DNA of 64,000 bases. It comes from a virus. Both the position numbers and the translations under genes were made by a program. Position 1 is the first letter of the stretch, and each line of letters begins with the position of its first letter. The notes beneath the pieces are model-generated. The model was not told the origin of the DNA and made no database searches. It saw only the letters and a program-made list of their open reading frames with translations. Location of the stretch: positions 1 to 64,000 of IMG/VR virus record IMGVR_UViG_3300023180_007965; one strand, 5' to 3'. Below are positions 1 through 64,000 of the stretch, in pieces.

Positions 1-1
1 T

Positions 2-187
2 AAGAGTACACAAAGCTCTGATGGTGCGACACTTTATGTTACAGTATCTCCTTGCTTTGAATGCTCTAAACTTATTATTCAGAGTGGGGTAAAAAGATTA
101 GTGTTTAAGGAGTTATATAGAAAACTCGAATCGCTTAAGTTTTTATTCGACGCTGGAATTGAACTTGTTAGATTAAATAATAAATAG
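2..187 (+). CDS. Deoxycytidylate/cytidine deaminase-like protein, C-terminal end (5' truncated)
   Basis: An open frame runs in from the left edge and stops at TAG 185-187, leaving 61 residues. The visible part reads TLYVTVSPCFECSKLIIQSG, which carries the PCxxC zinc-binding motif of the cytidine/deoxycytidylate deaminase family, followed by the usual helix and a strand (VKRLVFKE). In T4-like phages this enzyme is dCMP deaminase, which makes dUMP for thymidylate synthesis. The HxE half of the active site lies outside the window, so the substrate cannot be decided. It lies directly upstream of the sigma factor gene and is likely co-transcribed with it. Confidence 0.75.
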   Translation, partial: KSTQSSDGATLYVTVSPCFECSKLIIQSGVKRLVFKELYRKLESLKFLFDAGIELVRLNNK

Positions 188-221
188 GAGGTAAAAAAGG
201 AAATTACTGGGGGAATCAAAA

Positions 222-839
222 ATGGCAAAAGAAAAGAATATTCAAGTTTTAGCTGAAAGCTTCATTCAGACTAAAGGAGAGAGGGAATTCCGGCCTCTCT
301 ATGAAAGGGTAAAACCCGGAGTACTAAACCACTGTTATGGAATTCTTAAAGACTTTGAGTTGGCCGAGGATGCTTTCTTAAATGCAATGTCAAAAGTATG
401 GCAGAAGATAGATCAATATGACCGCGAGAGGGGTAACTTTTCTACCTGGTGTTATAATATAGCTAGGAACGAATCTCTTTTACTTCTTAAGAGCAGGAAG
501 CGATATATTTCACAAACTTCTGAAGAGATGGAGTACACTTCGGCGAAAGCTGAGGAAAGAAACCCTTCTTATGATATAGAAGACGACCCTCTCTGGGAAT
601 TTCTTTGTGGAGGAAATGATATTGACGATGTTTATGAACAAGTCATCGATGAGATCAAAGACCTTCCTCTTATCTATCGGGATATTATGATTGATCGTGA
701 GATTAATGGAATGAAATACAAAGATATAGCCGATAAGTATGGAATAAAGAAGAGGTCTATTGCTACAAGAATTAGAAGAGCCCGTACTAAAATCCGAAAG
801 AAAATGGAGGATGCTATGGGAAAATCTGATTTTAAATAA
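222..839 (+). CDS. ECF-like RNA polymerase sigma factor
   Basis: This 205-residue protein has the two-domain layout of extracytoplasmic-function sigma factors. Region 2 lies at about residues 20-95 (leucine-rich helices with FELAEDAFLNAMSKVW and the -10-reading RGNFSTWCYNIARN segment). Region 4 lies at about residues 135-195, with a helix-turn-helix around YKDIADKYGIKKRSIATRIR. It would bind host RNA polymerase core and direct it to a phage promoter class. It is distinct from the gp55-type factor at 8181, so the phage has two candidate sigma factors. The stop codon overlaps the start of the next gene. An AGGAGG sequence at 187-192 is about 30 bases from the ATG, too far to act as its ribosome binding site. 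Its target promoter is unknown. Confidence 0.85.
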   Translation: MAKEKNIQVLAESFIQTKGEREFRPLYERVKPGVLNHCYGILKDFELAEDAFLNAMSKVWQKIDQYDRERGNFSTWCYNIARNESLLLLKSRKRYISQTSEEMEYTSAKAEERNPSYDIEDDPLWEFLCGGNDIDDVYEQVIDEIKDLPLIYRDIMIDREINGMKYKDIADKYGIKKRSIATRIRRARTKIRKKMEDAMGKSDFK

Positions 840-1300
840 TGGGAAGAATACTAGCTATATTTAGGATATTAAAGATCATTAGGGAGTTAAGGGTATACTC
901 CCAATACAGGTCCACTGTAAAGGATGAGAGCATGAACTCTCCCTTTTGGACACGGTTGAGGCTGAGACATGATTGGCTTGGTAGAATTTACACTGTTGTA
1001 AATTTACCGCCGGAGGTAACACAATCTAGGGATTTCCCTGTCGATGCAAGACCTGCCTACGTTTTTGAAGAGATTAAATCGGTAAACGACTACTTAACTA
1101 AGCTAAATTTGCAAGAGATTATTACTCCCGTACTTAAGCCTCTACCTGAAACAAACGGGGATTCCTATTTGGTTATTTATTACTTCTTTTTTAGGCATTT
1201 GTCTTGGCTTTGGATTTTAAGATTTTTATTAGAGGTAACTGCTATTACTTTTGTTTTTTTGAAATTGGAATTAATTATAACTTATTTGGGATTTGCTTAA
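839..1300 (+). CDS. Small membrane-associated protein of unknown function
   Basis: The 153-residue product has a basic amphipathic N-terminus (FRILKIIRELRVYSQYR), a polar middle and a strongly hydrophobic C-terminal segment (about residues 118-150, with several F/L/I/V runs) likely to form one or two membrane helices. No family is recognised. The ATG overlaps the sigma factor's stop, so translation is probably coupled to it, and its own end overlaps the TTG of the nuclease gene. A membrane-bound partner of one of these neighbours is possible, but nothing in the sequence shows it. Confidence 0.7.
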   Translation: MGRILAIFRILKIIRELRVYSQYRSTVKDESMNSPFWTRLRLRHDWLGRIYTVVNLPPEVTQSRDFPVDARPAYVFEEIKSVNDYLTKLNLQEIITPVLKPLPETNGDSYLVIYYFFFRHLSWLWILRFLLEVTAITFVFLKLELIITYLGFA

Positions 1301-2099
1301 TTTAGAGAAGACAAAACAGGATTATCAAAAGAAGCTAGATATTTTTAAGGACTCTAGATTTATTTTTAACGAGTCTGTTCATACATATCATTTTGATGGG
1401 GTCAAATATGATTCTGTTACTACCTTTCTTAAAAAGTTTAAAGTCCCCTTTGATCGTGAGTATTGGGCTAATAGAAAAGCCGATGAAAGAGGTGTAGACG
1501 TTTCTGTTATAAAATCCGAATGGCAAGAAAAAGCGAATGTTGCAAATGCTCTTGGAACCAAGGTTCATAAGTGGATAGAAGATTACTGGACAGGATTGGA
1601 TCCTGAAATGCCAGAAGACCCGGAAGTTAGGAGTAGGGTCGAAAAATTCTTAGTCCTTAGAGATGAAAGATTTACAGACCTTGTGCCACTGGAGTCTGAG
1701 TTAAAGGTATTTTCGAAAAAATGGAGATTAGCTGGAACCGTGGATCAACCCTTTCTTATGTGGGACAAGAAAGAAAATAAGCTTTTGTTCCTCATCGGTG
1801 ATTGGAAGACCAATAAGGAATTTAAGGACGATAATCATCCAAAGGGTAGATTCAAAAAACTTTTGCATCCTTTCGTGGATCTTTATGAGAATTCTCATAA
1901 TGAATATTCCATACAAATTAGCCTGTATAGGCTAATAATAGAGGAAGAAACCGGATTAGAAACCCATGGAGGTTTCCTTTGCCACATTGGGCCTCAAGAC
2001 AAACCTAAACTATATCCTGTAAAAGACTTACGAGAAAGACTTAAGATATATTTGCAACATAATCGGGAAGAATTCGATGTTTTCGATATCTCCGAGTGA
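1293..2099 (+). CDS. PD-(D/E)XK (RecB/Cas4-like) nuclease
   Basis: The 268-residue protein carries the signature residues of the PD-(D/E)XK nuclease superfamily, RecB branch: His92 in VHKWIEDY, acidic E134/E136, Asp151 in GTVDQPF, Asp170-x-Lys172 in IGDWKTNK, and a QxxxY motif (Gln208, Tyr212). Related single-domain exonucleases are common in T4-like marine phages. Recombination, end processing or host DNA breakdown are plausible roles, but the substrate is not shown. Translation appears to start at TTG 1293, overlapping the previous gene by 8 bases; no ATG lies close by in frame. There is no sign of truncation. Confidence 0.8.
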   Translation: MLNLEKTKQDYQKKLDIFKDSRFIFNESVHTYHFDGVKYDSVTTFLKKFKVPFDREYWANRKADERGVDVSVIKSEWQEKANVANALGTKVHKWIEDYWTGLDPEMPEDPEVRSRVEKFLVLRDERFTDLVPLESELKVFSKKWRLAGTVDQPFLMWDKKENKLLFLIGDWKTNKEFKDDNHPKGRFKKLLHPFVDLYENSHNEYSIQISLYRLIIEEETGLETHGGFLCHIGPQDKPKLYPVKDLRERLKIYLQHNREEFDVFDISE

Positions 2100-2140
2100 A
2101 ACATTACTGTTTAAATAACTAAAAAATAAAAAGAAATCAA

Positions 2141-2662
2141 ATGGCAAAGTCAAAAAAACAAACACAGCCAAAAGTAGTAGAACTAGATGCTGACCAACTT
2201 GCAGATTCAGTGGGTGAAGAAGCTCTTTCTCGTTTAAATGAGGGAAGGATTAAAGCTGCTGAGGAAAACCTAGAAAATGCAAAAAAGAGAGTAGCTACCA
2301 AAGTTTATGCAGTCCAGTTTGAATCAATGGATCACATAGATAGATTTATCAGTTTTATGGAAAATGAGGCAGAATGGAAAGAAAAGGAGTCTCTTGGCGT
2401 TATTGAAATTTGTAAGGTTTTGGATAATCTAAAATCTGATGGCATTAAGAACAATATACTTTACTTACAAGCTTTGCCTTTAGAAGCAAGTCACTATTTT
2501 ATATCTAAGCAAAGTGGTAAAGGACTTAAAGAAGCTAAGGAATTTATTTCCCTTTTGAAGCCTTTTGAACAAGGCCTGGAATCTGCAAAAGCTGATGCAA
2601 GAGAGATTCAGGATTTAGAAAAAGAACTCGCCGCAGCTCAACAGGGGCTTGAATTAGCCTAG
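2141..2662 (+). CDS. Hypothetical coiled-coil protein
   Basis: The 173-residue protein is charged and mostly helical. It has a lysine-rich N-terminus, a helical region around residues 30-50 (EEALSRLNEGRIKAAEENLE), a compact middle section and an Ala/Glu/Lys-rich C-terminal helix (about 148-173) likely to form a coiled coil. No family is recognised. It stands alone between the nuclease gene and a strong terminator at 2689-2721, so it closes the first transcription unit. An abundant structural or nucleic-acid-associated role is possible but unproven. Confidence 0.7.
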   Translation: MAKSKKQTQPKVVELDADQLADSVGEEALSRLNEGRIKAAEENLENAKKRVATKVYAVQFESMDHIDRFISFMENEAEWKEKESLGVIEICKVLDNLKSDGIKNNILYLQALPLEASHYFISKQSGKGLKEAKEFISLLKPFEQGLESAKADAREIQDLEKELAAAQQGLELA

Positions 2663-2688
2663 AGCACACTATACAAAACCATTATATA

Positions 2689-2721
2689 AAATAGGCCTTG
2701 AGTGATCTAGGCCTATTTTTT
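2689..2721 (+). terminator. Rho-independent terminator
   Basis: AATAGGCCT pairs perfectly with AGGCCTATT across a 10-base loop and is followed by a T-run. It ends the unit closing with the coiled-coil protein and precedes the late-type promoter at 2743. Confidence 0.85.
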
Positions 2722-2742
2722 AGTGTATATGGATTTGGGTTA

Positions 2743-2750
2743 GATATATA
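2743..2750 (+). promoter_or_regulatory. Candidate late promoter (GATATATA)
   Basis: GATATATAG lies 25 bases before the ATG at 2775 and just after a terminator. It belongs to the recurrent GATATATA family in this window, which resembles the T4 late -10 box TATAAATA. Confidence 0.6.
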
Positions 2751-2774
2751 GTAAAACTAAAATTGTAAATAATC

Positions 2775-3068
2775 ATGGTACAAAAGATTAAAGACAACTT
2801 CCAATTCATAGTATTAGGATTTCTAGTATTGGTTTTTTTCAGACAGTGCGGGGTAAACAGAGACATCGACCGTATTGAAAAGGAGCTCAAAGCATCCAAC
2901 ACAGAATTAAATACCAAACTTGACTCGATCAACACACTTACAAAGGCTGAGATCAGGCATGAGATGAATCAGGTAATGTTTCAGTTCCTTATTTATGAGG
3001 ACGATTTTGATAAGAAGAGAATTTCACTTTCTGAGATTAAAAATAAGATAGAAGAGAGTGAAGAGTAA
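2775..3068 (+). CDS. Small single-pass membrane protein with coiled coil
   Basis: The 97-residue product has one hydrophobic segment near the N-terminus (about residues 10-23, FQFIVLGFLVLVFF) preceded by positive charges. A helical, charged tail follows (about 30-97) that looks coiled-coil. A cysteine follows the membrane segment. It is the first gene after a terminator and late-type promoter, so it is probably expressed late. The layout resembles small phage inner-membrane proteins such as spanin or holin components, but no specific match is recognised and the lysis idea is speculative. Its end overlaps the GTG of the next gene by 11 bases. Confidence 0.65.
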   Translation: MVQKIKDNFQFIVLGFLVLVFFRQCGVNRDIDRIEKELKASNTELNTKLDSINTLTKAEIRHEMNQVMFQFLIYEDDFDKKRISLSEIKNKIEESEE

Positions 3069-3846
3069 ATCAAAATTGGTAAGCGGGTTTATCATAACTA
3101 CTTTTGTGTCTCTGTACCTTATGGTGTCTGTGATATCCACTATCCACGTTATCGACTTCTTTAAGCTTTCCAATCCTACTTGGTTAGCAATTTCGTTAGC
3201 TATTGCATTTGAGGTTGGTGCTGCAGCTTCCCTTGCTTCTTTGATTGCAATGGAGAAGATGAACAAATCCCTTGTATGGTTCCTATTCATACTTTTAACA
3301 GCAATGCAGGCTATGGGGAACACGTACTATGCATTTGTTAACCTTGGTGATTATAGTTCATGGTCTGAGCTATTTGGCTTGATTGAGGAGGAGAGAGTTT
3401 TCCAAAAGAGAGTGCTTTCAATTGTTTCTGGTGCTATTTTACCTATCGTAGCACTTGGCTTTATCAAGTCACTGGTTGACTATATTAAACCAGAGGAAGT
3501 TGAAATAGATGGTGGTGCATCGGATGATTCTTGGAATTCATCAGTTGACACCGGGTTGGATGATGCTGATGATATAAGCGAACCTCTAATTTATGATTCT
3601 TCTTTAGATATGATTAAACCTGATGTTATGTCTTCACCTGTCTATGAAGAAGCACCTCAAGATGATTTCTATGGAGCACAAGCTATCGAAAAAGAAATTG
3701 TGGAAGAACATGCGGAGGTTAAAAATTCAATTATGGAGGATAACGTTGAGGTAGTTAATGTAAATGCGAACAAAATAAACCCGCGTATTAGACCTAAAGT
3801 GGTAGAAATGCCGGAAAATCCCGACATAAACCCTACAAGACTTTAA
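3058..3846 (+). CDS. Four-helix membrane protein with acidic cytoplasmic tail
   Basis: The 262-residue protein starts at GTG 3058, overlapping the previous gene. Four hydrophobic segments are visible at about residues 8-33, 42-66, 71-92 and 118-138. They are followed by a long acidic, low-complexity tail (about 145-262) rich in Asp, Glu and Val that ends with a basic patch. The membrane part includes a small-residue-rich helix (EVGAAASLASLIAM). No family is recognised. It sits between a small membrane protein and two virion-like proteins. A membrane remodelling, superinfection or holin-like role could be imagined, but the sequence does not distinguish between them. Confidence 0.65.
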   Translation: MKSKSKLVSGFIITTFVSLYLMVSVISTIHVIDFFKLSNPTWLAISLAIAFEVGAAASLASLIAMEKMNKSLVWFLFILLTAMQAMGNTYYAFVNLGDYSSWSELFGLIEEERVFQKRVLSIVSGAILPIVALGFIKSLVDYIKPEEVEIDGGASDDSWNSSVDTGLDDADDISEPLIYDSSLDMIKPDVMSSPVYEEAPQDDFYGAQAIEKEIVEEHAEVKNSIMEDNVEVVNVNANKINPRIRPKVVEMPENPDINPTRL

Positions 3847-3847
3847 G

Positions 3848-4522
3848 ATGAGTGCAAATATAGGTGACAATTTAGAAATCTTCGGGGGTGGATCTAGTAA
3901 AGGTGGAACTGGATCAGGCACTCCTTTCGGCTATGGCGATAGTAACCCAGCATTAACGACAGGTCAGTCTGGTCCTTTTGATACTAGATATACGTTAATT
4001 GCTAACACTCCTGGGTCTATGAGAAGAGTAAATCTTACCTTCTCAAACTATAACGATCCACACGAGGTAAGGATATTTCAGACTTCGATGAATGTTACCT
4101 ATCAAGCAGATATAGATGAAAAATTAGATCTTTCTGAATATTTTCACCCTTTACAGTCATTTTCAGGATACCAGAGACAATCTTTTGTGATCTCCCCTGA
4201 CACCTCTATTAATTTGGATCCTGGGGATTTTGACACTACTCTGGGTGAAGTAAGTCTTGTTATGGCAAGAGCTCATTATTATGCTGATGCTGAGGAAGAC
4301 CAAAGACTTCTCTACTGGCATTATAACAGTGGATTAAGATACATTATGTCTGATATGATGATGCTTACAGGCCAAGTTAAACCTGATGCTTCCTGGAAGG
4401 GGTGGCAAACTCTGCCTGATATGGATGACCAGGTTGGATATACTGGGGCAGCTACTGGTGGATTTGTATTTTCAAATCCTACTGAATATCCGGTTAAACT
4501 TACAATATTAACAGCAAGCTAA
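3848..4522 (+). CDS. Putative virion protein, paralogue of the next gene
   Basis: The 224-residue protein opens with a Gly/Ser-rich flexible stretch (about residues 10-45) and then looks beta-rich. Its last 75 residues align by eye with the end of the protein at 4522. Both have a YW-x-Y start, an (L/M)M(I/M)LTG segment, a GW, and a terminal F(V/T)FSNP followed by VKL-x-I. This marks them as paralogues or as sharing a C-terminal domain. The composition fits a capsid decoration, neck or fibre-associated protein, but no named family is recognised. The stop codon overlaps the next ATG. Confidence 0.6.
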   Translation: MSANIGDNLEIFGGGSSKGGTGSGTPFGYGDSNPALTTGQSGPFDTRYTLIANTPGSMRRVNLTFSNYNDPHEVRIFQTSMNVTYQADIDEKLDLSEYFHPLQSFSGYQRQSFVISPDTSINLDPGDFDTTLGEVSLVMARAHYYADAEEDQRLLYWHYNSGLRYIMSDMMMLTGQVKPDASWKGWQTLPDMDDQVGYTGAATGGFVFSNPTEYPVKLTILTAS

Positions 4523-5067
4523 TGGCAACAAGACCTATTATATGTCCACCTCAGCCTATTGAGGGATTTCTTTTTAGAAAGGATAAGTTTGTTCTGGAGG
4601 AGGATTACAATATCACCAATTTTTTTGACTTTAGTGACTTACGGGATGAGGTAATTTCCTATTCAAGACTAAAAGTAACCCTTAAAAGGAATAAAAGTGT
4701 AAAGATAAGTCAAACTGACATTGGGGACTCTAACGGATTTGTTAAATGGATAGCAGTTAAGGTAAAGTACCCAGCTCCTAGAAATCCGATTCTTTATGGA
4801 TCCCAGACACCTATTATACCGGGAGTCCCAACTCCAACAAACGGTACCCCTCAAGTCAAGAAATACATCTATTGGACATATAGAGGAAATACATATAATG
4901 TCGGGGAACTAATGATTCTAACTGGTGGAAAGTTAGGGTCAACAGATTCCGAAAAAACCGGATGGAACCTCAGTGAGGATTTCCTGCCGTATGAAGACGG
5001 AGGAATTACGTTCAGCAACCCTCACACTGACATTGACGTAAAGCTTGAAATTATTATAGCAAGATAA
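4522..5067 (+). CDS. Putative virion protein, paralogue of the previous gene
   Basis: The 181-residue product shares its C-terminal region with the upstream protein (YW-x-Y, ELMILTG, GW, ITFSNP, VKLEI in the same order), while the N-terminal halves differ. The protein is beta-strand-rich, with a proline-rich linker around residues 86-112. The ATG overlaps the previous stop, so the two are translated together. A pair of adjacent proteins with a common terminal domain suggests they assemble on the same structure, for example as two versions of a decoration or fibre attachment. The function is not recognised. Confidence 0.6.
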   Translation: MATRPIICPPQPIEGFLFRKDKFVLEEDYNITNFFDFSDLRDEVISYSRLKVTLKRNKSVKISQTDIGDSNGFVKWIAVKVKYPAPRNPILYGSQTPIIPGVPTPTNGTPQVKKYIYWTYRGNTYNVGELMILTGGKLGSTDSEKTGWNLSEDFLPYEDGGITFSNPHTDIDVKLEIIIAR

Positions 5068-5116
5068 GTTTTTCCAAAAAATATGATTTGGAAGAATATA
5101 TAATGGAAAAGTTTCA

Positions 5117-5134
5117 ATATCACAGGTGTGATAT
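5117..5134 (+). promoter_or_regulatory. Perfect 8+2+8 palindrome, operator-like
   Basis: ATATCACA-GG-TGTGATAT is a perfect inverted repeat whose right arm overlaps the GATATATA promoter element at 5130. The position fits a repressor or activator site controlling the long acidic protein gene. Confidence 0.5.
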
Positions 5135-5137
5135 ATA
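5130..5137 (+). promoter_or_regulatory. Candidate late promoter (GATATATA)
   Basis: GATATATAG lies 23 bases before the ATG at 5161 and overlaps a perfect palindrome. Its presence supports ATG 5161, rather than the in-frame GTG at 5128 inside the promoter, as the start of the next gene. Confidence 0.6.
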
Positions 5138-5160
5138 GAAAGCAAAAAAACACAAGTAGA

Positions 5161-7953
5161 ATGGACTTACTTAATCAATTAAAAACTCTTAGGGAAACAA
5201 CCACTAACCCTGAAGTTAGATCGATTTGCGAATCCCACATTAATAAAATACAAAATGGGGAATCTGTAAATGAATCCGCAATCCTTGAATCTGTTGACCA
5301 GGTAGTAAAGGAAAGTGAAGGCGAAACCGCTGCAAATCCTATCGAAATGCTAAGACAGCAAGAAATAGAAAGATCTAAATCAGCAGCTCAAAAACTAATG
5401 GAATCTTGGGGTGGTATTGGATCTAATACCTCTAAAAATTCTGGATCTTATGTAGATGGTAAGAAAGATGATTCTGTTGAAGTTACTAATATTTCTGAGA
5501 GTCTTAAGGAGGTGGCAGAAAAGGATCCTTCAGCTAAAGCATTCATTGATTCACAGGCAGTTAATAATCTTGGTGTATACGAGTCTATTCTATCTTTGAA
5601 AGGCACTGGCATTTACGAGCATCCGAATGTAAAAATCCTTTGCGAGAAATTTACTCATCTTTTAAAGAACAATAATACCCCTGAATTTTTATTAGCTGAG
5701 GCATTTGTCCAGGAGCTACAAAACTTCAACTGGGATAACAAAGTAAAATCAGCAGTAGAGACAATTAAGGAAAACGTCGCTTCGCTAAGACCTGAGATTG
5801 AGGTTTCAAAGGCTTTATATTCTATTGAAAAGAACGCTGGTGCTGATTTCTATTCTCCAGTAACAGAATCTCTGAATAAGTGGTTGATATCAGAGAATAA
5901 GTCCGTTTCACTTTTGTCCAAAGAGATCTCGAGATGGTCTTTTAACCCGACGGTAAGAAATCTTGTTAATACGCTTTCTTTAATGGAATCCTCAGAGTCT
6001 AAGCTAAGTATACCGGTTAACAATGGTAATTCTTCTGTGAGGAAAGTTTATTCTCCAGTACACGTTTCTGGTGGTAAGACAGTATTTACTATTGGTAGTA
6101 ATGTATTTGAAGGTAATTCTGAGGGAATCAAGAGACTCTCGAATGTTGAATACTCTGCTCTGCCAGAGTCATTTAAAACTTTGTTAGGGTCATTTTACTC
6201 TCCGATGGTTAAAATTAACGAAAGTGGACTAAGTTTCTATGTTGGAAACAGCAGCTTCAAGATTGTGGAAGAGTCTGACTCTGTATCAATCTATTCTAAA
6301 GAGAATAAGATTAACTTTAGTGACACAACTCAATTGGCAAAGCAGATAGCATTAGAAATATCTGGAAGCTTGGGAGTTAATGAGTCGAAAGCAGTTTCTG
6401 ACATCATTAATCTTTATGAAAACTTCTCAAATGTTGTTGAGCTTGATTTTGCTAAAAGGTTAGAATCTAAAGTTTTCGAAGGTGTATCAGTAAACTTGAT
6501 TAAATGGAACTCAAACCTTTATCTTAACAGGATCAACGAAGGAATGAACGAGAATTCTTTATTCCAAGTAAATGGTACGCAAGCTACTTCAATGGTTAAG
6601 GATCTTATGAAATATGATATTTCTGAAGGATTAACTGAATTCTTGGACGGTGAGAATAGAATTAAGTCAATTATGCTTAATGATAGAAAGCAAATTATTG
6701 ACAATATCGCTATTGTAGAAAATGAGATCAATAAGATCTCACAAGCAATGGCTACCAACCCACTTTACGAAAACTCTAAGGAAATGGCAAGAGCCAAGCA
6801 TATGCTTGAGCAGGAGCTATCTTCGCTTAGGAAAAAATGGTCGGCTGTTAACGAGGAGATCGAAAAAATAGAATCTTCTTCTGTTGAAATGGAGGATTTA
6901 AACGAGGATCAAAAATTCACCGTTGGTGATTACGTAAAGGTAAAGGAGTCCGGAAATACAGGAAAGATTATTTCTATGGATAGTACGTCAGGTTCTTACA
7001 CTGTACTAATGGATAACGGAAGAACCGGTGATTTCAGAATGGATGAAATCGTTGACATTGAGGAAGCTCTAAAATCTGCTGGTGAAGAAAATCAGGAAGC
7101 TGATGAAACTCAAGAGGAGGTTAAAGAGAACGAAACACCGATAGAAACTGCTGAAGAAAATACAGAGGATGCTTTGGAAGAGTCTTCTCAGGATATGGCA
7201 GTAGCTCCGGAGAACAAAACAGCATCTGAAAAGGATAAAACTCCAGCTTCTACACTAAAGGCAAATACTTCTGAAGCACCTGCAGCTAAGGATCAAGATG
7301 AAGCTGGTAAAAAAGATATCGAGAAAGAAGACCACGCTAATTTAGAAGAAGCTCCTGAAGGAAGCGAAAAGGAAACTGATTATAGCGTTAAGCTTAAGGA
7401 TTCTTTGGTTGATAAGATTGGGTATAACGTAAATGAAAATACAGAGGAAGTGGAGTCATCAGATAACGAAATGGCTACAGCTCCTTCCGAAGGAAATTCG
7501 GAGTTGTCTGAAAGAGATGTTGAAAACACAGATCAGCAATTAGCAGAAGCACCGGGTGGAAGATCTCATGCGGATTATGAGGTAAAATCAGTTAAAGCTG
7601 AAGAGTCAAATCCTGACATGGTAAAAACAGACTCAGACATGGCATCTGCTCCTGGAGATGGTACTGACAAGGAATTACATCACGAAGTTGGCGATGAGAT
7701 GGGATATAACCTTGATGAGGCTGATGATATGGAAAAAACAGATCAGCAATTATCAGTTGCCCCTGGTGGTGAGCACAAAGCAGAATATGATGTTGAAGTT
7801 GCCAAGGCAGAAAAAGCAGCAGCCGATATCATGAAAACTAACCAGGAATTAGCAGAAGCACCAGCAGCTGGTACTGAAGCAGAAACTGATTTAGAAGTTA
7901 ACCCAGAAATGGGATATAACATTGACGAAAGCGAGGAGTCAAAAAAAAACTAA
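5161..7953 (+). CDS. Long acidic virion-like protein with KOW-like domain and C-terminal AP repeats
   Basis: ATG 5161 gives 930 residues. An in-frame GTG at 5128 lies inside the promoter element and is rejected. Roughly the first 560 residues are serine/asparagine-rich with helical and strand segments. A small SH3/KOW-like barrel follows at about residues 584-635 (FTVGDYVKVKESGNTGKI). The last ~280 residues are very acidic and repetitive. Short units such as QQLAEAPGG, DMASAPGDG and QQLSVAPGG recur, alternating with MGYN(L/I)DE. The zero frame ends at TAA 7951-7953 immediately after an A AAA AAC heptamer, and the -1 frame continues with another SVAPDG unit. Size and position near head genes suggest a virion component. 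No family is recognised. Confidence 0.6.
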   Translation: MDLLNQLKTLRETTTNPEVRSICESHINKIQNGESVNESAILESVDQVVKESEGETAANPIEMLRQQEIERSKSAAQKLMESWGGIGSNTSKNSGSYVDGKKDDSVEVTNISESLKEVAEKDPSAKAFIDSQAVNNLGVYESILSLKGTGIYEHPNVKILCEKFTHLLKNNNTPEFLLAEAFVQELQNFNWDNKVKSAVETIKENVASLRPEIEVSKALYSIEKNAGADFYSPVTESLNKWLISENKSVSLLSKEISRWSFNPTVRNLVNTLSLMESSESKLSIPVNNGNSSVRKVYSPVHVSGGKTVFTIGSNVFEGNSEGIKRLSNVEYSALPESFKTLLGSFYSPMVKINESGLSFYVGNSSFKIVEESDSVSIYSKENKINFSDTTQLAKQIALEISGSLGVNESKAVSDIINLYENFSNVVELDFAKRLESKVFEGVSVNLIKWNSNLYLNRINEGMNENSLFQVNGTQATSMVKDLMKYDISEGLTEFLDGENRIKSIMLNDRKQIIDNIAIVENEINKISQAMATNPLYENSKEMARAKHMLEQELSSLRKKWSAVNEEIEKIESSSVEMEDLNEDQKFTVGDYVKVKESGNTGKIISMDSTSGSYTVLMDNGRTGDFRMDEIVDIEEALKSAGEENQEADETQEEVKENETPIETAEENTEDALEESSQDMAVAPENKTASEKDKTPASTLKANTSEAPAAKDQDEAGKKDIEKEDHANLEEAPEGSEKETDYSVKLKDSLVDKIGYNVNENTEEVESSDNEMATAPSEGNSELSERDVENTDQQLAEAPGGRSHADYEVKSVKAEESNPDMVKTDSDMASAPGDGTDKELHHEVGDEMGYNLDEADDMEKTDQQLSVAPGGEHKAEYDVEVAKAEKAAADIMKTNQELAEAPAAGTEAETDLEVNPEMGYNIDESEESKKN
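7941..7950 (+). other. Slippery site for -1 ribosomal frameshifting at a stop codon
   Basis: Nine A residues followed by C give the heptamer A AAA AAC (7944-7950) in the zero frame, directly before TAA. A tRNA slip of one base back continues into an open frame to 8129. A perfect 7-bp hairpin (TTGCTCC/GGAGCAA, 7981-8003) follows after 30 bases, farther than the usual spacer. A length error or recent mutation in the homopolymer is the alternative. Confidence 0.6.
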
Positions 7954-8129
7954 GAAAAATACTTAGTAAAGTTTGGTCTTTTGCTCCTACGGGAGAGGAG
8001 CAATCTGAATCTCCAGAGCCTTTCGTCGATAATATCGAAGATAAAATGAGCGTCGCCCCAGATGGAAAGGAACCTACTGGGGACACGCTCATTTCTTCTG
8101 AAGATGGTACCGAAGAGGATAAGGCTTAG
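7950..8129 (+). CDS. -1 frame extension of the acidic repeat protein
   Basis: After a -1 slip on A AAA AAC the frame reads on from CTA 7950 through 59 codons to TAG 8127-8129. The new residues begin with a basic stretch (LRKILSKVWSFAP). They then return to the acidic style of the parent, including MSVAPDGKEPTGD, which matches the parent's MASAPGDG and LSVAPGG repeats. Continued repeat content and composition argue that this frame is translated. It has no convincing start codon of its own near its beginning; an internal ATG at about 8046 would give only a fragment. It fills what would otherwise be a 227-base gap before the gp55 gene. Confidence 0.6.
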   Translation, partial: LRKILSKVWSFAPTGEEQSESPEPFVDNIEDKMSVAPDGKEPTGDTLISSEDGTEEDKA

Positions 8130-8138
8130 GTCGAAACT

Positions 8139-8155
8139 AACCTCGAGGTTTAAAC
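8139..8155 (+). promoter_or_regulatory. Two overlapping palindromes upstream of the late sigma gene
   Basis: AACCTCGAGGTT (8139-8150) is a perfect 12-base palindrome. GTTTAAAC (8148-8155) is a perfect 8-base palindrome sharing three bases with it. They lie 26 bases before the gp55-like start and have no U-tract, so an operator is more likely than a terminator. Confidence 0.4.
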
Positions 8156-8180
8156 TAAAAATAATATAAGTATAAAGGTT

Positions 8181-8540
8181 ATGGCAAAGGCTTATGTAAG
8201 GAATAAAGATCTGATGGCTGCAGTATTGGAGTCAAAGGAAAAAGGTGAACTCACACCTGAGACTATAGAGATGTTTGGCCTAATGGTTCAAGGTATATCT
8301 AAGAAGATGGCTTACCGGGATCCTGATGATAAAGCAGACTGTATGGCTTTTGCTATGGAGGACCTTTGCAAATATTGGAATAGGTTCAATCCAGAAAAAT
8401 CTAATAACCCCTTTGCATACTTTACACAGATAGCTAAAAATGGTTTTGCTAAAGGATGGAAAAAAATACATCCACCAAAAGCTCCAAAAACTATTCCTTT
8501 TTCATACATAACCGGAGATGACAATACGTATAATGTGTAG
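8181..8540 (+). CDS. 55: T4 gp55-like late-promoter sigma factor
   Basis: The 119-residue protein follows the N-terminal and middle part of T4 gp55 as I remember it. It has YVRNKDLMAAV near the start (T4 YVNNKELLQAI), a MVQGISKKM helix (T4 IAEGLSKRF), a region-2-like core with EDLCKYWNRFNPEKSNNPFAYFTQ (T4 FDETKYKNPHAYITQ), then a lysine-rich helix. It is shorter than T4 gp55 (185 residues) and lacks most of the C-terminal part that in T4 binds the sliding clamp, although the short conserved tail could still do so. It would direct host RNA polymerase to late promoters, probably the GATATATA elements found throughout this window. The gene starts a run with gp4 and the portals. Confidence 0.8.
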   Translation: MAKAYVRNKDLMAAVLESKEKGELTPETIEMFGLMVQGISKKMAYRDPDDKADCMAFAMEDLCKYWNRFNPEKSNNPFAYFTQIAKNGFAKGWKKIHPPKAPKTIPFSYITGDDNTYNV

Positions 8541-8542
8541 AA

Positions 8543-9028
8543 ATGCCGGATATAAAAAAAATAAAACCCAACGGGGATTATAAGTCTGGACTATATGTAG
8601 CTCAAAACCCAGACAAATATATCGGCGACGTTCATAACATAATATGTAGATCCTCGTGGGAATTTAGATTTTGTCGCTATTGTGACAATAATGAAAAAAT
8701 CCTTAAATGGAGTTCTGAACCTATATCAATTCCTTATTACAATCCATTAGATAAGAAAGAGCATCAGTATAATGTGGATTTTTATATGCAGGTCCTTAAA
8801 GATGATGGACAAACACAGGATTGGATAATAGAGGTAAAGCCAGAAAAGCACTTTAAGAGACCGATTCTAGAGGGAAATAGCACACTCAAAAAGCTTAAGT
8901 CTTATAATCACAAGATGCAAATATGGATTACCAACCAAGCAAAATTTAAAGCGGCTCAGAGATGGGCAGATGCTAGAGGCTATAAATTCGGCGTGGTTGA
9001 TGAGAATTTTTTATTTAAGAGCAAGTGA
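8543..9028 (+). CDS. 4: Head completion protein, T4 gp4-like (TnsA/nuclease fold)
   Basis: The 161-residue product matches the T4 gp4 (gp50/gp4) head completion family. It has an N-terminal NPDKYIGD, the C/SSWE-x-F motif (RSSWEFRFCRYCDNN), ILKWSSEPISIPYYNPLD, a YNVDFYM strand and IIEVKPEKH. The spacing E…D…E-x-K (Glu in SSWE, Asp in VDFY, EVK) is that of PD-(D/E)XK/TnsA-like nucleases. In T4 the protein finishes packaged heads before tail joining. It begins 3 bases after the gp55 gene and its stop overlaps the GTG of the next gene, so the three are co-translated. Length is close to T4 gp4 (about 150). Confidence 0.8.
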   Translation: MPDIKKIKPNGDYKSGLYVAQNPDKYIGDVHNIICRSSWEFRFCRYCDNNEKILKWSSEPISIPYYNPLDKKEHQYNVDFYMQVLKDDGQTQDWIIEVKPEKHFKRPILEGNSTLKKLKSYNHKMQIWITNQAKFKAAQRWADARGYKFGVVDENFLFKSK

Positions 9029-9630
9029 AATCCTTTGAAGAGCAGATAAAGGATTTGAGGGATGGATCTAGTTCGGTCTCTCAGGTTTCGACCGATTCAA
9101 ACAGATACTTTTTTGGTAAGTATGGCCCAGGCGGTGATGGTGGTAATATGAAATTTGATGGAAATTTTATACCTGGGAAAATTTATTCAGCTTCATATAA
9201 AACCAAGACAATGGTTTCTGAAAAACATCCATTCATAGATAGGTCTCCAATATTCATGTTTGTAAAGAAGGAAAGACATAACGGTTCTGATATTCTGATT
9301 TCTCTAGATCTTAATGTTATTCCTCCCGACTATAGAGGGAACATTTTATTCAAATTATGGGAACAGTACTTTCCCCTATTTAAGGAAAATTCCCAGCTTC
9401 CTTACTCCTCTCAAGCTCCGGTAAGAAATATTACTCAATCTTTTGACAGGCTCCTAAGCGGGACTGGGTGGAAAACATCTTTAACGGGCTTTAAGAGGGA
9501 TTTTATAGCAGAAGTGAGCGTTGTAGATTATGAGGATTGGGTCAGAATCCCATATATTTCCGATTTTAGGATAGAGGGTCAATCTACCAGTGGGATATAT
9601 AATGATTATAGATCGAAATTAAATGCTTAG
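9025..9630 (+). CDS. Conserved-looking phage assembly protein of unknown function
   Basis: The 201-residue protein starts at GTG 9025, overlapping the gp4 stop (GTGA). Its core reads PGKIYSASYKTKT, then a short stretch, FIDRSPIFMFVKKE, ISLDLNVIPPDYRG and a WEQYFPLF helix. I associate this pattern (an entry strand, then 'DRSP' followed by a 'DLN-x-IP-x-R' element) with small structural or assembly proteins of T4-like marine phages, but I cannot name it. Its position between gp4 and the portal argues for a role in head completion, neck or tail terminator assembly. A GATATATA element at 9594-9601 near its 3' end may drive the portal genes. Confidence 0.6.
   Translation: MKSFEEQIKDLRDGSSSVSQVSTDSNRYFFGKYGPGGDGGNMKFDGNFIPGKIYSASYKTKTMVSEKHPFIDRSPIFMFVKKERHNGSDILISLDLNVIPPDYRGNILFKLWEQYFPLFKENSQLPYSSQAPVRNITQSFDRLLSGTGWKTSLTGFKRDFIAEVSVVDYEDWVRIPYISDFRIEGQSTSGIYNDYRSKLNA
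9594..9601 (+). promoter_or_regulatory. Candidate intragenic late promoter for the portal genes
   Basis: GATATATAA occurs within the end of the upstream gene, 64 bases before the ATG of the first portal gene. The match to the other elements is exact, but the distance is longer than usual. Confidence 0.35.
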
Positions 9631-9664
9631 TCTCTAATACAAAAACTAGATCATATTACTATAA

Positions 9665-11275
9665 ATGGCCGGATTTAACGAAAATCAAGAAGGAAGCCCA
9701 ATATTCCAGAGAATACGAGAGTCTGTAAAGTCTCTTAGTAACTTTGGTATGAGATATGGTGATATGGTGATTAAGAACTCGCAAGCTATCGGGTCGATAG
9801 AAGCTGAGTTCATGAAAAAGCAAGCTATTGACGATGAAAGCTTGCTTTATTCTTTAGGAAGGCAAGACACTACAACCAGGCAGTTTATTAGTTATTATGA
9901 TAAAGATTATGCTGGTAAAAGGGATTATCTAAGAAAGTTTGCTTTAAATCCTGAAATTGAGTACATCCTGGATACCGTTTGTGATGAAGCTATAACTTTC
10001 GATCCCCAAAACTTCTTCGCACATCCTGCATTCCTAAACTTAACTGACGTAAAGGACAAAGTAAAGGATAGAATCGACGAAAACTTTAAAAAGCTGTACG
10101 ACATGTTCGGCTTTACTGATGATATAAGTGCTTGGCAATACTTCAGGCAATTGATGGTTGATGGATTCCTTGCCTTTGAGATTGTATATAATGACAAGGG
10201 TAAGGAGATAATAGGATTTAAGGAATTAGATGCTACAACTCTAATGCCTTCTGTTGAAAAACAGCCAGACGGAACATATCTAAATGTTTGGTATCAGTAT
10301 CCTAATGATATTAACAAGAGAAGGATGCTCTATGATTCTCAGGTTATTTATATTTCTTTTGCCAAAGGTAATACAGTTTCTCGGGTTAGTTATGTTGAAA
10401 GACTTATTAGGCCTTACAACATTCTAAGAATTATAGAATACACCAGGGTTATTTGGTCTGTAATGAACGCATCTTTTAGAATGAAGATGACGGTACCAAT
10501 TGGATCGAGGTCACCTCAAAAGTCAATGCAGACCTTAGGTGAATTGATGAGTATCTACAAAGAAGATATTAGGTTTAATGATGAGAGCGGGGAATTAACT
10601 GTAGATGGTAGACCTAAAATACAGTTCTACAAAAATTACCTTATGCCTTCTGGTGTAAATGGTACTCCAACTATAGAGCCTATAAATAATGCTGGACCAA
10701 ACCTTAACGACCCTCAACCGCTTGCTTACTTTTATGACAAGCTGGTTCAAGAATCGAAGGTTCCTTTTTCTAGATTCCAGGGTCCTGACGGCGGATCGAT
10801 TGGAAATTATTCAAATGGCGCTGAAGGACTTGATAAGGAAGAAATAAGATTTGCCAAGTTTATTACTAGGCTTAGATCTATTTTCCAAGATGTCCTTGTT
10901 AAGCCACTTTGGATACAGATGTGTAAAGACTTCCCCGAGCTGGAGAAGGATTATTTGTTCAAGAGTCAGTTGGGCTTGGAATTTGTTTCTGATAATCCGT
11001 TTAGGATAAACCAGGAGATAGAAACCATGCTTAAAAAGAAGGAGCAAATAGATGGCATGTACACTTTAACCGACGACTCCGGTGAGCCCTTCTTCTCTTT
11101 AGCTTATTTAATTGAATCCCATCTGGGTATGAATGCTGATGATATTAAAGGTAATAAGGAGGCGATTCAAAAAAGGAAGGAAGAAGAAGCTAAAAAGGCT
11201 GAAGAAGAAAAGGATGAAGATGAAGCACAGGAACCCGCAGAGGAATCAACGGAGGAAGCCCCTCCTCAAGAATAA
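9665..11275 (+). CDS. 20: Portal protein A, T4 gp20-like
   Basis: The 536-residue protein has the T4 gp20 portal architecture and length (T4 524). Features include YGDMVIKNSQAIGSIE, a YDKDYAGKRDYLRKF segment, EIEYILDTVCDEAI, a long central region with RMLYDSQVIYISFAKGN, the stem helices around NILRIIEYTRVIWSVMNASF, and a GSIGNYSNGAEGLDKEEI segment in which T4-type portals place the clip and DNA-gripping parts. The C-terminal 40 residues are extremely acidic (repeated EEA/EEE). The portal forms the dodecameric ring through which DNA is packaged and ejected. A second, clearly homologous portal follows 10 bases downstream, which is unusual. Confidence 0.9.
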   Translation: MAGFNENQEGSPIFQRIRESVKSLSNFGMRYGDMVIKNSQAIGSIEAEFMKKQAIDDESLLYSLGRQDTTTRQFISYYDKDYAGKRDYLRKFALNPEIEYILDTVCDEAITFDPQNFFAHPAFLNLTDVKDKVKDRIDENFKKLYDMFGFTDDISAWQYFRQLMVDGFLAFEIVYNDKGKEIIGFKELDATTLMPSVEKQPDGTYLNVWYQYPNDINKRRMLYDSQVIYISFAKGNTVSRVSYVERLIRPYNILRIIEYTRVIWSVMNASFRMKMTVPIGSRSPQKSMQTLGELMSIYKEDIRFNDESGELTVDGRPKIQFYKNYLMPSGVNGTPTIEPINNAGPNLNDPQPLAYFYDKLVQESKVPFSRFQGPDGGSIGNYSNGAEGLDKEEIRFAKFITRLRSIFQDVLVKPLWIQMCKDFPELEKDYLFKSQLGLEFVSDNPFRINQEIETMLKKKEQIDGMYTLTDDSGEPFFSLAYLIESHLGMNADDIKGNKEAIQKRKEEEAKKAEEEKDEDEAQEPAEESTEEAPPQE

Positions 11276-11285
11276 GTAATAAAGG

Positions 11286-12881
11286 ATGGCAGGATTTTTA
11301 GATTACGTAGCAGAAAGATCTTTCCTTGGGAATCTTTATAAGAATTTATCCAAGGTGGGGAGATTTGGTATGGAGTACGAAGACATGGTTATTCGTAACT
11401 CCCAAGCTATTGGTGCTACAGAATCTAATTTCTTTAATGAGCAAGGTACAGGATTCACTGAGAATAATGCTTTTTATTGGACTCTTGGTTATCAAGATAC
11501 TAAGGTAAGAAAGTATATAGCATATTTCGATAAGGACTATTTAGGCAAAAGAGACTTCCTTAGGAAATTTTCCCTTAACGGCGAAATTGATTTTATCTTA
11601 GATACACTTACAGACGATGCTATAAATTATGATGACAAGAATTTTATTGGGTATCCATCTCTTTCTAATATAGACCTAAAGCCTAATATTATAGATAAAC
11701 TAGACGAAAACTATAGAAACATGTATATGCTTTTTGGTTTTCAACAGGGAATACTAGCTTGGCAATATTTTAAGCAATTTCTTATAGATGGATTTCTTGC
11801 TTTTGAAATCGTATATTCCACCGACGGTAAAAAAATAGTTGGTTTTAAAGAGCTAGACCCTACTTCATTGCAACCTGCTACACAACCTCAACCAAATGGT
11901 GAGTATCAACAAATATGGATTCAGTATCCTGGTGATAGCAAGATGACCAGAAATCTTAAAAGCGAGCAGGTTATCTATATTTCTTACGCAAAGGGTAATA
12001 CTATATCTAGGGTAAGCTATGTAGAACGTTTAATTAGATCCTATAATATTCTAAGAATCATGGAAAACACCAGGGTTATATGGAATGTTATGAATGCATC
12101 ATACAGACTAAAATTTGTAATTCCTGTGGGTTCCCAATCTCAACAAAAGGCAATGCAGACATTGGGACAGCTTATGTCTATTTACAAGGAAGAAATGGAA
12201 ATAAACGATTCTTCGGGTGAACTCACTGTAAATGGTAGACCGAAGGTTCAATTCTATAAGAACTACTTATTTCCGGAAAAAGATGGGCAATCTCCCCAAA
12301 TTGAAACATTAGATCCTAATGGTCCTGATTTCAATGTAATGGATAACGTAATTTATTTCTACAATAAGCTTAAACAGGATTCAAAGATACCATATGCAAG
12401 GTTTGCTTTCAGAAACGGAACTCCTGCTAATTATCAAATTAGCATCGACCAATTGGAAAGGGATGAGATTAGATTTGAGAAATTCCTAACAAGGCTCAGA
12501 TCTATTTTCCAAGAAATATTGGTGAAACCCTTGTATATACAAATGTGTCTTGATTTTCCTGAATTATCTAAGGACAGATCTTTTAAATCAAATTTAGGCC
12601 TAACTTATGTTAGGGAGAATCTTTTTGAAGAATTTATACAGCTTCAGAATTATACTAAGAGAGCACAGTTTGTAAATGATCTTGGTGAGATGAAGCAGAA
12701 GATTGGTGAAGAGGAAGAACCTTATTTTGATAAGAATTTCCTAATAAAGAGGTATCTTGGACTTACGATGGACGAGTATAAGAAAAACGAGAAGTATAAG
12801 GAGATGGAGCAGAAAAAGGCCGAGGAAAAGGCTAAGGAAGCTGGAGGTGAGGAGGAATCTTCAGATAGTTTCACACTATAA
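11286..12881 (+). CDS. 20: Portal protein B, second T4 gp20-like paralogue
   Basis: The 531-residue product is homologous to portal A over its whole length. Shared segments in the same order include EDMVIRNSQAIGA, FDKDYLGKRDFLRKFSLN, AKGNTISRVSYVERLIR, ENTRVIWNVMNASY, QTLGQLMSIYKEE, SGELTVNGRPKVQFYKNYL and FLTRLRSIFQEILVKPLYIQ. There is no frameshift or missing block, so it appears functional. The N-terminus (FLDYVAERSFLGNLY) and acidic tail differ from portal A. In portal A the region after SRFQ reads GPDGGSIGNYSNG, here AFRNGTPANYQIS, so a loop near the clip has diverged. TATAAATA overlaps its stop (12880) and could promote the kinase gene downstream. Confidence 0.88.
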   Translation: MAGFLDYVAERSFLGNLYKNLSKVGRFGMEYEDMVIRNSQAIGATESNFFNEQGTGFTENNAFYWTLGYQDTKVRKYIAYFDKDYLGKRDFLRKFSLNGEIDFILDTLTDDAINYDDKNFIGYPSLSNIDLKPNIIDKLDENYRNMYMLFGFQQGILAWQYFKQFLIDGFLAFEIVYSTDGKKIVGFKELDPTSLQPATQPQPNGEYQQIWIQYPGDSKMTRNLKSEQVIYISYAKGNTISRVSYVERLIRSYNILRIMENTRVIWNVMNASYRLKFVIPVGSQSQQKAMQTLGQLMSIYKEEMEINDSSGELTVNGRPKVQFYKNYLFPEKDGQSPQIETLDPNGPDFNVMDNVIYFYNKLKQDSKIPYARFAFRNGTPANYQISIDQLERDEIRFEKFLTRLRSIFQEILVKPLYIQMCLDFPELSKDRSFKSNLGLTYVRENLFEEFIQLQNYTKRAQFVNDLGEMKQKIGEEEEPYFDKNFLIKRYLGLTMDEYKKNEKYKEMEQKKAEEKAKEAGGEEESSDSFTL

Positions 12882-12886
12882 ATAAG
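12879..12886 (+). promoter_or_regulatory. TATAAATA, exact T4-type late -10 box
   Basis: TATAAATA overlaps the stop codon of portal B and lies 23 bases before the ATG at 12909. It equals the T4 late promoter consensus, but it is a single example and AT-rich sequence makes chance matches easy. Confidence 0.35.
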
Positions 12887-12908
12887 TAAGGTTCTTAAAT
12901 CAATTTTT

Positions 12909-13679
12909 ATGTTAAAGGTTTTAGTAGTAGGTGAACTCTGTATAGATCGGTTTGTTTACGGAGAGGTAAGTAGAATGTGCCCAGAAGCTCCAGTTCCTGT
13001 TTTTAACCCAATCGAAATTGTAGAAAATAATGGGATGGCGGGGAACGTCGTGGATAACCTGAATTCTTTAAGTGATGACATAGAGGTTGTTCATTGGCAT
13101 CAGGCTAATAAGATAGAGAAAATTAGGTTCGTTGAGAAGAAGAGTAACCATATGATTGTTCGGGTTGACGAGGGCGAAAGTTTTCCAATGGATTCTTTTT
13201 CCTTTATGTCTTCTAGAAAGAGAGGTACGATTAACGAGTCTGATCTGGTAATAATCAGCGACTATAACAAGGGATTTCTTACCACATCTCATATAGAGCA
13301 AATAGCTAATCAGGGCAGCTTGGTTCTTATGGATAGTAAGAAGAAATTGTCTGAAGATCTTATACAGGAAATAACATTCGTTAAACTGAATGAGATAGAA
13401 TATGAAAACAACAAGGACCTGGCGGATAAGTACCCAGAGAAGTTTATAATAACCCTAGGTTCCAATGGTGCTATGTTTAACGGAGAGATCTACCCAAGTT
13501 CAAATCCACAGGATACCATCGATGTAAGTGGTGCTGGAGATACTTTTATATCTGCCTTTTCGCTGAAGTACTTATCTACTGGTAATACTGGTGAATCTAT
13601 TGAATTTGCTAATAGCGCTTGTGCAAATGTGGTAAATAAAAAGGGGGTAGCAGTACCAGATTCTTCGTTTAGGATATAA
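12909..13679 (+). CDS. PfkB-family sugar kinase, heptose-7-phosphate kinase (HldE/RfaE N-domain)-like
   Basis: The 256-residue protein belongs to the ribokinase/PfkB fold. It starts with VLVVGELCIDRFVYGEVSRM and then CPEAPVPVF, the pattern of the HldE (RfaE) kinase domain that phosphorylates D-glycero-beta-D-manno-heptose-7-phosphate. It also has NGMAGNVVDNL, VIISDYNKGFL, and the PfkB signature DVSGAGDTFISAF at about residues 204-215, with the catalytic Asp in GAGD. It is shorter than the HldE N-domain (about 318), mainly in the middle. The nucleotidyltransferase half of HldE is absent. In phages such a gene may feed ADP-heptose synthesis or sugar modification; the actual substrate is not shown. 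A terminator follows at 13708. Confidence 0.78.
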   Translation: MLKVLVVGELCIDRFVYGEVSRMCPEAPVPVFNPIEIVENNGMAGNVVDNLNSLSDDIEVVHWHQANKIEKIRFVEKKSNHMIVRVDEGESFPMDSFSFMSSRKRGTINESDLVIISDYNKGFLTTSHIEQIANQGSLVLMDSKKKLSEDLIQEITFVKLNEIEYENNKDLADKYPEKFIITLGSNGAMFNGEIYPSSNPQDTIDVSGAGDTFISAFSLKYLSTGNTGESIEFANSACANVVNKKGVAVPDSSFRI

Positions 13680-13707
13680 TAATCCGTCTCAATTTTTTAG
13701 CTAATTA

Positions 13708-13737
13708 AATCCACTTTGCTGTGGATTCTTTTTTTAT
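13708..13737 (+). terminator. Rho-independent terminator
   Basis: AATCCAC (13708-13714) pairs with GTGGATT (13721-13727) across a six-base loop and is followed by CTTTTTTT. It ends the portal/kinase unit. Confidence 0.8.
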
Positions 13738-13740
13738 TTG

Positions 13741-13768
13741 CGTTCTTATTGCTTAGTTTTGTTTAAAA
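13741..13768 (+). promoter_or_regulatory. Host-type promoter with TAGTTTTG (-7) box
   Basis: The sequence TTGCTTAGTTTTGT followed by TTAAA matches the promoter at 20832 almost exactly. TAGTTTTG fits the Bacteroidota -7 consensus TAnnTTTG. A TTTG lies 13 bases upstream, closer than the usual -33 box. It lies just after a terminator and just before DNA ligase, so it probably drives an early/middle operon with a very short leader. Confidence 0.6.
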
Positions 13769-13777
13769 TACACTGAT

Positions 13778-15124
13778 ATGCTTAAAGAGCTAGAAATATT
13801 TTGCCAGCTGGAAGAACTTACAGGTAACGGTTCACAAAAGGAGAAACAGAGATTGATCTCACAAAATCTCACCGAGGAGATGTCTTATATTCTGGATATC
13901 TGTTTTAATCCATTTGTAACAACCAAACTACACAAACTAGACCTCTCAGAGGAGCAACCAGTGAGAAGTTATTCAACAAATCCCGATTCATTTTGGGATT
14001 CCTTTGTTTCTCTCATAGAGGATCTGAAGAATGCTCCAGCAGCCAATGATTTATTGAGAGGAAGGGCGCAAGATTTACTGGACCATTCTTTTGTGCAATA
14101 CCCAGATCAGGATCTCGAAATAAGAAAGATGCTTATGAGGATCCTCACTAAGAGAATGAATGTAGGAATTGGCGCAAAGCTTATAAACAAAGCTGTCGGG
14201 AAGGAAATCATTCCGGATCCTTCTTTAATGTTAGCTACGGATAAGCAGGAGGAAATTGAAAAGTGGGATAAAATATATTGCGAGGAGAAATACGACGGTG
14301 TTCGTGTTATTGCCATGATGAATCCTGATAGATCATTCTCTTTTTATACTCGTGCTTTTAATGAGTTGGATGCCTCTAAGCTTAGTAACATTGCTAAGGA
14401 TCTTTCCCTTATCTCTGATGCAGCTGGACATACTGCTATTTTCTATGATGGCGAGTTAACAGATTTAAACAGAAAGTCTGTTTCGGGAAAGGTGACACAG
14501 ATTCTTAAAGGCACAGCCCCAGACAATATAGATGCAAATTTCCTTTTTAATGTGTTTGATATGGAGGATAATTCAACACTCGAAAAAGGAAGGGGCTCTG
14601 TTCTTTATATTAAAAGGAGAAAGAAGCTATCAGAAACGCTGGACCTTCTACCAGAGGGATCAAATATTAGGTTAGGTCAGATGTGGGAGGTGGATTCTAT
14701 GGAGGATACCTTGGTCATTTATAAAGACATTGTAAATCAAGGTGGAGAAGGAGTTATATGTAAAAACGACCACCTCTATGAATGTAAAAGAAGTAAAAGT
14801 TGGATAAAACTTAAAGAGGTCAACGATTGTGATCTCGAAGTTGTTGGGTGGTATCCAGGCGAGGGTAAAAGGGAGGGATTTATAGGTGGACTGGATTGCA
14901 CTGATAAATCAAAAACTCTCAACGTAAAAATTGGTTCTGGATTTACTGATAAAGATCTAGAAATACTAAGCGAAAATCCGAATGATCTTATAGGTAAGAT
15001 TGCAGCTGTGCAGTATAACGTAACAATTACGGATAAGCACGAAAATCGAAGTCTTTTCTTACCCAGGTTTATAGAAATTAGGAACGATAAATCCGACCCA
15101 GACGACATGTCTAACTTGTTCTAA
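13778..15124 (+). CDS. 30: ATP-dependent DNA ligase (T4 gp30-like)
   Basis: The 448-residue protein has the nucleotidyltransferase core of ATP-dependent DNA ligases. Motif I is KYDGVR with the adenylated Lys171 (EEKYDGVRVIA). Motif III is FYDGEL. Motif IV is GGEGVICKND. Motif V is SWIKLKEVNDCDLEVVGW. An OB-fold C-terminal region follows (GFIGGLDC, then LPRFIEIRNDK). An alpha-helical N-terminal domain of about 165 residues is present as in T4 ligase (487 residues). It seals nicks during phage replication, recombination and repair. The gene follows its own TAGTTTTG promoter and is followed by a terminator-like hairpin that runs into the clamp-loader gene. Confidence 0.93.
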   Translation: MLKELEIFCQLEELTGNGSQKEKQRLISQNLTEEMSYILDICFNPFVTTKLHKLDLSEEQPVRSYSTNPDSFWDSFVSLIEDLKNAPAANDLLRGRAQDLLDHSFVQYPDQDLEIRKMLMRILTKRMNVGIGAKLINKAVGKEIIPDPSLMLATDKQEEIEKWDKIYCEEKYDGVRVIAMMNPDRSFSFYTRAFNELDASKLSNIAKDLSLISDAAGHTAIFYDGELTDLNRKSVSGKVTQILKGTAPDNIDANFLFNVFDMEDNSTLEKGRGSVLYIKRRKKLSETLDLLPEGSNIRLGQMWEVDSMEDTLVIYKDIVNQGGEGVICKNDHLYECKRSKSWIKLKEVNDCDLEVVGWYPGEGKREGFIGGLDCTDKSKTLNVKIGSGFTDKDLEILSENPNDLIGKIAAVQYNVTITDKHENRSLFLPRFIEIRNDKSDPDDMSNLF

Positions 15125-15138
15125 ATGGGAAACTTAAG

Positions 15139-15173
15139 GCTCTTTTTTCTGTACAAGGATAAAGAGCTTTTTT
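15139..15173 (+). terminator. Terminator-like hairpin whose T-tract abuts a start codon
   Basis: GCTCTTT (15139-15145) pairs with AAAGAGC (15161-15167), followed by six T residues that end exactly at the ATG of the clamp-loader gene (15174). It may be a partial terminator or attenuator between ligase and clamp loader. Confidence 0.65.
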
Positions 15174-16121
15174 ATGATAGACCAACTCCTTACTGAGAAG
15201 TTAAGACCGAAAGAAATTAGACACATGATCCTCCCTGATAGGATCCGGTCTTTATTTGATAATAAGGGACTAAATCACAATGTACTTTTAGCAGGATCTC
15301 CTGGATGTGGGAAAACCACTCTGGCAAAGATACTTTCGAACGGTCTCCCGCACATCTTTATAAATGTTTCTGATGAGAGTTCAGTAGACACTATCAGAAC
15401 AAAGATAAATGACTTTTGTTCCACCATGAGCATTATGGATGGTAAGTCTTCTAAAAAGGTTGTTGTCCTTGATGAGTTTGATGGTGCTTCCGATCAATTT
15501 TATAAGGCTCTTAGAGGTACAATAGAAAAATTTGCTTCTAATACAAGGTTCATAGCTACTTGTAATTGGCTCAATAAAGTACCAGATGCTATACAAAGCA
15601 GATTTGAGGTAATTAACTTTGATCCGATAAATCAAGCGGAGGAAGAGAAGATACGGACAGAATGGAGATCCCGAATCAAGCTAATTCTGGGCAAACTTTC
15701 TATTTCAATAGATGATGCTTCACTTGATGAGTTTGAGAAGGAGTACTTCCCAGATCTTAGATCTTCTCTTAACCGTATTCAATCTTGGGTGATTGAGGGA
15801 GTTAAAGAGATAGATATATCAAGGGTACGAGATTCTGGATGGTCTTACGAGGATCTTTATAATATGATATTTACATCTAAAGATCCAATAGGAAATTACC
15901 AAATAATCGTTGGTCAATACTCATCAAAGGTTGATGACGTAATGGCAGCACTCGGGGAGGAGTTTATTCAATGGATTATGAAGAATAAATCATCTCACTC
16001 AAATATCGTACCTGCTGTGGTAGTTGAGGTTGCTCATCATCAGGCCCAAAGACAGTTGGTAATAGATCCTGTTGTTAGTTTACTTTCCCTCATTTTTAAG
16101 ATACAAAAATTTATAGACTAA
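15174..16121 (+). CDS. 44: Sliding clamp loader large subunit (T4 gp44-like AAA+ ATPase)
   Basis: The 315-residue AAA+ protein matches T4 gp44 (319 residues). It begins TEKLRPKEIRHMILP and has Walker A GSPGCGKTT (residues 41-49), Walker B VVVLDEFD (96-103), a sensor 1 region IATCNW, and the SRF arginine-finger motif (142-144). A helical collar domain follows. With gp62 it loads the gp45 sliding clamp onto primed DNA; in T4 the clamp also activates late transcription. A gp62-like gene lies 2.3 kb downstream at 18400, separated by small genes and nucleases. The start codon follows directly after a T-tract. Confidence 0.92.
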   Translation: MIDQLLTEKLRPKEIRHMILPDRIRSLFDNKGLNHNVLLAGSPGCGKTTLAKILSNGLPHIFINVSDESSVDTIRTKINDFCSTMSIMDGKSSKKVVVLDEFDGASDQFYKALRGTIEKFASNTRFIATCNWLNKVPDAIQSRFEVINFDPINQAEEEKIRTEWRSRIKLILGKLSISIDDASLDEFEKEYFPDLRSSLNRIQSWVIEGVKEIDISRVRDSGWSYEDLYNMIFTSKDPIGNYQIIVGQYSSKVDDVMAALGEEFIQWIMKNKSSHSNIVPAVVVEVAHHQAQRQLVIDPVVSLLSLIFKIQKFID

Positions 16122-16411
16122 TGGATTTATTACCAGAAGAGATTCGAAAAAACACTTACCTCTATAAGTTTTATAAAAGAGGTGAAAAAGCCATTATGTA
16201 TGAGCAAACAGAACCAGATAGTGGTATTACTGTTGCTTACGAGGTATTTAAAAGAAAAATAGATAAGCCAAAGATTGTTTTTGGAATTCAGCTCAATGAA
16301 AGGGAGATATTCCCAGGTAACGAGGATTTTGGTAAATGGGCTTGGGCAATTTCTGACGAGGGTAGAGCCTTAGAAAAGTTTGATTTGATAGAGAACCAAG
16401 TGGATGAATAA
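16121..16411 (+). CDS. Hypothetical small protein in the replication operon
   Basis: The 96-residue acidic protein has a tyrosine-rich N-terminal region (NTYLYKFYKRGEKAIMYEQ), then a predicted strand pair (TVAYEVFKRKI, KIVFGIQLNEREIFP) and a Trp-containing FGKWAWAISDEGRAL segment. No family is recognised. Its ATG overlaps the gp44 stop and its end overlaps the next ATG, so it is tightly coupled to the clamp loader. An accessory role in replication is possible by position only. Confidence 0.65.
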   Translation: MDLLPEEIRKNTYLYKFYKRGEKAIMYEQTEPDSGITVAYEVFKRKIDKPKIVFGIQLNEREIFPGNEDFGKWAWAISDEGRALEKFDLIENQVDE

Positions 16412-16748
16412 ACAGGGTTTAATATTTTTTTTAATTATTGCTTTAGCACAGTCGGGAGCTTGGTTCCAACAATTTTCTCAAGTTAGGTGGGATTGGTTTA
16501 GAAACAACACCTGGTTTAACATTGGGATTTTAGGAATTGTCCTATCTATACTTTTTGTCTATGGAGCTAGAGTAGGATACGCAGCATGGGAAAGTGTGTG
16601 GAAAGTAAGATTAATACAATTCTCTATCGGTGCTTTTGTTGTTTCTTTTTGGAGTTGGATAATCTTAGGTGAGGGTGTCAATTTAAAAACATTTGTTTGC
16701 CTTTTACTAGCTTTAATGATTATCATCATACAGGTTTTTTGGAAATAA
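16404..16748 (+). CDS. Small four-helix membrane protein
   Basis: The 114-residue protein is almost wholly hydrophobic, with four likely transmembrane segments at about residues 5-20, 37-55, 68-88 and 93-112. Size and layout resemble small dual-topology or half-size DMT/EamA-type carriers (final GEGVNLKTFVCLLLALMIII), but this is only a general resemblance. It overlaps the preceding gene by 8 bases and ends one base before the guanylate kinase gene, so a membrane protein is embedded in a nucleotide/replication operon. Its substrate, if any, cannot be inferred. Confidence 0.6.
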   Translation: MNKQGLIFFLIIALAQSGAWFQQFSQVRWDWFRNNTWFNIGILGIVLSILFVYGARVGYAAWESVWKVRLIQFSIGAFVVSFWSWIILGEGVNLKTFVCLLLALMIIIIQVFWK

Positions 16749-16749
16749 T

Positions 16750-17271
16750 ATGAAGAGACTTATAATAGTTGGTAAAGGTGGCTCTGGTAAGGATCACTTA
16801 AGAAAAATACTACAGGGAAGGGGACTTAGGTATTGTGTTTCCCACACCACTAGGCCCCCAAGGGAAGGAGAGGTAAGCGGTAAAGATTATCATTTTATAT
16901 CTTCAGATACCGCACATCAGGAGTTTATTAGATCTGGTAATTACTATGAATACGTAATTTTTAACGGGTGGATTTATCTTACCTCCCTGGATGAATTCAA
17001 TGCTAGTAACCTGTTTATTATGACCCCCTCTGGACTTCTTTCTATGAAGCCTGCGGATAGAAAAGAATCCGTTGTACTATACTTAGATATTGATGAAAAA
17101 ACAAGGAGATCTAGGTTATCTAAAAGGAATGATGCAGATAAGCTCGAAAGGAGATTAGAAGCTGATTATAATGACTTTGAGGATTTTATTGATTATGATT
17201 TTAGAATTACAGACCCTTATTTTAAGGATATTGGTGAATTTGGAAATTTAAATTTTTATAGAAATGATTAA
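16750..17271 (+). CDS. gmk: Guanylate kinase-like (d)NMP kinase
   Basis: The 173-residue protein has the guanylate kinase pattern: P-loop GKGGSGKD near the N-terminus, SHTTRPPREGEVSGKDYHF for GMP binding, and NYYEYVIFNG followed by YLTS. Later parts include a VVLYLDID strand and a lid-like RSRLSKRNDAD with arginines, then RRLEADYNDF. It would phosphorylate (d)GMP, or another (d)NMP, to supply DNA precursors. It is somewhat shorter than bacterial Gmk (about 205), mainly in the middle, and the P-loop has Asp in place of the usual Ser/Thr after Lys, which is unusual. The end overlaps the Rnh-like gene by 8 bases. Confidence 0.8.
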   Translation: MKRLIIVGKGGSGKDHLRKILQGRGLRYCVSHTTRPPREGEVSGKDYHFISSDTAHQEFIRSGNYYEYVIFNGWIYLTSLDEFNASNLFIMTPSGLLSMKPADRKESVVLYLDIDEKTRRSRLSKRNDADKLERRLEADYNDFEDFIDYDFRITDPYFKDIGEFGNLNFYRND

Positions 17272-18400
17272 TATACTTATAGATGGCAATTATATCTTCC
17301 ATAAGACCTTTGGTGTTTTTGGTGGATATGGAAATAAGAATCCCATGGATATCCTCGGAACTTCCAATGAGCAATCCATGTTCATTCGCAAGATTTCAAC
17401 TGATCTTACATCTTCTTTAAGATCTATCCCAACTGGTGGTAGGTTAGTTTTTGCTGCTGATAGTAGAAGCTGGAGGAAGGATGTTGAGATTGAGGGTGGT
17501 GGTTATAAATCTAATAGGGTAAAGGACGAAGAGGTTGACTGGAGCGTATTTTTTAACCTCCTTACTTCTTACGGGGAACATTTGGAAAAAATGGGATTTA
17601 TTTTTTCTAAGGTAAATGGAGCTGAAGGTGACGATTTGTTATATTTCTGGGCTGATTATCTAACCTCGAAGGGTGAAAATTGTATCATAATCTCTGGTGA
17701 CAAAGATCTACATCAGCTTGCAAGGTGGAAGCAAGACAATTGGACAATTGTGTGGAACGCTAATTCCAAAAATAATATACTCTCAGTTCCCAAAGGGTGG
17801 GAAGAGAAATGGTTAAATAAGAACTCTGAGGCATCTGTTTTTGACATGGGAAGCATAATGGACCCAGATAAGGAAAAGCTTAAGGAGTTTAAAAAGAAGG
17901 TGGATGTTAATGAGATATCCCCCCGGGATTTTGTTTTTGTAAAGATGCTCGTTGGTGATAAAGGAGATGCAGTACCTGGTATTTGGGAGGTAAAAAATGG
18001 TTCTAGAATCCAGAGGGTTACCCCAAAAAAGGCAGAAGTTGTATTGGAATCCTTGCAAACCACTAAGTGGGCAAAGCTACCTTTTTCTGATTTAATTGAC
18101 GATGATGAATTTTTGGAATGGACTGCTGGATATTGCATTAGGTTACTGAAGGATATAGACAGTAAGGAAAACAGGGAGAAAGCAGCTAACAACCTAAGGA
18201 GAAACTATAAACTTATGTGGCTGGATAAAACTGTTATACCCTCTGAAGTTATTAGTGGAACTATAGAGGAGCTAAAGAGAGGAATATCCTTGGAGAAAAA
18301 GTCTATAACGTTAGACAGGGTTAAGATAATTGAAGGGACAAATTGGGTAAGTTCCCAAAATGCTCCCAGCCAGTTTGACCCATTTAAAGACTTTAATTAA
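17264..18400 (+). CDS. rnh: 5'-3' exonuclease / RNase H (T4 Rnh-like flap nuclease)
   Basis: The 378-residue protein has the PIN/FEN-like nuclease features of T4 RNase H. These are an N-terminal ILIDGNYIFHKTF metal site, FAADSRSW, the AEGDDLLYFWADYL acidic motif, IISGDKDLHQL, and the helix-hairpin-helix-like MLVGDKGDAVPGI DNA-binding segment. It removes RNA primers and flaps during lagging-strand synthesis, together with the nearby ligase and clamp loader. It is longer than T4 Rnh (305), with an insertion around residues 185-215. Its stop overlaps the start of the gp62-like gene. Confidence 0.88.
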   Translation: MINILIDGNYIFHKTFGVFGGYGNKNPMDILGTSNEQSMFIRKISTDLTSSLRSIPTGGRLVFAADSRSWRKDVEIEGGGYKSNRVKDEEVDWSVFFNLLTSYGEHLEKMGFIFSKVNGAEGDDLLYFWADYLTSKGENCIIISGDKDLHQLARWKQDNWTIVWNANSKNNILSVPKGWEEKWLNKNSEASVFDMGSIMDPDKEKLKEFKKKVDVNEISPRDFVFVKMLVGDKGDAVPGIWEVKNGSRIQRVTPKKAEVVLESLQTTKWAKLPFSDLIDDDEFLEWTAGYCIRLLKDIDSKENREKAANNLRRNYKLMWLDKTVIPSEVISGTIEELKRGISLEKKSITLDRVKIIEGTNWVSSQNAPSQFDPFKDFN

Positions 18401-18825
18401 TGGAGCTTTTTGACGTAGTAAAAACCATATTCAAAAAAGATCAGGACTGGGATAAGGTTTCTAGAAATGATAAGGTGAGAAATTTTTTCATGATTAATAG
18501 GATTATGTCAATCCAGTTCCCGATACAGGCAGACCAATTCAATCACACTAAAATCTTACCAAGACCTGTAGTTGATTGGTGGCACGGAACCCTAAGCAAG
18601 CACTACACCAAAATTCCAGGATGGATATTTACGAAAACTAAAAAAAGCAAAAAAGGTTCGGCTGCTAATACGAACTACGAAGCTTCGCCAGATGTTGAAA
18701 AGTTTGTTATGAATAGGTTTGAAATATCCAGGAGAGAATTAGTGGACCTTAAGAAGTTTTACCCAGAAAAATATCAACAGTGGATGGAATCAATTAAGGA
18801 ACAATTAGATATGACAAAGAAGTAG
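18400..18825 (+). CDS. 62: Probable clamp loader small subunit (T4 gp62-like)
   Basis: The 141-residue protein has the layout of gp62 in T4-like phages: a short helical start, the FFMINRIMSI element followed by QADQFNHTKI, a central DWWHGTLSKHY helix, and a C-terminal helical part with a pattern like EISRRELVDLKKFYPE. It is shorter than T4 gp62 (187), as it is in cyanophages. Together with gp44 it would form the clamp loader. The match is from remembered patterns, with no single diagnostic motif, but the replication context supports it. It overlaps the Rnh stop by one base. Confidence 0.55.
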   Translation: MELFDVVKTIFKKDQDWDKVSRNDKVRNFFMINRIMSIQFPIQADQFNHTKILPRPVVDWWHGTLSKHYTKIPGWIFTKTKKSKKGSAANTNYEASPDVEKFVMNRFEISRRELVDLKKFYPEKYQQWMESIKEQLDMTKK

Positions 18826-18829
18826 GTTC

Positions 18830-18837
18830 GATATATA
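18830..18837 (+). promoter_or_regulatory. Candidate late promoter (GATATATA)
   Basis: GATATATAA lies 26 bases before ATG 18864, between the gp62-like gene and the next hypothetical gene, and marks a switch from replication genes to a likely late gene. Confidence 0.55.
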
Positions 18838-18863
18838 ACATATACGCTCCTAATGGACATGAT

Positions 18864-19406
18864 ATGAGAAAGGATTTCAGAAAACTTATAGAAAAGGTAA
18901 TTCAGAATTTAGACTGGGACACAATTTTCGAAATACACAAGGCCTTCAAATTTGGTATTGGTGAAGGGAGTGAGGTAATACCTGGATTGAAAAGAAAGAT
19001 TTTTAGCGAAGATCTTACAAAAAATGATGTAAAGAGCGAACTAAAAGCATTGTTAAGATTTGTAATCAATAATGATATTTCTAAGTTTTCTTACGGCCCT
19101 TGGATGCTATTCTGGTTTAATCAAGATTGGGATATAATGTTTGAAGATCCTGAGGTTGATGACCTGACCGAGGCGGAATTGGAGGAATTTAAAGTTGATT
19201 CTAGATTGGAGGTAATCTTTTCTCCCCAAAGGATTTGTTTGACTGTTGATGCTAGACCGGAAGTAAACGGGGATGAGTTATCAAGTGAAGAGGTAATTCT
19301 AACAAAAATGCTTAAAAGAGCTTTAAAATCTGAAAACTATGAACTTGCTGGAAAAATACAGGAAGTCTTGGATTCAAATAATTCTGAGTCAACAACAGAT
19401 AAATAG
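18864..19406 (+). CDS. Hypothetical protein with UVR-like C-terminal helices
   Basis: The 180-residue acidic protein has an N-terminal helical region (LIEKVIQNLDWDTIFEIHKAF), a middle with a Trp-rich FSYGPWMLFWFNQDW segment, a strand region RLEVIFSPQRICLTV, and a final helix pair LKRALKSENYELAGKIQEVL. The last part resembles a UVR motif, the short helical hairpin found in UvrB/UvrC. No enzymatic motif is seen. It follows a late-type promoter and is cotranscribed with the gene at 19425. Function unknown. Confidence 0.6.
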   Translation: MRKDFRKLIEKVIQNLDWDTIFEIHKAFKFGIGEGSEVIPGLKRKIFSEDLTKNDVKSELKALLRFVINNDISKFSYGPWMLFWFNQDWDIMFEDPEVDDLTEAELEEFKVDSRLEVIFSPQRICLTVDARPEVNGDELSSEEVILTKMLKRALKSENYELAGKIQEVLDSNNSESTTDK

Positions 19407-19424
19407 ATAAAATAAATTCAAACC

Positions 19425-19907
19425 TTGAGGTATATTAAAACTATAAATGAATTTTTTGATGTTGGTGTATTTGGTGACACTTATGGATATGGCGGAGCTA
19501 ATGGTATCTTTAAGGTTCAGTATAAACCCTACAAGGATCTTTCAGTTTCTGTTGGTCCTGACCCAAATCAAAAAAGGAATGTAAGAGGGTCTCAATTTCA
19601 GGTTGGTGATTTAGTTATAGGTATTCCTGTAGATTCCAAAGACAAAGTTGCGGGAATGATCGTAAGGGCGGAAAGAACCCCAGATAACAAGTCCTATAAG
19701 TACTTCGTACAGGTTCACTCGAAAGGTAAAGATAGCGAGGAGGTTTTGGAGCTTATCCCAGACTCCGTTGAATTTATTGATAACGGGGATAAAGGACACA
19801 AGCAAATAATATCCCACTTTAAACTAGATACTATGCCCTCTGGTGTTTACAATTCTCCTACGGTATACAACAACACTAAGCTTGGAATCGAAGCTATTGG
19901 AAGTTAG
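19425..19907 (+). CDS. Putative internal head protein with capsid-targeting-like leader
   Basis: TTG 19425 gives 160 residues starting MRYIKTINEFFDVG. This has the basic/aromatic look of the T4 capsid-targeting leader (MKTYQEFIAEA), although the INE and FF order is not exact. After this comes a Gly/Tyr-rich stretch and an SH3/KOW-like barrel at about 55-110 (QVGDLVIGIPVDSKDKVAGM) that resembles the KOW-like segment of the long acidic protein at 5161. No other family is recognised. Cargo status is weaker here than for the genes around the capsid gene. Confidence 0.5.
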   Translation: MRYIKTINEFFDVGVFGDTYGYGGANGIFKVQYKPYKDLSVSVGPDPNQKRNVRGSQFQVGDLVIGIPVDSKDKVAGMIVRAERTPDNKSYKYFVQVHSKGKDSEEVLELIPDSVEFIDNGDKGHKQIISHFKLDTMPSGVYNSPTVYNNTKLGIEAIGS

Positions 19908-19938
19908 AAACTTTTGATCGTTTGCCTGCTAAAACACT

Positions 19939-20820
19939 TTGATGATACTAGGCAGGAATTTAAATCGGATAGGTTATACTAGCAAGGTAATTGGTCCAAA
20001 GACCAAGGACGTGTCTATTTTTGCCGAAACTGTGTTGGGACTAGTTTCAGAAAATCAAGAAAGAGGCATATCTGTTACCTGTATAGAGGTAGAACAAGGA
20101 TTCCATCCTTTGGACTTTTCCGTCATCGAGGACGGTAGCCAGGAATCTGATGTTATCTGGGAAGTTTTCCAATTTTTGAAGTCAAATCGACATCGTCTTT
20201 TCTTCTTCCTGCCAAGTTACTATTTTTTGGGGAGTCAAATTCCTGAAGTTGTAACTGGCACAAAAGAAGTCTTAAAATCCCTATCTGTATTCCTTGACCA
20301 GGTTGGTGTAAGGGAAACGTCTATAATTCTTAGGATTGGTAGCGCTTATGGTGCAAGGAAGCCTACTATGGAAAGATTTTGTGATGTGATAGAAGGGCTT
20401 GAGAGTTCAATAGGTGAAAAGCTTTCGGTGTGTAATGACGAGAAGCCAAGCCTTTTTTCTGTAACCGATTTATTAAGTGGGATATTTTACAGGATTGGGA
20501 TCCCTATAGTTTTTAGATTTTTACCACATCAGTTTAATGCTGGTAGCCTTTCTACTAGGGAGGCTTACTTTCTAGCGGTTTCAACTTGGGTTAAAGGAAA
20601 GGTACCTATTTTTATGCATTCTGAATCCTCCGAGGTTGATGAGAATGGTATTTCCCTTTCCCCAGCACCCTCTGATTATCTAAGACATCGAATACCAACT
20701 TTTGGTTTAGAAATAGATGTCATCATAGATCTCCCAACAGGATTGAATGGGTGTATGCATTACTTGGCTAATTCGATTTCTTTCAAGCCAATGGTAATCA
20801 ACAAAATTGGAAAGAAATAA
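19939..20820 (+). CDS. UV damage endonuclease (UvdE/UvsE)-like TIM-barrel protein, atypical active site
   Basis: The 293-residue protein follows the order of UvsE-type endonucleases: NRIGYTSKVIG at the start, a helix with LSVFLDQVGV, then IILRIGSAYGARKPTMERF, an SVCNDEKPSLFSVTDLL segment, IPIVFRFLPHQFNAG, and TWVKGKVPIFMHSES. In UvsE the equivalent places read H-x-G (metal His), LENDD (Glu ligand) and D-x-x-HH. Here they are R-x-G, CNDE and L-P-H-Q, so several metal ligands of the three-metal site look replaced while the barrel remains. It may have altered activity or a non-catalytic role. It is followed by a base-excision glycosylase gene, which fits a repair module. Confidence 0.65.
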   Translation: MMILGRNLNRIGYTSKVIGPKTKDVSIFAETVLGLVSENQERGISVTCIEVEQGFHPLDFSVIEDGSQESDVIWEVFQFLKSNRHRLFFFLPSYYFLGSQIPEVVTGTKEVLKSLSVFLDQVGVRETSIILRIGSAYGARKPTMERFCDVIEGLESSIGEKLSVCNDEKPSLFSVTDLLSGIFYRIGIPIVFRFLPHQFNAGSLSTREAYFLAVSTWVKGKVPIFMHSESSEVDENGISLSPAPSDYLRHRIPTFGLEIDVIIDLPTGLNGCMHYLANSISFKPMVINKIGKK

Positions 20821-20831
20821 TTTTTATTGTA

Positions 20832-20862
20832 CGCTTCCTTTGCTTAGTTTTGTCTAAATTCT
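20832..20862 (+). promoter_or_regulatory. Host-type promoter with TAGTTTTG (-7) box
   Basis: TTTGCTTAGTTTTGT followed by CTAAA repeats the promoter at 13741, including the ACG/GCG-pyrimidine stretch just upstream. It lies directly before the Fpg/Nei glycosylase ATG at 20867, leaving only a short leader. Confidence 0.6.
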
Positions 20863-20866
20863 AAAT

Positions 20867-21661
20867 ATGCCGGAATTAGCTGAATTGAAATTAACCTCGG
20901 ATTTTGTAAATCTAGCATCTGAGAATAAAGCCTTTACTCACATTAGTAAGAACCCGGACCACAAGTGGAATGAAATTGACTTTGGTGAGGATTTTACAAT
21001 AGAATCCCAAAGTAGAGGAAAGGAAATTAAACTGGTGTTAAGATCTACACAAACAGATAGAACAAGTAATCTAATGATGACTATGGGTATGGGAGGGCAT
21101 TTTCAATGGGCAAATCCAAGGGAAAGCATTAAGCACACACATCTTTTTTTCCATGCTAAAAATGGAGGACACCTAGCCTTTGTTGACGTTCGTAGATTTG
21201 GTAAATGGAAATGGGGAGATTGGAATAAAGATAGAGGCCCAGATCCTACCACCGAGTATTTTTTGTTCTGTAACAATATATTGAAGAATTTACATAAACT
21301 TGCTTTTGATCATCCTATCTACGAGGTTTTAATGAATCAGAGATATTTCAATGGGATTGGGAATTACCTTAGAGCTGAAATATTGTTTCGAATACCCGAT
21401 GAGGATCCGTTTGTTCCTGCACGAGATTACATAAAGAGGAATACATGGGAGCTTTTTGAACTCTGTCGGGACATCCCAATTAAAGTTTATGAAATTGGTG
21501 GTGGTACTATAAAGGACTGGAAAAACCCTTTTGGGGAGGTTTCATCAGTTTCAGATCTTATGTTATGCTATGGAAATCCACATATGCTCAAAATTAAAGA
21601 CAGAGGTGGGAGGATGTTCTGGTATGACCCAAAATGGAAAAGAATAGAATATGATAGATAA
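20867..21661 (+). CDS. Fpg/Nei-family DNA glycosylase
   Basis: The 264-residue protein starts MPELAELK, so after Met removal Pro1 and Glu2 are in place as the catalytic pair of formamidopyrimidine-DNA glycosylase/endonuclease VIII. A conserved lysine sits in SRGKEIKL, followed by MTMGMGGHF, FVDVRRFGKW and the helix-two-turn-helix FNGIGNYLRAEILF. The C-terminal region (GNPHMLKIKDRGGRMFWYDP) lacks the four cysteines of the usual zinc finger and looks like a zincless finger. It removes oxidised bases and cuts the abasic site. It has its own early-type promoter and overlaps the exonuclease gene by 11 bases. Confidence 0.88.
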   Translation: MPELAELKLTSDFVNLASENKAFTHISKNPDHKWNEIDFGEDFTIESQSRGKEIKLVLRSTQTDRTSNLMMTMGMGGHFQWANPRESIKHTHLFFHAKNGGHLAFVDVRRFGKWKWGDWNKDRGPDPTTEYFLFCNNILKNLHKLAFDHPIYEVLMNQRYFNGIGNYLRAEILFRIPDEDPFVPARDYIKRNTWELFELCRDIPIKVYEIGGGTIKDWKNPFGEVSSVSDLMLCYGNPHMLKIKDRGGRMFWYDPKWKRIEYDR

Positions 21662-22358
21662 AAGAATTTTAGAGAATTGTCTCTTCTTAGATGTTGAGAC
21701 TGCAACAGGCTGTCCTGATTTTGAAACCCTGTCTGAGGTGGATCCTAGACTAGCGGAACTTTGGAAAAAGAGAGCAAAATACTACAGAACTGTATACGAG
21801 GATATGAACGGACTTGCTACTTCTGAGATTTATAAAGAAAAAGCAACTCTGGAGCCGGAATTTTCAAAAGTAGTTTGTGTGTCCTTTGGTGTACATCAAG
21901 AGAATGGGCAGTTTCGTATGACTTCCTTCTACGGAGAGGACGAGGAAGATATTCTCATGAAGACTGCTAAGGTTTTTAATAATGCTCTTGCTAAGAACAT
22001 GAAGCTCGCAGGACATAATATAAAGGGCTTTGATATTCCCTGCCTTGGTAAGAGGATGATTTATAAACTAAGTTCTCCTGTGCTTCCACAAAACCTTGTT
22101 ATTTGGGACAAAAAGCCATGGGAGATTCCATATTTGGATACGTCGGAGGTTTTCTCATTTGGTAGTTGGTCGCACCAAAAGTACCTTTCACTAGACCTTC
22201 TTGCTTGTTCGTTAGGAGTTGACTCCCCTAAGGGTGATATGGACGGATCTAAGGTTAGTGAAGCCTACTGGAATGATAGAGATTTTGAAAAGATTAAAGA
22301 ATATTGTGAAAGGGATGTCCAAACCGTAATAGACGTCCTAAACAAAGTAGCAACATAG
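21651..22358 (+). CDS. DnaQ-like 3'-5' exonuclease (DEDDy, PolB-exo2-like)
   Basis: The 235-residue protein is a predicted DEDDy exonuclease. It has FLDVETATG with Asp14 and Glu16, a middle LAGHNIKGFDIPCL motif, and a terminal YCERDVQTV (YxxxD) motif, in the order of the family related to the proofreading domain of family B polymerases. An internal segment with LSLDLLACSLGV is also typical. It probably degrades single-stranded DNA in phage repair or recombination. It overlaps the glycosylase gene and ends at a strong terminator, closing the repair operon. Confidence 0.85.
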   Translation: MIDKRILENCLFLDVETATGCPDFETLSEVDPRLAELWKKRAKYYRTVYEDMNGLATSEIYKEKATLEPEFSKVVCVSFGVHQENGQFRMTSFYGEDEEDILMKTAKVFNNALAKNMKLAGHNIKGFDIPCLGKRMIYKLSSPVLPQNLVIWDKKPWEIPYLDTSEVFSFGSWSHQKYLSLDLLACSLGVDSPKGDMDGSKVSEAYWNDRDFEKIKEYCERDVQTVIDVLNKVAT

Positions 22359-22382
22359 AATTTCCTTTTTCTATTTCCTTCG

Positions 22383-22423
22383 GGGATTGTTTGGATATAT
22401 AAAGTCCAAATAATCCCTTTTTT
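22383..22423 (+). terminator. Strong terminator with a late promoter in its loop
   Basis: GGGATTGTTTGGA (22383-22395) pairs with TCCAAATAATCCC (22405-22417), 13 base pairs with one G-T wobble and a nine-base loop, followed by six T residues. The T-tract ends exactly at GTG 22424, and GATATATAA (22394-22402) spans the loop. Confidence 0.85.
22394..22401 (+). promoter_or_regulatory. Candidate late promoter nested in a terminator loop
   Basis: GATATATAAAG lies across the loop of the terminator hairpin, 23 bases before GTG 22424. Transcripts starting about seven bases downstream would lack the left arm, so late transcription would escape the terminator that stops upstream transcripts. Confidence 0.6.
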
Positions 22424-23215
22424 GTGGGCGCAGTTTTAGATTTTAACAGATTTGTTTTAAATGAGGATAAGATTGGTTCTTTTTATAACGATGAACTAAA
22501 TCCAAAGTTCTGGGACAAATACAAAAACAAGAATGGTGAAACCCAATGGGTCTTTGATAGGCTAGTAAGAAAAAAGCTGCTTAAGATAGCCGAAGACTTC
22601 TATGAAAAATATAGTGATCTATTGGGAGACCTACCTATCGAGGATATACAACTCACTGGATCACTAGCTAATTTTAACTATACAGATAAGTCAGATCTTG
22701 ATGTTCACGTGCTGGTTGACTTTAATAAGGTAAAGTCAAAACCAGAGATGGTAAAAGCAGCAGTTGATGGTATTAGGTTTGTTTGGAATCTAAGACATGA
22801 TGTTGTTATTAGAAACCATGACGTTGAGCTTTATCTCCAGAATATACACGAGCCACATACAGCTTCTGGCCTTTATTCCCTGCTTAATGATAAGTGGATT
22901 AGAAAACCAAAGTTTGATCCCCCGGAGGTAGACGAGCAAGATGTAAGAAAGAAGTTTGATGGATTAGCATCCGAGATTAATCAAATGGAATCAAAGCTTG
23001 TTATTTCTGCATCACTTCCCAAAGATGCAAAGGAGATGTATAAAAGACTTCTTAGGCTGAAGGAGAAGATACAGAAAATGAGAAAAGACGGACTTTCAAA
23101 GGACGGAGAATTCTCGATAGGTAACCTCGCCTTTAAAATGCTAAGAAACGAGGGATATATAAGTAAGCTCATAGATTTAATTTCAAAAGCTTACGCTAGA
23201 ATTTATTCAGAGTAA
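22424..23215 (+). CDS. Pol beta-like nucleotidyltransferase with capsid-targeting-like leader
   Basis: GTG 22424 gives 263 residues. The leader AVLDFNRFVLNEDK has the basic/aromatic, LNE-ending form expected of a T4-type capsid-targeting peptide cut after Glu14 by a gp21-type protease. The core is a DNA polymerase beta-type nucleotidyltransferase: LTGSLANFNYTDKSDLDVHV supplies Gly79-Ser80 and the metal Asp91 and Asp93, and VELYL (Glu135) offers a third acidic residue. The C-terminal 80 residues are helical and basic. It may transfer nucleotides to RNA, protein or small molecules; the substrate is unknown. It opens the head-gene run, which suggests a packaged and injected enzyme comparable in concept to T4 Alt. 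Confidence 0.72.
   Translation: MGAVLDFNRFVLNEDKIGSFYNDELNPKFWDKYKNKNGETQWVFDRLVRKKLLKIAEDFYEKYSDLLGDLPIEDIQLTGSLANFNYTDKSDLDVHVLVDFNKVKSKPEMVKAAVDGIRFVWNLRHDVVIRNHDVELYLQNIHEPHTASGLYSLLNDKWIRKPKFDPPEVDEQDVRKKFDGLASEINQMESKLVISASLPKDAKEMYKRLLRLKEKIQKMRKDGLSKDGEFSIGNLAFKMLRNEGYISKLIDLISKAYARIYSE
23154..23161 (+). promoter_or_regulatory. Candidate intragenic late promoter
   Basis: GATATATAA occurs near the end of the nucleotidyltransferase gene, 73 bases before the next ATG. It is an exact match to the other elements but within coding sequence. Confidence 0.3.
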
Positions 23216-23233
23216 AAACTTTATTAGAATAGC

Positions 23234-25933
23234 ATGATACTAGTATTTAGAAAGGGCCTTGAATATAATGGGAGCATGAACGGCCTCCCAGAAAACCAAG
23301 ACGAGAACATTTTCCCAATCATGTCGGTTCCTCTTGATTTAGAGGGCGAAGAAACTGACCTTAATGATTTTCAATGGTGGGCATATTCTGACAAGTGGAA
23401 TGAGTGGCTAAAAGATAACCCAAGAGAATGGAAAGCTGAATCTCATGACGTGAGGTTTGATAAGGCTGAGCAAATTTTAGAAGGTATAGTAACTGCTAAA
23501 AATCCTGTTACCGAATACGTTTCCCACCAGGCTAAGAGTTTATGGAAAAACGGTGAGGTTTCTTCCTTTTCTGATTATGTAAAAATGTTAGAAGCAGAAA
23601 GCACATCTGGATCTAGAGATGCTGCTAAGAAGTTTATTAAACTCGGGTATGCTTTAGAAAAACTTTCAAAAGAAGGAAAGCTTAAAGACGTCTTAAAGAT
23701 GGAAGATCTCGAAGATGATAAGGAATATGCGGTTGTTGTCGATCCAATGACCGAGAGCGGTGACCCAGTTCAAGAGGCAAGACAGGCTTTGAGAATAAAG
23801 AAAATTGGGGATTCTGCCGGTATCATTATAGCTGAGGTTGATTACAGCATCCCATTGGGTGAAGTAGAGGACACTAAGGATTTCATGGACAAGGTCGCAG
23901 AATTTGCTAAAGATGTAGCAATTGGAGGTGCAGGTCTTGCGGCACTTTATGGTGTAGCTCAAGTAGCTGGGTCTCTGTTCTTAGGATGGCAACTTTTAAA
24001 AGGAGCACGTGGTATTTACCGTACGCTCGGAAGGGCTAGAAGAATTCATAGCGCTGTTGCCGGTGCAAGAACTGCAGGAGCACCTGCTTGGAACACGGTT
24101 AGATCTTTTGCTACAAGAGCTTTTACAAGAAGAGCAGGGGCACAAGCAGTTGCAAATGCTGCTAGAATTACCTTACCTTCCGGTGCATTTGTTGAGGGCG
24201 GATTAGCTTACTCTACAAGAGCAACTGGAAATGTTCTTTTAAAAGGTGCAGCAGAAAAATCCGTTAAGTCAGCAGCACAAAGACTGGTAGCTCAAGGCGG
24301 AGCAAGAGCGGCAACAGCAGTAGCTGGTAGAGGAGCTGTAGCTGCTGGTGCAAGCTCAGCTGTAGCTGCTGAAGCTTCTAATCCAGTCGGATGGATTTTG
24401 CTAGCAGCTCAGGCAGTCGGTTCTGGAATTAATCAACTATGGAATTGGTATAGTGATAAACAAGCACCTAGGTACGGTGAAGTTGAGGACTTTGCATATG
24501 GAAGTTTTAATCCTAAAAATATTCCTGTAGGAAAGGCAATAACCGTTTGCTGGACTAGCGACGGTGGTGCAGGATGGGGTGAATATATCCTGGATATCTT
24601 AACTATGTCTAAGGATGATACTAGAACAACTATGGAATTGGTCAAACTTGGTGAGTTTGATGATAGGTCAGTTTTTGTAATGCTTCAAGTAAACTCAGAA
24701 ATGTTTGAAAAGGCTATGAAGGATAACGACCTTATACTACTGTCTTTTGCTAACAATGATAAATTTGAAAGAGGAACATTTGATAATGATGATCTGGAAT
24801 TCCAAACTATAGTTATTCCTGATATTACTGAACTTACAATTGGTACATCCTTTGTTGGATACTCAACATGGACCGAAATGAAAGAGGCTTATAAAGAGAG
24901 CCCTGATAGCCCAATTTACGTACCAAGCGGAGCAAGAAAGGATTATCAATTCCATTACACAGACAAGGACGGAAACGATGTAAATGTAACTGGAACCCTT
25001 GTAAATGAAAATGAGATAAGTGACACAGTCCTACAGGATTTAGTTCCTGGTGCAGCTGGTGCTGTTGAGGAATCTGCTAGTCCCGGTCTAGATTATTCGC
25101 ACCTGGTAAATGAAAGCAAGGTATTATCATTCAACGACTTCTCAAATAGAGCTAATCCTATAATGGAAGAAGACGAAAACTCTCCAGAAGAAGATGGGAA
25201 TACAGAAAATGCTGAGAGTACAGAATCCACTGAATCCACAGAAGGGAATACTTACGAGGAAGATTTGCTAACCTCTCTTTCTGCTGCATCTCCACTCGAG
25301 ACAGAATATAGTCAAATACCAGTATTAGCATATAGAGTTAATAGAATAAGTTTTGTCGACCCAACTGTTAATGAAGATGTTGATCAGTTTAACTACTTTA
25401 TAATCGGCGAGCAAAGTATGGATCCTAAACCAAATCAGCCAATCCTGGTTGAATCCGCTTCGGAGGATGCTATTGAAGAACCTAGATTTGGATTGAAAAC
25501 ATACGTACCTCCAGTAGAGGATGATGAAAAAAAGGATGATAAGGAAGATGAGATTGATGACCCTGAAGTAATTGATATCGAAGACGTCGATGAACCATCA
25601 TCTAAAATGGTAAGAACACAAAGAGGCGATGTTCAAATAAAAAGCAAATCAGGATCCCTAACTATTAAAGATAGAGAAATGGAAGGTGGCATTAACATCT
25701 TTGATGAATTTGCAAACTCTAGCTTGAAGAAAAAACTTAATATCGATGATTGGAAAAACATAACTAGCGTAAAGGTTAGGTATGATAATGAGGGAGAACC
25801 TAAAAAGGTAATTTTGAAAAACAGGTTTGCAAAAGTTGGTGATAGGAGAAGGGTTTTACAGAAAGGGGAGCAAGGATTTGAATCTGCTTTAAAATTTGCA
25901 GAGTCTGTAGAAGATGGTATATCTTTCTCCTGA
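23234..25933 (+). CDS. Large virion protein with hydrophobic helical core and leader-like motifs
   Basis: The 899-residue product starts at ATG 23234; an in-frame ATG at 23276 is an alternative. The first 210 residues are charged. Residues about 215-410 are rich in Ala, Gly and Val with repeated hydrophobic helices (VAIGGAGLAALYGVAQVAGSL, WILLAAQAVGSGI) separated by Arg-rich links. The rest is acidic, with a Glu/Ser/Thr-rich linker (about 640-680). Two internal segments, SFSDYVKMLEAES and LSFNDFSNRANPIMEED, look like capsid-targeting leaders or protease sites. A membrane-penetrating core in a head-module protein suggests an ejected channel protein, perhaps cut into parts. No named family is recognised. 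Confidence 0.55.
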   Translation: MILVFRKGLEYNGSMNGLPENQDENIFPIMSVPLDLEGEETDLNDFQWWAYSDKWNEWLKDNPREWKAESHDVRFDKAEQILEGIVTAKNPVTEYVSHQAKSLWKNGEVSSFSDYVKMLEAESTSGSRDAAKKFIKLGYALEKLSKEGKLKDVLKMEDLEDDKEYAVVVDPMTESGDPVQEARQALRIKKIGDSAGIIIAEVDYSIPLGEVEDTKDFMDKVAEFAKDVAIGGAGLAALYGVAQVAGSLFLGWQLLKGARGIYRTLGRARRIHSAVAGARTAGAPAWNTVRSFATRAFTRRAGAQAVANAARITLPSGAFVEGGLAYSTRATGNVLLKGAAEKSVKSAAQRLVAQGGARAATAVAGRGAVAAGASSAVAAEASNPVGWILLAAQAVGSGINQLWNWYSDKQAPRYGEVEDFAYGSFNPKNIPVGKAITVCWTSDGGAGWGEYILDILTMSKDDTRTTMELVKLGEFDDRSVFVMLQVNSEMFEKAMKDNDLILLSFANNDKFERGTFDNDDLEFQTIVIPDITELTIGTSFVGYSTWTEMKEAYKESPDSPIYVPSGARKDYQFHYTDKDGNDVNVTGTLVNENEISDTVLQDLVPGAAGAVEESASPGLDYSHLVNESKVLSFNDFSNRANPIMEEDENSPEEDGNTENAESTESTESTEGNTYEEDLLTSLSAASPLETEYSQIPVLAYRVNRISFVDPTVNEDVDQFNYFIIGEQSMDPKPNQPILVESASEDAIEEPRFGLKTYVPPVEDDEKKDDKEDEIDDPEVIDIEDVDEPSSKMVRTQRGDVQIKSKSGSLTIKDREMEGGINIFDEFANSSLKKKLNIDDWKNITSVKVRYDNEGEPKKVILKNRFAKVGDRRRVLQKGEQGFESALKFAESVEDGISFS

Positions 25934-25967
25934 TAAAAAAACGTCAAATTTTCTGAAAAAGAAAATG

Positions 25968-25975
25968 GATATATA
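25968..25975 (+). promoter_or_regulatory. Candidate late promoter (GATATATA)
   Basis: GATATATAAAGTT lies 27 bases before the protease-scaffold ATG at 26002. The same 13 bases recur inside that gene at 26634. Confidence 0.6.
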
Positions 25976-26001
25976 AAGTTAAATAATAGCAAAGTCAAGA
26001 A

Positions 26002-28017
26002 ATGAACGAGTCTTTATTGAATGGGAACCTTCTCTTCATCCTTGAAAAGCAAGAAAATAATCTTGCAGTTTCAAAGGACGGTAACTCGGATGGTGGTGGT
26101 TATATACTCAAAGGTATTGCTGCTCAGTTTGGGAAAGAGAATAATAACAATAGAATATACGAGGAAGGTGAATACCTACCTCACCTTGAGTACCTAAAGG
26201 ATAAGATAGGACAAAAGAGATTAGTTGGTGAATTAGATCACCCTGAAAAATTCGACGTATCTCTTAAAAACATTTCTCACGTTGTAGAAGATCTTGTTTA
26301 TGACAAGGACGGAAGAGTATTAAACATTAAGGTTCGTTTGCTTGACACACCAGCTGGACAAATTGCTAAGAAATTAGTTGATGCTGGTATACCTCTTTCT
26401 ATTTCTTCTAGAGCAGCTGGAAATGTAGGTCCAGATAAGAAGGTACAGATCAAAAAGATCTTTACTTATGATTTGGTTGCAGATCCAGGTTTCCAAGACG
26501 CTCAACTCGAGAGAGTTTATGAAAGCGCTGGATTTGATGCTTTTGAATTTGAAGAAAGATCAAAAAAATCCGTTGTTAACAACTTAGAGTGTGTAAATGA
26601 GTCACTAGGTATAGAAAATGAATCTGGGGTAAAGATATATAAAGTTGAAAATAGCGAAGAATTCGAAAAAATCCTTAATCAAGAAAAAAATAAATCCAAC
26701 ATTATGGAGGCCAACAAAGAATATGTTACTGCTGACGAGCTTAATAAGTATTCTATCTTTTTGAAAAATAAGATGGATGAGCTGGAAACGCAGATTTCTG
26801 AAATGAAACAACAAGAAGCTCAAGTTTCCGAGAGCGAAAGTGAATCTGTAGATTGCAAAGCTTTGGAGGAAAGAGTTGCTAAGCTAGAAAAGTACTCCGA
26901 GTATCTTGCTGAAAATCTAGAAAGTGCTATTAAGTACGGTGAGTATTTGTCAGAAAACCTAGATAGCAGCATTACGTATTCTAAGTACCTTGCTGAGAAT
27001 CTAGACAAGACTATCTCTTATTCTAAGTATTTGGCCGAAAATGTTGATAAGGGTATTTCTTACACTGAATATGTAGCTGAGAATGTTGATAAGACTATCG
27101 ACTATTCTAAGTATTTGGCAGAAAAACTAGATGATGGTATTCAATATACAGAATACGTGGCTGAAAATCTTGATAAGAATATCGCTTACTCTGAATACTT
27201 AGCAGAAAATGTTGATAAGAACATTGCTTACTCTGAGTATTTGGCAGAGAATCTAGATAAGGGTATTTCTTACTCTGAATATCTAGCAGAAAACTTAGAT
27301 AAGGGAATAGCTTACTCTGAGTACATTGCAGAAAAACTAGATCAAGGAATAAACTACACTGAGTACCTAGCAGAAAACCTAAATAAAGGTATTGCTTACT
27401 CAGATTATTTAGCTGAAAAGCTAAATGGAAATATAGCTAACACTGAAGCTATACACGAAAGCGTTAAAGCAGAAAACTCGCCAACACTTAACGAAAGTGC
27501 TAGGGAAAATGCTGAAAGCGCATCTAAAACTGAATTGGTTGAATCAGGATTTGCTGGAGATTATGAAAATCTCGGAAGCAAGATTGATTCTCTAATTGAA
27601 TCAGTCAAAACACAAAAGACTGAGGAAAATATAAATGAGGCACAAACGAAAGTTGAGCCGACTGCTCAAACACAAAAAGCAGATGAGGCAATCAACGAAG
27701 CCGAAGAAGAAACATTGGCAGGATCATCAGGTCACAAATTTATTGATGAAATGCCAGAAGATTACTCTCCGATTTGGGAGTCACTAAATGAAAGTCAAAA
27801 GCAATCAGTAATTGCACAATCAGCTTTCTATAACTTAGAGACTGCTTATCAGATCAAGAACTTCTGGTCAACTCGTCAGCTTGGTGCTAAACCAGTAGGA
27901 CTTCAGAAACTTCAAGAGAGCCAAGAAACACCAGAGCCTAAGACGGCTACTAACCCTCAGGGGTATTCAAACGATTACCTTAATTGGGTCGCTAAGTCGC
28001 TCGAAGGTAAGTTTTAA
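26002..28017 (+). CDS. 21: Prohead protease (T4 gp21-like) fused to a repetitive scaffold domain
   Basis: The 671-residue protein joins two functions. Residues 1-215 are a T4 gp21-type prohead protease, with GELDHP (His80) and PLSISSRA (Ser133-136 region) as the expected catalytic elements, and ending near DLVADPGFQDAQ. Residues about 235-295 are helical. Residues 298-479 are thirteen copies of a 14-residue unit of the type YSEYLAENLDKGIA, a coiled-coil-like rod. Residues 480-671 are acidic and contain LNESQKQS followed by NLETAYQIKNFW. In T4 the protease (gp21) and core scaffold (gp22) are separate. Here scaffold may also be made alone from Met235 (ATG 26704), which is preceded by a promoter-like element. 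Confidence 0.85.
   Translation: MNESLLNGNLLFILEKQENNLAVSKDGNSDGGGYILKGIAAQFGKENNNNRIYEEGEYLPHLEYLKDKIGQKRLVGELDHPEKFDVSLKNISHVVEDLVYDKDGRVLNIKVRLLDTPAGQIAKKLVDAGIPLSISSRAAGNVGPDKKVQIKKIFTYDLVADPGFQDAQLERVYESAGFDAFEFEERSKKSVVNNLECVNESLGIENESGVKIYKVENSEEFEKILNQEKNKSNIMEANKEYVTADELNKYSIFLKNKMDELETQISEMKQQEAQVSESESESVDCKALEERVAKLEKYSEYLAENLESAIKYGEYLSENLDSSITYSKYLAENLDKTISYSKYLAENVDKGISYTEYVAENVDKTIDYSKYLAEKLDDGIQYTEYVAENLDKNIAYSEYLAENVDKNIAYSEYLAENLDKGISYSEYLAENLDKGIAYSEYIAEKLDQGINYTEYLAENLNKGIAYSDYLAEKLNGNIANTEAIHESVKAENSPTLNESARENAESASKTELVESGFAGDYENLGSKIDSLIESVKTQKTEENINEAQTKVEPTAQTQKADEAINEAEEETLAGSSGHKFIDEMPEDYSPIWESLNESQKQSVIAQSAFYNLETAYQIKNFWSTRQLGAKPVGLQKLQESQETPEPKTATNPQGYSNDYLNWVAKSLEGKF
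26634..26641 (+). promoter_or_regulatory. Candidate internal late promoter for scaffold-only product
   Basis: GATATATAAAGTT repeats the gene's own upstream promoter exactly over 13 bases. It lies 63 bases before the in-frame ATG 26704 (Met235), just after the protease domain. Confidence 0.4.
26893..27438 (+). repeat. Thirteen tandem 42-bp repeats encoding 14-residue units
   Basis: The frame encodes 13 successive units of the form Y-S-x-Y-L-A-E-N-L-D-K-x-I-x with changes mainly at positions 2, 3, 11 and 14. The DNA copies have diverged at third positions. The period of 14 equals two heptads, as expected for a coiled-coil rod. Confidence 0.9.
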
Positions 28018-28043
28018 AAACTAAAAAAATAAAAGATAGTAAA

Positions 28044-29765
28044 ATGAAACTAATCAACGAAGCAGAAATCTTCGAAACCTGGTCTCCTATCATCGAGCAG
28101 AAGGCCGGTATTCAAGATGCTGAAAAAAAAGGATGGTTGAGCAAGTACTGCCACTACCATTCATTAAACGAGTCTGCTGGTGCATATCAGTCACTAGCAA
28201 CTGTAAACGGTATGGGTGCCGTACAACCACCCGCATACCCAGGTGGGTATAACTCCACTGGTTCTGCAGTAGGTACGCAAGCAAATTCTGCTTTCTATAA
28301 CTCTGCTAACCAAGGTTCAGGTGATAAGTTTCCTTCACTTCTTCCATTGGCAATTCAGGTTGCTGCGAAGACTGTTGGATTCGATATCGTTCCTGTAATT
28401 CCTATGTCAGGTCCTACTGGCGTACTTTCTTACCTAGATTACGTATACTCAGGTGGTAAAATCAGTCCTGCATCTGCTGGCGCAACATCTGCTGAAGCTC
28501 TTGCAACTGCACCTTCTATGATCAAGGTAGAATTGACAACCCCTGCAGCAGGTTATCCTGCTAACTTTGCAGTAGGTACTACTTACTACATCACTAACGC
28601 TTCTTCAGCTGGTGCATATATCACTACTGAGTTTGTTGGTCTATCTAGAATCGATGCATTCCCAATCTTTAGAGTTATGGGATTAACTGCTGGTGAGACT
28701 ATCTCTGCAGTTCTTGATGGTAACGCAGCTAAAATTGGTACTGCAGTAGATGGAAACCAAGCTGGTACTACAACTGCGAGAGCAGAATTGGTTAAAGCTC
28801 TTGAGGATCACATCCAAGGATTCTCTGGTGCTGGTTTCAACAACGACCAAGACTGGCAAGGACCATTCGTAGATGGTACTAAGACTTACAACCCAATGCT
28901 AAGAGGTGTTGGTGAGAGCACTTACTACCAATCAATGGGTCTATCAACGTTCACTAAGTTCGTCGAAGCTGATACTTTCCAAGTAGCTGCTTCAGTAACT
29001 ACTGAGCAGATCCAAGACCTTAACAAGCAATTCGGTATCGACGTAATTTCTATGATCGAGAACGCATTGGTTAATGAGGTATCTCAAGCTATTAACAAGC
29101 ACATCCTATCTAGAGCATTCGCTCTTGGTTGGTCTAACCACGACGAATTCTTGACTACAGAAGGTCAGAACTTGAACCTAAACCTCGTTATCGGTGGTAC
29201 TGCTGGTTCTTACACTATTCCTTCTTACATAGGTAAGTCTGACTCTGGTATCTCTATCGCTTCTGTTGCAGGTCCTGCTTCAGGAACTTACGAGAACTTG
29301 TCAACTCTACAGAGAAGACTATTCTCTAGAATTCTAGCATCTGCTAACGTGGTTGCTAACAGAGGAAGAAGAGGTCCTGCTAACTTCATCGTTACTAACG
29401 CTAACGTTGCAAGTGCATTGCAAGACATCTCTCAGTTCACTTTCGCACCTTTCTCTAACACTCTAACTCAGAACAACGGTACACTTTACCCAGTAGGTTC
29501 TCTTGCTGGTATGACCGTATATGTTGATCAGAACATGAAGTTCGGTGATAACAGAGTATTAGTAGGTAGAAAAGGTGGTGACGACGAACCAGGACTTAAG
29601 TTCATGCCTTACATGATGGCTGAGTCTATCCAAACAATCTCTGAAGGTACTATGTCACCTAAGATTGCGGTTAAGTCTCGTTACGCACTAGTAGAAGCTG
29701 GTTTCCACCCAGAAACTATGTACTTCTGTTTCCACGTGAACGTTCCTGCTGGAGGTCTATCCTAA
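28044..29765 (+). CDS. 23: Major capsid protein (T4 gp23-like)
   Basis: The 573-residue protein is the gp23-type major capsid protein (T4 521). The N-terminal 43 residues contain MKLINEAEIFETWSPIIEQ and end in HSLNE/S, a fitting site for gp21-type cleavage that would remove the delta domain. Beyond are the conserved FPSLLPLAIQVAAKTVGFDIVPVIPM segment, the AFNDQDW-like GFNNDQDWQGPF, YQSMGLSTFTKF, LSRAFALGW, NRGRRGPANFIV and YMMAESIQTISEGTMSPKIAVKSRY. HK97-fold strands are evenly spaced. Codon choice is more C-ending than in its neighbours (frequent TAC, AAC, TTC), typical of highly expressed genes. It follows the protease-scaffold gene and ends at a strong terminator. Confidence 0.95.
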   Translation: MKLINEAEIFETWSPIIEQKAGIQDAEKKGWLSKYCHYHSLNESAGAYQSLATVNGMGAVQPPAYPGGYNSTGSAVGTQANSAFYNSANQGSGDKFPSLLPLAIQVAAKTVGFDIVPVIPMSGPTGVLSYLDYVYSGGKISPASAGATSAEALATAPSMIKVELTTPAAGYPANFAVGTTYYITNASSAGAYITTEFVGLSRIDAFPIFRVMGLTAGETISAVLDGNAAKIGTAVDGNQAGTTTARAELVKALEDHIQGFSGAGFNNDQDWQGPFVDGTKTYNPMLRGVGESTYYQSMGLSTFTKFVEADTFQVAASVTTEQIQDLNKQFGIDVISMIENALVNEVSQAINKHILSRAFALGWSNHDEFLTTEGQNLNLNLVIGGTAGSYTIPSYIGKSDSGISIASVAGPASGTYENLSTLQRRLFSRILASANVVANRGRRGPANFIVTNANVASALQDISQFTFAPFSNTLTQNNGTLYPVGSLAGMTVYVDQNMKFGDNRVLVGRKGGDDEPGLKFMPYMMAESIQTISEGTMSPKIAVKSRYALVEAGFHPETMYFCFHVNVPAGGLS

Positions 29766-29791
29766 TCAGTAGTTAGTACACACTAATATTA

Positions 29792-29821
29792 AACCCCAGG
29801 TTTTTGCCTGGGGTTTTTTTA
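29792..29821 (+). terminator. Rho-independent terminator after the capsid gene
   Basis: AAACCCCAGG pairs with CCTGGGGTTT over ten base pairs around a six-base loop, followed by a run of T. It is the strongest hairpin of the window and ends the capsid transcript. Confidence 0.92.
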
Positions 29822-29830
29822 TTGTCCATG

Positions 29831-29838
29831 GATATATA
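29831..29838 (+). promoter_or_regulatory. Candidate late promoter (GATATATA)
   Basis: GATATATAG lies 23 bases before ATG 29861 and right after the capsid terminator, so it starts the internal-protein operon. Confidence 0.6.
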
Positions 29839-29860
29839 GAATAAATGTGATGGTTGCATA

Positions 29861-30961
29861 ATGAGGAAAATAAGCTCACATAAACAGTTCCTTATTGAAA
29901 GGGATCTTTCGGTAGAAGTAGATCAGGTGGTGTTAGCTGAAATGCTTCTGGACTATTATGGATTAAACGAGGGAAAGGCATTGGATACTCTTAAAAATTC
30001 GATTTCTAAAGCTTTATTTGGTCCTTTCTCCAGATTGTCTGTTATAGACACAATCAGGAAAGGAAATCTCGATATACAAAAGGAGATCATTAGAAAACAG
30101 TATGATGTGGAAGATGAAATCCTAGATCTGGAGGATAGGATAGAGGAGCTGAGAAAGAGCGGATCCTCTAGGAGCGATATTTCACGAATTCAAACACAGA
30201 TTGAAAGAAAGAGAAAGGAATATAGATCTTTTGTTAAAATGAAGAAGGAGCAGACCAATAAAGGGATGAAACTTCTTGAGAAAACAATAGGTAAAAATCC
30301 AAGAAGGAGAGAATATTACGAGGCTGGATTCTTAGACGATAAATACGAACTTGCAAAGTTTGAATTTGAACTTGCACAACAGAAATCTGCTGAAGCTGGA
30401 AATCTAAAAGATCTAAAGAAGGATCTTGAAGACGCTGCTAAAAAAGCAGAATCCTTTGTAGTAAAGACAAAAAGCTCTGCACAAACTAAGGGGAAAATAA
30501 AAGACTCCGAACTTGAGGATGTATCTGCTTTGAGAAAGAGAATCTCAGCAAATGATATGGGCGTTATAATATCTCTAAGAGAAAAGTCTAGGGATAGAAT
30601 AAAGGAGCTTAAATCACAAATGTCCAAGATTCTTAGCGATATGAAGGGATTTATTTCAAAATCTCCTACATACGAGGAGGTTAAAGCTTCTGGAAAAATA
30701 ACAAAGGGTATAAACGATCTCGAATCCAAAGCTAATGAGATGGATTCATTAGATAACCTTTCTAAGGTTTACTCTGATGTTATTTCTTCAAAGGGTAAAT
30801 CTATTTCCAATGAATCATCATTGACTAGCTTATTTGGTAAGATTAACTCTGCTATTTCCGATGGAAATGATGCAGGATCTGGTGTTACTAAAGATGTTGT
30901 GGATATGAAATCGGACATCACATTGAAAAAGATTGGAAATCTAATAAAAAAATTGTCCTAA
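29861..30961 (+). CDS. Putative internal head protein, coiled-coil, with capsid-targeting-like leader
   Basis: The 366-residue protein starts MRKISSHKQFLIERD, the basic/aromatic pattern ending in LIE/R that resembles T4 capsid-targeting peptides. A second possible cut is LNE/G at about residue 37. The rest is highly charged and helical, with Lys/Glu-rich coiled-coil stretches at about 75-125 and 165-210 and small basic patches. There is no enzymatic motif. It is the first of four adjacent genes with such leaders directly after the capsid gene, so head packaging is likely. T4 internal proteins IPI-IPIII are similarly charged but much smaller. Confidence 0.6.
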   Translation: MRKISSHKQFLIERDLSVEVDQVVLAEMLLDYYGLNEGKALDTLKNSISKALFGPFSRLSVIDTIRKGNLDIQKEIIRKQYDVEDEILDLEDRIEELRKSGSSRSDISRIQTQIERKRKEYRSFVKMKKEQTNKGMKLLEKTIGKNPRRREYYEAGFLDDKYELAKFEFELAQQKSAEAGNLKDLKKDLEDAAKKAESFVVKTKSSAQTKGKIKDSELEDVSALRKRISANDMGVIISLREKSRDRIKELKSQMSKILSDMKGFISKSPTYEEVKASGKITKGINDLESKANEMDSLDNLSKVYSDVISSKGKSISNESSLTSLFGKINSAISDGNDAGSGVTKDVVDMKSDITLKKIGNLIKKLS

Positions 30962-30963
30962 AG

Positions 30964-31857
30964 ATGCTTTTAAAATTTAAAGAGTGGGAATCACAAAACA
31001 TAAATGAAGGGGATGTTAGCCTTGATAAGATTATGAATTGGCTTAGCTCTAATTTTGGTGGTACAATATCTAAAATAGATTCTTTGCTTTCCAAAATAAG
31101 TTCCATAGAAACCCAATATTCTAAAGACTGGAATGATATCCAGACTGATATAGATGCACTGGAGGTAAAGAAAGCTCAAACAAAGAGCGATCCTGCTGAA
31201 GCTAAGAAGCTGGAAAGAATGATTGATAGGAATCAGAAATTGCTTACAGCTTTAAACAAGAAAAGAAAAGCGGACATAGCTAAGGTTGATGATAAAGTAG
31301 AAAAATTAACTAAAGGTAAAACAAGACTTGTTTCTTATTGGAATTTAAAGAAGGCTGAATTGGAAGCAGATCTCGCCGAGAGTATGTACAAGATGGCTAA
31401 AGATCTTACTGACGAATCTGTTGCTGATGAATTGTACGACAAATACAAAGAGGCAGCACTTCAAGCGAAATCTAAAGATGAGAAGTTTAGGGAAAGGTTT
31501 GGTAAGTTGGAATTAGCTAAGCCCTCCACTCTTAAATCAGATACTGAGTCTAAGGCTATATCAGGTGCTAACTTTTCAATGGATCCTATCTTTTCAATGA
31601 ACGCTCCCCAATTTACTAAATTCGTTCAGGATTTGGAAAAGAGTCAGGTAAGCGCATTAATCAAAGCCATGCAATCCGAAAGAAATGAAAGATATGCTAC
31701 TTTAGATACCGAAAGAGATAGACTTGAAGCTCAAGCTGAAAAGAAAGGTTTGTCTCGGGATAGTGTGAAGAGGGATCTTTCAGATCTACGTGAAACTCTA
31801 ATGAGACAAATTAGGGATTTGAGAACTAAAATAACTATTGCTAGAAGATATGCTTAA
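30964..31857 (+). CDS. Putative internal head protein, coiled-coil, with capsid-targeting-like leader
   Basis: The 297-residue protein begins MLLKFKEWESQNINEGD. The leader is basic/aromatic and ends INE/G, a fit to gp21-type cleavage after Glu15. What remains is a Lys/Glu-rich helical protein with coiled-coil regions at about 40-120 and 235-295. It resembles the preceding protein in composition and layout and may be a diverged paralogue, though no long identical stretch is visible. It begins two bases after the previous stop and its end overlaps the next gene's ATG. Confidence 0.6.
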   Translation: MLLKFKEWESQNINEGDVSLDKIMNWLSSNFGGTISKIDSLLSKISSIETQYSKDWNDIQTDIDALEVKKAQTKSDPAEAKKLERMIDRNQKLLTALNKKRKADIAKVDDKVEKLTKGKTRLVSYWNLKKAELEADLAESMYKMAKDLTDESVADELYDKYKEAALQAKSKDEKFRERFGKLELAKPSTLKSDTESKAISGANFSMDPIFSMNAPQFTKFVQDLEKSQVSALIKAMQSERNERYATLDTERDRLEAQAEKKGLSRDSVKRDLSDLRETLMRQIRDLRTKITIARRYA

Positions 31858-32119
31858 TCGTATTAAAAAACTAAATGAGTTTCCCTTATTGGAAGGTGTA
31901 AACGAGGATTTGGTAAAAGCAAAGGCTGATGTGAATGAAAAGCAAGCAGAAATTGCCGAAGAAATAGCAAAGCAGAAAGAAACCACAGATCTTAAGGAAA
32001 AAGCTGCTAGTATAAGAAACCAGGCTAGACTTGCTGGTCAGATGCCTTCTTTATTGAATGCGCTGGCAAATGCAATGGATGCAAAGGCTGATTCTGGTGA
32101 CACAACAAATATTTATTAA
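31850..32119 (+). CDS. Small putative internal head protein with capsid-targeting-like leader
   Basis: ATG 31850 gives 89 residues; a TTG at 31838 is in frame, but the ATG gives the leader MLNRIKKLNEFPLLEGVNED. This is basic/aromatic and ends in LLE/G with VNE/D close behind, so cleavage after Glu15 is predicted. The remaining 70 residues are a charged helix (about 20-55) and a helical tail rich in Ala, Asn and Met. Size and style match T4 internal proteins. The ATG overlaps the previous stop by 8 bases, so it is translationally coupled within the operon. Confidence 0.6.
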   Translation: MLNRIKKLNEFPLLEGVNEDLVKAKADVNEKQAEIAEEIAKQKETTDLKEKAASIRNQARLAGQMPSLLNALANAMDAKADSGDTTNIY

Positions 32120-32122
32120 AAG

Positions 32123-34516
32123 ATGGCAAACAATTATCTTAGGAATAACCCAGTAGCGAATCAATTGTCGATTGACACATTTAGATTGTTTGAAAATCAG
32201 GATGTTGACAAAGCTCTTGAAATAGCAGTCGATACTCTTTTAGGGGTCTTCAAAAAAATCACTTTTGATCTAGCTTCGGATAGGAATAGATCTTTTGAAT
32301 CTTTTTCTAAAAAGCTTATGGGAGTGGGCGAGGCATCTTCTTTTAAATCACTGATTGCTAACATAAAAGACGTTTGTGGGGATATTGAGCTTGCTGATCC
32401 TATTTTGGCACCACTTAAAAAGATGTATCTTGATTCTATCGATACGTTGGGTGATGCTATCAAAAGAATGATAGAGTTAGATCCATCACTAGAAGCAAAA
32501 GCTATTGAATATTTCAAAAAAGCTAGCAAAAGATTGTTGGAAACAATTAAAAGAGTTGCTGACCAATACCAGGAAAGGATAAACGAATCCCAAGCTATTG
32601 GTGTTCCTGGCAGAATGGAGAGGCTTAAGAGAATCTTGGTAAATCACATTATGGATTCAAAGGGAAAGGATGCAAAAGCTGGTTATGGTAGGGATTGGCA
32701 CAGATTGTTTACTACTTTGGAACAGAAACTTTCTTCCATAAATGCCGATAAAGCAACATTCTCAGATGGTGATAGAAAAAATCTCGCAGAACTTGAAAAG
32801 AAGACTGATAGCTTAACACAAGAGTACAATCAGTACAAAGTTAGAGCGGCTGAAACCGTGATGAGCAAGATTATCAAGGATCCTGACCTAGAGTCAAAAT
32901 TTGCTGATTATATTGAGATCATGACTAATGCCTTAGATGGTGTTACGAAAGCAAATACCGAGGAGGGCCTTATCGAGGTAAAAGTACGTGAGATCCTTGA
33001 TGATAAGGAAACTAAAATGCAGGATAGGGTATTCCCACTGAAAGTTGGTGATAAGGACAATGACGGTAAGCTTAAGGGTTCTGGCTTGATTCAGACAGTC
33101 CAGAAGGCACTTATTGATGCCTTTATACCGATTAAAAATCTTTTGGATCCTAGAGGTGGTGCTAATGGTAAATTTGAAACCCCAACTAGTGTTGCTGTAA
33201 AGTCTATACAAGCTTCACTTGGAAATAAAGATGTGAATGGTACTTTGGATAAGCCTTTATTGGATGTTATTTTAAAGCTGGATCAGGTGTCTGGAGAAAA
33301 TAAAGATGCAATAAAAGAAGCTATTTCAAAGCTTAGGGTTTCTTATTCATCAATGAGTGAGTCTACAAGCGCATTAAGTGTTACCGAATTTATGAGGCTG
33401 ATGGAAGCTATGACTTATATAGATCCTAATGAAATAGAGGATAAAATCAAAATGTACAGTGAGGAAATAACTGAAGATGATGATTCTGTTGCACAACCAA
33501 CTACCTCTGACTACACCATGGCTGAAAGACTGGCTAAGATGTTAAGGACTAAGAATTACAACAAAAACGCGGAGACAGAAGATTTTCTTAAGGAGGATGG
33601 TACTTTAAAGGGATCTTGTCCCCAAGATTTTATTGACGGCTGGACAAAAGCAATATCTGGTGATAAGTCTGTTTCCTTCTTTTTTATAGAGGATGAGAAT
33701 GGAGGTTCACTTTATCCTACTAAGAGATTATCTTGTAATGTGAATAAGCCATGTAACTGGAAAAGGTATAAATCTATTGCTGGAGATGAAACAGACGACG
33801 TTCACAATTTTGGAAAATGGTACACGACATACTGGAAAAATTTTGGTGGCGTTGGTTCTGAAATCAAGTCAAAAGTTTTGGATGATGTAATGAAGTCCAA
33901 TTGTTCATTGGCTAAAGAGGAAAAACTTTCCGATGTTATAACGATCTACGAAGATCTTGAGAACTCTTTCATGCCTCATAAGGATGAAATATCACATGGC
34001 TATCTTAGACCAAATTCAATAAAGGAGATTTCTTCTGGAATAAAGGGTATGTTAGGTAATGATGGTGTTTCTAATCTTAGTCCTGCTGAACTAAGAGCTT
34101 TATATAACTCAGTTGTCCTAATTTCTCCCCTAATCACATTTGATAGAGAAAGAGATGAATGGGTACCAGCACTATCCTTCCTATGTAAGACACTGGATTT
34201 AACTGAAGATGAGCTATTATCTGGGATTAAGAAAAGTAGTTCCTTAGGAAAGAAAGGCAAAATGAGTTCTGAAAAAGTAGCTTATCTTGATACTAAATCC
34301 TTACAGGATGGAGGTGATAGTGAAATTTTGAAATCAACTGTTATCGGTAGCACAGAGGATCCAGAGAAGATAAACAACATGAAATCAACACTAGATAAGG
34401 TTAAGTCTGTACTAAAGAGTCTTTCCAAACACACTAAGAGAATTAGTATAAGCGATGTTGGTGATATTACTCCTGATATTTCTGATTCTGTTGTTGTTAT
34501 CTCTATGGCCAAGTAA
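32123..34516 (+). CDS. Large putative internal head protein with peptidoglycan-binding-like segment
   Basis: The 797-residue protein starts four bases after the previous gene. Its N-terminus has LSIDTFRLFENQD, a leader-like segment with a possible LFE/N cut near residue 24. Helical charged regions cover about 30-300. Residues about 315-395 hold two repeats of a pattern like D-x-D-G-x-L-x-G and SVAVKSIQASLG-x-x-D-x-NGTLDKP, which recall PG_binding_1 domains. A cysteine-containing middle (GSCPQDFIDGW, CNVNKPCNWKRY) follows, then a helical C-terminal part. It may be ejected with DNA or act on the cell wall. Neither role is shown by a catalytic motif. Confidence 0.5.
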   Translation: MANNYLRNNPVANQLSIDTFRLFENQDVDKALEIAVDTLLGVFKKITFDLASDRNRSFESFSKKLMGVGEASSFKSLIANIKDVCGDIELADPILAPLKKMYLDSIDTLGDAIKRMIELDPSLEAKAIEYFKKASKRLLETIKRVADQYQERINESQAIGVPGRMERLKRILVNHIMDSKGKDAKAGYGRDWHRLFTTLEQKLSSINADKATFSDGDRKNLAELEKKTDSLTQEYNQYKVRAAETVMSKIIKDPDLESKFADYIEIMTNALDGVTKANTEEGLIEVKVREILDDKETKMQDRVFPLKVGDKDNDGKLKGSGLIQTVQKALIDAFIPIKNLLDPRGGANGKFETPTSVAVKSIQASLGNKDVNGTLDKPLLDVILKLDQVSGENKDAIKEAISKLRVSYSSMSESTSALSVTEFMRLMEAMTYIDPNEIEDKIKMYSEEITEDDDSVAQPTTSDYTMAERLAKMLRTKNYNKNAETEDFLKEDGTLKGSCPQDFIDGWTKAISGDKSVSFFFIEDENGGSLYPTKRLSCNVNKPCNWKRYKSIAGDETDDVHNFGKWYTTYWKNFGGVGSEIKSKVLDDVMKSNCSLAKEEKLSDVITIYEDLENSFMPHKDEISHGYLRPNSIKEISSGIKGMLGNDGVSNLSPAELRALYNSVVLISPLITFDRERDEWVPALSFLCKTLDLTEDELLSGIKKSSSLGKKGKMSSEKVAYLDTKSLQDGGDSEILKSTVIGSTEDPEKINNMKSTLDKVKSVLKSLSKHTKRISISDVGDITPDISDSVVVISMAK

Positions 34517-34529
34517 CCTAGAAACTTAT

Positions 34530-34566
34530 CAAACACATAACTCTATAACTCCTAAAGGTGTTTTTT
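34530..34566 (+). terminator. Weak terminator-like hairpin next to a start codon
   Basis: AAACAC (34530-34535) can pair with GTGTTT (34557-34562) across a long loop, followed by T residues that end two bases before ATG 34568. It is weaker than the other hairpins but repeats the T-tract-before-start arrangement. Confidence 0.35.
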
Positions 34567-34567
34567 A

Positions 34568-35500
34568 ATGTGTAAGGCAGTTAAGTTATATTTCTTGAGT
34601 TTTTGTAGACAAGGTCCACCCTACGATTCGGGTAAAGACCTCACTAGTAACGTGGATAATATAAAAGCTCTACTTGGTGGTTTCTTTGACGATGTAATTA
34701 TTTACTCCCCAGCTTCTCTTAAAGAGTGTGAGGGTAGCGATGGATTTTGTGAGTTCCACGATGGTGATTTTCCACTTAACGCCGGTTTGAATGCAAATGG
34801 ATGCGGGGATTTTAAATCTTTCATTATAGATAAAACTCTCGGTGAGATTGATGATGGTGATATTCTGGTTTACCATGATTGCAATTTTGCTAAATATCCA
34901 CAATACTGGCAAACAGATTGGGAAAACCTACACGATATTGTAAATTTCTTACTTTCTGAAAATGGTTCGGATTTTTTTATACCCTTTGAGCATGAGGCAT
35001 TTGGCAAAAAACCTACAGTTTCTCTTCACGGAAAAAGATATACTACAAATAAAATCATAACAAATTCTACTGAGGCTGAGATTGTTTCCAGATGCTATGA
35101 GATCGCTTCCAGTAGGATGATAATAAGGAATTCTGAATCCTCTCGTGCTTTCTTTGGTGATTATAAAAGGCTGTGTAGCCAAAAGGATCTACTAACAAAA
35201 TATCCAAATCCAAATCCATATCCGGAATTTACCCATAGCTGCCCAGAGCAACATGTGTTAAATTGTTTAATTTACAAGTACATTTTAGACGGTAAGCTTG
35301 ATAAGCATTTTCCTAGGTATTCATTTCCCAACGGGAGACTTTCAATCCATTCTGGAGTTGAATATAGAATAAACGAGGAACTGTCGAAATATATGAAGGT
35401 TAAGACCATAAAAGAATTTGAAAAAAGGAACAACAATGTCGGGGAAAATAAAGATATTCGAGGGACCAAGGAATTCGGGGAAGACATTTTTAGCACGTAG
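34568..35500 (+). CDS. Putative glycosyltransferase-like protein
   Basis: The 310-residue protein has features seen in small glycosyltransferases: a conserved-looking early FLSFCRQG, a central GDILVYHDCNFAKYPQYW segment with an acidic His-Asp pair near where GT-A enzymes hold the metal, and a CPEQHVLNCLIYKY helix of the type 'EQ-x-x-LN' common to several glycosyltransferase families. No nucleotide-sugar motif is complete. It lies beside an asparagine synthetase and a P-loop kinase in a likely surface- or nucleotide-modifying group. The last 65 bases overlap the next gene. The family assignment is tentative. Confidence 0.45.
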   Translation: MCKAVKLYFLSFCRQGPPYDSGKDLTSNVDNIKALLGGFFDDVIIYSPASLKECEGSDGFCEFHDGDFPLNAGLNANGCGDFKSFIIDKTLGEIDDGDILVYHDCNFAKYPQYWQTDWENLHDIVNFLLSENGSDFFIPFEHEAFGKKPTVSLHGKRYTTNKIITNSTEAEIVSRCYEIASSRMIIRNSESSRAFFGDYKRLCSQKDLLTKYPNPNPYPEFTHSCPEQHVLNCLIYKYILDGKLDKHFPRYSFPNGRLSIHSGVEYRINEELSKYMKVKTIKEFEKRNNNVGENKDIRGTKEFGEDIFST

Positions 35501-35984
35501 GTATTCTGAGATCCACAGTCTTCCTATTTATCAGTTTGACTTCGTTGGGTGGTTCAATAAGTTAGAATTTGATAATGGCTCCCGAGAGACCCACTCATTT
35601 GCGCTTGGTAAGGAACTGATGCTGCTCCAGCTTTCGAGGGATAAACTACTTCCTACCTTTATACTCGATCGGGGTATAATTACTGTGCTTTCCTGGGGAA
35701 TATTATCAGGAAGGATAACGGAAGAATTTGCTCTAAATCAGCTTAAAATGATTGCTGGAGAGGGTTTGCTTAAAAACTGTGAAATCTATTTCGTAACTGG
35801 AGATAATCCAGACAAGTCCCCTAGAAATAAGGACAATTGGGATTTTACTGAGGAAGACAACAAGGAACTAGAGATAGTTGAAAATTTGATAGGTTATATT
35901 CAAAATCAACCTTACAATGTTTATACCCAACGTATTTTTAATAGCTTCAGTGATAAAACGATAAACGATTTAAAACATATTTAG
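35436..35984 (+). CDS. P-loop kinase (thymidylate/deoxynucleoside kinase-like)
   Basis: The chosen start ATG 35436 gives 182 residues; an in-frame TTG at 35418 would add six residues. The P-loop reads FEGPRNSGKTFLA, a strong Walker A, and a second motif ILDRGIITVLSWG has the 'DR' of thymidylate and deoxynucleoside kinases. It ends with helical segments. The substrate could be a nucleotide or a protein or sugar. It overlaps the end of the glycosyltransferase-like gene by 65 bases, a long overlap that implies coupled translation, and ends right before asparagine synthetase. Confidence 0.65.
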   Translation: MSGKIKIFEGPRNSGKTFLARRYSEIHSLPIYQFDFVGWFNKLEFDNGSRETHSFALGKELMLLQLSRDKLLPTFILDRGIITVLSWGILSGRITEEFALNQLKMIAGEGLLKNCEIYFVTGDNPDKSPRNKDNWDFTEEDNKELEIVENLIGYIQNQPYNVYTQRIFNSFSDKTINDLKHI

Positions 35985-37388
35985 ATGTGTGGAATAATAA
36001 TTACGAAAACTCCAGGTGAGGATGTTTTAGACTCTATTAAACATAGGGGGATTGAGAAAACTGTGGTTGTGAAAAACGGACTCAGTATTTGTCACCACAG
36101 GCTCCCAATTCAAACATCTGATGGTGATAATTGGAATCAGCCTATAGAGGTAGCAGACGGCATTTATTTGCTGTTTAATGGTGAGATATTTAACTATGAC
36201 ACAGTAAGGTTTGATTCTGATATAGAATATCTAACCAACTTATTTAGAAGATACCGAGGCGGGAGTTTTGAGATGTTCTGCTCTCTTTTTATTCCTATTA
36301 TACAAACTTGGGATGGATTTTGGGCAATTACAATCTATGATTCTTCAACCAACGATATAATTGCATTTACGGATCCTTTGGGTAGAAAATGTCTTTATTA
36401 CAATTCACTTGGTGAAATTGCATCCGAGATTAAGCCTTTGGTTTATGAGAATTCCCAGATCGATGAATCTTTTATTAGTACTGTGAGAAAGTGGGGGTAC
36501 AACACCGATGAAAGAACACCATACAGCGACATTAAAAGGATCCTACCGAACAACATTTATCACTTTAATTTAGATAAAACTCCTGAGTTTAAAAATGTTT
36601 ATCAAACTTACTATAAGGGTTTTGACTACCCAATTCAAGAATTGGTTGGTAAAGATTATGATGCCCATATGGAATGGCTTTGGTCTAAAATGTTCGAGTC
36701 TGTTAGGAATAGATTGATCTCTAAAGATTATCCGATTTCACTTCTAATCTCAGGGGGGCTTGATTCTTCAATTATTGCATCAATTCTCAATGAGCTTGGT
36801 GCTGATGTTAGGTGGTTTAGTATTGAGAATGGCGAGAAGGAGTTTGTTGACATTCTCGCTTCAAAGCTCGGTAAAGAGGTTTCCTTTTTGGACTATTCAA
36901 TGGATGAATCTATGAATGAAAAAATCTACAAGAAGTGGAACGAATCACCGATAGATCTGGGTTCTGTAATACCGCAATACCACTTATTTGATGCGGTAAA
37001 AAGATTTGGTGGATATCGTATAGTTCTTTCTGGTGATGGTGCTGATGAGCTATTTGGAGGGTATAAAAGAATACACGAATATGATTCTCAAAAGTCAGAT
37101 GTTTTTGATGAGCTTTCATACTACCACTTGCCTAGGCTTGATAAAATGTCTATGGCGCATACACTTGAGTTAAGAAGCCCATTTTTAAATCTTGATCTAG
37201 TAAGGTTTGCTTTACATCTTCCCCTTGAATGGAGAAAGGACAAAAAAATTCTTAAGGACACTTTTGCACCGTTACTCCCCGATGAGATTATTAATCGTAA
37301 GAAGGCACCACTAAAAAATCCGAAGATAAAGGAGGATAAAATTGCATATAGATATAAAGCAGTTGATCTTTTTCTAGGTAATAGATAA
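35985..37388 (+). CDS. asnB: Asparagine synthetase B-like amidotransferase
   Basis: The 467-residue protein has an N-terminal glutamine amidotransferase class II domain: catalytic Cys2 after Met removal (MCGIIITK), HRGIEKTVV, CHHRLPIQ and LFNGEIFNY. The C-terminal ATP pyrophosphatase domain has SGGLDSS at about 255-261 and LSGDGADELFGGYKR, followed by LPRLDKMSMAHTLELRSPFL. Both halves appear complete. It makes asparagine from aspartate or aminates a related carboxyl group. Such genes occur in large marine phages, and here it may supply a modification or amino acid demand. It starts directly after the kinase gene. Confidence 0.9.
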   Translation: MCGIIITKTPGEDVLDSIKHRGIEKTVVVKNGLSICHHRLPIQTSDGDNWNQPIEVADGIYLLFNGEIFNYDTVRFDSDIEYLTNLFRRYRGGSFEMFCSLFIPIIQTWDGFWAITIYDSSTNDIIAFTDPLGRKCLYYNSLGEIASEIKPLVYENSQIDESFISTVRKWGYNTDERTPYSDIKRILPNNIYHFNLDKTPEFKNVYQTYYKGFDYPIQELVGKDYDAHMEWLWSKMFESVRNRLISKDYPISLLISGGLDSSIIASILNELGADVRWFSIENGEKEFVDILASKLGKEVSFLDYSMDESMNEKIYKKWNESPIDLGSVIPQYHLFDAVKRFGGYRIVLSGDGADELFGGYKRIHEYDSQKSDVFDELSYYHLPRLDKMSMAHTLELRSPFLNLDLVRFALHLPLEWRKDKKILKDTFAPLLPDEIINRKKAPLKNPKIKEDKIAYRYKAVDLFLGNR

Positions 37389-37396
37389 ATTACTTC

Positions 37397-37427
37397 TTGG
37401 AGCGATATATAAAGAAAAAATCTCCAA
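37397..37427 (+). promoter_or_regulatory. Inverted repeat enclosing a late promoter
   Basis: TTGGAG (37397-37402) and CTCCAA (37422-37427) flank the GATATATAAAG promoter at 37404-37411 and end one base before ATG 37429. In RNA the right arm could occlude the start if the left arm were transcribed. Confidence 0.4.
37404..37411 (+). promoter_or_regulatory. Candidate late promoter (GATATATA)
   Basis: GATATATAAAG lies 25 bases before ATG 37429, matching the elements at 22394, 25968 and 26634 over eleven bases. Confidence 0.6.
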
Positions 37428-37428
37428 A

Positions 37429-38109
37429 ATGGCTAATAATATTAAATCCTTTGAGGATTTTAAATCTGATATAGCTCAGGAAGTAAACGAGAGCTGGTTC
37501 TCTGATATACTTGGGTATGCTGGAGGTGCATTTAGCGATGTTCTAAAAGGTAAAGCATCTGCTTACCTTATGAGTTTCTTTGGTATTGGTGAGCAATCTA
37601 TATTTAGTAAACTTGTACAGAACTTTGTAGAACAAATTCCAATTGCAGATTTAACCAAAATTATATTTGCTGGTAAGGCAAATTCTGCTTACCTTGCTCC
37701 AAAAATGGCTGACGCAACTATAGAATTCCTTTCTGAGAAAGGTCTAGACGGGATAGCAGAGGATCTCCATATAGAGCCTTCTGGATGGATTTACAGGACA
37801 TTATCAGAGATAATAAGCAACCAAGCAAGAAGGGAAAATTTCAGGGAATCCTTGGTTAAATTTTACTTGCAAGCATTTAATGGATTTGAAAGTCCTGATG
37901 TCGAGGAATTTAAAAGTTCTTTATCTTCCATGGATAAAAGAAGTCTGGAAAGGGGTCTAGAGGATGCTTCCAGAAGATCTGGTGCTGATTTAGATGTGGC
38001 ATCTAGCGAAGCTGGAAGGGATATGGTTACTGACTTTTTATCTGGATTAGCTGGTGATGGTCAATCAATGCAATCTCTCGGATTAAGTACTGGGGGAACA
38101 ATACAATAA
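37429..38109 (+). CDS. Putative internal head protein with capsid-targeting-like leader
   Basis: The 226-residue protein begins NNIKSFEDFKSDIAQEVNES, a good basic/aromatic leader with predicted cleavage at VNE/S. After it comes a small-residue- and aromatic-rich helical region (ILGYAGGAFSDVLKGKASAYLMSFFGIG) that could insert in membranes, then amphipathic helices to a Gly/Ser-rich end. No enzyme motif is seen. It lies behind a late promoter in the second cluster of leader-bearing genes, apart from the capsid gene cluster. An ejected membrane-active protein is a fair guess. Confidence 0.6.
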   Translation: MANNIKSFEDFKSDIAQEVNESWFSDILGYAGGAFSDVLKGKASAYLMSFFGIGEQSIFSKLVQNFVEQIPIADLTKIIFAGKANSAYLAPKMADATIEFLSEKGLDGIAEDLHIEPSGWIYRTLSEIISNQARRENFRESLVKFYLQAFNGFESPDVEEFKSSLSSMDKRSLERGLEDASRRSGADLDVASSEAGRDMVTDFLSGLAGDGQSMQSLGLSTGGTIQ

Positions 38110-38122
38110 AAATACTAATATC

Positions 38123-38488
38123 ATGAATATAAATGACGTAGCAAAGAGAGAGGTTTTAGACTTTGATCAATTTAAGAAAAAGGTACACGACGAAACATAC
38201 AAACCATTCGCTGCTGAAAATCAAGAAGGTGGTGAAGGAAAGACTGGACTACATAGGATAAAAAGAGAGCCTGCTTACGATTGGGTTGGCTATGCTGATG
38301 CAGTATTTAGCCCAGAAAAAGCGGGAATCGAGGTTCCTGGATATAATGCTGATGGTGACAGAGAGTACAACATTGCAAATGCTGGTCCTTCTATAGTAAA
38401 TGCCCCAAATTCTTCTATCTCTGGATTGGGAGAATCTGAAACACCAGTTAATGAATCGTTTTCAATTAAGAGGTTAGAAGATTTCTAA
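38123..38488 (+). CDS. Small putative internal head protein
   Basis: The 121-residue protein opens with REVLDFDQFKKKVHDE, again an aromatic/basic helix of the leader type but ending HDE rather than L-x-E. The remainder is Gly/Asn/Ser/Pro-rich and probably flexible. The last residues (VNESFSIKRLEDF) resemble a second leader at the C-terminus, including VNE/S. It follows the previous leader-bearing gene by 13 bases and precedes a terminator. No family is recognised. Processing of both ends in the prohead is possible. Confidence 0.5.
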   Translation: MNINDVAKREVLDFDQFKKKVHDETYKPFAAENQEGGEGKTGLHRIKREPAYDWVGYADAVFSPEKAGIEVPGYNADGDREYNIANAGPSIVNAPNSSISGLGESETPVNESFSIKRLEDF

Positions 38489-38513
38489 CATAACCGGTTT
38501 TGATAAATCTTAT

Positions 38514-38547
38514 AAGACAAGTTTCACCCGAAACTTGTCTTTTTTTA
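38514..38547 (+). terminator. Rho-independent terminator
   Basis: AAGACAAGTTTC pairs perfectly with GAAACTTGTCTT over twelve base pairs around the loop ACCC, followed by a T-run. It ends the unit begun at 37429. Confidence 0.92.
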
Positions 38548-38581
38548 TGTAATATAAAAAAACAAAGATCCGGATCTCACA

Positions 38582-39250
38582 ATGAATATTAAATTAGTTC
38601 ACATACTGACAGAGCCCGAAACAAGAAGAGAGCAAGCTTCAATAAACTCCTTATCTCCACTTGGAGAAATGTGCTTAACTTATCAACAACAGGTTAATGA
38701 GAGATACAAGGGTGAAGCATGGAAGGAAGTTCCTGCTCTTTCCCAATCCCCTGCTACAAACCATGGACCTGGACACTATGGTGCTTTCCAATCCTTCAAG
38801 AAAGCAATGTTAGAGAATTTCTCGGATGATTTGGATGCTTTGGTTTTATGCGAGTGCGATTGTGTTCTTGAATGCTCCCACGAAGACTTTATGAATAAGC
38901 TGAAGAGGGGTATTGATTTCTGTAATAGGAATGACCTTAAATACCTTTCTCTGGGTTCCAGATTTGTTAACGGTGTTTTACAGTCCCCAGAGATCGATTC
39001 TGATGATGAATACAAAGACTTTTATGTTACCAATAAGGTGATCTTGGCTCACTGTATTGTTCTCCCCGCATCTTCTAGGGATCTTATCCTAGGTGCCCTT
39101 GATAAATTCAGTTGGGATAGTCCGGACATCTGGTTTAATGAAGCTTTGTGGAAGTCTGGTATAAATAGATTTGGTATTGTAAAAGAAAGGCTTGCTAGAC
39201 AGCACGAGGGCATCTCGCTTATAGATAATGTCTGGAAGGAGTCTCAGTAA
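38582..39250 (+). CDS. Putative glycosyltransferase
   Basis: The 222-residue protein resembles short GT-A glycosyltransferases: VHILTEPETRREQASINSL at the start, a helix with FQSFKKAM, then LDALVLCECDCVLE, where the ECDC element sits where the metal-binding DxD is expected, followed by KYLSLGSRF and a region ending with WFNEALWKSG. Acidic residues around the DxD-like site are retained. It may glycosylate virion proteins, DNA bases or host glycans. It ends exactly where the only minus-strand gene ends, so the two are convergent. Confidence 0.55.
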   Translation: MNIKLVHILTEPETRREQASINSLSPLGEMCLTYQQQVNERYKGEAWKEVPALSQSPATNHGPGHYGAFQSFKKAMLENFSDDLDALVLCECDCVLECSHEDFMNKLKRGIDFCNRNDLKYLSLGSRFVNGVLQSPEIDSDDEYKDFYVTNKVILAHCIVLPASSRDLILGALDKFSWDSPDIWFNEALWKSGINRFGIVKERLARQHEGISLIDNVWKESQ

Positions 39251-39979
39251 TTACCTTCTTTCCCTCTCTTCCTTACTTACCTCTCTTATGAATAGCTCCT
39301 TTGCTATCTTTAATGTTACTGAATCCTCAGTAAAATCTTCGTATATCTCCATCACATTAACTGCAGGATCAATGTGTCTATCTAGATCCATTGCTTCTAA
39401 TATTTCGTTAACTATGAATTCATAGGACATTGAAAAATAACTGTTCCTTAGGAAAACCCTTTTCATTAATGTTCCTTGTGGTCCACTGTTATTCTTTCCG
39501 TTTTGCCACCAGTAAGCGATTATATTGTCTGTTGCCATGTTTCTAAAGATCAGTATACCACTATCTTTGTTTTTTACATCCCCAAATTTCCCTAGAGAAA
39601 ATGCTTTGATCCTGCTTTCGATGTTCTTCCAGAGTTCCATACCGAGGTCTGCATATTTATAGAGGATGTTAAGTGACATCTCTATGATTTTGAAAATTTC
39701 TTCGTTCTCAAAATCCTCTATTTCAGAATTTTCGTAATACTCAACCAGTTTTTTAATATTTAATGGTAGATCTTCTGGTATCTGATTAAATTCGTTTTCA
39801 ATCCAGACTTTAATTGAAGTGATTTCCTTGATCATTGAGAATATTCTCTTTATGGGATAATAAATATCCTCCTCTGCAATGTCCTTGTTTACAGTGGATA
39901 GAAAATCTAATAAAACGTATTGTTTGTATTCTTGATCGATTGGATGTTCGATGAACCATGTGGGTTTAATATCTTTCAT
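39251..39979 (-). CDS. Hypothetical protein, only minus-strand gene of the window
   Basis: The 242-residue protein is helical and acidic, with a Tyr/Leu-rich N-terminal region (EYKQYVLLDFLSTVNKD), a Lys/Asn-rich middle with MATDNIIAYWWQNGKNNSG, and a C-terminal part ending in an Arg/Glu-rich helix. No family is recognised. Its stop abuts the upstream plus-strand stop (TAA-TTA at 39248-39253). It has its own ATATATAG-type promoter on the minus strand at 40006-40014. Being opposite to all its neighbours suggests independent regulation or recent acquisition; base composition does not stand out. Confidence 0.65.
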   Translation of the reverse strand: MKDIKPTWFIEHPIDQEYKQYVLLDFLSTVNKDIAEEDIYYPIKRIFSMIKEITSIKVWIENEFNQIPEDLPLNIKKLVEYYENSEIEDFENEEIFKIIEMSLNILYKYADLGMELWKNIESRIKAFSLGKFGDVKNKDSGILIFRNMATDNIIAYWWQNGKNNSGPQGTLMKRVFLRNSYFSMSYEFIVNEILEAMDLDRHIDPAVNVMEIYEDFTEDSVTLKIAKELFIREVSKEERERR

Positions 39980-40005
39980 GGTAAAGAAGAATTATGTTTG
40001 ATATT

Positions 40006-40014
40006 CTATATATT
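40006..40014 (-). promoter_or_regulatory. Candidate late promoter for the minus-strand gene
   Basis: On the minus strand the sequence AATATATAG (one mismatch to the GATATATA family) lies about 27 bases before the ATG that ends at 39979. Confidence 0.45.
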
Positions 40015-40016
40015 AT

Positions 40017-40024
40017 CCCCGGGG
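40017..40024. promoter_or_regulatory. CCCCGGGG palindrome between divergent promoters
   Basis: An eight-base all-GC palindrome stands out in AT-rich DNA, between the minus-strand promoter at 40006 and the plus-strand promoter at 40063. It may be an operator controlling both directions. Confidence 0.35.
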
Positions 40025-40062
40025 TATACTTCTGGACTTTTAAAGAACCCATTTTAGGTTGT

Positions 40063-40070
40063 GATATATA
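40063..40070 (+). promoter_or_regulatory. Candidate late promoter (GATATATA)
   Basis: GATATATAA lies 25 bases before ATG 40095 in the only divergent intergenic region. Confidence 0.6.
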
Positions 40071-40094
40071 ATACATAAAAATAGTGGTCCCATC

Positions 40095-40532
40095 ATGCCA
40101 AGAATAGACGATTATATTTCATTCAGCTCCAATAAGAAAAACAACGTTTCTAGCGAGTTTATCTTTTCAAAAGAACTGGGCTTGTTAGACGTTGAGGTTG
40201 TTAATAGGCCTCCTGAGATTTCTGATGTTGATTCGTTAGAATGTGAAATTGAATACAAGGTTGGCATAGAAAGAAGAAAAGATGGGATACAGGACCTGAA
40301 CTTTTCTATAGAGGAAATAGAACTTGAAATTAAAGTCGACGATTATCCAAACGAACAGAAGGAATTTGAATTTGATATAGTACCAGATGTAAACATCGCT
40401 ATTCCTTCCATTGTAATCCAGAAGGGGTCGAGATTAGTCCCAACAGATCCTTCTTTTGCAAGAATTGATATGAGAAAGTCGATGAATCCCAAAGACTTCA
40501 GAATCCAAATACTCTTTGGAACCAATGAATAA
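40095..40532 (+). CDS. Hypothetical acidic beta-rich protein
   Basis: The 145-residue protein is Ile/Val/Glu-rich with alternating strands, such as SLECEIEYKVGIE and FSIEEIELEIKV, suggesting a small beta-sandwich. No family is recognised. It lies after a late-type promoter and its end overlaps the next gene by 8 bases, so the two form a unit. A virion or assembly role would fit its place among leader-bearing genes, but nothing specific shows it. Confidence 0.6.
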   Translation: MPRIDDYISFSSNKKNNVSSEFIFSKELGLLDVEVVNRPPEISDVDSLECEIEYKVGIERRKDGIQDLNFSIEEIELEIKVDDYPNEQKEFEFDIVPDVNIAIPSIVIQKGSRLVPTDPSFARIDMRKSMNPKDFRIQILFGTNE

Positions 40533-41442
40533 AGCACTTAAATTTGGCCAGTTTGGGAGAATTTTTGAATCTCTGGGGATATCTAAAAAGGATGTTGGAC
40601 TAATTGGTCCAAATATGTCTGGCGAAATAAAGCTTAGAATACCTAATCCTGGTATCACATTAAAGAGAATAGACGATGGTGATAACTTTACTTTTCAAAT
40701 GGGTGAGAAGTCTTGTTCGGTGCCTAAAAAATATGTAGGTCTCACCACTCAACCTGGGTATGACATTATTTCCTTTGATACTAATATGAACTGGTTCAGG
40801 GAAGACGATAATGGTGAAAAAATTTCGGATATCATAGAGGAATATGTTTCTTCTCAGTATAAAGAACTTTCAAAGGTTGCTAATCAACTTGAGGATGATG
40901 CTAATATGATTTTAGATATTTTGGGTATTAAGGAGGATGTAAAAACATTTAATTCTAATTCACCCTTACAAATGGACGGGCAAATTTCAAATGGGATGGA
41001 ATTTGAAATTGAAAAGGAGAAACCGGAAGACTTATTTAAGAAGATCTTTATTTATAAAACTACTGATGAGATACATCCTTTGATTTCTATAAAAAGAAAA
41101 GGCGGCAGATTTAATTGTGTTTATAGAACTCCAAAGGGAAATTTTGAATGTAAACATGATTCTATTAAGGGAATGCTTGATAACCCAGTTGATAAGTATT
41201 TGCTCTCTGTGTGTAACGGAGGAGACAATAATAAAAATCAAAGGGATCTCGTGGACCACCTCATGAAGCTTTTTAAGTATCATTCCTGGGATAAATCCTC
41301 TTCACCAAAGAAGGATGATAAGCATCTTGATGAAAGGAGGGAGATTAAAAAGGTAATGAACATTCTTAAAAATACTATTCCTGAACAGCACATTGAGGAA
41401 ATGTATTCTGATGCTAGATCCAAATTTCTGGGTAATTCATAG
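40525..41442 (+). CDS. Putative head-targeted protein with capsid-targeting-like leader
   Basis: ATG 40525 gives 305 residues; an in-frame TTG at 40516 adds only three. The leader MNKALKFGQFGRIFESLG is basic/aromatic and has a possible IFE/S cut. The rest looks like a globular alpha/beta protein with a Cys-containing region FNCVYRTPKGNFECKHD, a helical segment (SSQYKELSKVANQLEDD) and a Lys-rich C-terminus. No catalytic pattern is recognised. Its overlap with the preceding gene indicates coupling. Cargo status is inferred from the leader only. Confidence 0.55.
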   Translation: MNKALKFGQFGRIFESLGISKKDVGLIGPNMSGEIKLRIPNPGITLKRIDDGDNFTFQMGEKSCSVPKKYVGLTTQPGYDIISFDTNMNWFREDDNGEKISDIIEEYVSSQYKELSKVANQLEDDANMILDILGIKEDVKTFNSNSPLQMDGQISNGMEFEIEKEKPEDLFKKIFIYKTTDEIHPLISIKRKGGRFNCVYRTPKGNFECKHDSIKGMLDNPVDKYLLSVCNGGDNNKNQRDLVDHLMKLFKYHSWDKSSSPKKDDKHLDERREIKKVMNILKNTIPEQHIEEMYSDARSKFLGNS

Positions 41443-41561
41443 AACCCGGAACACTTTTGTACATTTTCCATATAATTTTTAAATCTAGCAATGCTGCCCA
41501 GTGAATTGTTTTTACACATACCTTTTCGATTTTCGATTAACCTCTTAATGATTGAAAGTAA

Positions 41562-42227
41562 ATGGGATGGCTGAGCCGAATATTTAAGAAGAAAAAAAAG
41601 ATGGATCTAAAGGAAAAAACTTTACCTGAGATTAAAGAAGAACTCTCCAAGGTCGATTTTCAATGGATTAAGGGAGACAAGATGGGCAACATCGAAAAAT
41701 TTGATGGTGTCACAACGGACGAATCCACTGGGATGACCTTTATTGATTTTAAAGGAGGAGGAAGAATTAACCTGGAGCTTTTGGAAGAATATCTTGAATC
41801 CTTTCCTGCTTCAAAGGTCGACTTTGGTGATACACAAATTTCTCCTGACGTTCCGGTAAATCCGTTGCCAAAAGATGTTCAGACACAGCCTGCTGCTTCT
41901 AAGAGAAATACAGTTTCTTCGGTAGCACTTGAAGAATCTCCGATATATAAGCTACTTAAGCAGCAAAAGGAGAATTGGGTAAATGTGAATATTTCCCTAA
42001 AATTAAATCTCCCGCCAAAGAGTCTTTATAATGTTCTTATAAGTTCTTTTGATGGTGCAAACGAGGAAATAATAAATTATGTTACCGAGGGTATTGATAT
42101 TGAGGATATTAGGTCTGCTTTAGCAGAATCTATTACCAGCTATTATGATGCTTCTCAAAAGTCAACAAGTCAAAGAGTTAAGAACAAGAAAGAAGAAAAC
42201 AAACCGGTAGAGGATGGAAACGAATAA
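41562..42227 (+). CDS. Hypothetical phage protein
   Basis: The 221-residue protein begins with a basic amphipathic helix (GWLSRIFKKKKKMDLK) and has a strand region (FQWIKGDKMGNIEKF), a low-complexity Pro/Ser linker (about 105-130) and a C-terminal domain with SPIYKLLKQQKENWVNVNIS followed by a helical LYNVLISSFDGANEEIINYV. The last part resembles short helical domains found in other T4-like phage proteins, but no name can be given. It follows a 118-base gap that has no clear promoter or hairpin. It overlaps the Nudix gene by 14 bases. Confidence 0.6.
   Translation: MGWLSRIFKKKKKMDLKEKTLPEIKEELSKVDFQWIKGDKMGNIEKFDGVTTDESTGMTFIDFKGGGRINLELLEEYLESFPASKVDFGDTQISPDVPVNPLPKDVQTQPAASKRNTVSSVALEESPIYKLLKQQKENWVNVNISLKLNLPPKSLYNVLISSFDGANEEIINYVTEGIDIEDIRSALAESITSYYDASQKSTSQRVKNKKEENKPVEDGNE
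41942..41949 (+). promoter_or_regulatory. GATATATA inside a coding region, doubtful
   Basis: GATATATAA occurs within the hypothetical gene at 41562, about 265 bases before the Nudix start. It is an exact match but too far from a start to be a confident promoter. Confidence 0.15.
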
Positions 42228-42792
42228 AGTCTTATACGAAACACCTGGCCTAAATTTAGTCGAAAGGGATGGTAGAATTGGTGTAGTCCCAACATTTATG
42301 AATGTTGTTGTAATGCCATTTATATCTGATGAGCAAGGACTCCCTTTGGCAATTGGTGTTTTAAAGGAGCCAAATCCTTTTAGAGAAGGTGGTATGACAG
42401 TGTCTCTTATCACAGGAACAAGTGACGACGAGGATCCTGATCTATTAACTACAGCAAAAAGAGAACTTATGGAAGAAAGTGGATTCCAAGCGGATGAAAA
42501 TGAAAGGTGGTACTATCTTGGTTCCGTTACGTCATCTAAGTTTGTCGACCATGAACAACCTTGCTTTGCAGTAGATGTCACTGGTTTACAAAAGGGTGAA
42601 GCAACAACAGACGGTAGTCCAGAAGAGCAGGAGATGGAATTTAAGTTTATTCCCGCTAATGATGTGGTAAAAGCTAAAGACATTTTCATCCCCGGTCTTT
42701 TTCTAAAGTTGTTTAAATATGTTCTTGGTATTGATATACAAGGATCTACCGAGGAATCTAAAGAGGATGCGTTTAAATTTTCAGCAGAATGA
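42214..42792 (+). CDS. Nudix hydrolase
   Basis: The 192-residue protein carries a Nudix box with the diagnostic REL-M-EESG at residues 83-90, preceded by Gly68 and acidic residues. The upstream half of the box is one residue out of register with the strict consensus, so the match is slightly divergent. Flanking strands (VVVMPFISDEQG, WYYLGSVTSSKFVDHE) suit the fold. Nudix enzymes cleave nucleoside diphosphate derivatives such as ADP-ribose, NADH or Ap4A; T4 has NudE. The substrate here is open. It overlaps the next ATG by four bases. Confidence 0.85.
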   Translation: METNKVLYETPGLNLVERDGRIGVVPTFMNVVVMPFISDEQGLPLAIGVLKEPNPFREGGMTVSLITGTSDDEDPDLLTTAKRELMEESGFQADENERWYYLGSVTSSKFVDHEQPCFAVDVTGLQKGEATTDGSPEEQEMEFKFIPANDVVKAKDIFIPGLFLKLFKYVLGIDIQGSTEESKEDAFKFSAE

Positions 42793-43130
42793 GTCAATCT
42801 AGAAGACAAAGAAGACAAATGGCCAAACAGTTTGGTCTACTAGGGAAAAATGAATCCTTCGATGAAATGAGGGAAAGAATACGAAGAGCCCAGCAGATGG
42901 GACAGCAGATTCACCTAAAAAATCTTGAGAATAACAAGAACAGTCAAATAGAGGCTCAGAGAGCTAGAGAGGTTGCCATCCAGGAAGAAATAGCAAAAAA
43001 TTTATCCACTGAGAAAGAGGATAATCCAGACGATACCGTTAAATTAAATACTAGTTCCTTTAATTTCTTAAAGGATGTAAATGAGGGTCCTCAGGCTTCT
43101 GGTGAAAAAGAAACCAAAGATAATGCCTAA
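42789..43130 (+). CDS. Hypothetical basic helical protein
   Basis: The 113-residue product starts with an Arg/Gln-rich segment (MSQSRRQRRQMAKQFG) and continues as a long charged helix to about residue 75, with an acidic flexible end. It may bind nucleic acid or act as a small scaffold. I have the impression that similar small basic proteins occur next to baseplate genes of T4-like marine phages, but I cannot name a family. It overlaps both neighbours by a few bases. Confidence 0.55.
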   Translation: MSQSRRQRRQMAKQFGLLGKNESFDEMRERIRRAQQMGQQIHLKNLENNKNSQIEAQRAREVAIQEEIAKNLSTEKEDNPDDTVKLNTSSFNFLKDVNEGPQASGEKETKDNA

Positions 43131-43455
43131 GGAAATACCAGATACTAGATTTCTTCTTACATCAAGTTCTTTAAAAGAGGCCAAAAGAAAGTATTGCTCT
43201 GATAAAACCTATTATATTGTGGATATAGGAAAAATCATAAGGGAGCTCGGCTATGATGTTAACGAGCTTTCCCCAGAATCAGAGTTTGTCATCAATTACG
43301 CAGTTCAGAAGAAAATAACCCAAGGAATATATAGTACAAGATGTAATGACATCTTGGTGGTGTATAGAAACATCTCACAAAGGTTTGCAGAAAACCTAAA
43401 TCATTTCTTAGAAGAAATGGAAGAGGAGTTTGAATTCACCATCGAGGTAGAATGA
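43123..43455 (+). CDS. Hypothetical protein upstream of baseplate genes
   Basis: ATG 43123 gives 110 residues, overlapping the previous stop by eight bases. An in-frame ATG at 43081 would overlap the previous gene by 50 bases and is less likely. The protein is alpha/beta: DTRFLLTSSSLKEAKRKYC, KTYYIVDIGKIIRELG, NDILVVYRNIS and an acidic C-terminal helix. The alternating strand-helix pattern suggests a small Rossmann-like or ATPase-fragment fold, but no nucleotide-binding loop is seen. It ends shortly before the long baseplate operon starting at 43477. Confidence 0.5.
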   Translation: MPKEIPDTRFLLTSSSLKEAKRKYCSDKTYYIVDIGKIIRELGYDVNELSPESEFVINYAVQKKITQGIYSTRCNDILVVYRNISQRFAENLNHFLEEMEEEFEFTIEVE

Positions 43456-43476
43456 AAAAAAATCTTGTCTATATAA

Positions 43477-45447
43477 ATGTCAACAGGGACAAACTCAAGA
43501 ACAGGATCCCAATCCTCTACTGAATCTTATGCAGAAAGGGAATTAAGGTATTCCGTTGGTAATTCCTCAGGTAGCCCAACCACAGCTGCGAACAGTTCTA
43601 TTCACGGATCGAGAGAAGAACAATTAGATAGTGCATCCGCGCAATTAACTTCGAGGATGTCCAACCTTGGATCTGTTAATCCTAACAAAGGACCAACACC
43701 AAGAACTCTATTTTATAATGGTGGTTTTTATTCCTCTGACGATGCTAAATATGGTCAGTTCCTTTTCTATTCTTTTGGAAGCAATCAGAACACATTTATA
43801 CAGGAATATTATAAATCCGAGAATAGGGAATTTAACTCTTCTATTTCTTCGGTATCCAGTGTTACTGGAAGAGGCGCTAGTAAGAACCCCTCTGCGGGTC
43901 AACTTGTTAGAATAACACAAGAAACTCTTAATGAGATCGATGCTTCCATGGGAGAGGACGGACAAGATTCTTCCGGAAGTCTTGGTACAAGAGGAAATAA
44001 ATCACTTGTTATAGGGGGAGCTTCTGCTCCATATTACTGGAAAGACTTTTTGTACTGTAAGTATTATGGTGCTATCCCAAATAATTATATGGTAACTCTC
44101 AGAAGGTTCCCTGCTCCAATGAGAGATAACCTTTCTATACCAGATCAGCTTTTAGCTTCTGATTTATATAAAAAACAAGGTGCTGGTAGACCCGTTGCCC
44201 AGGCAGTAACCTGGTGGGGAGGAAACACAGATAACTCTTTGGATGAGATAATTGGATTTAGTGCTGGTCTAACATGGCAAGACAAATATCAAAACGACGT
44301 TGGCTACCAAAAAGGATTTGACCAAGGATTTTTCAAAAGTGTGCTCGGAAGAGCTTTTGCTGGTGCTGCTAGTGGTGCAGGGGCAGGTGAACTTTTAGCT
44401 ACTTTGGGTGACGTTGCAAATATAGCAGTTGCAGCAACCGAAGGTGGTAGGGATGAAGTTACCGTTCCTAAAATAAACTATGCATTGAGGGACAAAATGA
44501 TCTCTGAAGGCGGGCCTCTTTCTGACTTTATATTCGTTTCTGTAGATACTGTGGATAAAACATGGGTAAGAGGGAGAGGACTGACTTTTACCGAAAACCC
44601 AATAAGACTTAAGTTCCATTATGAGCTAACATCCGTTGGTGAAGTAAACACTAAAGCTGCAATGCTTGATATCATAGGAAACTTACTTGCTATTGGTACT
44701 AATTATGGTAATTTTCTAACCCCAGATATTAGATACGATAACACTTTCCCAGCTATTGGATTTCCTGGTGGAGATGAGGGGTTAAGGGCTTTTTATTCAG
44801 ATCCTATTAAATGGACTAAAACTGCTATTAAATATCTTTCAGATCCTGACGGATTAACAATGAATGATCCACAAGCACAGCAATTTAAAGAGTCTGCAGA
44901 TTCTGTTGAAAAAGCAGTTACTGAGCTTCAAAGTGCAATAAAACAATTAAAGGAAACCGATATTGGTGGGTTAAACGAACTTATAGAATCTGACGCTGCA
45001 ATTGGTAACATTATTGCTTTCGCTCTTGCTGACGATTTCGTTGAGAATATACAGCTTCCGATAGCTATTCAAACCGGTGCACCAACAGGTGAATGGCATT
45101 TAGTGGTTGGTAATCCAATGAATCCGATAGCGATGATAGGCAATCTTGTTTGCGATGGTGTAAATATAGAATTTAATGAAGTTCTTGGTCCGGATGATTT
45201 TCCAACAGAGGTTATGGCAACTTTCACGTTAAAACATGGAAGAGATAGAGAAAGAGGTGAGATTGAAAGTATGTTTAATAGAGGTGATGGAAGGCTTTAC
45301 CAAAGTACAATACCAACTTATGCAAACAATCAATCTATCTATAACCAAGGACTTTCCGATGGAACTGTTGTTCAGACAACCAAGGATGGAACTACACTCA
45401 CTGATCCTTCGAATGTGGTGGCTCAGAACGGTGGACAAACAAACTAA
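43477..45447 (+). CDS. Virion structural protein, probable baseplate/tail tube-associated
   Basis: The 656-residue protein starts a run of baseplate genes. Residues 1-90 are Ser/Thr/Asn-rich and flexible. The middle contains SAPYYWKDFLYCKYYGAIPN with MVTLRRFPAPM, WWGGNTDNSLDEI and a Gly/Ala-rich helix (about 290-318). The C-terminal part has GEWHLVVGNPMNPIAMIGNL and then FNEVLGPDDFPTEV, MATFTLKHGRDRERGEIESM and FNRG. Similar C-terminal segments occur in large baseplate or tube-cap proteins of myoviruses, as I recall, but I cannot give a T4 number. A close CTATATAAA before the ATG is too near to be its promoter. Confidence 0.55.
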   Translation: MSTGTNSRTGSQSSTESYAERELRYSVGNSSGSPTTAANSSIHGSREEQLDSASAQLTSRMSNLGSVNPNKGPTPRTLFYNGGFYSSDDAKYGQFLFYSFGSNQNTFIQEYYKSENREFNSSISSVSSVTGRGASKNPSAGQLVRITQETLNEIDASMGEDGQDSSGSLGTRGNKSLVIGGASAPYYWKDFLYCKYYGAIPNNYMVTLRRFPAPMRDNLSIPDQLLASDLYKKQGAGRPVAQAVTWWGGNTDNSLDEIIGFSAGLTWQDKYQNDVGYQKGFDQGFFKSVLGRAFAGAASGAGAGELLATLGDVANIAVAATEGGRDEVTVPKINYALRDKMISEGGPLSDFIFVSVDTVDKTWVRGRGLTFTENPIRLKFHYELTSVGEVNTKAAMLDIIGNLLAIGTNYGNFLTPDIRYDNTFPAIGFPGGDEGLRAFYSDPIKWTKTAIKYLSDPDGLTMNDPQAQQFKESADSVEKAVTELQSAIKQLKETDIGGLNELIESDAAIGNIIAFALADDFVENIQLPIAIQTGAPTGEWHLVVGNPMNPIAMIGNLVCDGVNIEFNEVLGPDDFPTEVMATFTLKHGRDRERGEIESMFNRGDGRLYQSTIPTYANNQSIYNQGLSDGTVVQTTKDGTTLTDPSNVVAQNGGQTN

Positions 45448-45458
45448 TATTTTATGTT

Positions 45459-46043
45459 ATGCTTGAAATAGACATATTAGCAAGAAACAAAAACATATTT
45501 AATCCCGATAGCAAGGAACAGCAGAGAAACTATGGTATCTGGGACCTGGCAAGATCTAGCATATCATATAAAAATGTGGATGTAAGATTTAAAAAGTATT
45601 TTGTTGTAAAAGAAGACGAGCAAATGAGACCAGACCTAATGGCATATAAAATGTATGGTTCTATGTCTTATACTGGTAGTCTTTTAAAAGTAAATGGCGT
45701 GTGTAATCCCTTTGCCATAAGTGTTGGTGAAGTTTTTGCAGCTCCAACTACCAAGTCTATTGACAGCATGTTATCAACAAAAGCTTCACTACTACGGAAA
45801 GACGAAGCAAATAATAATCCAAATTCTGAGTTTAGAAAGTCACAGGAGCAAAGGAAATTTAAGGTAAGTGATTCTAGAAAAGATTTCTTAGACCGAAGGT
45901 CAAAGGCAAAAAATCCTACCCCACAGATTTTGCCACCTAACATATTACAAGACGGAGAAAGGCAGACAGTTAGGACTAATTCGGTTATTGGATTGGCACC
46001 GGATGTAAGTAACGCGGCTCCTAATCCAAACGCTAATATTTAA
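45459..46043 (+). CDS. 53: Baseplate wedge protein, T4 gp53-like
   Basis: The 194-residue protein has the gp53 style: ISYKNVDVRFKKYFVV, then RPDLMAYKMYGSMSYTG with a LLKVNGVCNPFAISVGEVF segment, the LysM-like arrangement that in gp53 joins wedge to hub. Length equals T4 gp53 (196). The C-terminal half is basic and flexible, ending in Asn/Pro-rich sequence. It lies among baseplate hub genes, 11 bases after the previous gene and 5 before the next. Confidence 0.6.
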   Translation: MLEIDILARNKNIFNPDSKEQQRNYGIWDLARSSISYKNVDVRFKKYFVVKEDEQMRPDLMAYKMYGSMSYTGSLLKVNGVCNPFAISVGEVFAAPTTKSIDSMLSTKASLLRKDEANNNPNSEFRKSQEQRKFKVSDSRKDFLDRRSKAKNPTPQILPPNILQDGERQTVRTNSVIGLAPDVSNAAPNPNANI

Positions 46044-46048
46044 AACAT

Positions 46049-47542
46049 ATGGCATCTGACCAGATTATTATAAATAACTTTTCCAAAACTAGTATTAGGT
46101 TAGATGAATTGGTTGTTCCTAATAGAACTGGCGAACAAACACCCAATTCCTCGTTAGCAAGTGATGCTGATGATAAATCATGGGGTGCTTATAGGCCCGT
46201 GGTTTTTATAAATGGGTATTATGTTGATCAGCAAATGGATTATTTTGAGTTTTTACAAATTGATTTTCTACCCACTGTAAGGCTAAGTTTTACGATGAAC
46301 GATCCAATGTTTGTTAGTGTAAATTATCCTAAGGATGGTGATATAATATCGATGTACATTAGGTCTAAAGAGGAAATTTACAAACCTATTAGGATGGACT
46401 TTAATATCTTGAATGTTCGCTCCTCACAATCACAGGACCCTGAGGGTAATAAAATAAGATATACGATTCTTGGGGAAACTAGAATCCCTGGTTTATACTC
46501 GGAGGTTTCTAAAGCTTTCCGTACTATGACATCATATGATGCTCTTTTTGAGGTTTCACAAGATCTAAATTTAGGTTTTTCTTCGAACGATAGCGCTCTC
46601 GACGATACCATGACATGGATATGCCCAAACTTTTCATATTATAACTTTATACATGAAATTTGCGAGAGATCTTATAAGAATGACGAGAGCTTTTACCGTG
46701 TTTGGATTGATCCGTATTACAATTTAACTTTTGTAAACATGCATAACCAGCTAACTGCTGATGATTATGTACAACAGGTAAAGGTTATTAGAGGTGGTGA
46801 TACTGCTAATGATACATTCTTGGCCGAAACTGAACTTGATATGCAAGAAATGCCTTTGGCCTTAACCAACCAAAGGGGATCTGGTGATCTTCCCTTCTTT
46901 ATTAATAACTTTACATTACTTTCCAAATCTGGTAACACCTCAAATAAGTACGGCTACATCCAGGAGGTCCAGTTTTATGACGAGGCGATAGTTCCTGAAA
47001 AATCCTTTGCTGAGAAGTATGTCAAATATACTATTGAAACAAGTACCTCCGATTTTGTTGGAGAGAACCAGGTATTGCAAAAAGGTAGACCTAAGGAGGA
47101 TTTATACAAGGTTGAGGTTAGAAAAGCATGGTATGGTTCACTCAACAACTCCACTAGTGGAGTGCATGATAACTTCATCCAAGCTCTTATACAGAACGAA
47201 TTTAATTTGGGGGACCTTGAGAAATTTACACTTAAGGTTGAACTCAGCGGTTACTATGCTGGAATTTATAGAGGGCAAGCAGTGCCGGTCATCCTTTATG
47301 CAAACGAGCAGGGGAAAAGAAAAGAAAATACTGGTGTATCAAATGACCAAAAACCCGAAAGTGAAACAAATCCAGTACTTGATAGATTCCTATCCGGAAT
47401 TTATGTGGTGAGCGCTATGGAAGTTAGGTATGATATCCTCAGAGGTGTGTACCAAGTGCTTCATTTGAATAAGAGGGAATGGACATTGAATAGCGCTGGA
47501 GCTTTCCCTAAATCTTTCCCCATTAATCTCCTAACTGGATAA
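46049..47542 (+). CDS. Baseplate hub protein, T4 gp27/VgrG-N-like
   Basis: The 497-residue protein is beta-rich and has the features of hub proteins that form the trimeric base of the tail spike: an early VVFINGYYVDQQMDYFEFLQ strand pair, MNDPMFVSVNYPKDGDIISM, a FNILNVRSSQ stretch, SKAFRTMTSYDALFEVSQDL, and a C-terminal GIYVVSAMEVRYDILRGV closing strand with FHL-like contacts. Only the general VgrG/gp27 pattern is seen, so the number is uncertain. It lies two genes before the gp5-like spike, the usual hub/spike order. Confidence 0.55.
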   Translation: MASDQIIINNFSKTSIRLDELVVPNRTGEQTPNSSLASDADDKSWGAYRPVVFINGYYVDQQMDYFEFLQIDFLPTVRLSFTMNDPMFVSVNYPKDGDIISMYIRSKEEIYKPIRMDFNILNVRSSQSQDPEGNKIRYTILGETRIPGLYSEVSKAFRTMTSYDALFEVSQDLNLGFSSNDSALDDTMTWICPNFSYYNFIHEICERSYKNDESFYRVWIDPYYNLTFVNMHNQLTADDYVQQVKVIRGGDTANDTFLAETELDMQEMPLALTNQRGSGDLPFFINNFTLLSKSGNTSNKYGYIQEVQFYDEAIVPEKSFAEKYVKYTIETSTSDFVGENQVLQKGRPKEDLYKVEVRKAWYGSLNNSTSGVHDNFIQALIQNEFNLGDLEKFTLKVELSGYYAGIYRGQAVPVILYANEQGKRKENTGVSNDQKPESETNPVLDRFLSGIYVVSAMEVRYDILRGVYQVLHLNKREWTLNSAGAFPKSFPINLLTG

Positions 47543-47566
47543 ATATAGTAAAATAATAGAACCCCT

Positions 47567-49822
47567 ATGGGAATCAGAGCAACAGATAAGAATAGAAATT
47601 TATTTTTAAAGGGTTTTAAGTTATCCAATTCAGGAAAGAACGAAGACCCTACCTATTTGGGTTTTAAGATCGTGTTTGATCCTGGTATACTTCCAATCAA
47701 TCCTGATTATGGATGGGCTCCAAGTCCATTGTTAAGAGCCCAGAATTATACGCTTGATTCCGGTGCTGGAGCTGCTACTAATTTGCAAAACCCCTTCGGA
47801 CAACCGCAGTATTTGAGAAGACAGAGCGACGTAACTTATTACTCTGCTTATAATTACCTTCTAGAAAGGGAAGCAAATTTCCCTGGAGGCGACACACAAA
47901 GAAGAGCACAAGCATTAAGGCAATTTCAAAAACTTTTGCAGGAAATAAATACAAATTCTCCTTGGTTTTTCCAATCCATAGAAGGACTTAATACACTTGA
48001 TAAAATATCTAAAAGCGGATTTCAAGACCAAGAAGATGTAGACACATTCGATCCACAAAGAACTAGAGACAAGGCTTTGGTAATAAATTGTCTGGAATCT
48101 TTAAACCTTAGAATAAGTGCCCTAGCAGATCTTTATAACCAAGCAACTTTTGATGCTGATAATATGAGGTATTTGGTTCCTAGAAATCTAAGAAAATTCA
48201 CCATGTGGATTTTTGTTACTGAGATTAGAAATTTTTTCAAGACAAGTAGGTTAACAGCATCTAGTACAGCTTTATCTGCTATTGACAACTTAAGCTCTTT
48301 GCTTTCTACAAATAACAATCCAGGGTCATCTATTGTTTCACAAGAAAGTGGTCAATATAGTGTAGATGGATTTAATCTTGGTTCTGAAACATCTCAAGGT
48401 GGTGGAGGTGGAGGTGCTTTTTCATCTTTTGTAAATAATGTTTTTAGCGGATCCGGTCTTCAAAACGACGTACAGGCTTTAACGAATCAGCAAGATCAAA
48501 CCGGTATAAAGCCAGTTTTAATTTATGAGTGTAGCCAATGTGAGTTTGATTTTAGTGACAGTACTCCTCTAAAAAGCACTATAGATATGGGATCAAGTAA
48601 TGCCGATCCAGAGGATCAGTCTTTTAGGATACATGTAGGAAAGGTTAGAACGAAAAACCAATACCCAAATATTAGGGCTGACAAAAAGCCTTTGGTTCTT
48701 GCGGATGGTTGGGATCAAAACAGATCGAGTTACCAATTCCTTGGGGACGATACACTTTCTTTAGAGAGTTTTCTTGGACTTGGTCAGCAAGCTTTAACTA
48801 ATGTGGTTTCGAATGCAGTATCTGATTTGGTAAACGAGGGCATTAATCAATTTATAGATCCTGCTTTAAGTGGAATCGACCAGTCTTTATTAGGAAACAT
48901 ATATTCGTTTAACCCATCACAACTTGGTAGATTGACTAGTCAAAACGGATCTTTCGGTTTTAACAATTTGGAGAATTTTTTAAACGGGGCAGCTGAAACC
49001 GGAATTGATAATATATTCAAAGGAAACTTGCCGAACCCACAAACTATGGGTGAAGGTGGTCCGAAGGAAAGAGTGTATCCTCCAGTTCCTCCAACTGACG
49101 TATATGAAGGAGTACCTGGCGAAGATCTAGGAGTTCCTGATAGAGTGTATCCTCAGGTAAATGATGACGTTTACGAAAATGTTCCTGGTGAGGATCTAGG
49201 AGTTCCTGATAGAGTGTATCCTCAGGTAAATGATGACGTTTACGAAAATGTTCCTGGTGAAGATCTCGGAGTTCCTGATAGGGTGTATCCACCTAGTAGT
49301 GGTGATGCATATGATGACGTTCCTGGAACTGATTTAGGTGTTCCTGATAGAGCATATCCACCTAGTAGTGGTGATGCATATGATGAAGTTCCTGGAACTG
49401 ACCTTGGAGTTCCCGATAGGCAATATAAATTCGAAAGATCTGGGGATGTTTATGACAATGTCCCTGGCGCTGATCTTGGCGTACCAGATCGAAATTATAC
49501 TTCTAACCTAAACGATGACGTTTACACGGATAGGAATTTCACTACCGATTCTCTCGAAACCTCAAAAGTGTATGGTGAAAGTTCACAAGTATCCTCCAGA
49601 GGTGAATTAAGATCCCCAGAAAATAACTTTACACAACCTCCGGGAACAGTTTATTCTTCTTCAAGAAAAAACCCGACCTCTGGCGAAATTGGAAACGTTT
49701 ATCCAGTTACTAATGGTGATTTTATAATTGAGAATCCACTTAATTTGGGGAACTCAAAACCTGCTGATAAATATAATGTTAGCCTTGGTGATTATAACCC
49801 AGATGATTACGAGGAGCAATAA
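47567..49822 (+). CDS. Virion structural protein with C-terminal tandem 23-residue repeats
   Basis: The 751-residue protein begins NRNLFLKGFKLSNSG and FKIVFDPGILPINPDYG. It has a helical middle with YLVPRNLRKFTMWIFVTEIR, a Gly-rich patch (about 280-287), VLIYECSQCEFDFSDSTPL, and then a Val/Leu/Gln-rich region (about 390-480). The last part has six copies of a 23-24-residue unit of the type VPG-x-DLGVPDR-x-YP at 49112-49528 and a Pro/Ser/Asn-rich end. The front part resembles tail-tube initiator or baseplate tube proteins (gp48/gp54 type) in its position. The repeats may form a flexible stalk. Tape-measure-like or hub roles cannot be excluded. Confidence 0.5.
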   Translation: MGIRATDKNRNLFLKGFKLSNSGKNEDPTYLGFKIVFDPGILPINPDYGWAPSPLLRAQNYTLDSGAGAATNLQNPFGQPQYLRRQSDVTYYSAYNYLLEREANFPGGDTQRRAQALRQFQKLLQEINTNSPWFFQSIEGLNTLDKISKSGFQDQEDVDTFDPQRTRDKALVINCLESLNLRISALADLYNQATFDADNMRYLVPRNLRKFTMWIFVTEIRNFFKTSRLTASSTALSAIDNLSSLLSTNNNPGSSIVSQESGQYSVDGFNLGSETSQGGGGGGAFSSFVNNVFSGSGLQNDVQALTNQQDQTGIKPVLIYECSQCEFDFSDSTPLKSTIDMGSSNADPEDQSFRIHVGKVRTKNQYPNIRADKKPLVLADGWDQNRSSYQFLGDDTLSLESFLGLGQQALTNVVSNAVSDLVNEGINQFIDPALSGIDQSLLGNIYSFNPSQLGRLTSQNGSFGFNNLENFLNGAAETGIDNIFKGNLPNPQTMGEGGPKERVYPPVPPTDVYEGVPGEDLGVPDRVYPQVNDDVYENVPGEDLGVPDRVYPQVNDDVYENVPGEDLGVPDRVYPPSSGDAYDDVPGTDLGVPDRAYPPSSGDAYDEVPGTDLGVPDRQYKFERSGDVYDNVPGADLGVPDRNYTSNLNDDVYTDRNFTTDSLETSKVYGESSQVSSRGELRSPENNFTQPPGTVYSSSRKNPTSGEIGNVYPVTNGDFIIENPLNLGNSKPADKYNVSLGDYNPDDYEEQ
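49112..49528 (+). repeat. Six tandem repeats of about 69 bp
   Basis: Units beginning GT(A/T)CCTGG(C/T) start at 49112, 49181, 49250, 49319, 49388 and 49460. Copies 1 and 2 are almost identical in DNA and later copies have diverged, consistent with recent duplication by slippage or recombination at the left side. The encoded unit is 23 residues (24 in the fifth copy). Confidence 0.9.
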
Positions 49823-49834
49823 AATATTGAGTGA

Positions 49835-50509
49835 ATGCCTTATAATCCGCCTAAAATATATCTTGGTGAAATAGTAGATATTGATGACCCACTAAAAGAT
49901 GGAAGGGCAAAGATAAAGGTATTTGGACTTTTCGATGAGCTGGAAACTGAGGATATACCATGGGCAAGCCAAGTGAATGGTATTTCGTTTGGTGGGAGTG
50001 GTAACGGAAGGCTTTCTGTTCCTAGAGTAGGTTCTGTTGTAGCATGTGAATTTGATGGGCAGAACTATTACAGAATGGTTTACTATGGTGAGTGGGAAAG
50101 CTCACCAGAGATGCTAGCTGAGATTAGTGATTCGTATGAAGGGGCACACTCATTTGTTTATGACGTTGGTGCGGAACCAGGTCCTTTAAAAATATTTTAT
50201 ACCAAGAAAAAGGGATTGAATCTAGCCCTTGGCGATGCTAAGGTTCAATTGGACACTCAAGACGGAGGTCAACTTAGGGTAGTAATTGAGATGGGAAGTG
50301 ACCAGATTAGGATGGAAAATAATAAGGTCATTATCAATTCTAATAATATAGAATTAGGAGAGGCAGCGATAGAATCCGTTATTAAGGGGAACACGTTCCA
50401 AACATATTTTAATAACCATACACATATTGGTAACCTTGGTGGTCCAACCTCACCCCCTGTAATACCTTCGGATCCAACACATTTGTCCAACATATCTAAA
50501 ACAAAGTAA
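49835..50509 (+). CDS. 5: Baseplate hub/spike protein, T4 gp5-like without lysozyme domain
   Basis: The 224-residue protein has an N-terminal OB-fold (YLGEIVDIDDPLKDGRAKIK, IPWASQVNGISFGGSG) as in the gp5 and gpV hub-spike proteins. A linker follows, then a beta-helical part with repeated polar strands (QIRMENNKVIINSNNIELG) and a terminal FNNHTHIGNLGGPTSPP that fits a needle tip region. T4 gp5 has an internal lysozyme domain that is absent here; phage P2 gpV and similar spikes lack it as well. It pierces the outer membrane during contraction. The adjacent hub gene supports this. Confidence 0.75.
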   Translation: MPYNPPKIYLGEIVDIDDPLKDGRAKIKVFGLFDELETEDIPWASQVNGISFGGSGNGRLSVPRVGSVVACEFDGQNYYRMVYYGEWESSPEMLAEISDSYEGAHSFVYDVGAEPGPLKIFYTKKKGLNLALGDAKVQLDTQDGGQLRVVIEMGSDQIRMENNKVIINSNNIELGEAAIESVIKGNTFQTYFNNHTHIGNLGGPTSPPVIPSDPTHLSNISKTK

Positions 50510-50512
50510 TAT

Positions 50513-53479
50513 ATGCCTGTTTTACCGGACAAAATATTAGAGGATTTTGAAATAGATGCATTTTTTGATAGAGTAAACGTTTCAGCGGAAAAGATAATTA
50601 GTGACCCTAAGTTTAAGTTAACAACTCCGAATTTACCTGGACTTTCTTTACTTCTTAAACTTCAAATAAGGGTATTTGAGAAAAGTTTAGCCTCTTCTTT
50701 TGCTCCTATATTTTTAGGCAAAAAAGCTTTAACCGGTGGATTCAAAGAAATTAAAGATACTTTCGAAGCCCTAAAGAGTCTTTTCCAAAACCCATTGCAG
50801 TTTTTACTAGATGAAGGAGTAAATAGCGTGCTTAATGAATTCCCATTTCCTATAAAATTGGAGATAGGAGGTGGACCTGACATTAATTATAATCCACCAG
50901 AGGGCGATGGTAGGGCTTTTAATTCTTTTGAGGATTATTCCTATGTGGGTGTTTTTAATTCTAGCGGGTTACCTTCATCTGGGCAATATACAACACAACA
51001 ATCATCTATACCTAATATTTCTGAGGTTACAATTAGTAAAATCACAAACAGCGGATTTGATAACACATTCCTAGAAAGGATAGTTTCAGGTGATGAGATT
51101 CAAATATCTGATGATAATTTTTTAGGTACCTTTATAGTAAACTCTTCAATTTTTCTTAGCGAAGACCAAAGTGTAAGATTGAATCTTTCGGTTAAGTCCA
51201 TTAAAAATCTAAAAAATGGAAAGGGTGAAAACACTATACCTGGTTTTAACCTATCAAGTTTAAAGCTTAATGGGTGTCAGTTAGCTACTCGGTCTTTTTT
51301 GCAAGCTGATGGAACACTAAGAATGCCTTTAAGTTCATTGGGATTAAACATTCCTTTATTATCCTCAGTTTCTTTTGTACTTGGTGATTTTGAAAATGTT
51401 CAGGACTCTTCACCTACAAAGCAGTATATTAAAAAGCTGTCCGATGAAACTGGTGTGGAATTTCAAGAATTATTGGGTGGTGTTTTGGAGGGTAAATTTC
51501 CATCTTTGGATTTTGCAAAGATTCAGGAGGAAACCCAAGCTGGTATTGAAAATTCTAATGAGCAAAGTAAGAAGGACTTAATAGTACTTGCTAGGTTATT
51601 GGAAATTGCTGTAACCAATCCTTGCTTTTTAATAGCAATAATTATAAATTATTTAAAATTACTTCTTTTGCCAATTAGGGTTGTCGTTGGGGTTCTAAAG
51701 GGTCTTGGCGAATTGATTTCAGGTCCAATTAAACTCATCAAGACGGTAATTAAAGGAATTACAGACCCAATAGGATTGATTTGCGATCTTGTATCGAAAT
51801 CATTTTTGGAGGTATTACGACCCTATATTCAAAGTCCATTACAAGCTTCTAATATTACATGGGAAGAAGCACTCAACGATCCCGATGATCCAAGTAGGGG
51901 TTTACAACCTTTGGTTTCTGATATGGTTTGTGGAGATTTTTCTAAGAAGTTAAAAAATTATGTTCCTAATCCAAGTTTCTTTGAAAATTTAAATAACAGT
52001 TTAAATATTGAAAGTGAAAAAGAAAATGGCCCCCAAATTACATTTGATCTAATAACAGAAGGTGATTTTCCAAAGGAAGGACAAGTTTTAGTTAATTCAG
52101 ATAAAATATCTAAGATAACTAACTTCAAGGTTTCTTCTTTTTCAAATGCTGTTGAAAATGCATTACCATATCTAGCATATCTTACACCGGGGGACGAGTT
52201 TAGTTTTCAGTTTGATGATCAAAGTGGAAAATATAGAATTAGTACGAAGAATTTCGTTAGAAATGAGGGATCATCTTATTTTGATATAAATGTTGTACTA
52301 GTTAAAAGTATATTGGATTTAGCAAAGGAAAAGTCTATAGGGGATTTATTACTTGCTGGTATTAATATCGATTCTTTAAAAGCTAGTTTAAGTATTACAA
52401 ATCCTGATAGGGAATTCTTATTTATAATAGAAAGGTATCTGCCAATTAAAGTAGTGGTAGCTTGGGAAGCTATAAAAGGAATAATAGCTGTTTTTGGTGG
52501 ATTAGCCCAACAGGTTCCTTCCCTAATACCAGCTGTACTTAGAAGTATATTAGGATTGAATGAAGGCAAAAGCAGGGCTGAAATTGAAAGTCAACTGGAT
52601 GGTGGTTTTAACTCTCCTGAAACATTGATTGATTCTACATCGGAAGTTCTTCAACTTTTATTTAATGTCCCAATTGATTCTTTTTTGCAGACTTATTCTA
52701 CCGAGTCAGATAGAGTTATGAGCTTGGATAAGCCTGGTTTAATATTGGAGGGCAATAACAAAAGGGGAAGAAGAATAAGATTAGTAAATAGGGGAGTGTT
52801 TCCAATTAGGAGAAATGAGAATCAAAAAAATGCATTAGATGCTGCTTATGATGTTGTACAAAATGAAAAAAAAGATTTGGAGCCTGGTGTGGAGGACATT
52901 TTTTATGACCTATATGATCTTTTAGATTCCAACGGCTTGGATACTGCTATTTATAGAAACAAGATTTCTCCTCTTCCGGGTGTAGCTACTTACCGCTCTT
53001 ATAGCTTCGGTCAGCAATTTTTGAATTTTAGTAAGGATGGAGTTGGTGGTGGATTATTTGAGGGAAAAGAACCATTTTATCCCTTCAGACTTCGAGGAAG
53101 GCAGGATTTTTATTGGGGAGCTTTAAATGTAAAGGAGCTTGGGGATAGCGTTAAGATAAGAGCTTGGATTTTATTAATCATAAATAATGTTCCTTGGTTT
53201 AACGATAAAAGAAAAAATTTCACTTTTGATAGCTCCCTTTCCGCAAAAAAATTTAACCTGGAAGACACGAATATAGTTGTTTATGGAAATGATTATAACC
53301 AGGATGAAGTGAAAAGGAAAATAATATTTAGTGGATCTGTTTACGATGCATTAAATAAATACAAGATTACCAAATTATCGTATGATAAAAAGGAGTCCTA
53401 TTACAAACTTAGGGTTAAAATTTTGCGTGAGATAGTTTTCGTTACTGATTTTGCTCTTCCTTCCCTTCTTGAAAGCTAA
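50513..53479 (+). CDS. Large virion protein with hydrophobic amphipathic segments, hub/tape-measure candidate
   Basis: The 988-residue protein starts four bases after the spike gene. It has a helical start with PNLPGLSLLLKLQIR, a beta-rich stretch (about 110-290), a strongly hydrophobic region at about 365-435 (FLIAIIINYLKLLLLPIRVV, GLGELISGPIKLIKTVIK), and further hydrophobic helices around 670-700. The C-terminal 300 residues are mixed alpha/beta. Membrane-active helices in a baseplate-region protein suggest a tape measure or hub protein that enters the cell envelope on injection. The length does not match T4 gp29 (590). No family is recognised. Confidence 0.45.
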   Translation: MPVLPDKILEDFEIDAFFDRVNVSAEKIISDPKFKLTTPNLPGLSLLLKLQIRVFEKSLASSFAPIFLGKKALTGGFKEIKDTFEALKSLFQNPLQFLLDEGVNSVLNEFPFPIKLEIGGGPDINYNPPEGDGRAFNSFEDYSYVGVFNSSGLPSSGQYTTQQSSIPNISEVTISKITNSGFDNTFLERIVSGDEIQISDDNFLGTFIVNSSIFLSEDQSVRLNLSVKSIKNLKNGKGENTIPGFNLSSLKLNGCQLATRSFLQADGTLRMPLSSLGLNIPLLSSVSFVLGDFENVQDSSPTKQYIKKLSDETGVEFQELLGGVLEGKFPSLDFAKIQEETQAGIENSNEQSKKDLIVLARLLEIAVTNPCFLIAIIINYLKLLLLPIRVVVGVLKGLGELISGPIKLIKTVIKGITDPIGLICDLVSKSFLEVLRPYIQSPLQASNITWEEALNDPDDPSRGLQPLVSDMVCGDFSKKLKNYVPNPSFFENLNNSLNIESEKENGPQITFDLITEGDFPKEGQVLVNSDKISKITNFKVSSFSNAVENALPYLAYLTPGDEFSFQFDDQSGKYRISTKNFVRNEGSSYFDINVVLVKSILDLAKEKSIGDLLLAGINIDSLKASLSITNPDREFLFIIERYLPIKVVVAWEAIKGIIAVFGGLAQQVPSLIPAVLRSILGLNEGKSRAEIESQLDGGFNSPETLIDSTSEVLQLLFNVPIDSFLQTYSTESDRVMSLDKPGLILEGNNKRGRRIRLVNRGVFPIRRNENQKNALDAAYDVVQNEKKDLEPGVEDIFYDLYDLLDSNGLDTAIYRNKISPLPGVATYRSYSFGQQFLNFSKDGVGGGLFEGKEPFYPFRLRGRQDFYWGALNVKELGDSVKIRAWILLIINNVPWFNDKRKNFTFDSSLSAKKFNLEDTNIVVYGNDYNQDEVKRKIIFSGSVYDALNKYKITKLSYDKKESYYKLRVKILREIVFVTDFALPSLLES

Positions 53480-53490
53480 TTTTGTTATTA

Positions 53491-53498
53491 GATATATA
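53491..53498 (+). promoter_or_regulatory. Candidate late promoter (GATATATA)
   Basis: GATATATAG lies 30 bases before ATG 53528. An imperfect inverted repeat (GAAAGCTAA at 53471 and TTAACTTTC at 53505) encloses it. Confidence 0.55.
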
Positions 53499-53527
53499 GT
53501 TTAGTTAACTTTCTAATACAAAAATAA

Positions 53528-54694
53528 ATGAACACATCCGAAAACAAAGATAACATCCAGGAAGAGTTTAACTGGAACATCCCTAACAGAAGAACAATCA
53601 ACAGAGACATAGAAGTTTTTGACGATTCCAAAGTTTACTGTAGGGAAGACTATGCACAATCTTTGTACTATCAAATGGCTGAAAGCCTGAAGGGAATAAA
53701 TTCTTCCAAAGATCTAAGAACTGGGAATTCTTACGAAAGCACAATTACCACTCTAACTGAAAAATACGCTATTGCACAGACATACGAGGGGCAGTCAATT
53801 TATATTGACCTTGTAAAGGAAACAAAGGATGCAGGCAAACTTGGAATCACTGGGGTTGAGTTTGAGATAGGATCAGAAATACAGACGATTGTCAGAAACG
53901 TAAACGGCACTTATTATGGGTCTGTAATCGATTGCTTCATAGAGAATACCAAACAGGAATTCTTTGAACAAATTAAGAAAGAATCTCTTGCATATGAAGC
54001 TAGAATTGAATCCATTAATAATGGTGGCTATATCGTTGACGTTCAGGGCATTAAATGTTTCCTTCCTGGATCTTTAGCAGCTGCTAACAAGATTACAGAT
54101 TTTGAATCCTATTTAGGCAAGGAAATCTATGTGATGATCGACGGGTACGTACAGAAGAAAGACATTTTCGTAGTTTCTTATAAGAAGTATCTTAATAAGA
54201 TTATGGACGAGAAGATACAAGAACTCGATCTTACCAAGAAATATAAAGGACACGTTACAGGAACCTCGAGCTTTGGTATCTTTGTTGAATGGGAAGACAT
54301 TTACACTGGACTTATACACAAGACAGAATTTGACAACCAGAAGGTCCAAGGATTTACCGCTGGCGATGAGATTGAATTCTACGTGAAGGAAGTAAAAGAT
54401 GACAACAGACTTACATTGACCTTTGGCGAACCAGTAGATAAAACACTTAAGATTTACGATCTTAAGAAAGACATCGATGAAGGATCAAATCCAATTTCGA
54501 ATGCAAGGGTAAAGCACAAAAGAAAAAATGGTGCTTTAGTTGAACTTCCTGAAATGGGTTTAATGGCTATGATTCCACAAGGAAGACTTAGTAGGGACCA
54601 TAAAAATCTCAAAAGTGGAGATCAAATACTCGTTTCCGTTTATGAGGTAGATCCAGTGATGGGTAAAATATTTGTAGAACCACTTAATGAGTAA
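53528..54694 (+). CDS. Phage ribosomal protein S1-like RNA-binding protein (four S1 domains)
   Basis: The 388-residue protein is built from OB-fold S1 repeats at about residues 68-137, 156-220, 237-311 and 324-386. The third has the classic form: YKGHVTGTSSFGIFVEWEDI, GLIHKTEF and then a FTAGDEIEFYVKEV and LTLTFGEP end. The fourth is similarly patterned (ARVKHKRKNGALVELPEMGL). The N-terminal 50 residues are charged with a Trp. Bacterial S1 has six such domains and helps 30S bind mRNA without a strong Shine-Dalgarno sequence. A phage version may direct ribosomes to phage mRNA, or bind RNA polymerase. It lies under a late promoter between baseplate genes. Confidence 0.8.
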   Translation: MNTSENKDNIQEEFNWNIPNRRTINRDIEVFDDSKVYCREDYAQSLYYQMAESLKGINSSKDLRTGNSYESTITTLTEKYAIAQTYEGQSIYIDLVKETKDAGKLGITGVEFEIGSEIQTIVRNVNGTYYGSVIDCFIENTKQEFFEQIKKESLAYEARIESINNGGYIVDVQGIKCFLPGSLAAANKITDFESYLGKEIYVMIDGYVQKKDIFVVSYKKYLNKIMDEKIQELDLTKKYKGHVTGTSSFGIFVEWEDIYTGLIHKTEFDNQKVQGFTAGDEIEFYVKEVKDDNRLTLTFGEPVDKTLKIYDLKKDIDEGSNPISNARVKHKRKNGALVELPEMGLMAMIPQGRLSRDHKNLKSGDQILVSVYEVDPVMGKIFVEPLNE

Positions 54695-56084
54695 TTACAC
54701 CCACTTTGATAAAAGACAGGTACTTTCCTCTGCTGTATTAGGATTTGAGTTTGAATTCTTTTCTGAAATGGTTAGGGGAAGGATTACCGAGTCTTTGTCA
54801 AAATTGTTGGGTAAAAAAGTGATGCTTTCCAATAAGTATCACTCGAAGGATCCAGTTAGCTCAGAGGTATTTAAGCTAGAGCCAGATTACTCTGGTGGTA
54901 GTAAAATGAATGAGTTGGTAACGGGTCCTTTACCATATGCTGAAGCAATTCCCGTACTTATAAAAGTTCTAAAATGGATTGGCGAGAATGGGTGGACTAC
55001 AGATAAATGTGCATTCCAATTTTCACTAAGTTTTGACAAGTTTGATAGATCTTTGAAAAGGATGGAGGAACTTGATAAGCTTAAATTTATACTAGGCATA
55101 GACGAGGGACTAATTTACTCAAAGTTTGGTAATAGAAAAAATAACGTTTACGCTAAGTCTATTAAAAGGGTAATTCCTAGAAATAGATTTTCGATACTAG
55201 AAAATGTTTCTTATATAGATCCAAAGCTTTTCAAGATACCTGAGGAGAAGTATTACGGTGCTAATTTTAGTAAAATTCCAAAGGGATACGTTGAGATAAG
55301 ATATCTTGGTGGCAGGGATTACCAGAAGAAAATAGGTGCAATTAGAGAAGTGATTGATTATGTCATTCTTTATACTCATGATATTCTTTCCGGTAGGTCT
55401 GTTTATGACAAAAATGATCTTGAGAATCTCAAGAAGATGATGAAAGAATATTCTAAGGTTGTTAGAAGTTTCTCAAATCCCGAAAGCTTCTTTAGCAACT
55501 TCCCAGATTTCCATCTTCTTGTAGATCTTAAGGGCTATGAAGAAAATATCAAAACCTATTTCCCTTACATAAGGGAAAAGATATTTGATTTGATAGTGGA
55601 GGGAAATGTGAGGAGCGGATTCTTCAATTATGATACCACCAATGGTAGATTCCAATTGAAGGATGCTAAGGTAAAAAACGCTTCTTATATAGACGATATG
55701 GATTTGGTTAATTGTAAAATCAGATCTTCAAAGTTGGATAATTGTAGATTATTCGGATCCGATATAAGGAATAGTGAAATATACAATTCAGAGATAACTA
55801 ATTCGAATAGCATCCAAAAGTCTAAAATCAAAGATTGTAGCGCAGACTATGGAAATAAACTTATTGAATGCTACGTTGATTGTCCCGAAAAGATGATCGA
55901 TTGTGAAATTACTGGTGGTGTCCTTAGAAAGGCAGATATCGGTAGAAATGCACAAGTAAGTAAGGAGACTGAAAAAGCAAAAGACTTTAATGAAATAAGG
56001 AAAAGTCGATTTATAACTGATTCCAGACTAAAGAATCTGAACGATCCTATATCTAGAATAAAGTTTAAAAATCAGAATTACTAA
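54687..56084 (+). CDS. Amidoligase-like N-domain fused to pentapeptide-like beta-helix
   Basis: The 465-residue protein starts with features of the amidoligase (COOH-NH2 ligase) superfamily: GFEFEFFSEM at 19-28, ELVTGPLPYAEAIPVLIKVL (about 76-95) and CAFQFSLSFDK (about 108-118), where family members typically have CGxHxH. Here the two histidines are replaced by Gln and Ser. A helical middle follows. Residues about 325-420 contain short 'N-x-x-I/x-x-S'-type units of around five residues (CKIRSSKLDNCRLFGSDIRN) that look like a pentapeptide beta-helix. The role is unknown: active ligase with altered site or a structural derivative. It overlaps the S1-like gene by eight bases. Confidence 0.55.
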   Translation: MSNYTHFDKRQVLSSAVLGFEFEFFSEMVRGRITESLSKLLGKKVMLSNKYHSKDPVSSEVFKLEPDYSGGSKMNELVTGPLPYAEAIPVLIKVLKWIGENGWTTDKCAFQFSLSFDKFDRSLKRMEELDKLKFILGIDEGLIYSKFGNRKNNVYAKSIKRVIPRNRFSILENVSYIDPKLFKIPEEKYYGANFSKIPKGYVEIRYLGGRDYQKKIGAIREVIDYVILYTHDILSGRSVYDKNDLENLKKMMKEYSKVVRSFSNPESFFSNFPDFHLLVDLKGYEENIKTYFPYIREKIFDLIVEGNVRSGFFNYDTTNGRFQLKDAKVKNASYIDDMDLVNCKIRSSKLDNCRLFGSDIRNSEIYNSEITNSNSIQKSKIKDCSADYGNKLIECYVDCPEKMIDCEITGGVLRKADIGRNAQVSKETEKAKDFNEIRKSRFITDSRLKNLNDPISRIKFKNQNY

Positions 56085-56085
56085 C

Positions 56086-56862
56086 ATGACCTTAGAAGAA
56101 CTAGTACAGGAAATTAAGGACGATCTTTCAGCAAGTTGCTCTTTACCCTATAATCTTAATGATGATGAAATACACAGAATCATAAGAAGGGCAAAGTTGT
56201 ATATGTATGACAACTATCAATATGCTGCTGAGGAAAGGGTTTTTATCCTTGCCAACAACCTATTCGGTCATGAGGAGTTTAGAAGAACCCGCCAGATAAA
56301 ACTGCCAGAGAAGATTGTCAGTGTTTATGATGTAAGAGAAGTTAATGGAATGGGTATTGCAGGAACTCCAGATAGGGATTTTGGTGACTCTAAACTTCTT
56401 GGGTCTGAACTTCTGTTATCTCCTTTTACTGGGGATAACCTAGTTTATAGGACAGTTATGTATTCTTACTTTGATCTTGCACAAGCATATCTACTACCGA
56501 CATTTGCATTTAAGTTTAATAAAAACAATAAGAAACTTACCATTCTAGGTAGAGATCCAAATAGATCTGGATCTGGTGGCGTAGGCACAGGCTATAACCA
56601 AAACGGTATGGATGTGGCTGTAAGATGTTTTATTGCTATTGATGATTATGAACTATACGACGACGAGTTGTTTGTTAGATACTGCTTAGCTAAGGCAAAG
56701 ATTTCTCTCTCCAGGGTGTTAAGCGCTTTTGATTATAACCTTCCTGGTGGTGTAAGAGTAAATACGTCGGAACTTAGATCTGATGGAGAAAGAGAACTTC
56801 AAGAGGTCATGGATATGATCAACGGGGAGAACACTCCTTCTTATTTCTTACAGTGGAACTAA
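56086..56862 (+). CDS. Putative head-tail connector or neck-type virion protein
   Basis: The 258-residue protein begins MTLEELVQEIKDDLSASC and has LNDDEIHRIIRRAKLYMYDN, a helical opening similar to connector and neck proteins that start with 'L-x-x-E-I' helices and dense charged residues. A beta-rich middle (LVYRTVMYSYFDLAQAYLLP, KLTILGRDPN) and a helical end with LYDDELFVRYCLAKAKISLS follow. Length is like T4 gp14 (256), but no specific motif is decisive, and the location directly before gp25 and gp6 might mean a baseplate component instead. It begins one base after the amidoligase-like gene. Confidence 0.45.
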   Translation: MTLEELVQEIKDDLSASCSLPYNLNDDEIHRIIRRAKLYMYDNYQYAAEERVFILANNLFGHEEFRRTRQIKLPEKIVSVYDVREVNGMGIAGTPDRDFGDSKLLGSELLLSPFTGDNLVYRTVMYSYFDLAQAYLLPTFAFKFNKNNKKLTILGRDPNRSGSGGVGTGYNQNGMDVAVRCFIAIDDYELYDDELFVRYCLAKAKISLSRVLSAFDYNLPGGVRVNTSELRSDGERELQEVMDMINGENTPSYFLQWN

Positions 56863-56866
56863 TCTT

Positions 56867-56874
56867 GATATATA
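56867..56874 (+). promoter_or_regulatory. Candidate late promoter (GATATATA)
   Basis: GATATATA is followed by TGGGGAATT and lies 27 bases before ATG 56894, the gp25-like gene. Confidence 0.55.
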
Positions 56875-56892
56875 TGGGGAATTAAAATTTCC
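56875..56892 (+). other. Leader hairpin at the gp25 start
   Basis: Allowing TGGGGAATT as the left side, GGGGAATT can pair with AATTTCCC over eight base pairs (one G-T wobble) around a two-base loop. It ends one base before ATG 56894, close enough to affect translation initiation. A two-base loop is tight, so part of the stem must open. Confidence 0.4.
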
Positions 56893-56893
56893 C

Positions 56894-57265
56894 ATGGTAG
56901 AGATTTATAACAGAGACCCTTCTGATCCAAATTACAAGGAAAATATTGTTGAGATAACTCAACCGGTTGAAATTTGTATAGGTCAACTGAAAATGCTTCT
57001 CCTTACTAATAAGGGAGAAGTCCTTGGTGACCCTAAATTCGGACTTAATCTTGAGGATTTGGTTTTTAGTTTAGAACTATCCGAAAAAACGTTAAGAGAT
57101 GAAATAGAGAAGGGACTTAGATTCTATGTACCCCTGTTTGCTCAATTGGGTGGATATTTTGATTTGAAATTTTACCAGGGTACCGAAAGGGACATCTGTT
57201 TGCTTGATTTTTATATACCAAGTTCGGGTGACCAAAGCCCAACAATATCATTGAAAGTAAGTTAA
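56894..57265 (+). CDS. 25: Baseplate wedge protein, T4 gp25-like
   Basis: The 123-residue protein is a gp25/GPW-type wedge component (T4 132 residues). It has ICIGQLKMLLLTNKGEVLGD, FGLNLEDLVFSLELSEKTL and a C-terminal strand region FYQGTERDICLLDFYIPS. Gp25 nucleates sheath assembly and contacts gp6. It is the first of a tight gp25-gp6 pair behind a late promoter and hairpin. Length and order with gp6 match T4-like phages. Confidence 0.85.
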   Translation: MVEIYNRDPSDPNYKENIVEITQPVEICIGQLKMLLLTNKGEVLGDPKFGLNLEDLVFSLELSEKTLRDEIEKGLRFYVPLFAQLGGYFDLKFYQGTERDICLLDFYIPSSGDQSPTISLKVS

Positions 57266-57269
57266 GAAG

Positions 57270-59039
57270 ATGGCTAACAATATTTTTAGAAAAAATAACA
57301 TCCTTATCAAAGGGCTTCTTGGGGATTCCTTTGAATTTCTACAAAGGACCTATAATCAGACAAGGAACGTCTTTACCGTATCCTCTGCCTGGGGACAGAT
57401 ACTTTTTGTTCTTGAAAACCTTTCCCAACTTATTCTTTACTTCATAGAGGATTCTATCACTGAACTTAACATGCAAGAGGCAACTAGAAGTTATTCTATA
57501 AAAAGTTTGGCCAGAATTGCAGGATATGATCCAGTAAGGGGTATGTCTGCACAAGGGGAAGCATCTGTAGCCTGGAACTTGAGAGAAGATGATGCAGGCG
57601 GCGGCGCTGTCATACTAAGTAACAACCCAAAGATACAAAGTATCCAAAATGGTCTTCCATATACAATTGTATTGAATTCACCTTCTGTAAAGATACCTTT
57701 AACAAGAGGAAAAAAGTACAATTTTAAGATAGTCCAAGGTTCCTTTTCTACCTCCACGTTTACTGGAACTGGACTTTCATTGCAGAGCTTCAATCTTCCA
57801 TCTAAAGCTGGTGCATACATTGATCAGTTTTATGTGGATGTATATGTTAACGGTAACAAATGGGAAAGATATGAATCCTTATATGACATACCATTAAATG
57901 GAGAGGGCTACTTAGTAAAGAGTGGAATTGGTGAAGGTATAGACATATATTTTGGAAATAATAATTTTGGTAAAATACCACAATCTGGGAGTATCATAAC
58001 TGTAGAGTATTTGCAAACCTCGGGGTTCAGTGGTAATCTACAATCAAGATCTGATACAAACCTTACTTATAGATTCCTTGATAGTGGCACGGATCTTTTT
58101 GGTAATGACGTAAATCTTAATAACTACCTTACAGTAACGGGATTGCTTGATCCAAGCTTTGGTGCAGATCCAGAACCCATAGAACTGACAAGATTAGTTG
58201 CTCCTAAAACAAGTAGGTCTTATGTTTTTGCTAATTCTGAGAATTATGAGATTTATTTGCAAAAGCTAAATATATTCTCACAAATACAGGCTTTCTCAAC
58301 TTTTGATGATGAATACCTGGATGACGACAATGTTGTTTACATTTTCTTAGTCCCAGATGTAACTATTTCTCTTACCTCAAACCAAGACTACTTTGATATA
58401 CCTCAGAGTCAGTTTTTGCTTACACAGTCTCAAAAGCTTTCTTTACTTAATTTGATAGAAGATTCTGGTAGAATGATAGCAACTACTGTTGTTAAAATAT
58501 TAGATTCTGAGATAAAAAGGTTTGTTGGAAATGTGTCTATGTCTATTTTCGAAGGATATGATCCTGAGATTCTTAAGGATATTATCAGGGAAAGAATATC
58601 AGAATACATGCTTAATCTTAAAAGGAGGGATAGGATACCAAAGTCTGATATAATTGCTATTATAGAAGGCGTCGAAGGTGTAGATTCAGTTTCTTTCTTC
58701 TTTGTAGGTGAGGACAATGAAAGATATCATGAAACTGTGGATAATCTATCGAACGCATCTAATGCACAGCTTGAAAGACAAATTGGGATGGATGAGTATG
58801 GTGATATAATTATAGGAAGGGGTGAACTTGTTCTTCTTCGAGGTGGATGGTCTGATAGATATGGAACTACTTATGAAGAGGGAATTGTTACTGGTAAGCC
58901 CTCCGCATTAAATATTTCAATTTCGAGCATTAACCCAAGAAACTTCTTGAATGAATTAAATGCTAAAGCCAAAGCAAATCTCGTAAATGCTGATAGAAAT
59001 TCGCTTAGTAATACGAGATCAATGAGATCAACGCTATGA
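57270..59039 (+). CDS. 6: Baseplate wedge protein, T4 gp6-like (J-like)
   Basis: The 589-residue protein resembles T4 gp6 (660). It has an N-terminal helical region followed by ATRSYSIKSLARIAGYDPVRG, typical of baseplate J/gp6 proteins. A beta-rich middle follows (YIDQFYVDVYVNGNKWERYE, GIDIYFGNNNFGKIPQSGS), then NSENYEIYLQKLNIFSQIQA and the J-type C-terminal segment with IIREIR-like helices (DIIRERISEYMLNLKRRD). Two gp6 dimerise around the inner baseplate ring. It follows gp25 by four bases and overlaps the next gene by four. Confidence 0.85.
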   Translation: MANNIFRKNNILIKGLLGDSFEFLQRTYNQTRNVFTVSSAWGQILFVLENLSQLILYFIEDSITELNMQEATRSYSIKSLARIAGYDPVRGMSAQGEASVAWNLREDDAGGGAVILSNNPKIQSIQNGLPYTIVLNSPSVKIPLTRGKKYNFKIVQGSFSTSTFTGTGLSLQSFNLPSKAGAYIDQFYVDVYVNGNKWERYESLYDIPLNGEGYLVKSGIGEGIDIYFGNNNFGKIPQSGSIITVEYLQTSGFSGNLQSRSDTNLTYRFLDSGTDLFGNDVNLNNYLTVTGLLDPSFGADPEPIELTRLVAPKTSRSYVFANSENYEIYLQKLNIFSQIQAFSTFDDEYLDDDNVVYIFLVPDVTISLTSNQDYFDIPQSQFLLTQSQKLSLLNLIEDSGRMIATTVVKILDSEIKRFVGNVSMSIFEGYDPEILKDIIRERISEYMLNLKRRDRIPKSDIIAIIEGVEGVDSVSFFFVGEDNERYHETVDNLSNASNAQLERQIGMDEYGDIIIGRGELVLLRGGWSDRYGTTYEEGIVTGKPSALNISISSINPRNFLNELNAKAKANLVNADRNSLSNTRSMRSTL

Positions 59040-59566
59040 GAAACCGTAACTATACACCGTACCTACCCCCAGTAGAGACTAGTTATACAGTAAGAGGATT
59101 TAAGTTTAGAACTTATACTACTGACTTTGAAACCTCTGATGATCTCTATAAAAGCATTTCAGATGCTGAAGAAAGAGCATATAATATAGGATGCTCTGGC
59201 TATAGAAAAGTTACAACGGATGCTTTAGGTACACAGCTTTATGGACCTTGTTCGGACCTTAATACATATGTAAATATTACAAAAGATATTAAACCGAAAG
59301 CAATGGAAAGGAGATATTATGAATTTGATCCAACCGAAAATATCTATGATGTAAGGGCTTCGATAAATGATGATGTGAAAGAGGGATTTGATTATAAAAA
59401 CCAAATTTTTGAAAAAACACTATCTAACGTGCTGTTTAGAGACCCACAAAAGATAGCAATCCTGAATAATATGCAAAGGGTAGTTTTTGCACTTATTGAG
59501 TCTGTTAAGCAGATAAGGAATTTTTTCAACTACACAGTACCTTTCAATAATAAAAGAGTATTCTAA
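59036..59566 (+). CDS. Hypothetical baseplate-region protein
   Basis: The 176-residue protein overlaps the gp6 stop (ATGA). It has a Tyr/Arg-rich start (RNRNYTPYLPPVETSYTVRG), a helical and charged middle with SDDLYKSISDAEERAYNIGC, NIYDVRASINDDV and a C-terminal helix QRVVFALIESVKQIRNFFNY. No family is recognised, although its place between gp6 and the gp7-like gene would suit a small wedge component. It is coupled to both neighbours (next ATG two bases after its stop). Confidence 0.6.
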   Translation: MRNRNYTPYLPPVETSYTVRGFKFRTYTTDFETSDDLYKSISDAEERAYNIGCSGYRKVTTDALGTQLYGPCSDLNTYVNITKDIKPKAMERRYYEFDPTENIYDVRASINDDVKEGFDYKNQIFEKTLSNVLFRDPQKIAILNNMQRVVFALIESVKQIRNFFNYTVPFNNKRVF

Positions 59567-59568
59567 AA

Positions 59569-62500
59569 ATGGCTGATAGGCATTTAAGATTTTATAATAA
59601 ACAGGGAAATCCTTTAAATTTTGAGTATGTTGGAGCTACAGCTTCAACTCCCTTAACTTACACTTTCAATTACGAGACCTCTTCTGGAAATACAACACCC
59701 GCTGCTGGTAAGGTTTCTTTGATATCTTTATCTAGTAATGTGATCTATTTGAACAGTGTTGATCTTAACGGTTTTAACATTAGCCAATGGGCAGAAACAG
59801 TAAATACCAAAACCCAGCAGGGCGGAAAAATAAGTTTAAAGCTTAATATACAACCTGCTAATGTAATTGTTGCTGCTATATCTTCAGCTTCGGTTGCTTC
59901 TGGGATTGTTACACTAAACCTAAGTTCGTTTACTGGACCCTCCGCAATATCGAATGGGAATATTGCTTATTGTGAAACCTTGTCGCAGGACCTTCCTGGC
60001 GGTTATTTTAAGGGAAGTATATTCTTTGAACCCGTTTCTGCTGGTCTGTACGAGAATGAGCAGATTTTTGTTTTGCAAGAGTTTAAGGATTCTTCGAGTG
60101 GATTAAACTTTATAGGGTTTCCACATACTGGTGCTACGGGAGCTACCGGATCACCCTTATGGAGATCGAGATGGGAAAATGATTCCTATGGTGATGTAGA
60201 TGTTTCTAATGTTATCTTCACGTATAAGATAACTGAGAATGATCCCGAACTTGGGGGTGATCCTACTATAACAAACTACCAAAATATAGTTTTTCCGGTA
60301 GTTCAAAATGCTTCTGATCTCTATTCAAACGGTTATGTTTCTACTCCAGAAGCAGCAACACCTTCAAGGTCTCTTCAGATAAACATCGCAATTAATGCCC
60401 CTGAGCAGGGAGCAGAGGTATACGAGAGAAAGCTTATAGTAGAAGATATTACTTCAGGATCCCCCTCTAAGGTTGCTGAAATAGAATTCTATGGACAGGT
60501 GGTTGGTTCTGACGAAAGACTTGACGTACTTACAAGAAATCTTGGTAGAGCATTTTTGGCTGAAGATTCAACTATTCTTAGAAATCACGATCCAGATGAA
60601 CCACTTCCTGATTACATTGAGATAAATGAGAAAAGAAAGGAATTGATGGTAGCTGGGGAAGAGATCTTCCCCTACATAGGAAGTTATAAGGGATTAATAG
60701 GTGCTCTTAAATTCTTTGGTTACCAAGACCTGAGGATAAAGGAATATTGGCTTAATTTAAATTACCAAAGAGTAAATCTTACACCTCTCCAGGAAAATAA
60801 AATATTCTTAGACAATTACAACAATACCAAGACGCCAAACCAAACGGTTTTGATTGCTGACGTCCTTGATAATGAAAATAGTGGTAAGTACAGGCTAGAG
60901 CAAACATATGGACCTAACTCGGATGGTGAATATGTACTTGATGTCTCGTCTGAAAATACACTTGTTCCTTCAAGGACTTATAAGAAGACCTCTTTATTTG
61001 GTCTCTATTATGACATCAATACTACTTCCTCCCAAGAGGATCCTTATGGATATCCTGTCACCCCAGAATCCTTTACCTTTACTCAAGAGGAAGTCCTTGT
61101 TAAACTTTTTGCACTTAAGGAAAGACTTAAGCAAAGTTATCTTCCACTCAATGCCAGGATAATTGATATAACTGGTGAGGGTGTTTATTATAATGTTTAT
61201 AACACAAAAGCTTGGTCCGATACTTTAGAAAGAGATGAGATTGACTCCGGTAACAATATTAATTTTATAACTAATCCAGATTTTGGGTTTATAGAAGATC
61301 TTAGAGCATTTGGTATAAGAACTGACGCTAAGTCTATCCAATCCCCTATGAACTATAATAATGTGGTTGATATAGATGTGCAAGTTATAGGGCCTTCTGG
61401 AGATGCTTTTAGGTTCTCCACAACAAATACATTAAACCCGACACTCTCAATACAAAGGGGAAGGGAATATAATTTCAATCTTGTTACAAGCGGATTTGAT
61501 CTTTACTTTACTACTGATGCTTCTTTAGCTCAGGTAGATCCTGTTGGAATTTCAAATAATGGTTCAACCGGCGGTGTTGTTAGAATAGGTGTTAATCCTA
61601 GTGCAACTGGCCCATATTATTACTACTCCTCCGTTAATCCTTCTAAGATGAATGGAATCGTAACAATTACGGATTCTCCGGTTTCCGATTTTGGTAATGT
61701 AGTTAAACCGCTTCATAATAACCAAAGATATACCGCAAGTCAAAATGCAAGCCTTTTAACTGCTATTTCTAATTTTTACACCAAGAAAATGAATGGTGAG
61801 ATTAGAAACCTTGGCGATAACATTTCGACATCATTCCCTATTGAAGATTGCGGGGTTGATATAGGAATGCCTGTGGTGCTTGAATTTATTCCTGACACCT
61901 GGGATTGGGATGAAATGGGCATGTCTTGGGACTCTTTAGAACTTCCTTCTTTTACTTTGAGTGATAGTAGGTCACTTACTTGGAGAACAATAGATTTCTC
62001 AGCTTACAACGAGATAGAATGGGTTATAAACAAGTCCCAAAACCAGGTTGGTTCTGGTTATAATTTTTCATATAGGGGCTATGCAGTTGATTTTTATAAG
62101 TTAGCTCACTTTTTACCATATACCGGCGAGTATGACGTTACCTGTTATCTGTATGATGCTTTTAACTTTAAAAATAGGAAAATTGTTAAATCCTCCATCA
62201 CAGTATCCCCCAGGACAACATTATTGGATGGGTGGACAAGATATAGGGAGAATGAGAAATATTCTTGGGATTTAACCATTAGAGATTGGGATAGCTATGA
62301 CTCCATGTGGGAATATCCAGCAGAGGGTAAAACCTATGATGAAACTAAAAAAGAAATTCCAGAGGCAATATTAGATTTCGCTGTTTATGGTAATAATGCA
62401 ATAGACGGACAGATATTTAAGGTTGGAAAAAATGTACCTGCTATAGGTGCTTCGGGGAATATCCGACTAAATCAGAACATACTAAGTGTTTCGAGGATTT

Positions 62501-63600
62501 ATTCTACTTTGATATCTGGTAGTCAATATGGCTTTGCTAATGTGTTTACTACACAACCTCATAATTTTGTAGAAGGATCTGAGGTGTTTATAACTGGTAG
62601 TATTGACGACTTGAATAAATCTTGGAAAGTGTCTATCCCATCTGGGGCCACTGGATATTCTTTCCAAATTCCCTATATCTTGAGTAATCAAGCGGGTGTA
62701 GGTGCTACGTCTGGTCCTTCCTCGATTGCTGGGGGTACTGGATATTATGTACTTCCCGATTCATATCCAGCACAAAAGGTAACTGGTGGTGGATCTATTA
62801 GTGTTTCCATAAATGGTAGAGTAATAGGTGCAACATCTTCGGGTTCTAATTTGCAATCTACAGCTAACTCGATTATTAAGGAGATAAACTCAGTTGTTAC
62901 ACAACCCGACTATTTTGCCCAGACTTTTGATCCTACAGAGAATCCAGTAAATGTGAATCTAGTTGCTGATACTGAAAGTGGCAATATTGGAAATGGTGAT
63001 AAAATAACTGTTGCCCTAACTGGATCTTTAATTCTGGCTTCTGCAGATAGTGAACTTTCTGGTGGTGCTACTGGAGGATTTAGATATGTCGATTGGGATG
63101 CTTCTTCCGGAACAAATCCGGTTGAGAATTTAAAATACTTCGGTACTAAAAACCTTAAGTGGCAAACTTTTACCAATGCTTCTTGGGATAATGCTTATGC
63201 ACATTCTTGGGATGATTTTGAATATGAAAACGGATGGCTTGGTGGATATGAAATCCACAGTTCAAAGCCTGGAGATAACGTAAAGGCAAGTGTTGGCAAT
63301 GAGACATTACCTTTCCCAATTGGTGTAACCTTTACTGCTAGCTCTGGTACTGGTGCTTCTGCAAGTTTAACTCTTGGATCAGCGGCAAGTCAATTAAATG
63401 CTTCTAATGATCCTAACATTACTAATTTTTACTATAGAGTAATTCCAGAGACATCAACTGCTACATTAACTACTGCAGGACCGACTTCGGTGTCTATTTA
63501 TCCATTTGCTGCTACTGGAGGAACGGGGGCTGTTCCAGCATCAGTTCCTGGTGCACCACCGCCTTTGTTAGTATCCTTCACGGTAGCAACAGGACCATAA
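59569..63600 (+). CDS. 7: Baseplate wedge protein, T4 gp7-like, with tail-protein-I-like segment
   Basis: The 1343-residue protein is beta-rich over its N-terminal 320 residues. It then contains VLTRNLGRAFLAEDSTILRN and IGSYKGLIGALKFFGYQDLR with WLNLNYQRVN, a helical segment similar to tail-protein-I/gp7 regions, and KLFALKERLKQSYLPLNARI. The rest is a set of beta domains, with Trp/Asp-rich areas near 770-920 (DTWDWDEMGMSWDSLE; IRDWDSYDSMWEYPAEGKTY) and Gly/Ser/Thr-rich regions at the end. It is longer than T4 gp7 (1032). Gene order gp25, gp6, (small), gp7 agrees with T4-like baseplates. A short collagen-like GATGATGS stretch occurs near residue 190. Confidence 0.65.
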   Translation: MADRHLRFYNKQGNPLNFEYVGATASTPLTYTFNYETSSGNTTPAAGKVSLISLSSNVIYLNSVDLNGFNISQWAETVNTKTQQGGKISLKLNIQPANVIVAAISSASVASGIVTLNLSSFTGPSAISNGNIAYCETLSQDLPGGYFKGSIFFEPVSAGLYENEQIFVLQEFKDSSSGLNFIGFPHTGATGATGSPLWRSRWENDSYGDVDVSNVIFTYKITENDPELGGDPTITNYQNIVFPVVQNASDLYSNGYVSTPEAATPSRSLQINIAINAPEQGAEVYERKLIVEDITSGSPSKVAEIEFYGQVVGSDERLDVLTRNLGRAFLAEDSTILRNHDPDEPLPDYIEINEKRKELMVAGEEIFPYIGSYKGLIGALKFFGYQDLRIKEYWLNLNYQRVNLTPLQENKIFLDNYNNTKTPNQTVLIADVLDNENSGKYRLEQTYGPNSDGEYVLDVSSENTLVPSRTYKKTSLFGLYYDINTTSSQEDPYGYPVTPESFTFTQEEVLVKLFALKERLKQSYLPLNARIIDITGEGVYYNVYNTKAWSDTLERDEIDSGNNINFITNPDFGFIEDLRAFGIRTDAKSIQSPMNYNNVVDIDVQVIGPSGDAFRFSTTNTLNPTLSIQRGREYNFNLVTSGFDLYFTTDASLAQVDPVGISNNGSTGGVVRIGVNPSATGPYYYYSSVNPSKMNGIVTITDSPVSDFGNVVKPLHNNQRYTASQNASLLTAISNFYTKKMNGEIRNLGDNISTSFPIEDCGVDIGMPVVLEFIPDTWDWDEMGMSWDSLELPSFTLSDSRSLTWRTIDFSAYNEIEWVINKSQNQVGSGYNFSYRGYAVDFYKLAHFLPYTGEYDVTCYLYDAFNFKNRKIVKSSITVSPRTTLLDGWTRYRENEKYSWDLTIRDWDSYDSMWEYPAEGKTYDETKKEIPEAILDFAVYGNNAIDGQIFKVGKNVPAIGASGNIRLNQNILSVSRIYSTLISGSQYGFANVFTTQPHNFVEGSEVFITGSIDDLNKSWKVSIPSGATGYSFQIPYILSNQAGVGATSGPSSIAGGTGYYVLPDSYPAQKVTGGGSISVSINGRVIGATSSGSNLQSTANSIIKEINSVVTQPDYFAQTFDPTENPVNVNLVADTESGNIGNGDKITVALTGSLILASADSELSGGATGGFRYVDWDASSGTNPVENLKYFGTKNLKWQTFTNASWDNAYAHSWDDFEYENGWLGGYEIHSSKPGDNVKASVGNETLPFPIGVTFTASSGTGASASLTLGSAASQLNASNDPNITNFYYRVIPETSTATLTTAGPTSVSIYPFAATGGTGAVPASVPGAPPPLLVSFTVATGP

Positions 63601-63613
63601 AATACAGAAAAGA

Positions 63614-64000
63614 ATGGCTTCAAATATTCAAATATACGAGACACAATCAGTTATCTATACGGATACAACCTCTGGTGGATTTCCTCCGTATTCTAGAAGA
63701 TGGAACTTCACAGGTGGAAATATTTCAAGTGCTACTGGTGCCACTGCTTTGGTTAGATATAACAACCCCGGTACATATACCGCAACATTAACTGTAACTG
63801 ATTTTAATAACATAACAGCATCTTTTTCTTCAACTAATGGTATAGAGGTATTAGCATCTTCTGTTTCTGCATCGTTTACAGTTAATCCGACTTTGATCCT
63901 GATGGATCAGTCTACACAGTTTACCGACACTTCAACAGGTGCACCTGAGGATCCAACTTCTTTTCAATGGGACGTTGGTGGATCATCATATTCTACATCA
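63614..64000 (+). CDS. PKD/Ig-like domain protein, tail or baseplate (3' truncated)
   Basis: ATG 63614 opens a frame that runs off the window after 129 codons. It begins MASNIQIYETQSVIYTDTTS, and two PKD-like repeats are visible. The first has GGFPPYSRRWNFTGGN and NNPGTYTATLTVTD. The second starts ASFTVNPTLILMDQSTQFTD and reaches TSFQWDVGG. PKD beta-sandwiches often serve for surface binding in phage tail and fibre proteins. It follows the gp7-like gene by 13 bases, so a baseplate fibre or adhesin is likely. The full length is not visible. Confidence 0.75.
   Translation, partial: MASNIQIYETQSVIYTDTTSGGFPPYSRRWNFTGGNISSATGATALVRYNNPGTYTATLTVTDFNNITASFSSTNGIEVLASSVSASFTVNPTLILMDQSTQFTDTSTGAPEDPTSFQWDVGGSSYSTS

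What the first reader, a model, noticed from the sequence alone, without database searches (positions are those of the whole stretch)
22424..41442. Set of proteins with T4-like capsid-targeting leaders: a packaged cargo system
Starts at 22424, 29861, 30964, 31850, 37429 and 40525, and less clearly 19425, 32123 and 38123, all begin with a short basic/aromatic helix and then a site of the type L/I/V-x-E before a small or charged residue (LNE/D, LIE/R, INE/G, LLE/G, VNE/S, IFE/S). T4 internal proteins carry MKTYQEFIAEA-type targeting peptides cut by gp21. A gp21-type protease is encoded here, and most of these genes flank the capsid gene. The passengers are diverse, including an enzyme, coiled-coil proteins and possibly membrane-active proteins. 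This would be an unusually large head cargo set.
Basis: partly seen in the sequence, partly recalled or inferred. Interest (0 to 1): 0.85.

Follow-up and report, generated by a model that had tools for sequence, protein, structure and literature searches.

The report
Head-packaging tags in huge phages
A group of large, uncultured phages puts the same short removable address tag on many unrelated proteins, very like the tag phage T4 uses to load proteins into its head, so these viruses probably carry a sizeable kit of proteins, enzymes included, in the particle.

Summary
The leaders are real. Seven window genes (22424, 29861, 30964, 31850, 32123, 37429, 40525) start with an aromatic-x-x-aromatic block and then an aliphatic-x-Glu site. 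In six of these families the Glu is kept in 245 of 248 non-redundant members although the leaders vary. In five of the six the next-best leader columns include the aromatics, the positions mapped by mutation in T4's capsid targeting sequence. A matrix trained on these families ranks T4 ipI, ipII and ipIII among the top four of 281 T4 genes. In relatives, genes outside the training families carry the tag far above chance: 41/526 N-termini against 9/1098 internal windows in a 373-kb contig. Passengers include adenylate kinase, a RimK-type protein and peptidoglycan-hydrolase domains. New here: the protease-scaffold protein holds 13 tandem copies of the tag pattern, suggesting cargo joins the core by mimicking scaffold. 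Two of nine proposed members (38123, 19425) fail and one cut site was misplaced. LxE alone is not enriched. Packaging, cleavage and injection are untested; the widely shared window genes may be core proteins rather than injected cargo.

The parts
22424..22465 (+). Leader of NTase gene 22424-23215: MGAVLDFNRFVLNE|D
   Evidence: Glu in 38/39 non-redundant members, leader length 11-28; AlphaFold2: residues 1-20 mean pLDDT about 50, folded domain from about residue 20
22466..23215 (+). Passenger: Pol-beta-superfamily nucleotidyltransferase (motif GS...SDLDVHV)
   Evidence: phrog_36119 E 2e-37, NTP_transf_2 18.3 bits, below its cut-off of 21; Foldseek best AAD(9) E 4e-4; VIA-align Z about 6 to AadA/MNT chains
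26002..28017 (+). Prohead protease (Peptidase_S77) fused to scaffold
   Evidence: PF03420 E 4.5e-7, phrog_207 E 8.8e-33
26884..27429 (+). 13 tandem 14-residue scaffold repeats, Y-x-x-Y-[LIV]-x-E-[NK]
   Evidence: 13 of the 16 internal [FYW]xx[FYW][LIVM]xE matches of the own proteome lie here
28044..28172 (+). Propeptide of the major capsid protein (gp23 family), ending LNE|S
   Evidence: PF07068 E 6.4e-41; Glu in 49/50
29861..29971 (+). Leader of 29861-30961, conserved site LNE|G at residue 37
30964..31008 (+). Leader of 30964-31857: MLLKFKEWESQNINE|G
   Evidence: 52/52 members; passenger in the same BLAST family as 29861
31850..31894 (+). Leader of 31850-32119: MLNRIKKLNEFPLLE|G
   Evidence: 41/41 members
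32123..32194 (+). Leader of 32123-34516: ...QLSIDTFRLFE|N
   Evidence: 40/41 members
37429..37491 (+). Leader of 37429-38109: MANNIKSFEDFKSDIAQEVNE|S
   Evidence: 35/36 members; AlphaFold2 all-helical, mean pLDDT 62.6, residues 1-24 under 50
40525..40569 (+). Leader of 40525-41442: MNKALKFGQFGRIFE|S
   Evidence: leader present in both homologs seen, G002:307929-308864 and G004:59044-60024, pairwise identities 21-36%
38123..38488 (+). Rejected member: conserved N-terminal stretch without a kept cut site
   Evidence: Glu 24/36, P3 A/S/T
19425..19907 (+). Rejected member: IKTINEFF start, no cut-site pattern
   Evidence: 0/35 combined motif, alignment
23234..25933 (+). Possible further head protein with internal tag-like stretches (FSDYVKMLEA; VLSFNDFSNRANPIMEE)
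   Evidence: loose patterns in 30/44 and 36/44 homologs, no chance control

Best explanation
The leaders are removable head-targeting tags of the T4 capsid-targeting-sequence type. During prohead assembly the aromatic-x-x-aromatic block docks a tagged protein on the scaffold core. The core protein is itself a string of 13 copies of nearly the same motif (YSEYLAEN), so a leader is probably a single-unit mimic of the scaffold repeat and co-assembles with it. The S77 protease fused to the scaffold then cuts after aliphatic-x-Glu in the scaffold repeats, the capsid propeptide and the leaders. That dismantles the core and frees the passengers inside the head, and at least some of them enter the host with the DNA. 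Shown: the motif, its conservation, its spread over unrelated passengers, the statistical match to T4's internal proteins, the protease domain and the scaffold repeats. Inferred: docking by mimicry, cleavage, packaging and injection.
For: Glu kept in 245/248 members of six families while the leaders vary in sequence and length. In four of six families the Glu is the best-kept leader column, and in five of six the aromatics are among the next best, the positions mapped in T4 IPIII (PMC9026906 passages). T4 positive control: ipI, 61.1, ipII and ipIII are the top four of 281 genes. Genes outside the training families: G002 41/526 N-termini vs 9/1098 internal windows, p 2.9e-13; G004 22/349 vs 9/852, p 1.2e-6; G008 11/186 vs 4/545, p 1.2e-4. 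Shuffled N-termini that keep the Met give 1.2% (G002) and 1.6% (G004) at the same threshold. A matrix-free regex built from the T4 residues, spacer up to 2: G002 22/536 vs 14/1184, p 1.7e-4; G004 24/358 vs 14/948, p 3.1e-6. 23 of 244 reciprocal-best pairs carry the tag in both genomes vs 5 of 784 aligned internal windows. The tag precedes known domains: ADK from residue 27, and a weak Rimk_N match (E 0.0077) from residue 24. The Lak homolog of G002:247676 begins next to the predicted cut. Scaffold repeats: 13, 12 and 13 copies in own, G002 and G004.
Against: No proteomics. In the window's own genome the T4-residue regex is not significant (4/73 vs 8/377, p 0.11), and genes outside the training families give 3/66 vs 3/326, p 0.06. 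32123 keeps other leader columns better than the aromatics. T4 has tags, but its 269-residue protein at 104117 (gp22 by position, recalled) has no exact scaffold repeat, so scaffold mimicry is not required in T4. Some hits are false: a 38123 homolog in G008, an RNase-HII-like protein (named from recall), and probably several with spacers over 20. The tagged window genes near the capsid are widely shared, which fits core proteins as well as cargo.
Confidence: 0.82

Rival explanations
1. The widely shared window genes (29861, 30964, 31850, 32123, 37429) are structural core or inner-body proteins, comparable to T4 gp67/gp68, that are cut by the protease but not injected. True cargo is only the variable tagged set elsewhere in the genome.
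For: They lie just downstream of or within 10 kb of the capsid gene and have 36 to 52 non-redundant members each. 29861 and 30964 read as coiled-coil (sequence), and 37429 is predicted all-helical. No Pfam match above its cut-off was found in them.
Against: Same tag as variable enzyme passengers. T4 IPs are also in the core and are then ejected.
Confidence: 0.4
2. The leader is a localisation signal for some other phage structure (membrane, replication compartment), and the LxE pattern is incidental.
For: Tagged genes lie all over the large contigs, many far from head genes.
Against: The Glu is the first, second or third best-kept leader column in all six families. The matrix picks out the T4 internal head proteins. 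phiKZ, PAU and crAss001 show no enrichment.
Confidence: 0.07
3. Chance or composition: short amphipathic N-termini with a common tripeptide.
For: LxE alone is not enriched; the own-genome regex is not significant.
Against: Shuffled and internal controls, out-of-sample genomes, kept Glu in 245/248, T4 positive control.
Confidence: 0.02

Closest known systems
T4 internal proteins IPI-IPIII with capsid targeting sequence (CTS) and gp21 protease
   Same: N-terminal 10-19-residue propeptide; residues 4 and 7 for targeting and 8 and 10 for processing (passages of PMC9026906); S77-type protease; unrelated passengers sharing only the leader
   Different: Spacer between block and cut site runs to about 30 residues; protease fused to scaffold; scaffold made of 12-13 tag-like repeats; many more tagged genes per genome in the large relatives; passengers include metabolic and protein-modifying enzymes
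Internal proteins of T4-related phages found by their leader
   Same: Leader shared by unrelated proteins that are packaged and injected; at least 10 reported in related phages (passages of PMC12373910)
   Different: The three characterised there (Ip1-3) are GmrSD inhibitors; here 41 non-training hits in one 373-kb contig (about 4 expected by chance), including adenylate kinase, a RimK-type protein, CHAP and SLT domains
phiKZ / SPN3US head proteins processed by the S80 protease
   Same: Large head, many internal proteins, cleavage after x-x-Glu, Ser favoured at P1' (passages of PMC10052503)
   Different: A-x-E rather than aliphatic-x-E; most SPN3US propeptides 111-254 residues; 14 sites in 9 SPN3US proteins; the tag matrix finds no enrichment in phiKZ (first 277 kb)

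Membership tests
T4-type CTS head proteins | Short N-terminal leader with aromatic-x-x-aromatic targeting block | tested here: met
   Second aromatic column 0.95-1.00 in 29861, 31850 and 37429, 0.85 in 30964 (first aromatic 0.96), 0.67 in 22424; not among the top five columns of 32123, where 32/41 members carry a loose block
T4-type CTS head proteins | Aliphatic-x-Glu processing site closing the leader | tested here: met
   Glu in 245/248 members of six families; P3 mostly L, I or V, though 37429 also has T and A
T4-type CTS head proteins | gp21-type (S77) prohead protease in the same genome | tested here: met
   PF03420 30 bits, cut-off 27; phrog_207 E 8.8e-33
T4-type CTS head proteins | Leader shared by non-homologous passengers | tested here: met
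   independent recovery of T4 ipI-III
T4-type CTS head proteins | Leader outside the folded passenger | tested here: met
   NTase residues 1-20 pLDDT about 50, then about 90; ADK domain begins at residue 27 and solved kinases align from query residue 24 at their residue 2. Checked for these two passengers only; the 37429 model is too poor to tell
T4-type CTS head proteins | Incorporated in the prohead, cut in vivo, injected | not testable with these tools
   No virion proteome; the phage is known to me only from metagenomic contigs
T4-type CTS head proteins (candidates 38123 and 19425) | Kept aliphatic-x-Glu site after the aromatic block | tested here: not met
   38123: 24/36 with A/S/T at P3; 19425: 0/35 by combined regex
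phiKZ/SPN3US-type processed head proteins | A-x-E or S-x-E cleavage motif | tested here: not met
   P3 is mostly L, I or V. Peptidase_S80 scores 22.5 bits, below its 23.4 cut-off
Pol-beta nucleotidyltransferase (passenger of 22424) | GS-x(n)-DxD motif and NTase fold | tested here: inconclusive
   Motif present; Pfam NTP_transf_2 18.3 bits, cut-off 21; Foldseek E 4e-4 to AAD(9) but TM about 0.22; VIA Z about 6 over about 105 residues

The most novel reading that the evidence does not exclude
The phage core is a polymer of its own cargo tag. The scaffold is 12-13 tandem copies of the targeting-and-cutting motif, cargo proteins wear one copy, and the fused protease cuts both alike, so acquiring a 10-15-residue leader is enough to make any gene product a packaged, injected protein. 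Large members of the clade would load some 20-40 different proteins this way (adenylate kinase, RimK-type protein, nucleotidyltransferase, peptidoglycan hydrolases and many unknowns).
Probability: 0.45. Interest if true: 0.87.

Novelty: new variant of a known kind. Interest (0 to 1): 0.74.

Why it matters
It gives a sequence-readable list of what a huge-phage clade probably delivers with its DNA, in viruses whose genes are mostly of unknown function. It turns an old question about T4 heads (how the targeting sequence recognises the core) into a concrete test: does the leader copy the scaffold repeat? If so, the tag offers a portable way to load proteins into phage heads, and a screen for injected host-takeover and anti-defence proteins in uncultured phages.

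Tried and rejected
LxE at N-termini as evidence by itself: not enriched in the window. Members 38123 and 19425: rejected. LIE/R as cut site of 29861: replaced by LNE/G. The crude regex missed 32123 (7/43) and flagged families that look false, 16121 (5/7, internal rate 0.36) and 21651 (11/38), so I relied on alignments. Further tag carriers: PAU, phiKZ and crAss001 show no enrichment; Lak-C1 (p 0.029 at threshold 7, 0.011 at 8) and PTm1 (0.047, 0.082) show a weak excess by the matrix, LR756500 p 0.013 and 0.022. By the T4-residue regex Lak-C1 and PTm1 show none at spacer 0 or up to 2 (Lak-C1 p 0.0078 at spacer up to 30), LR756500 p 0.021 and 0.037, T4 p 0.13 and 0.031. Using the NTase to name a function: Foldseek and VIA matches are partial, the top VIA rows are helical bundles matching only the C-terminal half, and PDB profile hits to DrrA (E 0.044 and 0.083) are too weak and were not followed. 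The AlphaFold2 model of 37429 (mean pLDDT 62.6) was too poor to search. The mBio paper on jumbophage capsids including PAU (two passages by keyword) showed nothing on internal proteins. Internal tag-like stretches in 23234 (30/44, 36/44) use loose patterns without a chance control, so no claim is made. Literature: the listings (several capped at 12-20 of more papers) showed no title or abstract start on such leaders in huge phages of this kind or on tag-like scaffold repeats; subscription papers are not held, so this is weak evidence of absence.
Full report
Setting. The window is bases 1-64000 of an 84,454-base virus record of unknown completeness. It encodes a gp23-type capsid protein (28044-29765, PF07068 E 6.4e-41), and just upstream a Peptidase_S77/phrog_207 prohead protease fused to a long repetitive scaffold (26002-28017). 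By capsid protein the nearest named records are an uncultured huge phage (LR756500, 45%), Prevotella Lak phages (45%) and Tenacibaculum phage PTm1 (31%). 80 viral-contig loci with the capsid gene (the best 80 of 210) and 20 with gene 22424 were collected, and 1761 ORFs were called in these and the few other loci held then.

Is the observation there? The genes are. The tripeptide alone is not special: 23 of 60 window genes have [LIVM]xE plus a permitted residue in the first 25 positions, against 207 of 699 internal blocks. The evidence lies in conservation. Aligned homologs keep a leader of different sequence and length in front of a conserved passenger, with the site at the join. In six families the Glu column holds Glu in 38/39, 39/39, 52/52, 41/41, 40/41 and 35/36 non-redundant members (245 of 248). 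P3 is mostly L, I or V, and P1' mostly G, A, S, D, N, K or R. Leader lengths of 10 to 54 residues were counted from the most upstream start, so the upper values include some over-called starts. Rows dropped: members shorter than 0.6 of the window protein and near-identical copies; 29861 and 30964 form one BLAST family and were split at 340 residues. In four of the six the Glu is the best-kept leader column; in 37429 it is second after the second aromatic, in 32123 third after N9 and A12. In the other five families the aromatics are among the next best (F7/F10, F10, F5/W8, F11, F8/F11). The capsid propeptide ends in the same kind of site (LNE|S, 49/50). Negative results: 38123 (24/36, P3 A/S/T) and 19425 do not qualify, and 29861's site is LNE|G at residue 37, not LIE|R.

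Link to T4. A T4 review (PMC9026906, passages) states that the first 10 residues of IPIII suffice for targeting, that targeting maps mainly to residues 4 and 7 and processing to 8 and 10. The ipIII start as read from AF158101 puts Tyr, Phe, Ile and Glu there: the pattern found here. As a test outside the clade, a 7-residue matrix trained only on the window's syntenic families, followed by an aliphatic-x-Glu, was run over T4: its four best genes of 281 are ipI, 61.1, ipII and ipIII. At threshold 8 the counts (N-termini vs internal windows) are own 7/73 vs 2/361, G002 38/536 vs 6/1125, G004 24/358 vs 7/891, T4 9/281 vs 3/471, LR756500 (first 237.8 kb) 11/330 vs 8/670, PTm1 7/313 vs 6/679, Lak-C1 15/647 vs 17/1770, PAU 3/296 vs 6/688, phiKZ 4/365 vs 5/854 and crAss001 1/124 vs 0/344. 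Shuffled N-termini that keep the Met give rates close to the internal ones, so the obligatory Met does not make the excess. A regex taken from the T4 residues alone, spacer up to 2, gives G002 22/536 vs 14/1184 (p 1.7e-4), G004 24/358 vs 14/948 (p 3.1e-6), T4 7/281 vs 3/495 (p 0.031), LR756500 11/330 vs 10/713 (p 0.037), own 4/73 vs 8/377 (p 0.11), and no significant excess in PAU, crAss001, phiKZ, Lak-C1 or PTm1.

A genome-wide tag in the relatives. Dropping everything homologous to the training families and the capsid leaves 41 of 526 genes in G002 (373 kb), 22 of 349 in G004 (271 kb) and 11 of 186 in G008 (163 kb) at threshold 7, against 9/1098, 9/852 and 4/545 internal windows; own 3/66 vs 3/326 (p 0.06) and G007 3/83 vs 5/430 are not significant. 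At the internal rate about 4 of G002's 41 would be chance. Some are plainly doubtful: a 38123 homolog in G008, an RNase-HII-like protein (named from recall), and hits with spacers over 20. As a stricter count, among 244 reciprocal-best gene pairs of G002 and G004, 23 carry the tag in both members at threshold 6 (12 in one only), against 5 of 784 aligned internal windows. Of the 34 passengers picked, 30 were scanned against Pfam: 27 of G002 (26 of its 41, and 247676 at score 6.6) and 3 of G004. Ten more followed (nine of G008, one of G002 that scores below 6). Of the first 30, 22 match nothing at E 0.01 and two match only below cut-off. The other six are an adenylate kinase (PF00406, domain from residue 27 after MESKIKAFNEFLNE|), a RimK-type ATP-grasp protein (with a weak Rimk_N match from residue 24), a CHAP domain, two SLT transglycosylase domains and a peptidoglycan-binding domain. 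The kinase and the RimK-type gene are tagged in G008 too. Solved kinases align from query residue 24 at their residue 2, so the tag plus about nine residues is an extension. The Lak-C1 homolog of the tagged gene G002:247676 begins next to the predicted cut and has no leader. By eye, NTase homologs of Lak-C1, Maribacter phage Molly_1 and Synechococcus phage DSL-LC03 lack the leader pattern, while those of huge phages LR756504 and LR745206 start tag-like (LNEF; FYEF) without a clear site. The tag therefore behaves as a module.

The scaffold. The scaffold part of 26002-28017 is 13 tandem 14-residue units such as TISYSKYLAENVDK. Each holds aromatic-x-x-aromatic-aliphatic-x-Glu, the T4 tag pattern without a spacer. 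Of all matches to that pattern beyond residue 40 in the proteome, 13 of 16 (own), 12 of 29 (G002) and 13 of 31 (G004) lie in this one protein, with no other protein above one. The 642-kb huge phage LR756502 has 11 such units in its scaffold, and two tag-like starts within 9 kb of it; LR756500 has only two exact units. T4's 269-residue protein just upstream of the gp23 gene (gp22 by position, recalled) has none, and no PTm1, Lak-C1, PAU, phiKZ or crAss001 protein scanned holds more than two. This suggests, without proving it, that leaders act as single scaffold units, and that one protease dismantles the core and releases cargo by the same cut.

What is carried in the window. 22424 is a Pol-beta-type nucleotidyltransferase with an intact GS...DLD motif. 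AlphaFold2 gives mean pLDDT 83.5, with residues 1-20 near 50 and the fold starting at about 20. Structure matches to AAD(9), AadA and MNT proteins are partial, so the substrate is open. 29861 and 30964 are related to each other and read as coiled-coil proteins; 37429 is predicted all-helical at low confidence. Because these genes are widely shared and lie near the capsid gene, some may be core proteins that stay structural; that rival is given 0.4.

Limits. The window and its relatives G002, G004, G007 and G008 are metagenomic contigs of unknown completeness. ORFs came from a simple caller with most-upstream starts plus later ATGs in the first 40 residues. G002, G004 and G008 are related, so their counts are not independent. 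The PAU, phiKZ and LR756500 scans are partial as listed. No proteomics was available. Packaging, cleavage and injection are inference from T4 (passages).

Noticed in passing
L150 (AF158101 18966-19130): T4 gene 61.1, annotated hypothetical, scores with ipI-ipIII in the leader matrix (MKTFKEFIKE|D): a predicted fourth tagged T4 protein.
   Followed up: partly
9665-11275 and 11286-12881: Two adjacent ORFs fall in one homology family and look, by recall, like portal proteins: apparently a duplicated portal gene.
   Followed up: no
47567-49822: The protein contains a tandem repeat of about 25 residues (DDVYENVPGEDLGVPDRVYPQVN type) in its C-terminal third.
   Followed up: no
L237:12929-14797 (G008:111929-113797): A 622-residue tagged gene (MDKAINFKDFSNSNVSE|A) with no Pfam or PHROGs match sits next to the 29861 homolog of a relative, where the window has no such gene.
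   Followed up: partly
L251 (LR756502): A 642-kb huge phage has 11 tag-like scaffold repeats and a small gene about 8 kb away starting MKHVNKFSEFITE|E.
   Followed up: partly
L146, L149 (NC_019521): The Sphingomonas phage PAU record labels gp142 and gp154 internal capsid proteins and gp1 an internal capsid vertex protein ('mango'); no tag enrichment was found there.
   Followed up: partly
23234-25933: A large alanine-rich protein between the NTase and the protease carries two internal tag-like stretches, seen by loose pattern in 30/44 and 36/44 homologs.
   Followed up: partly
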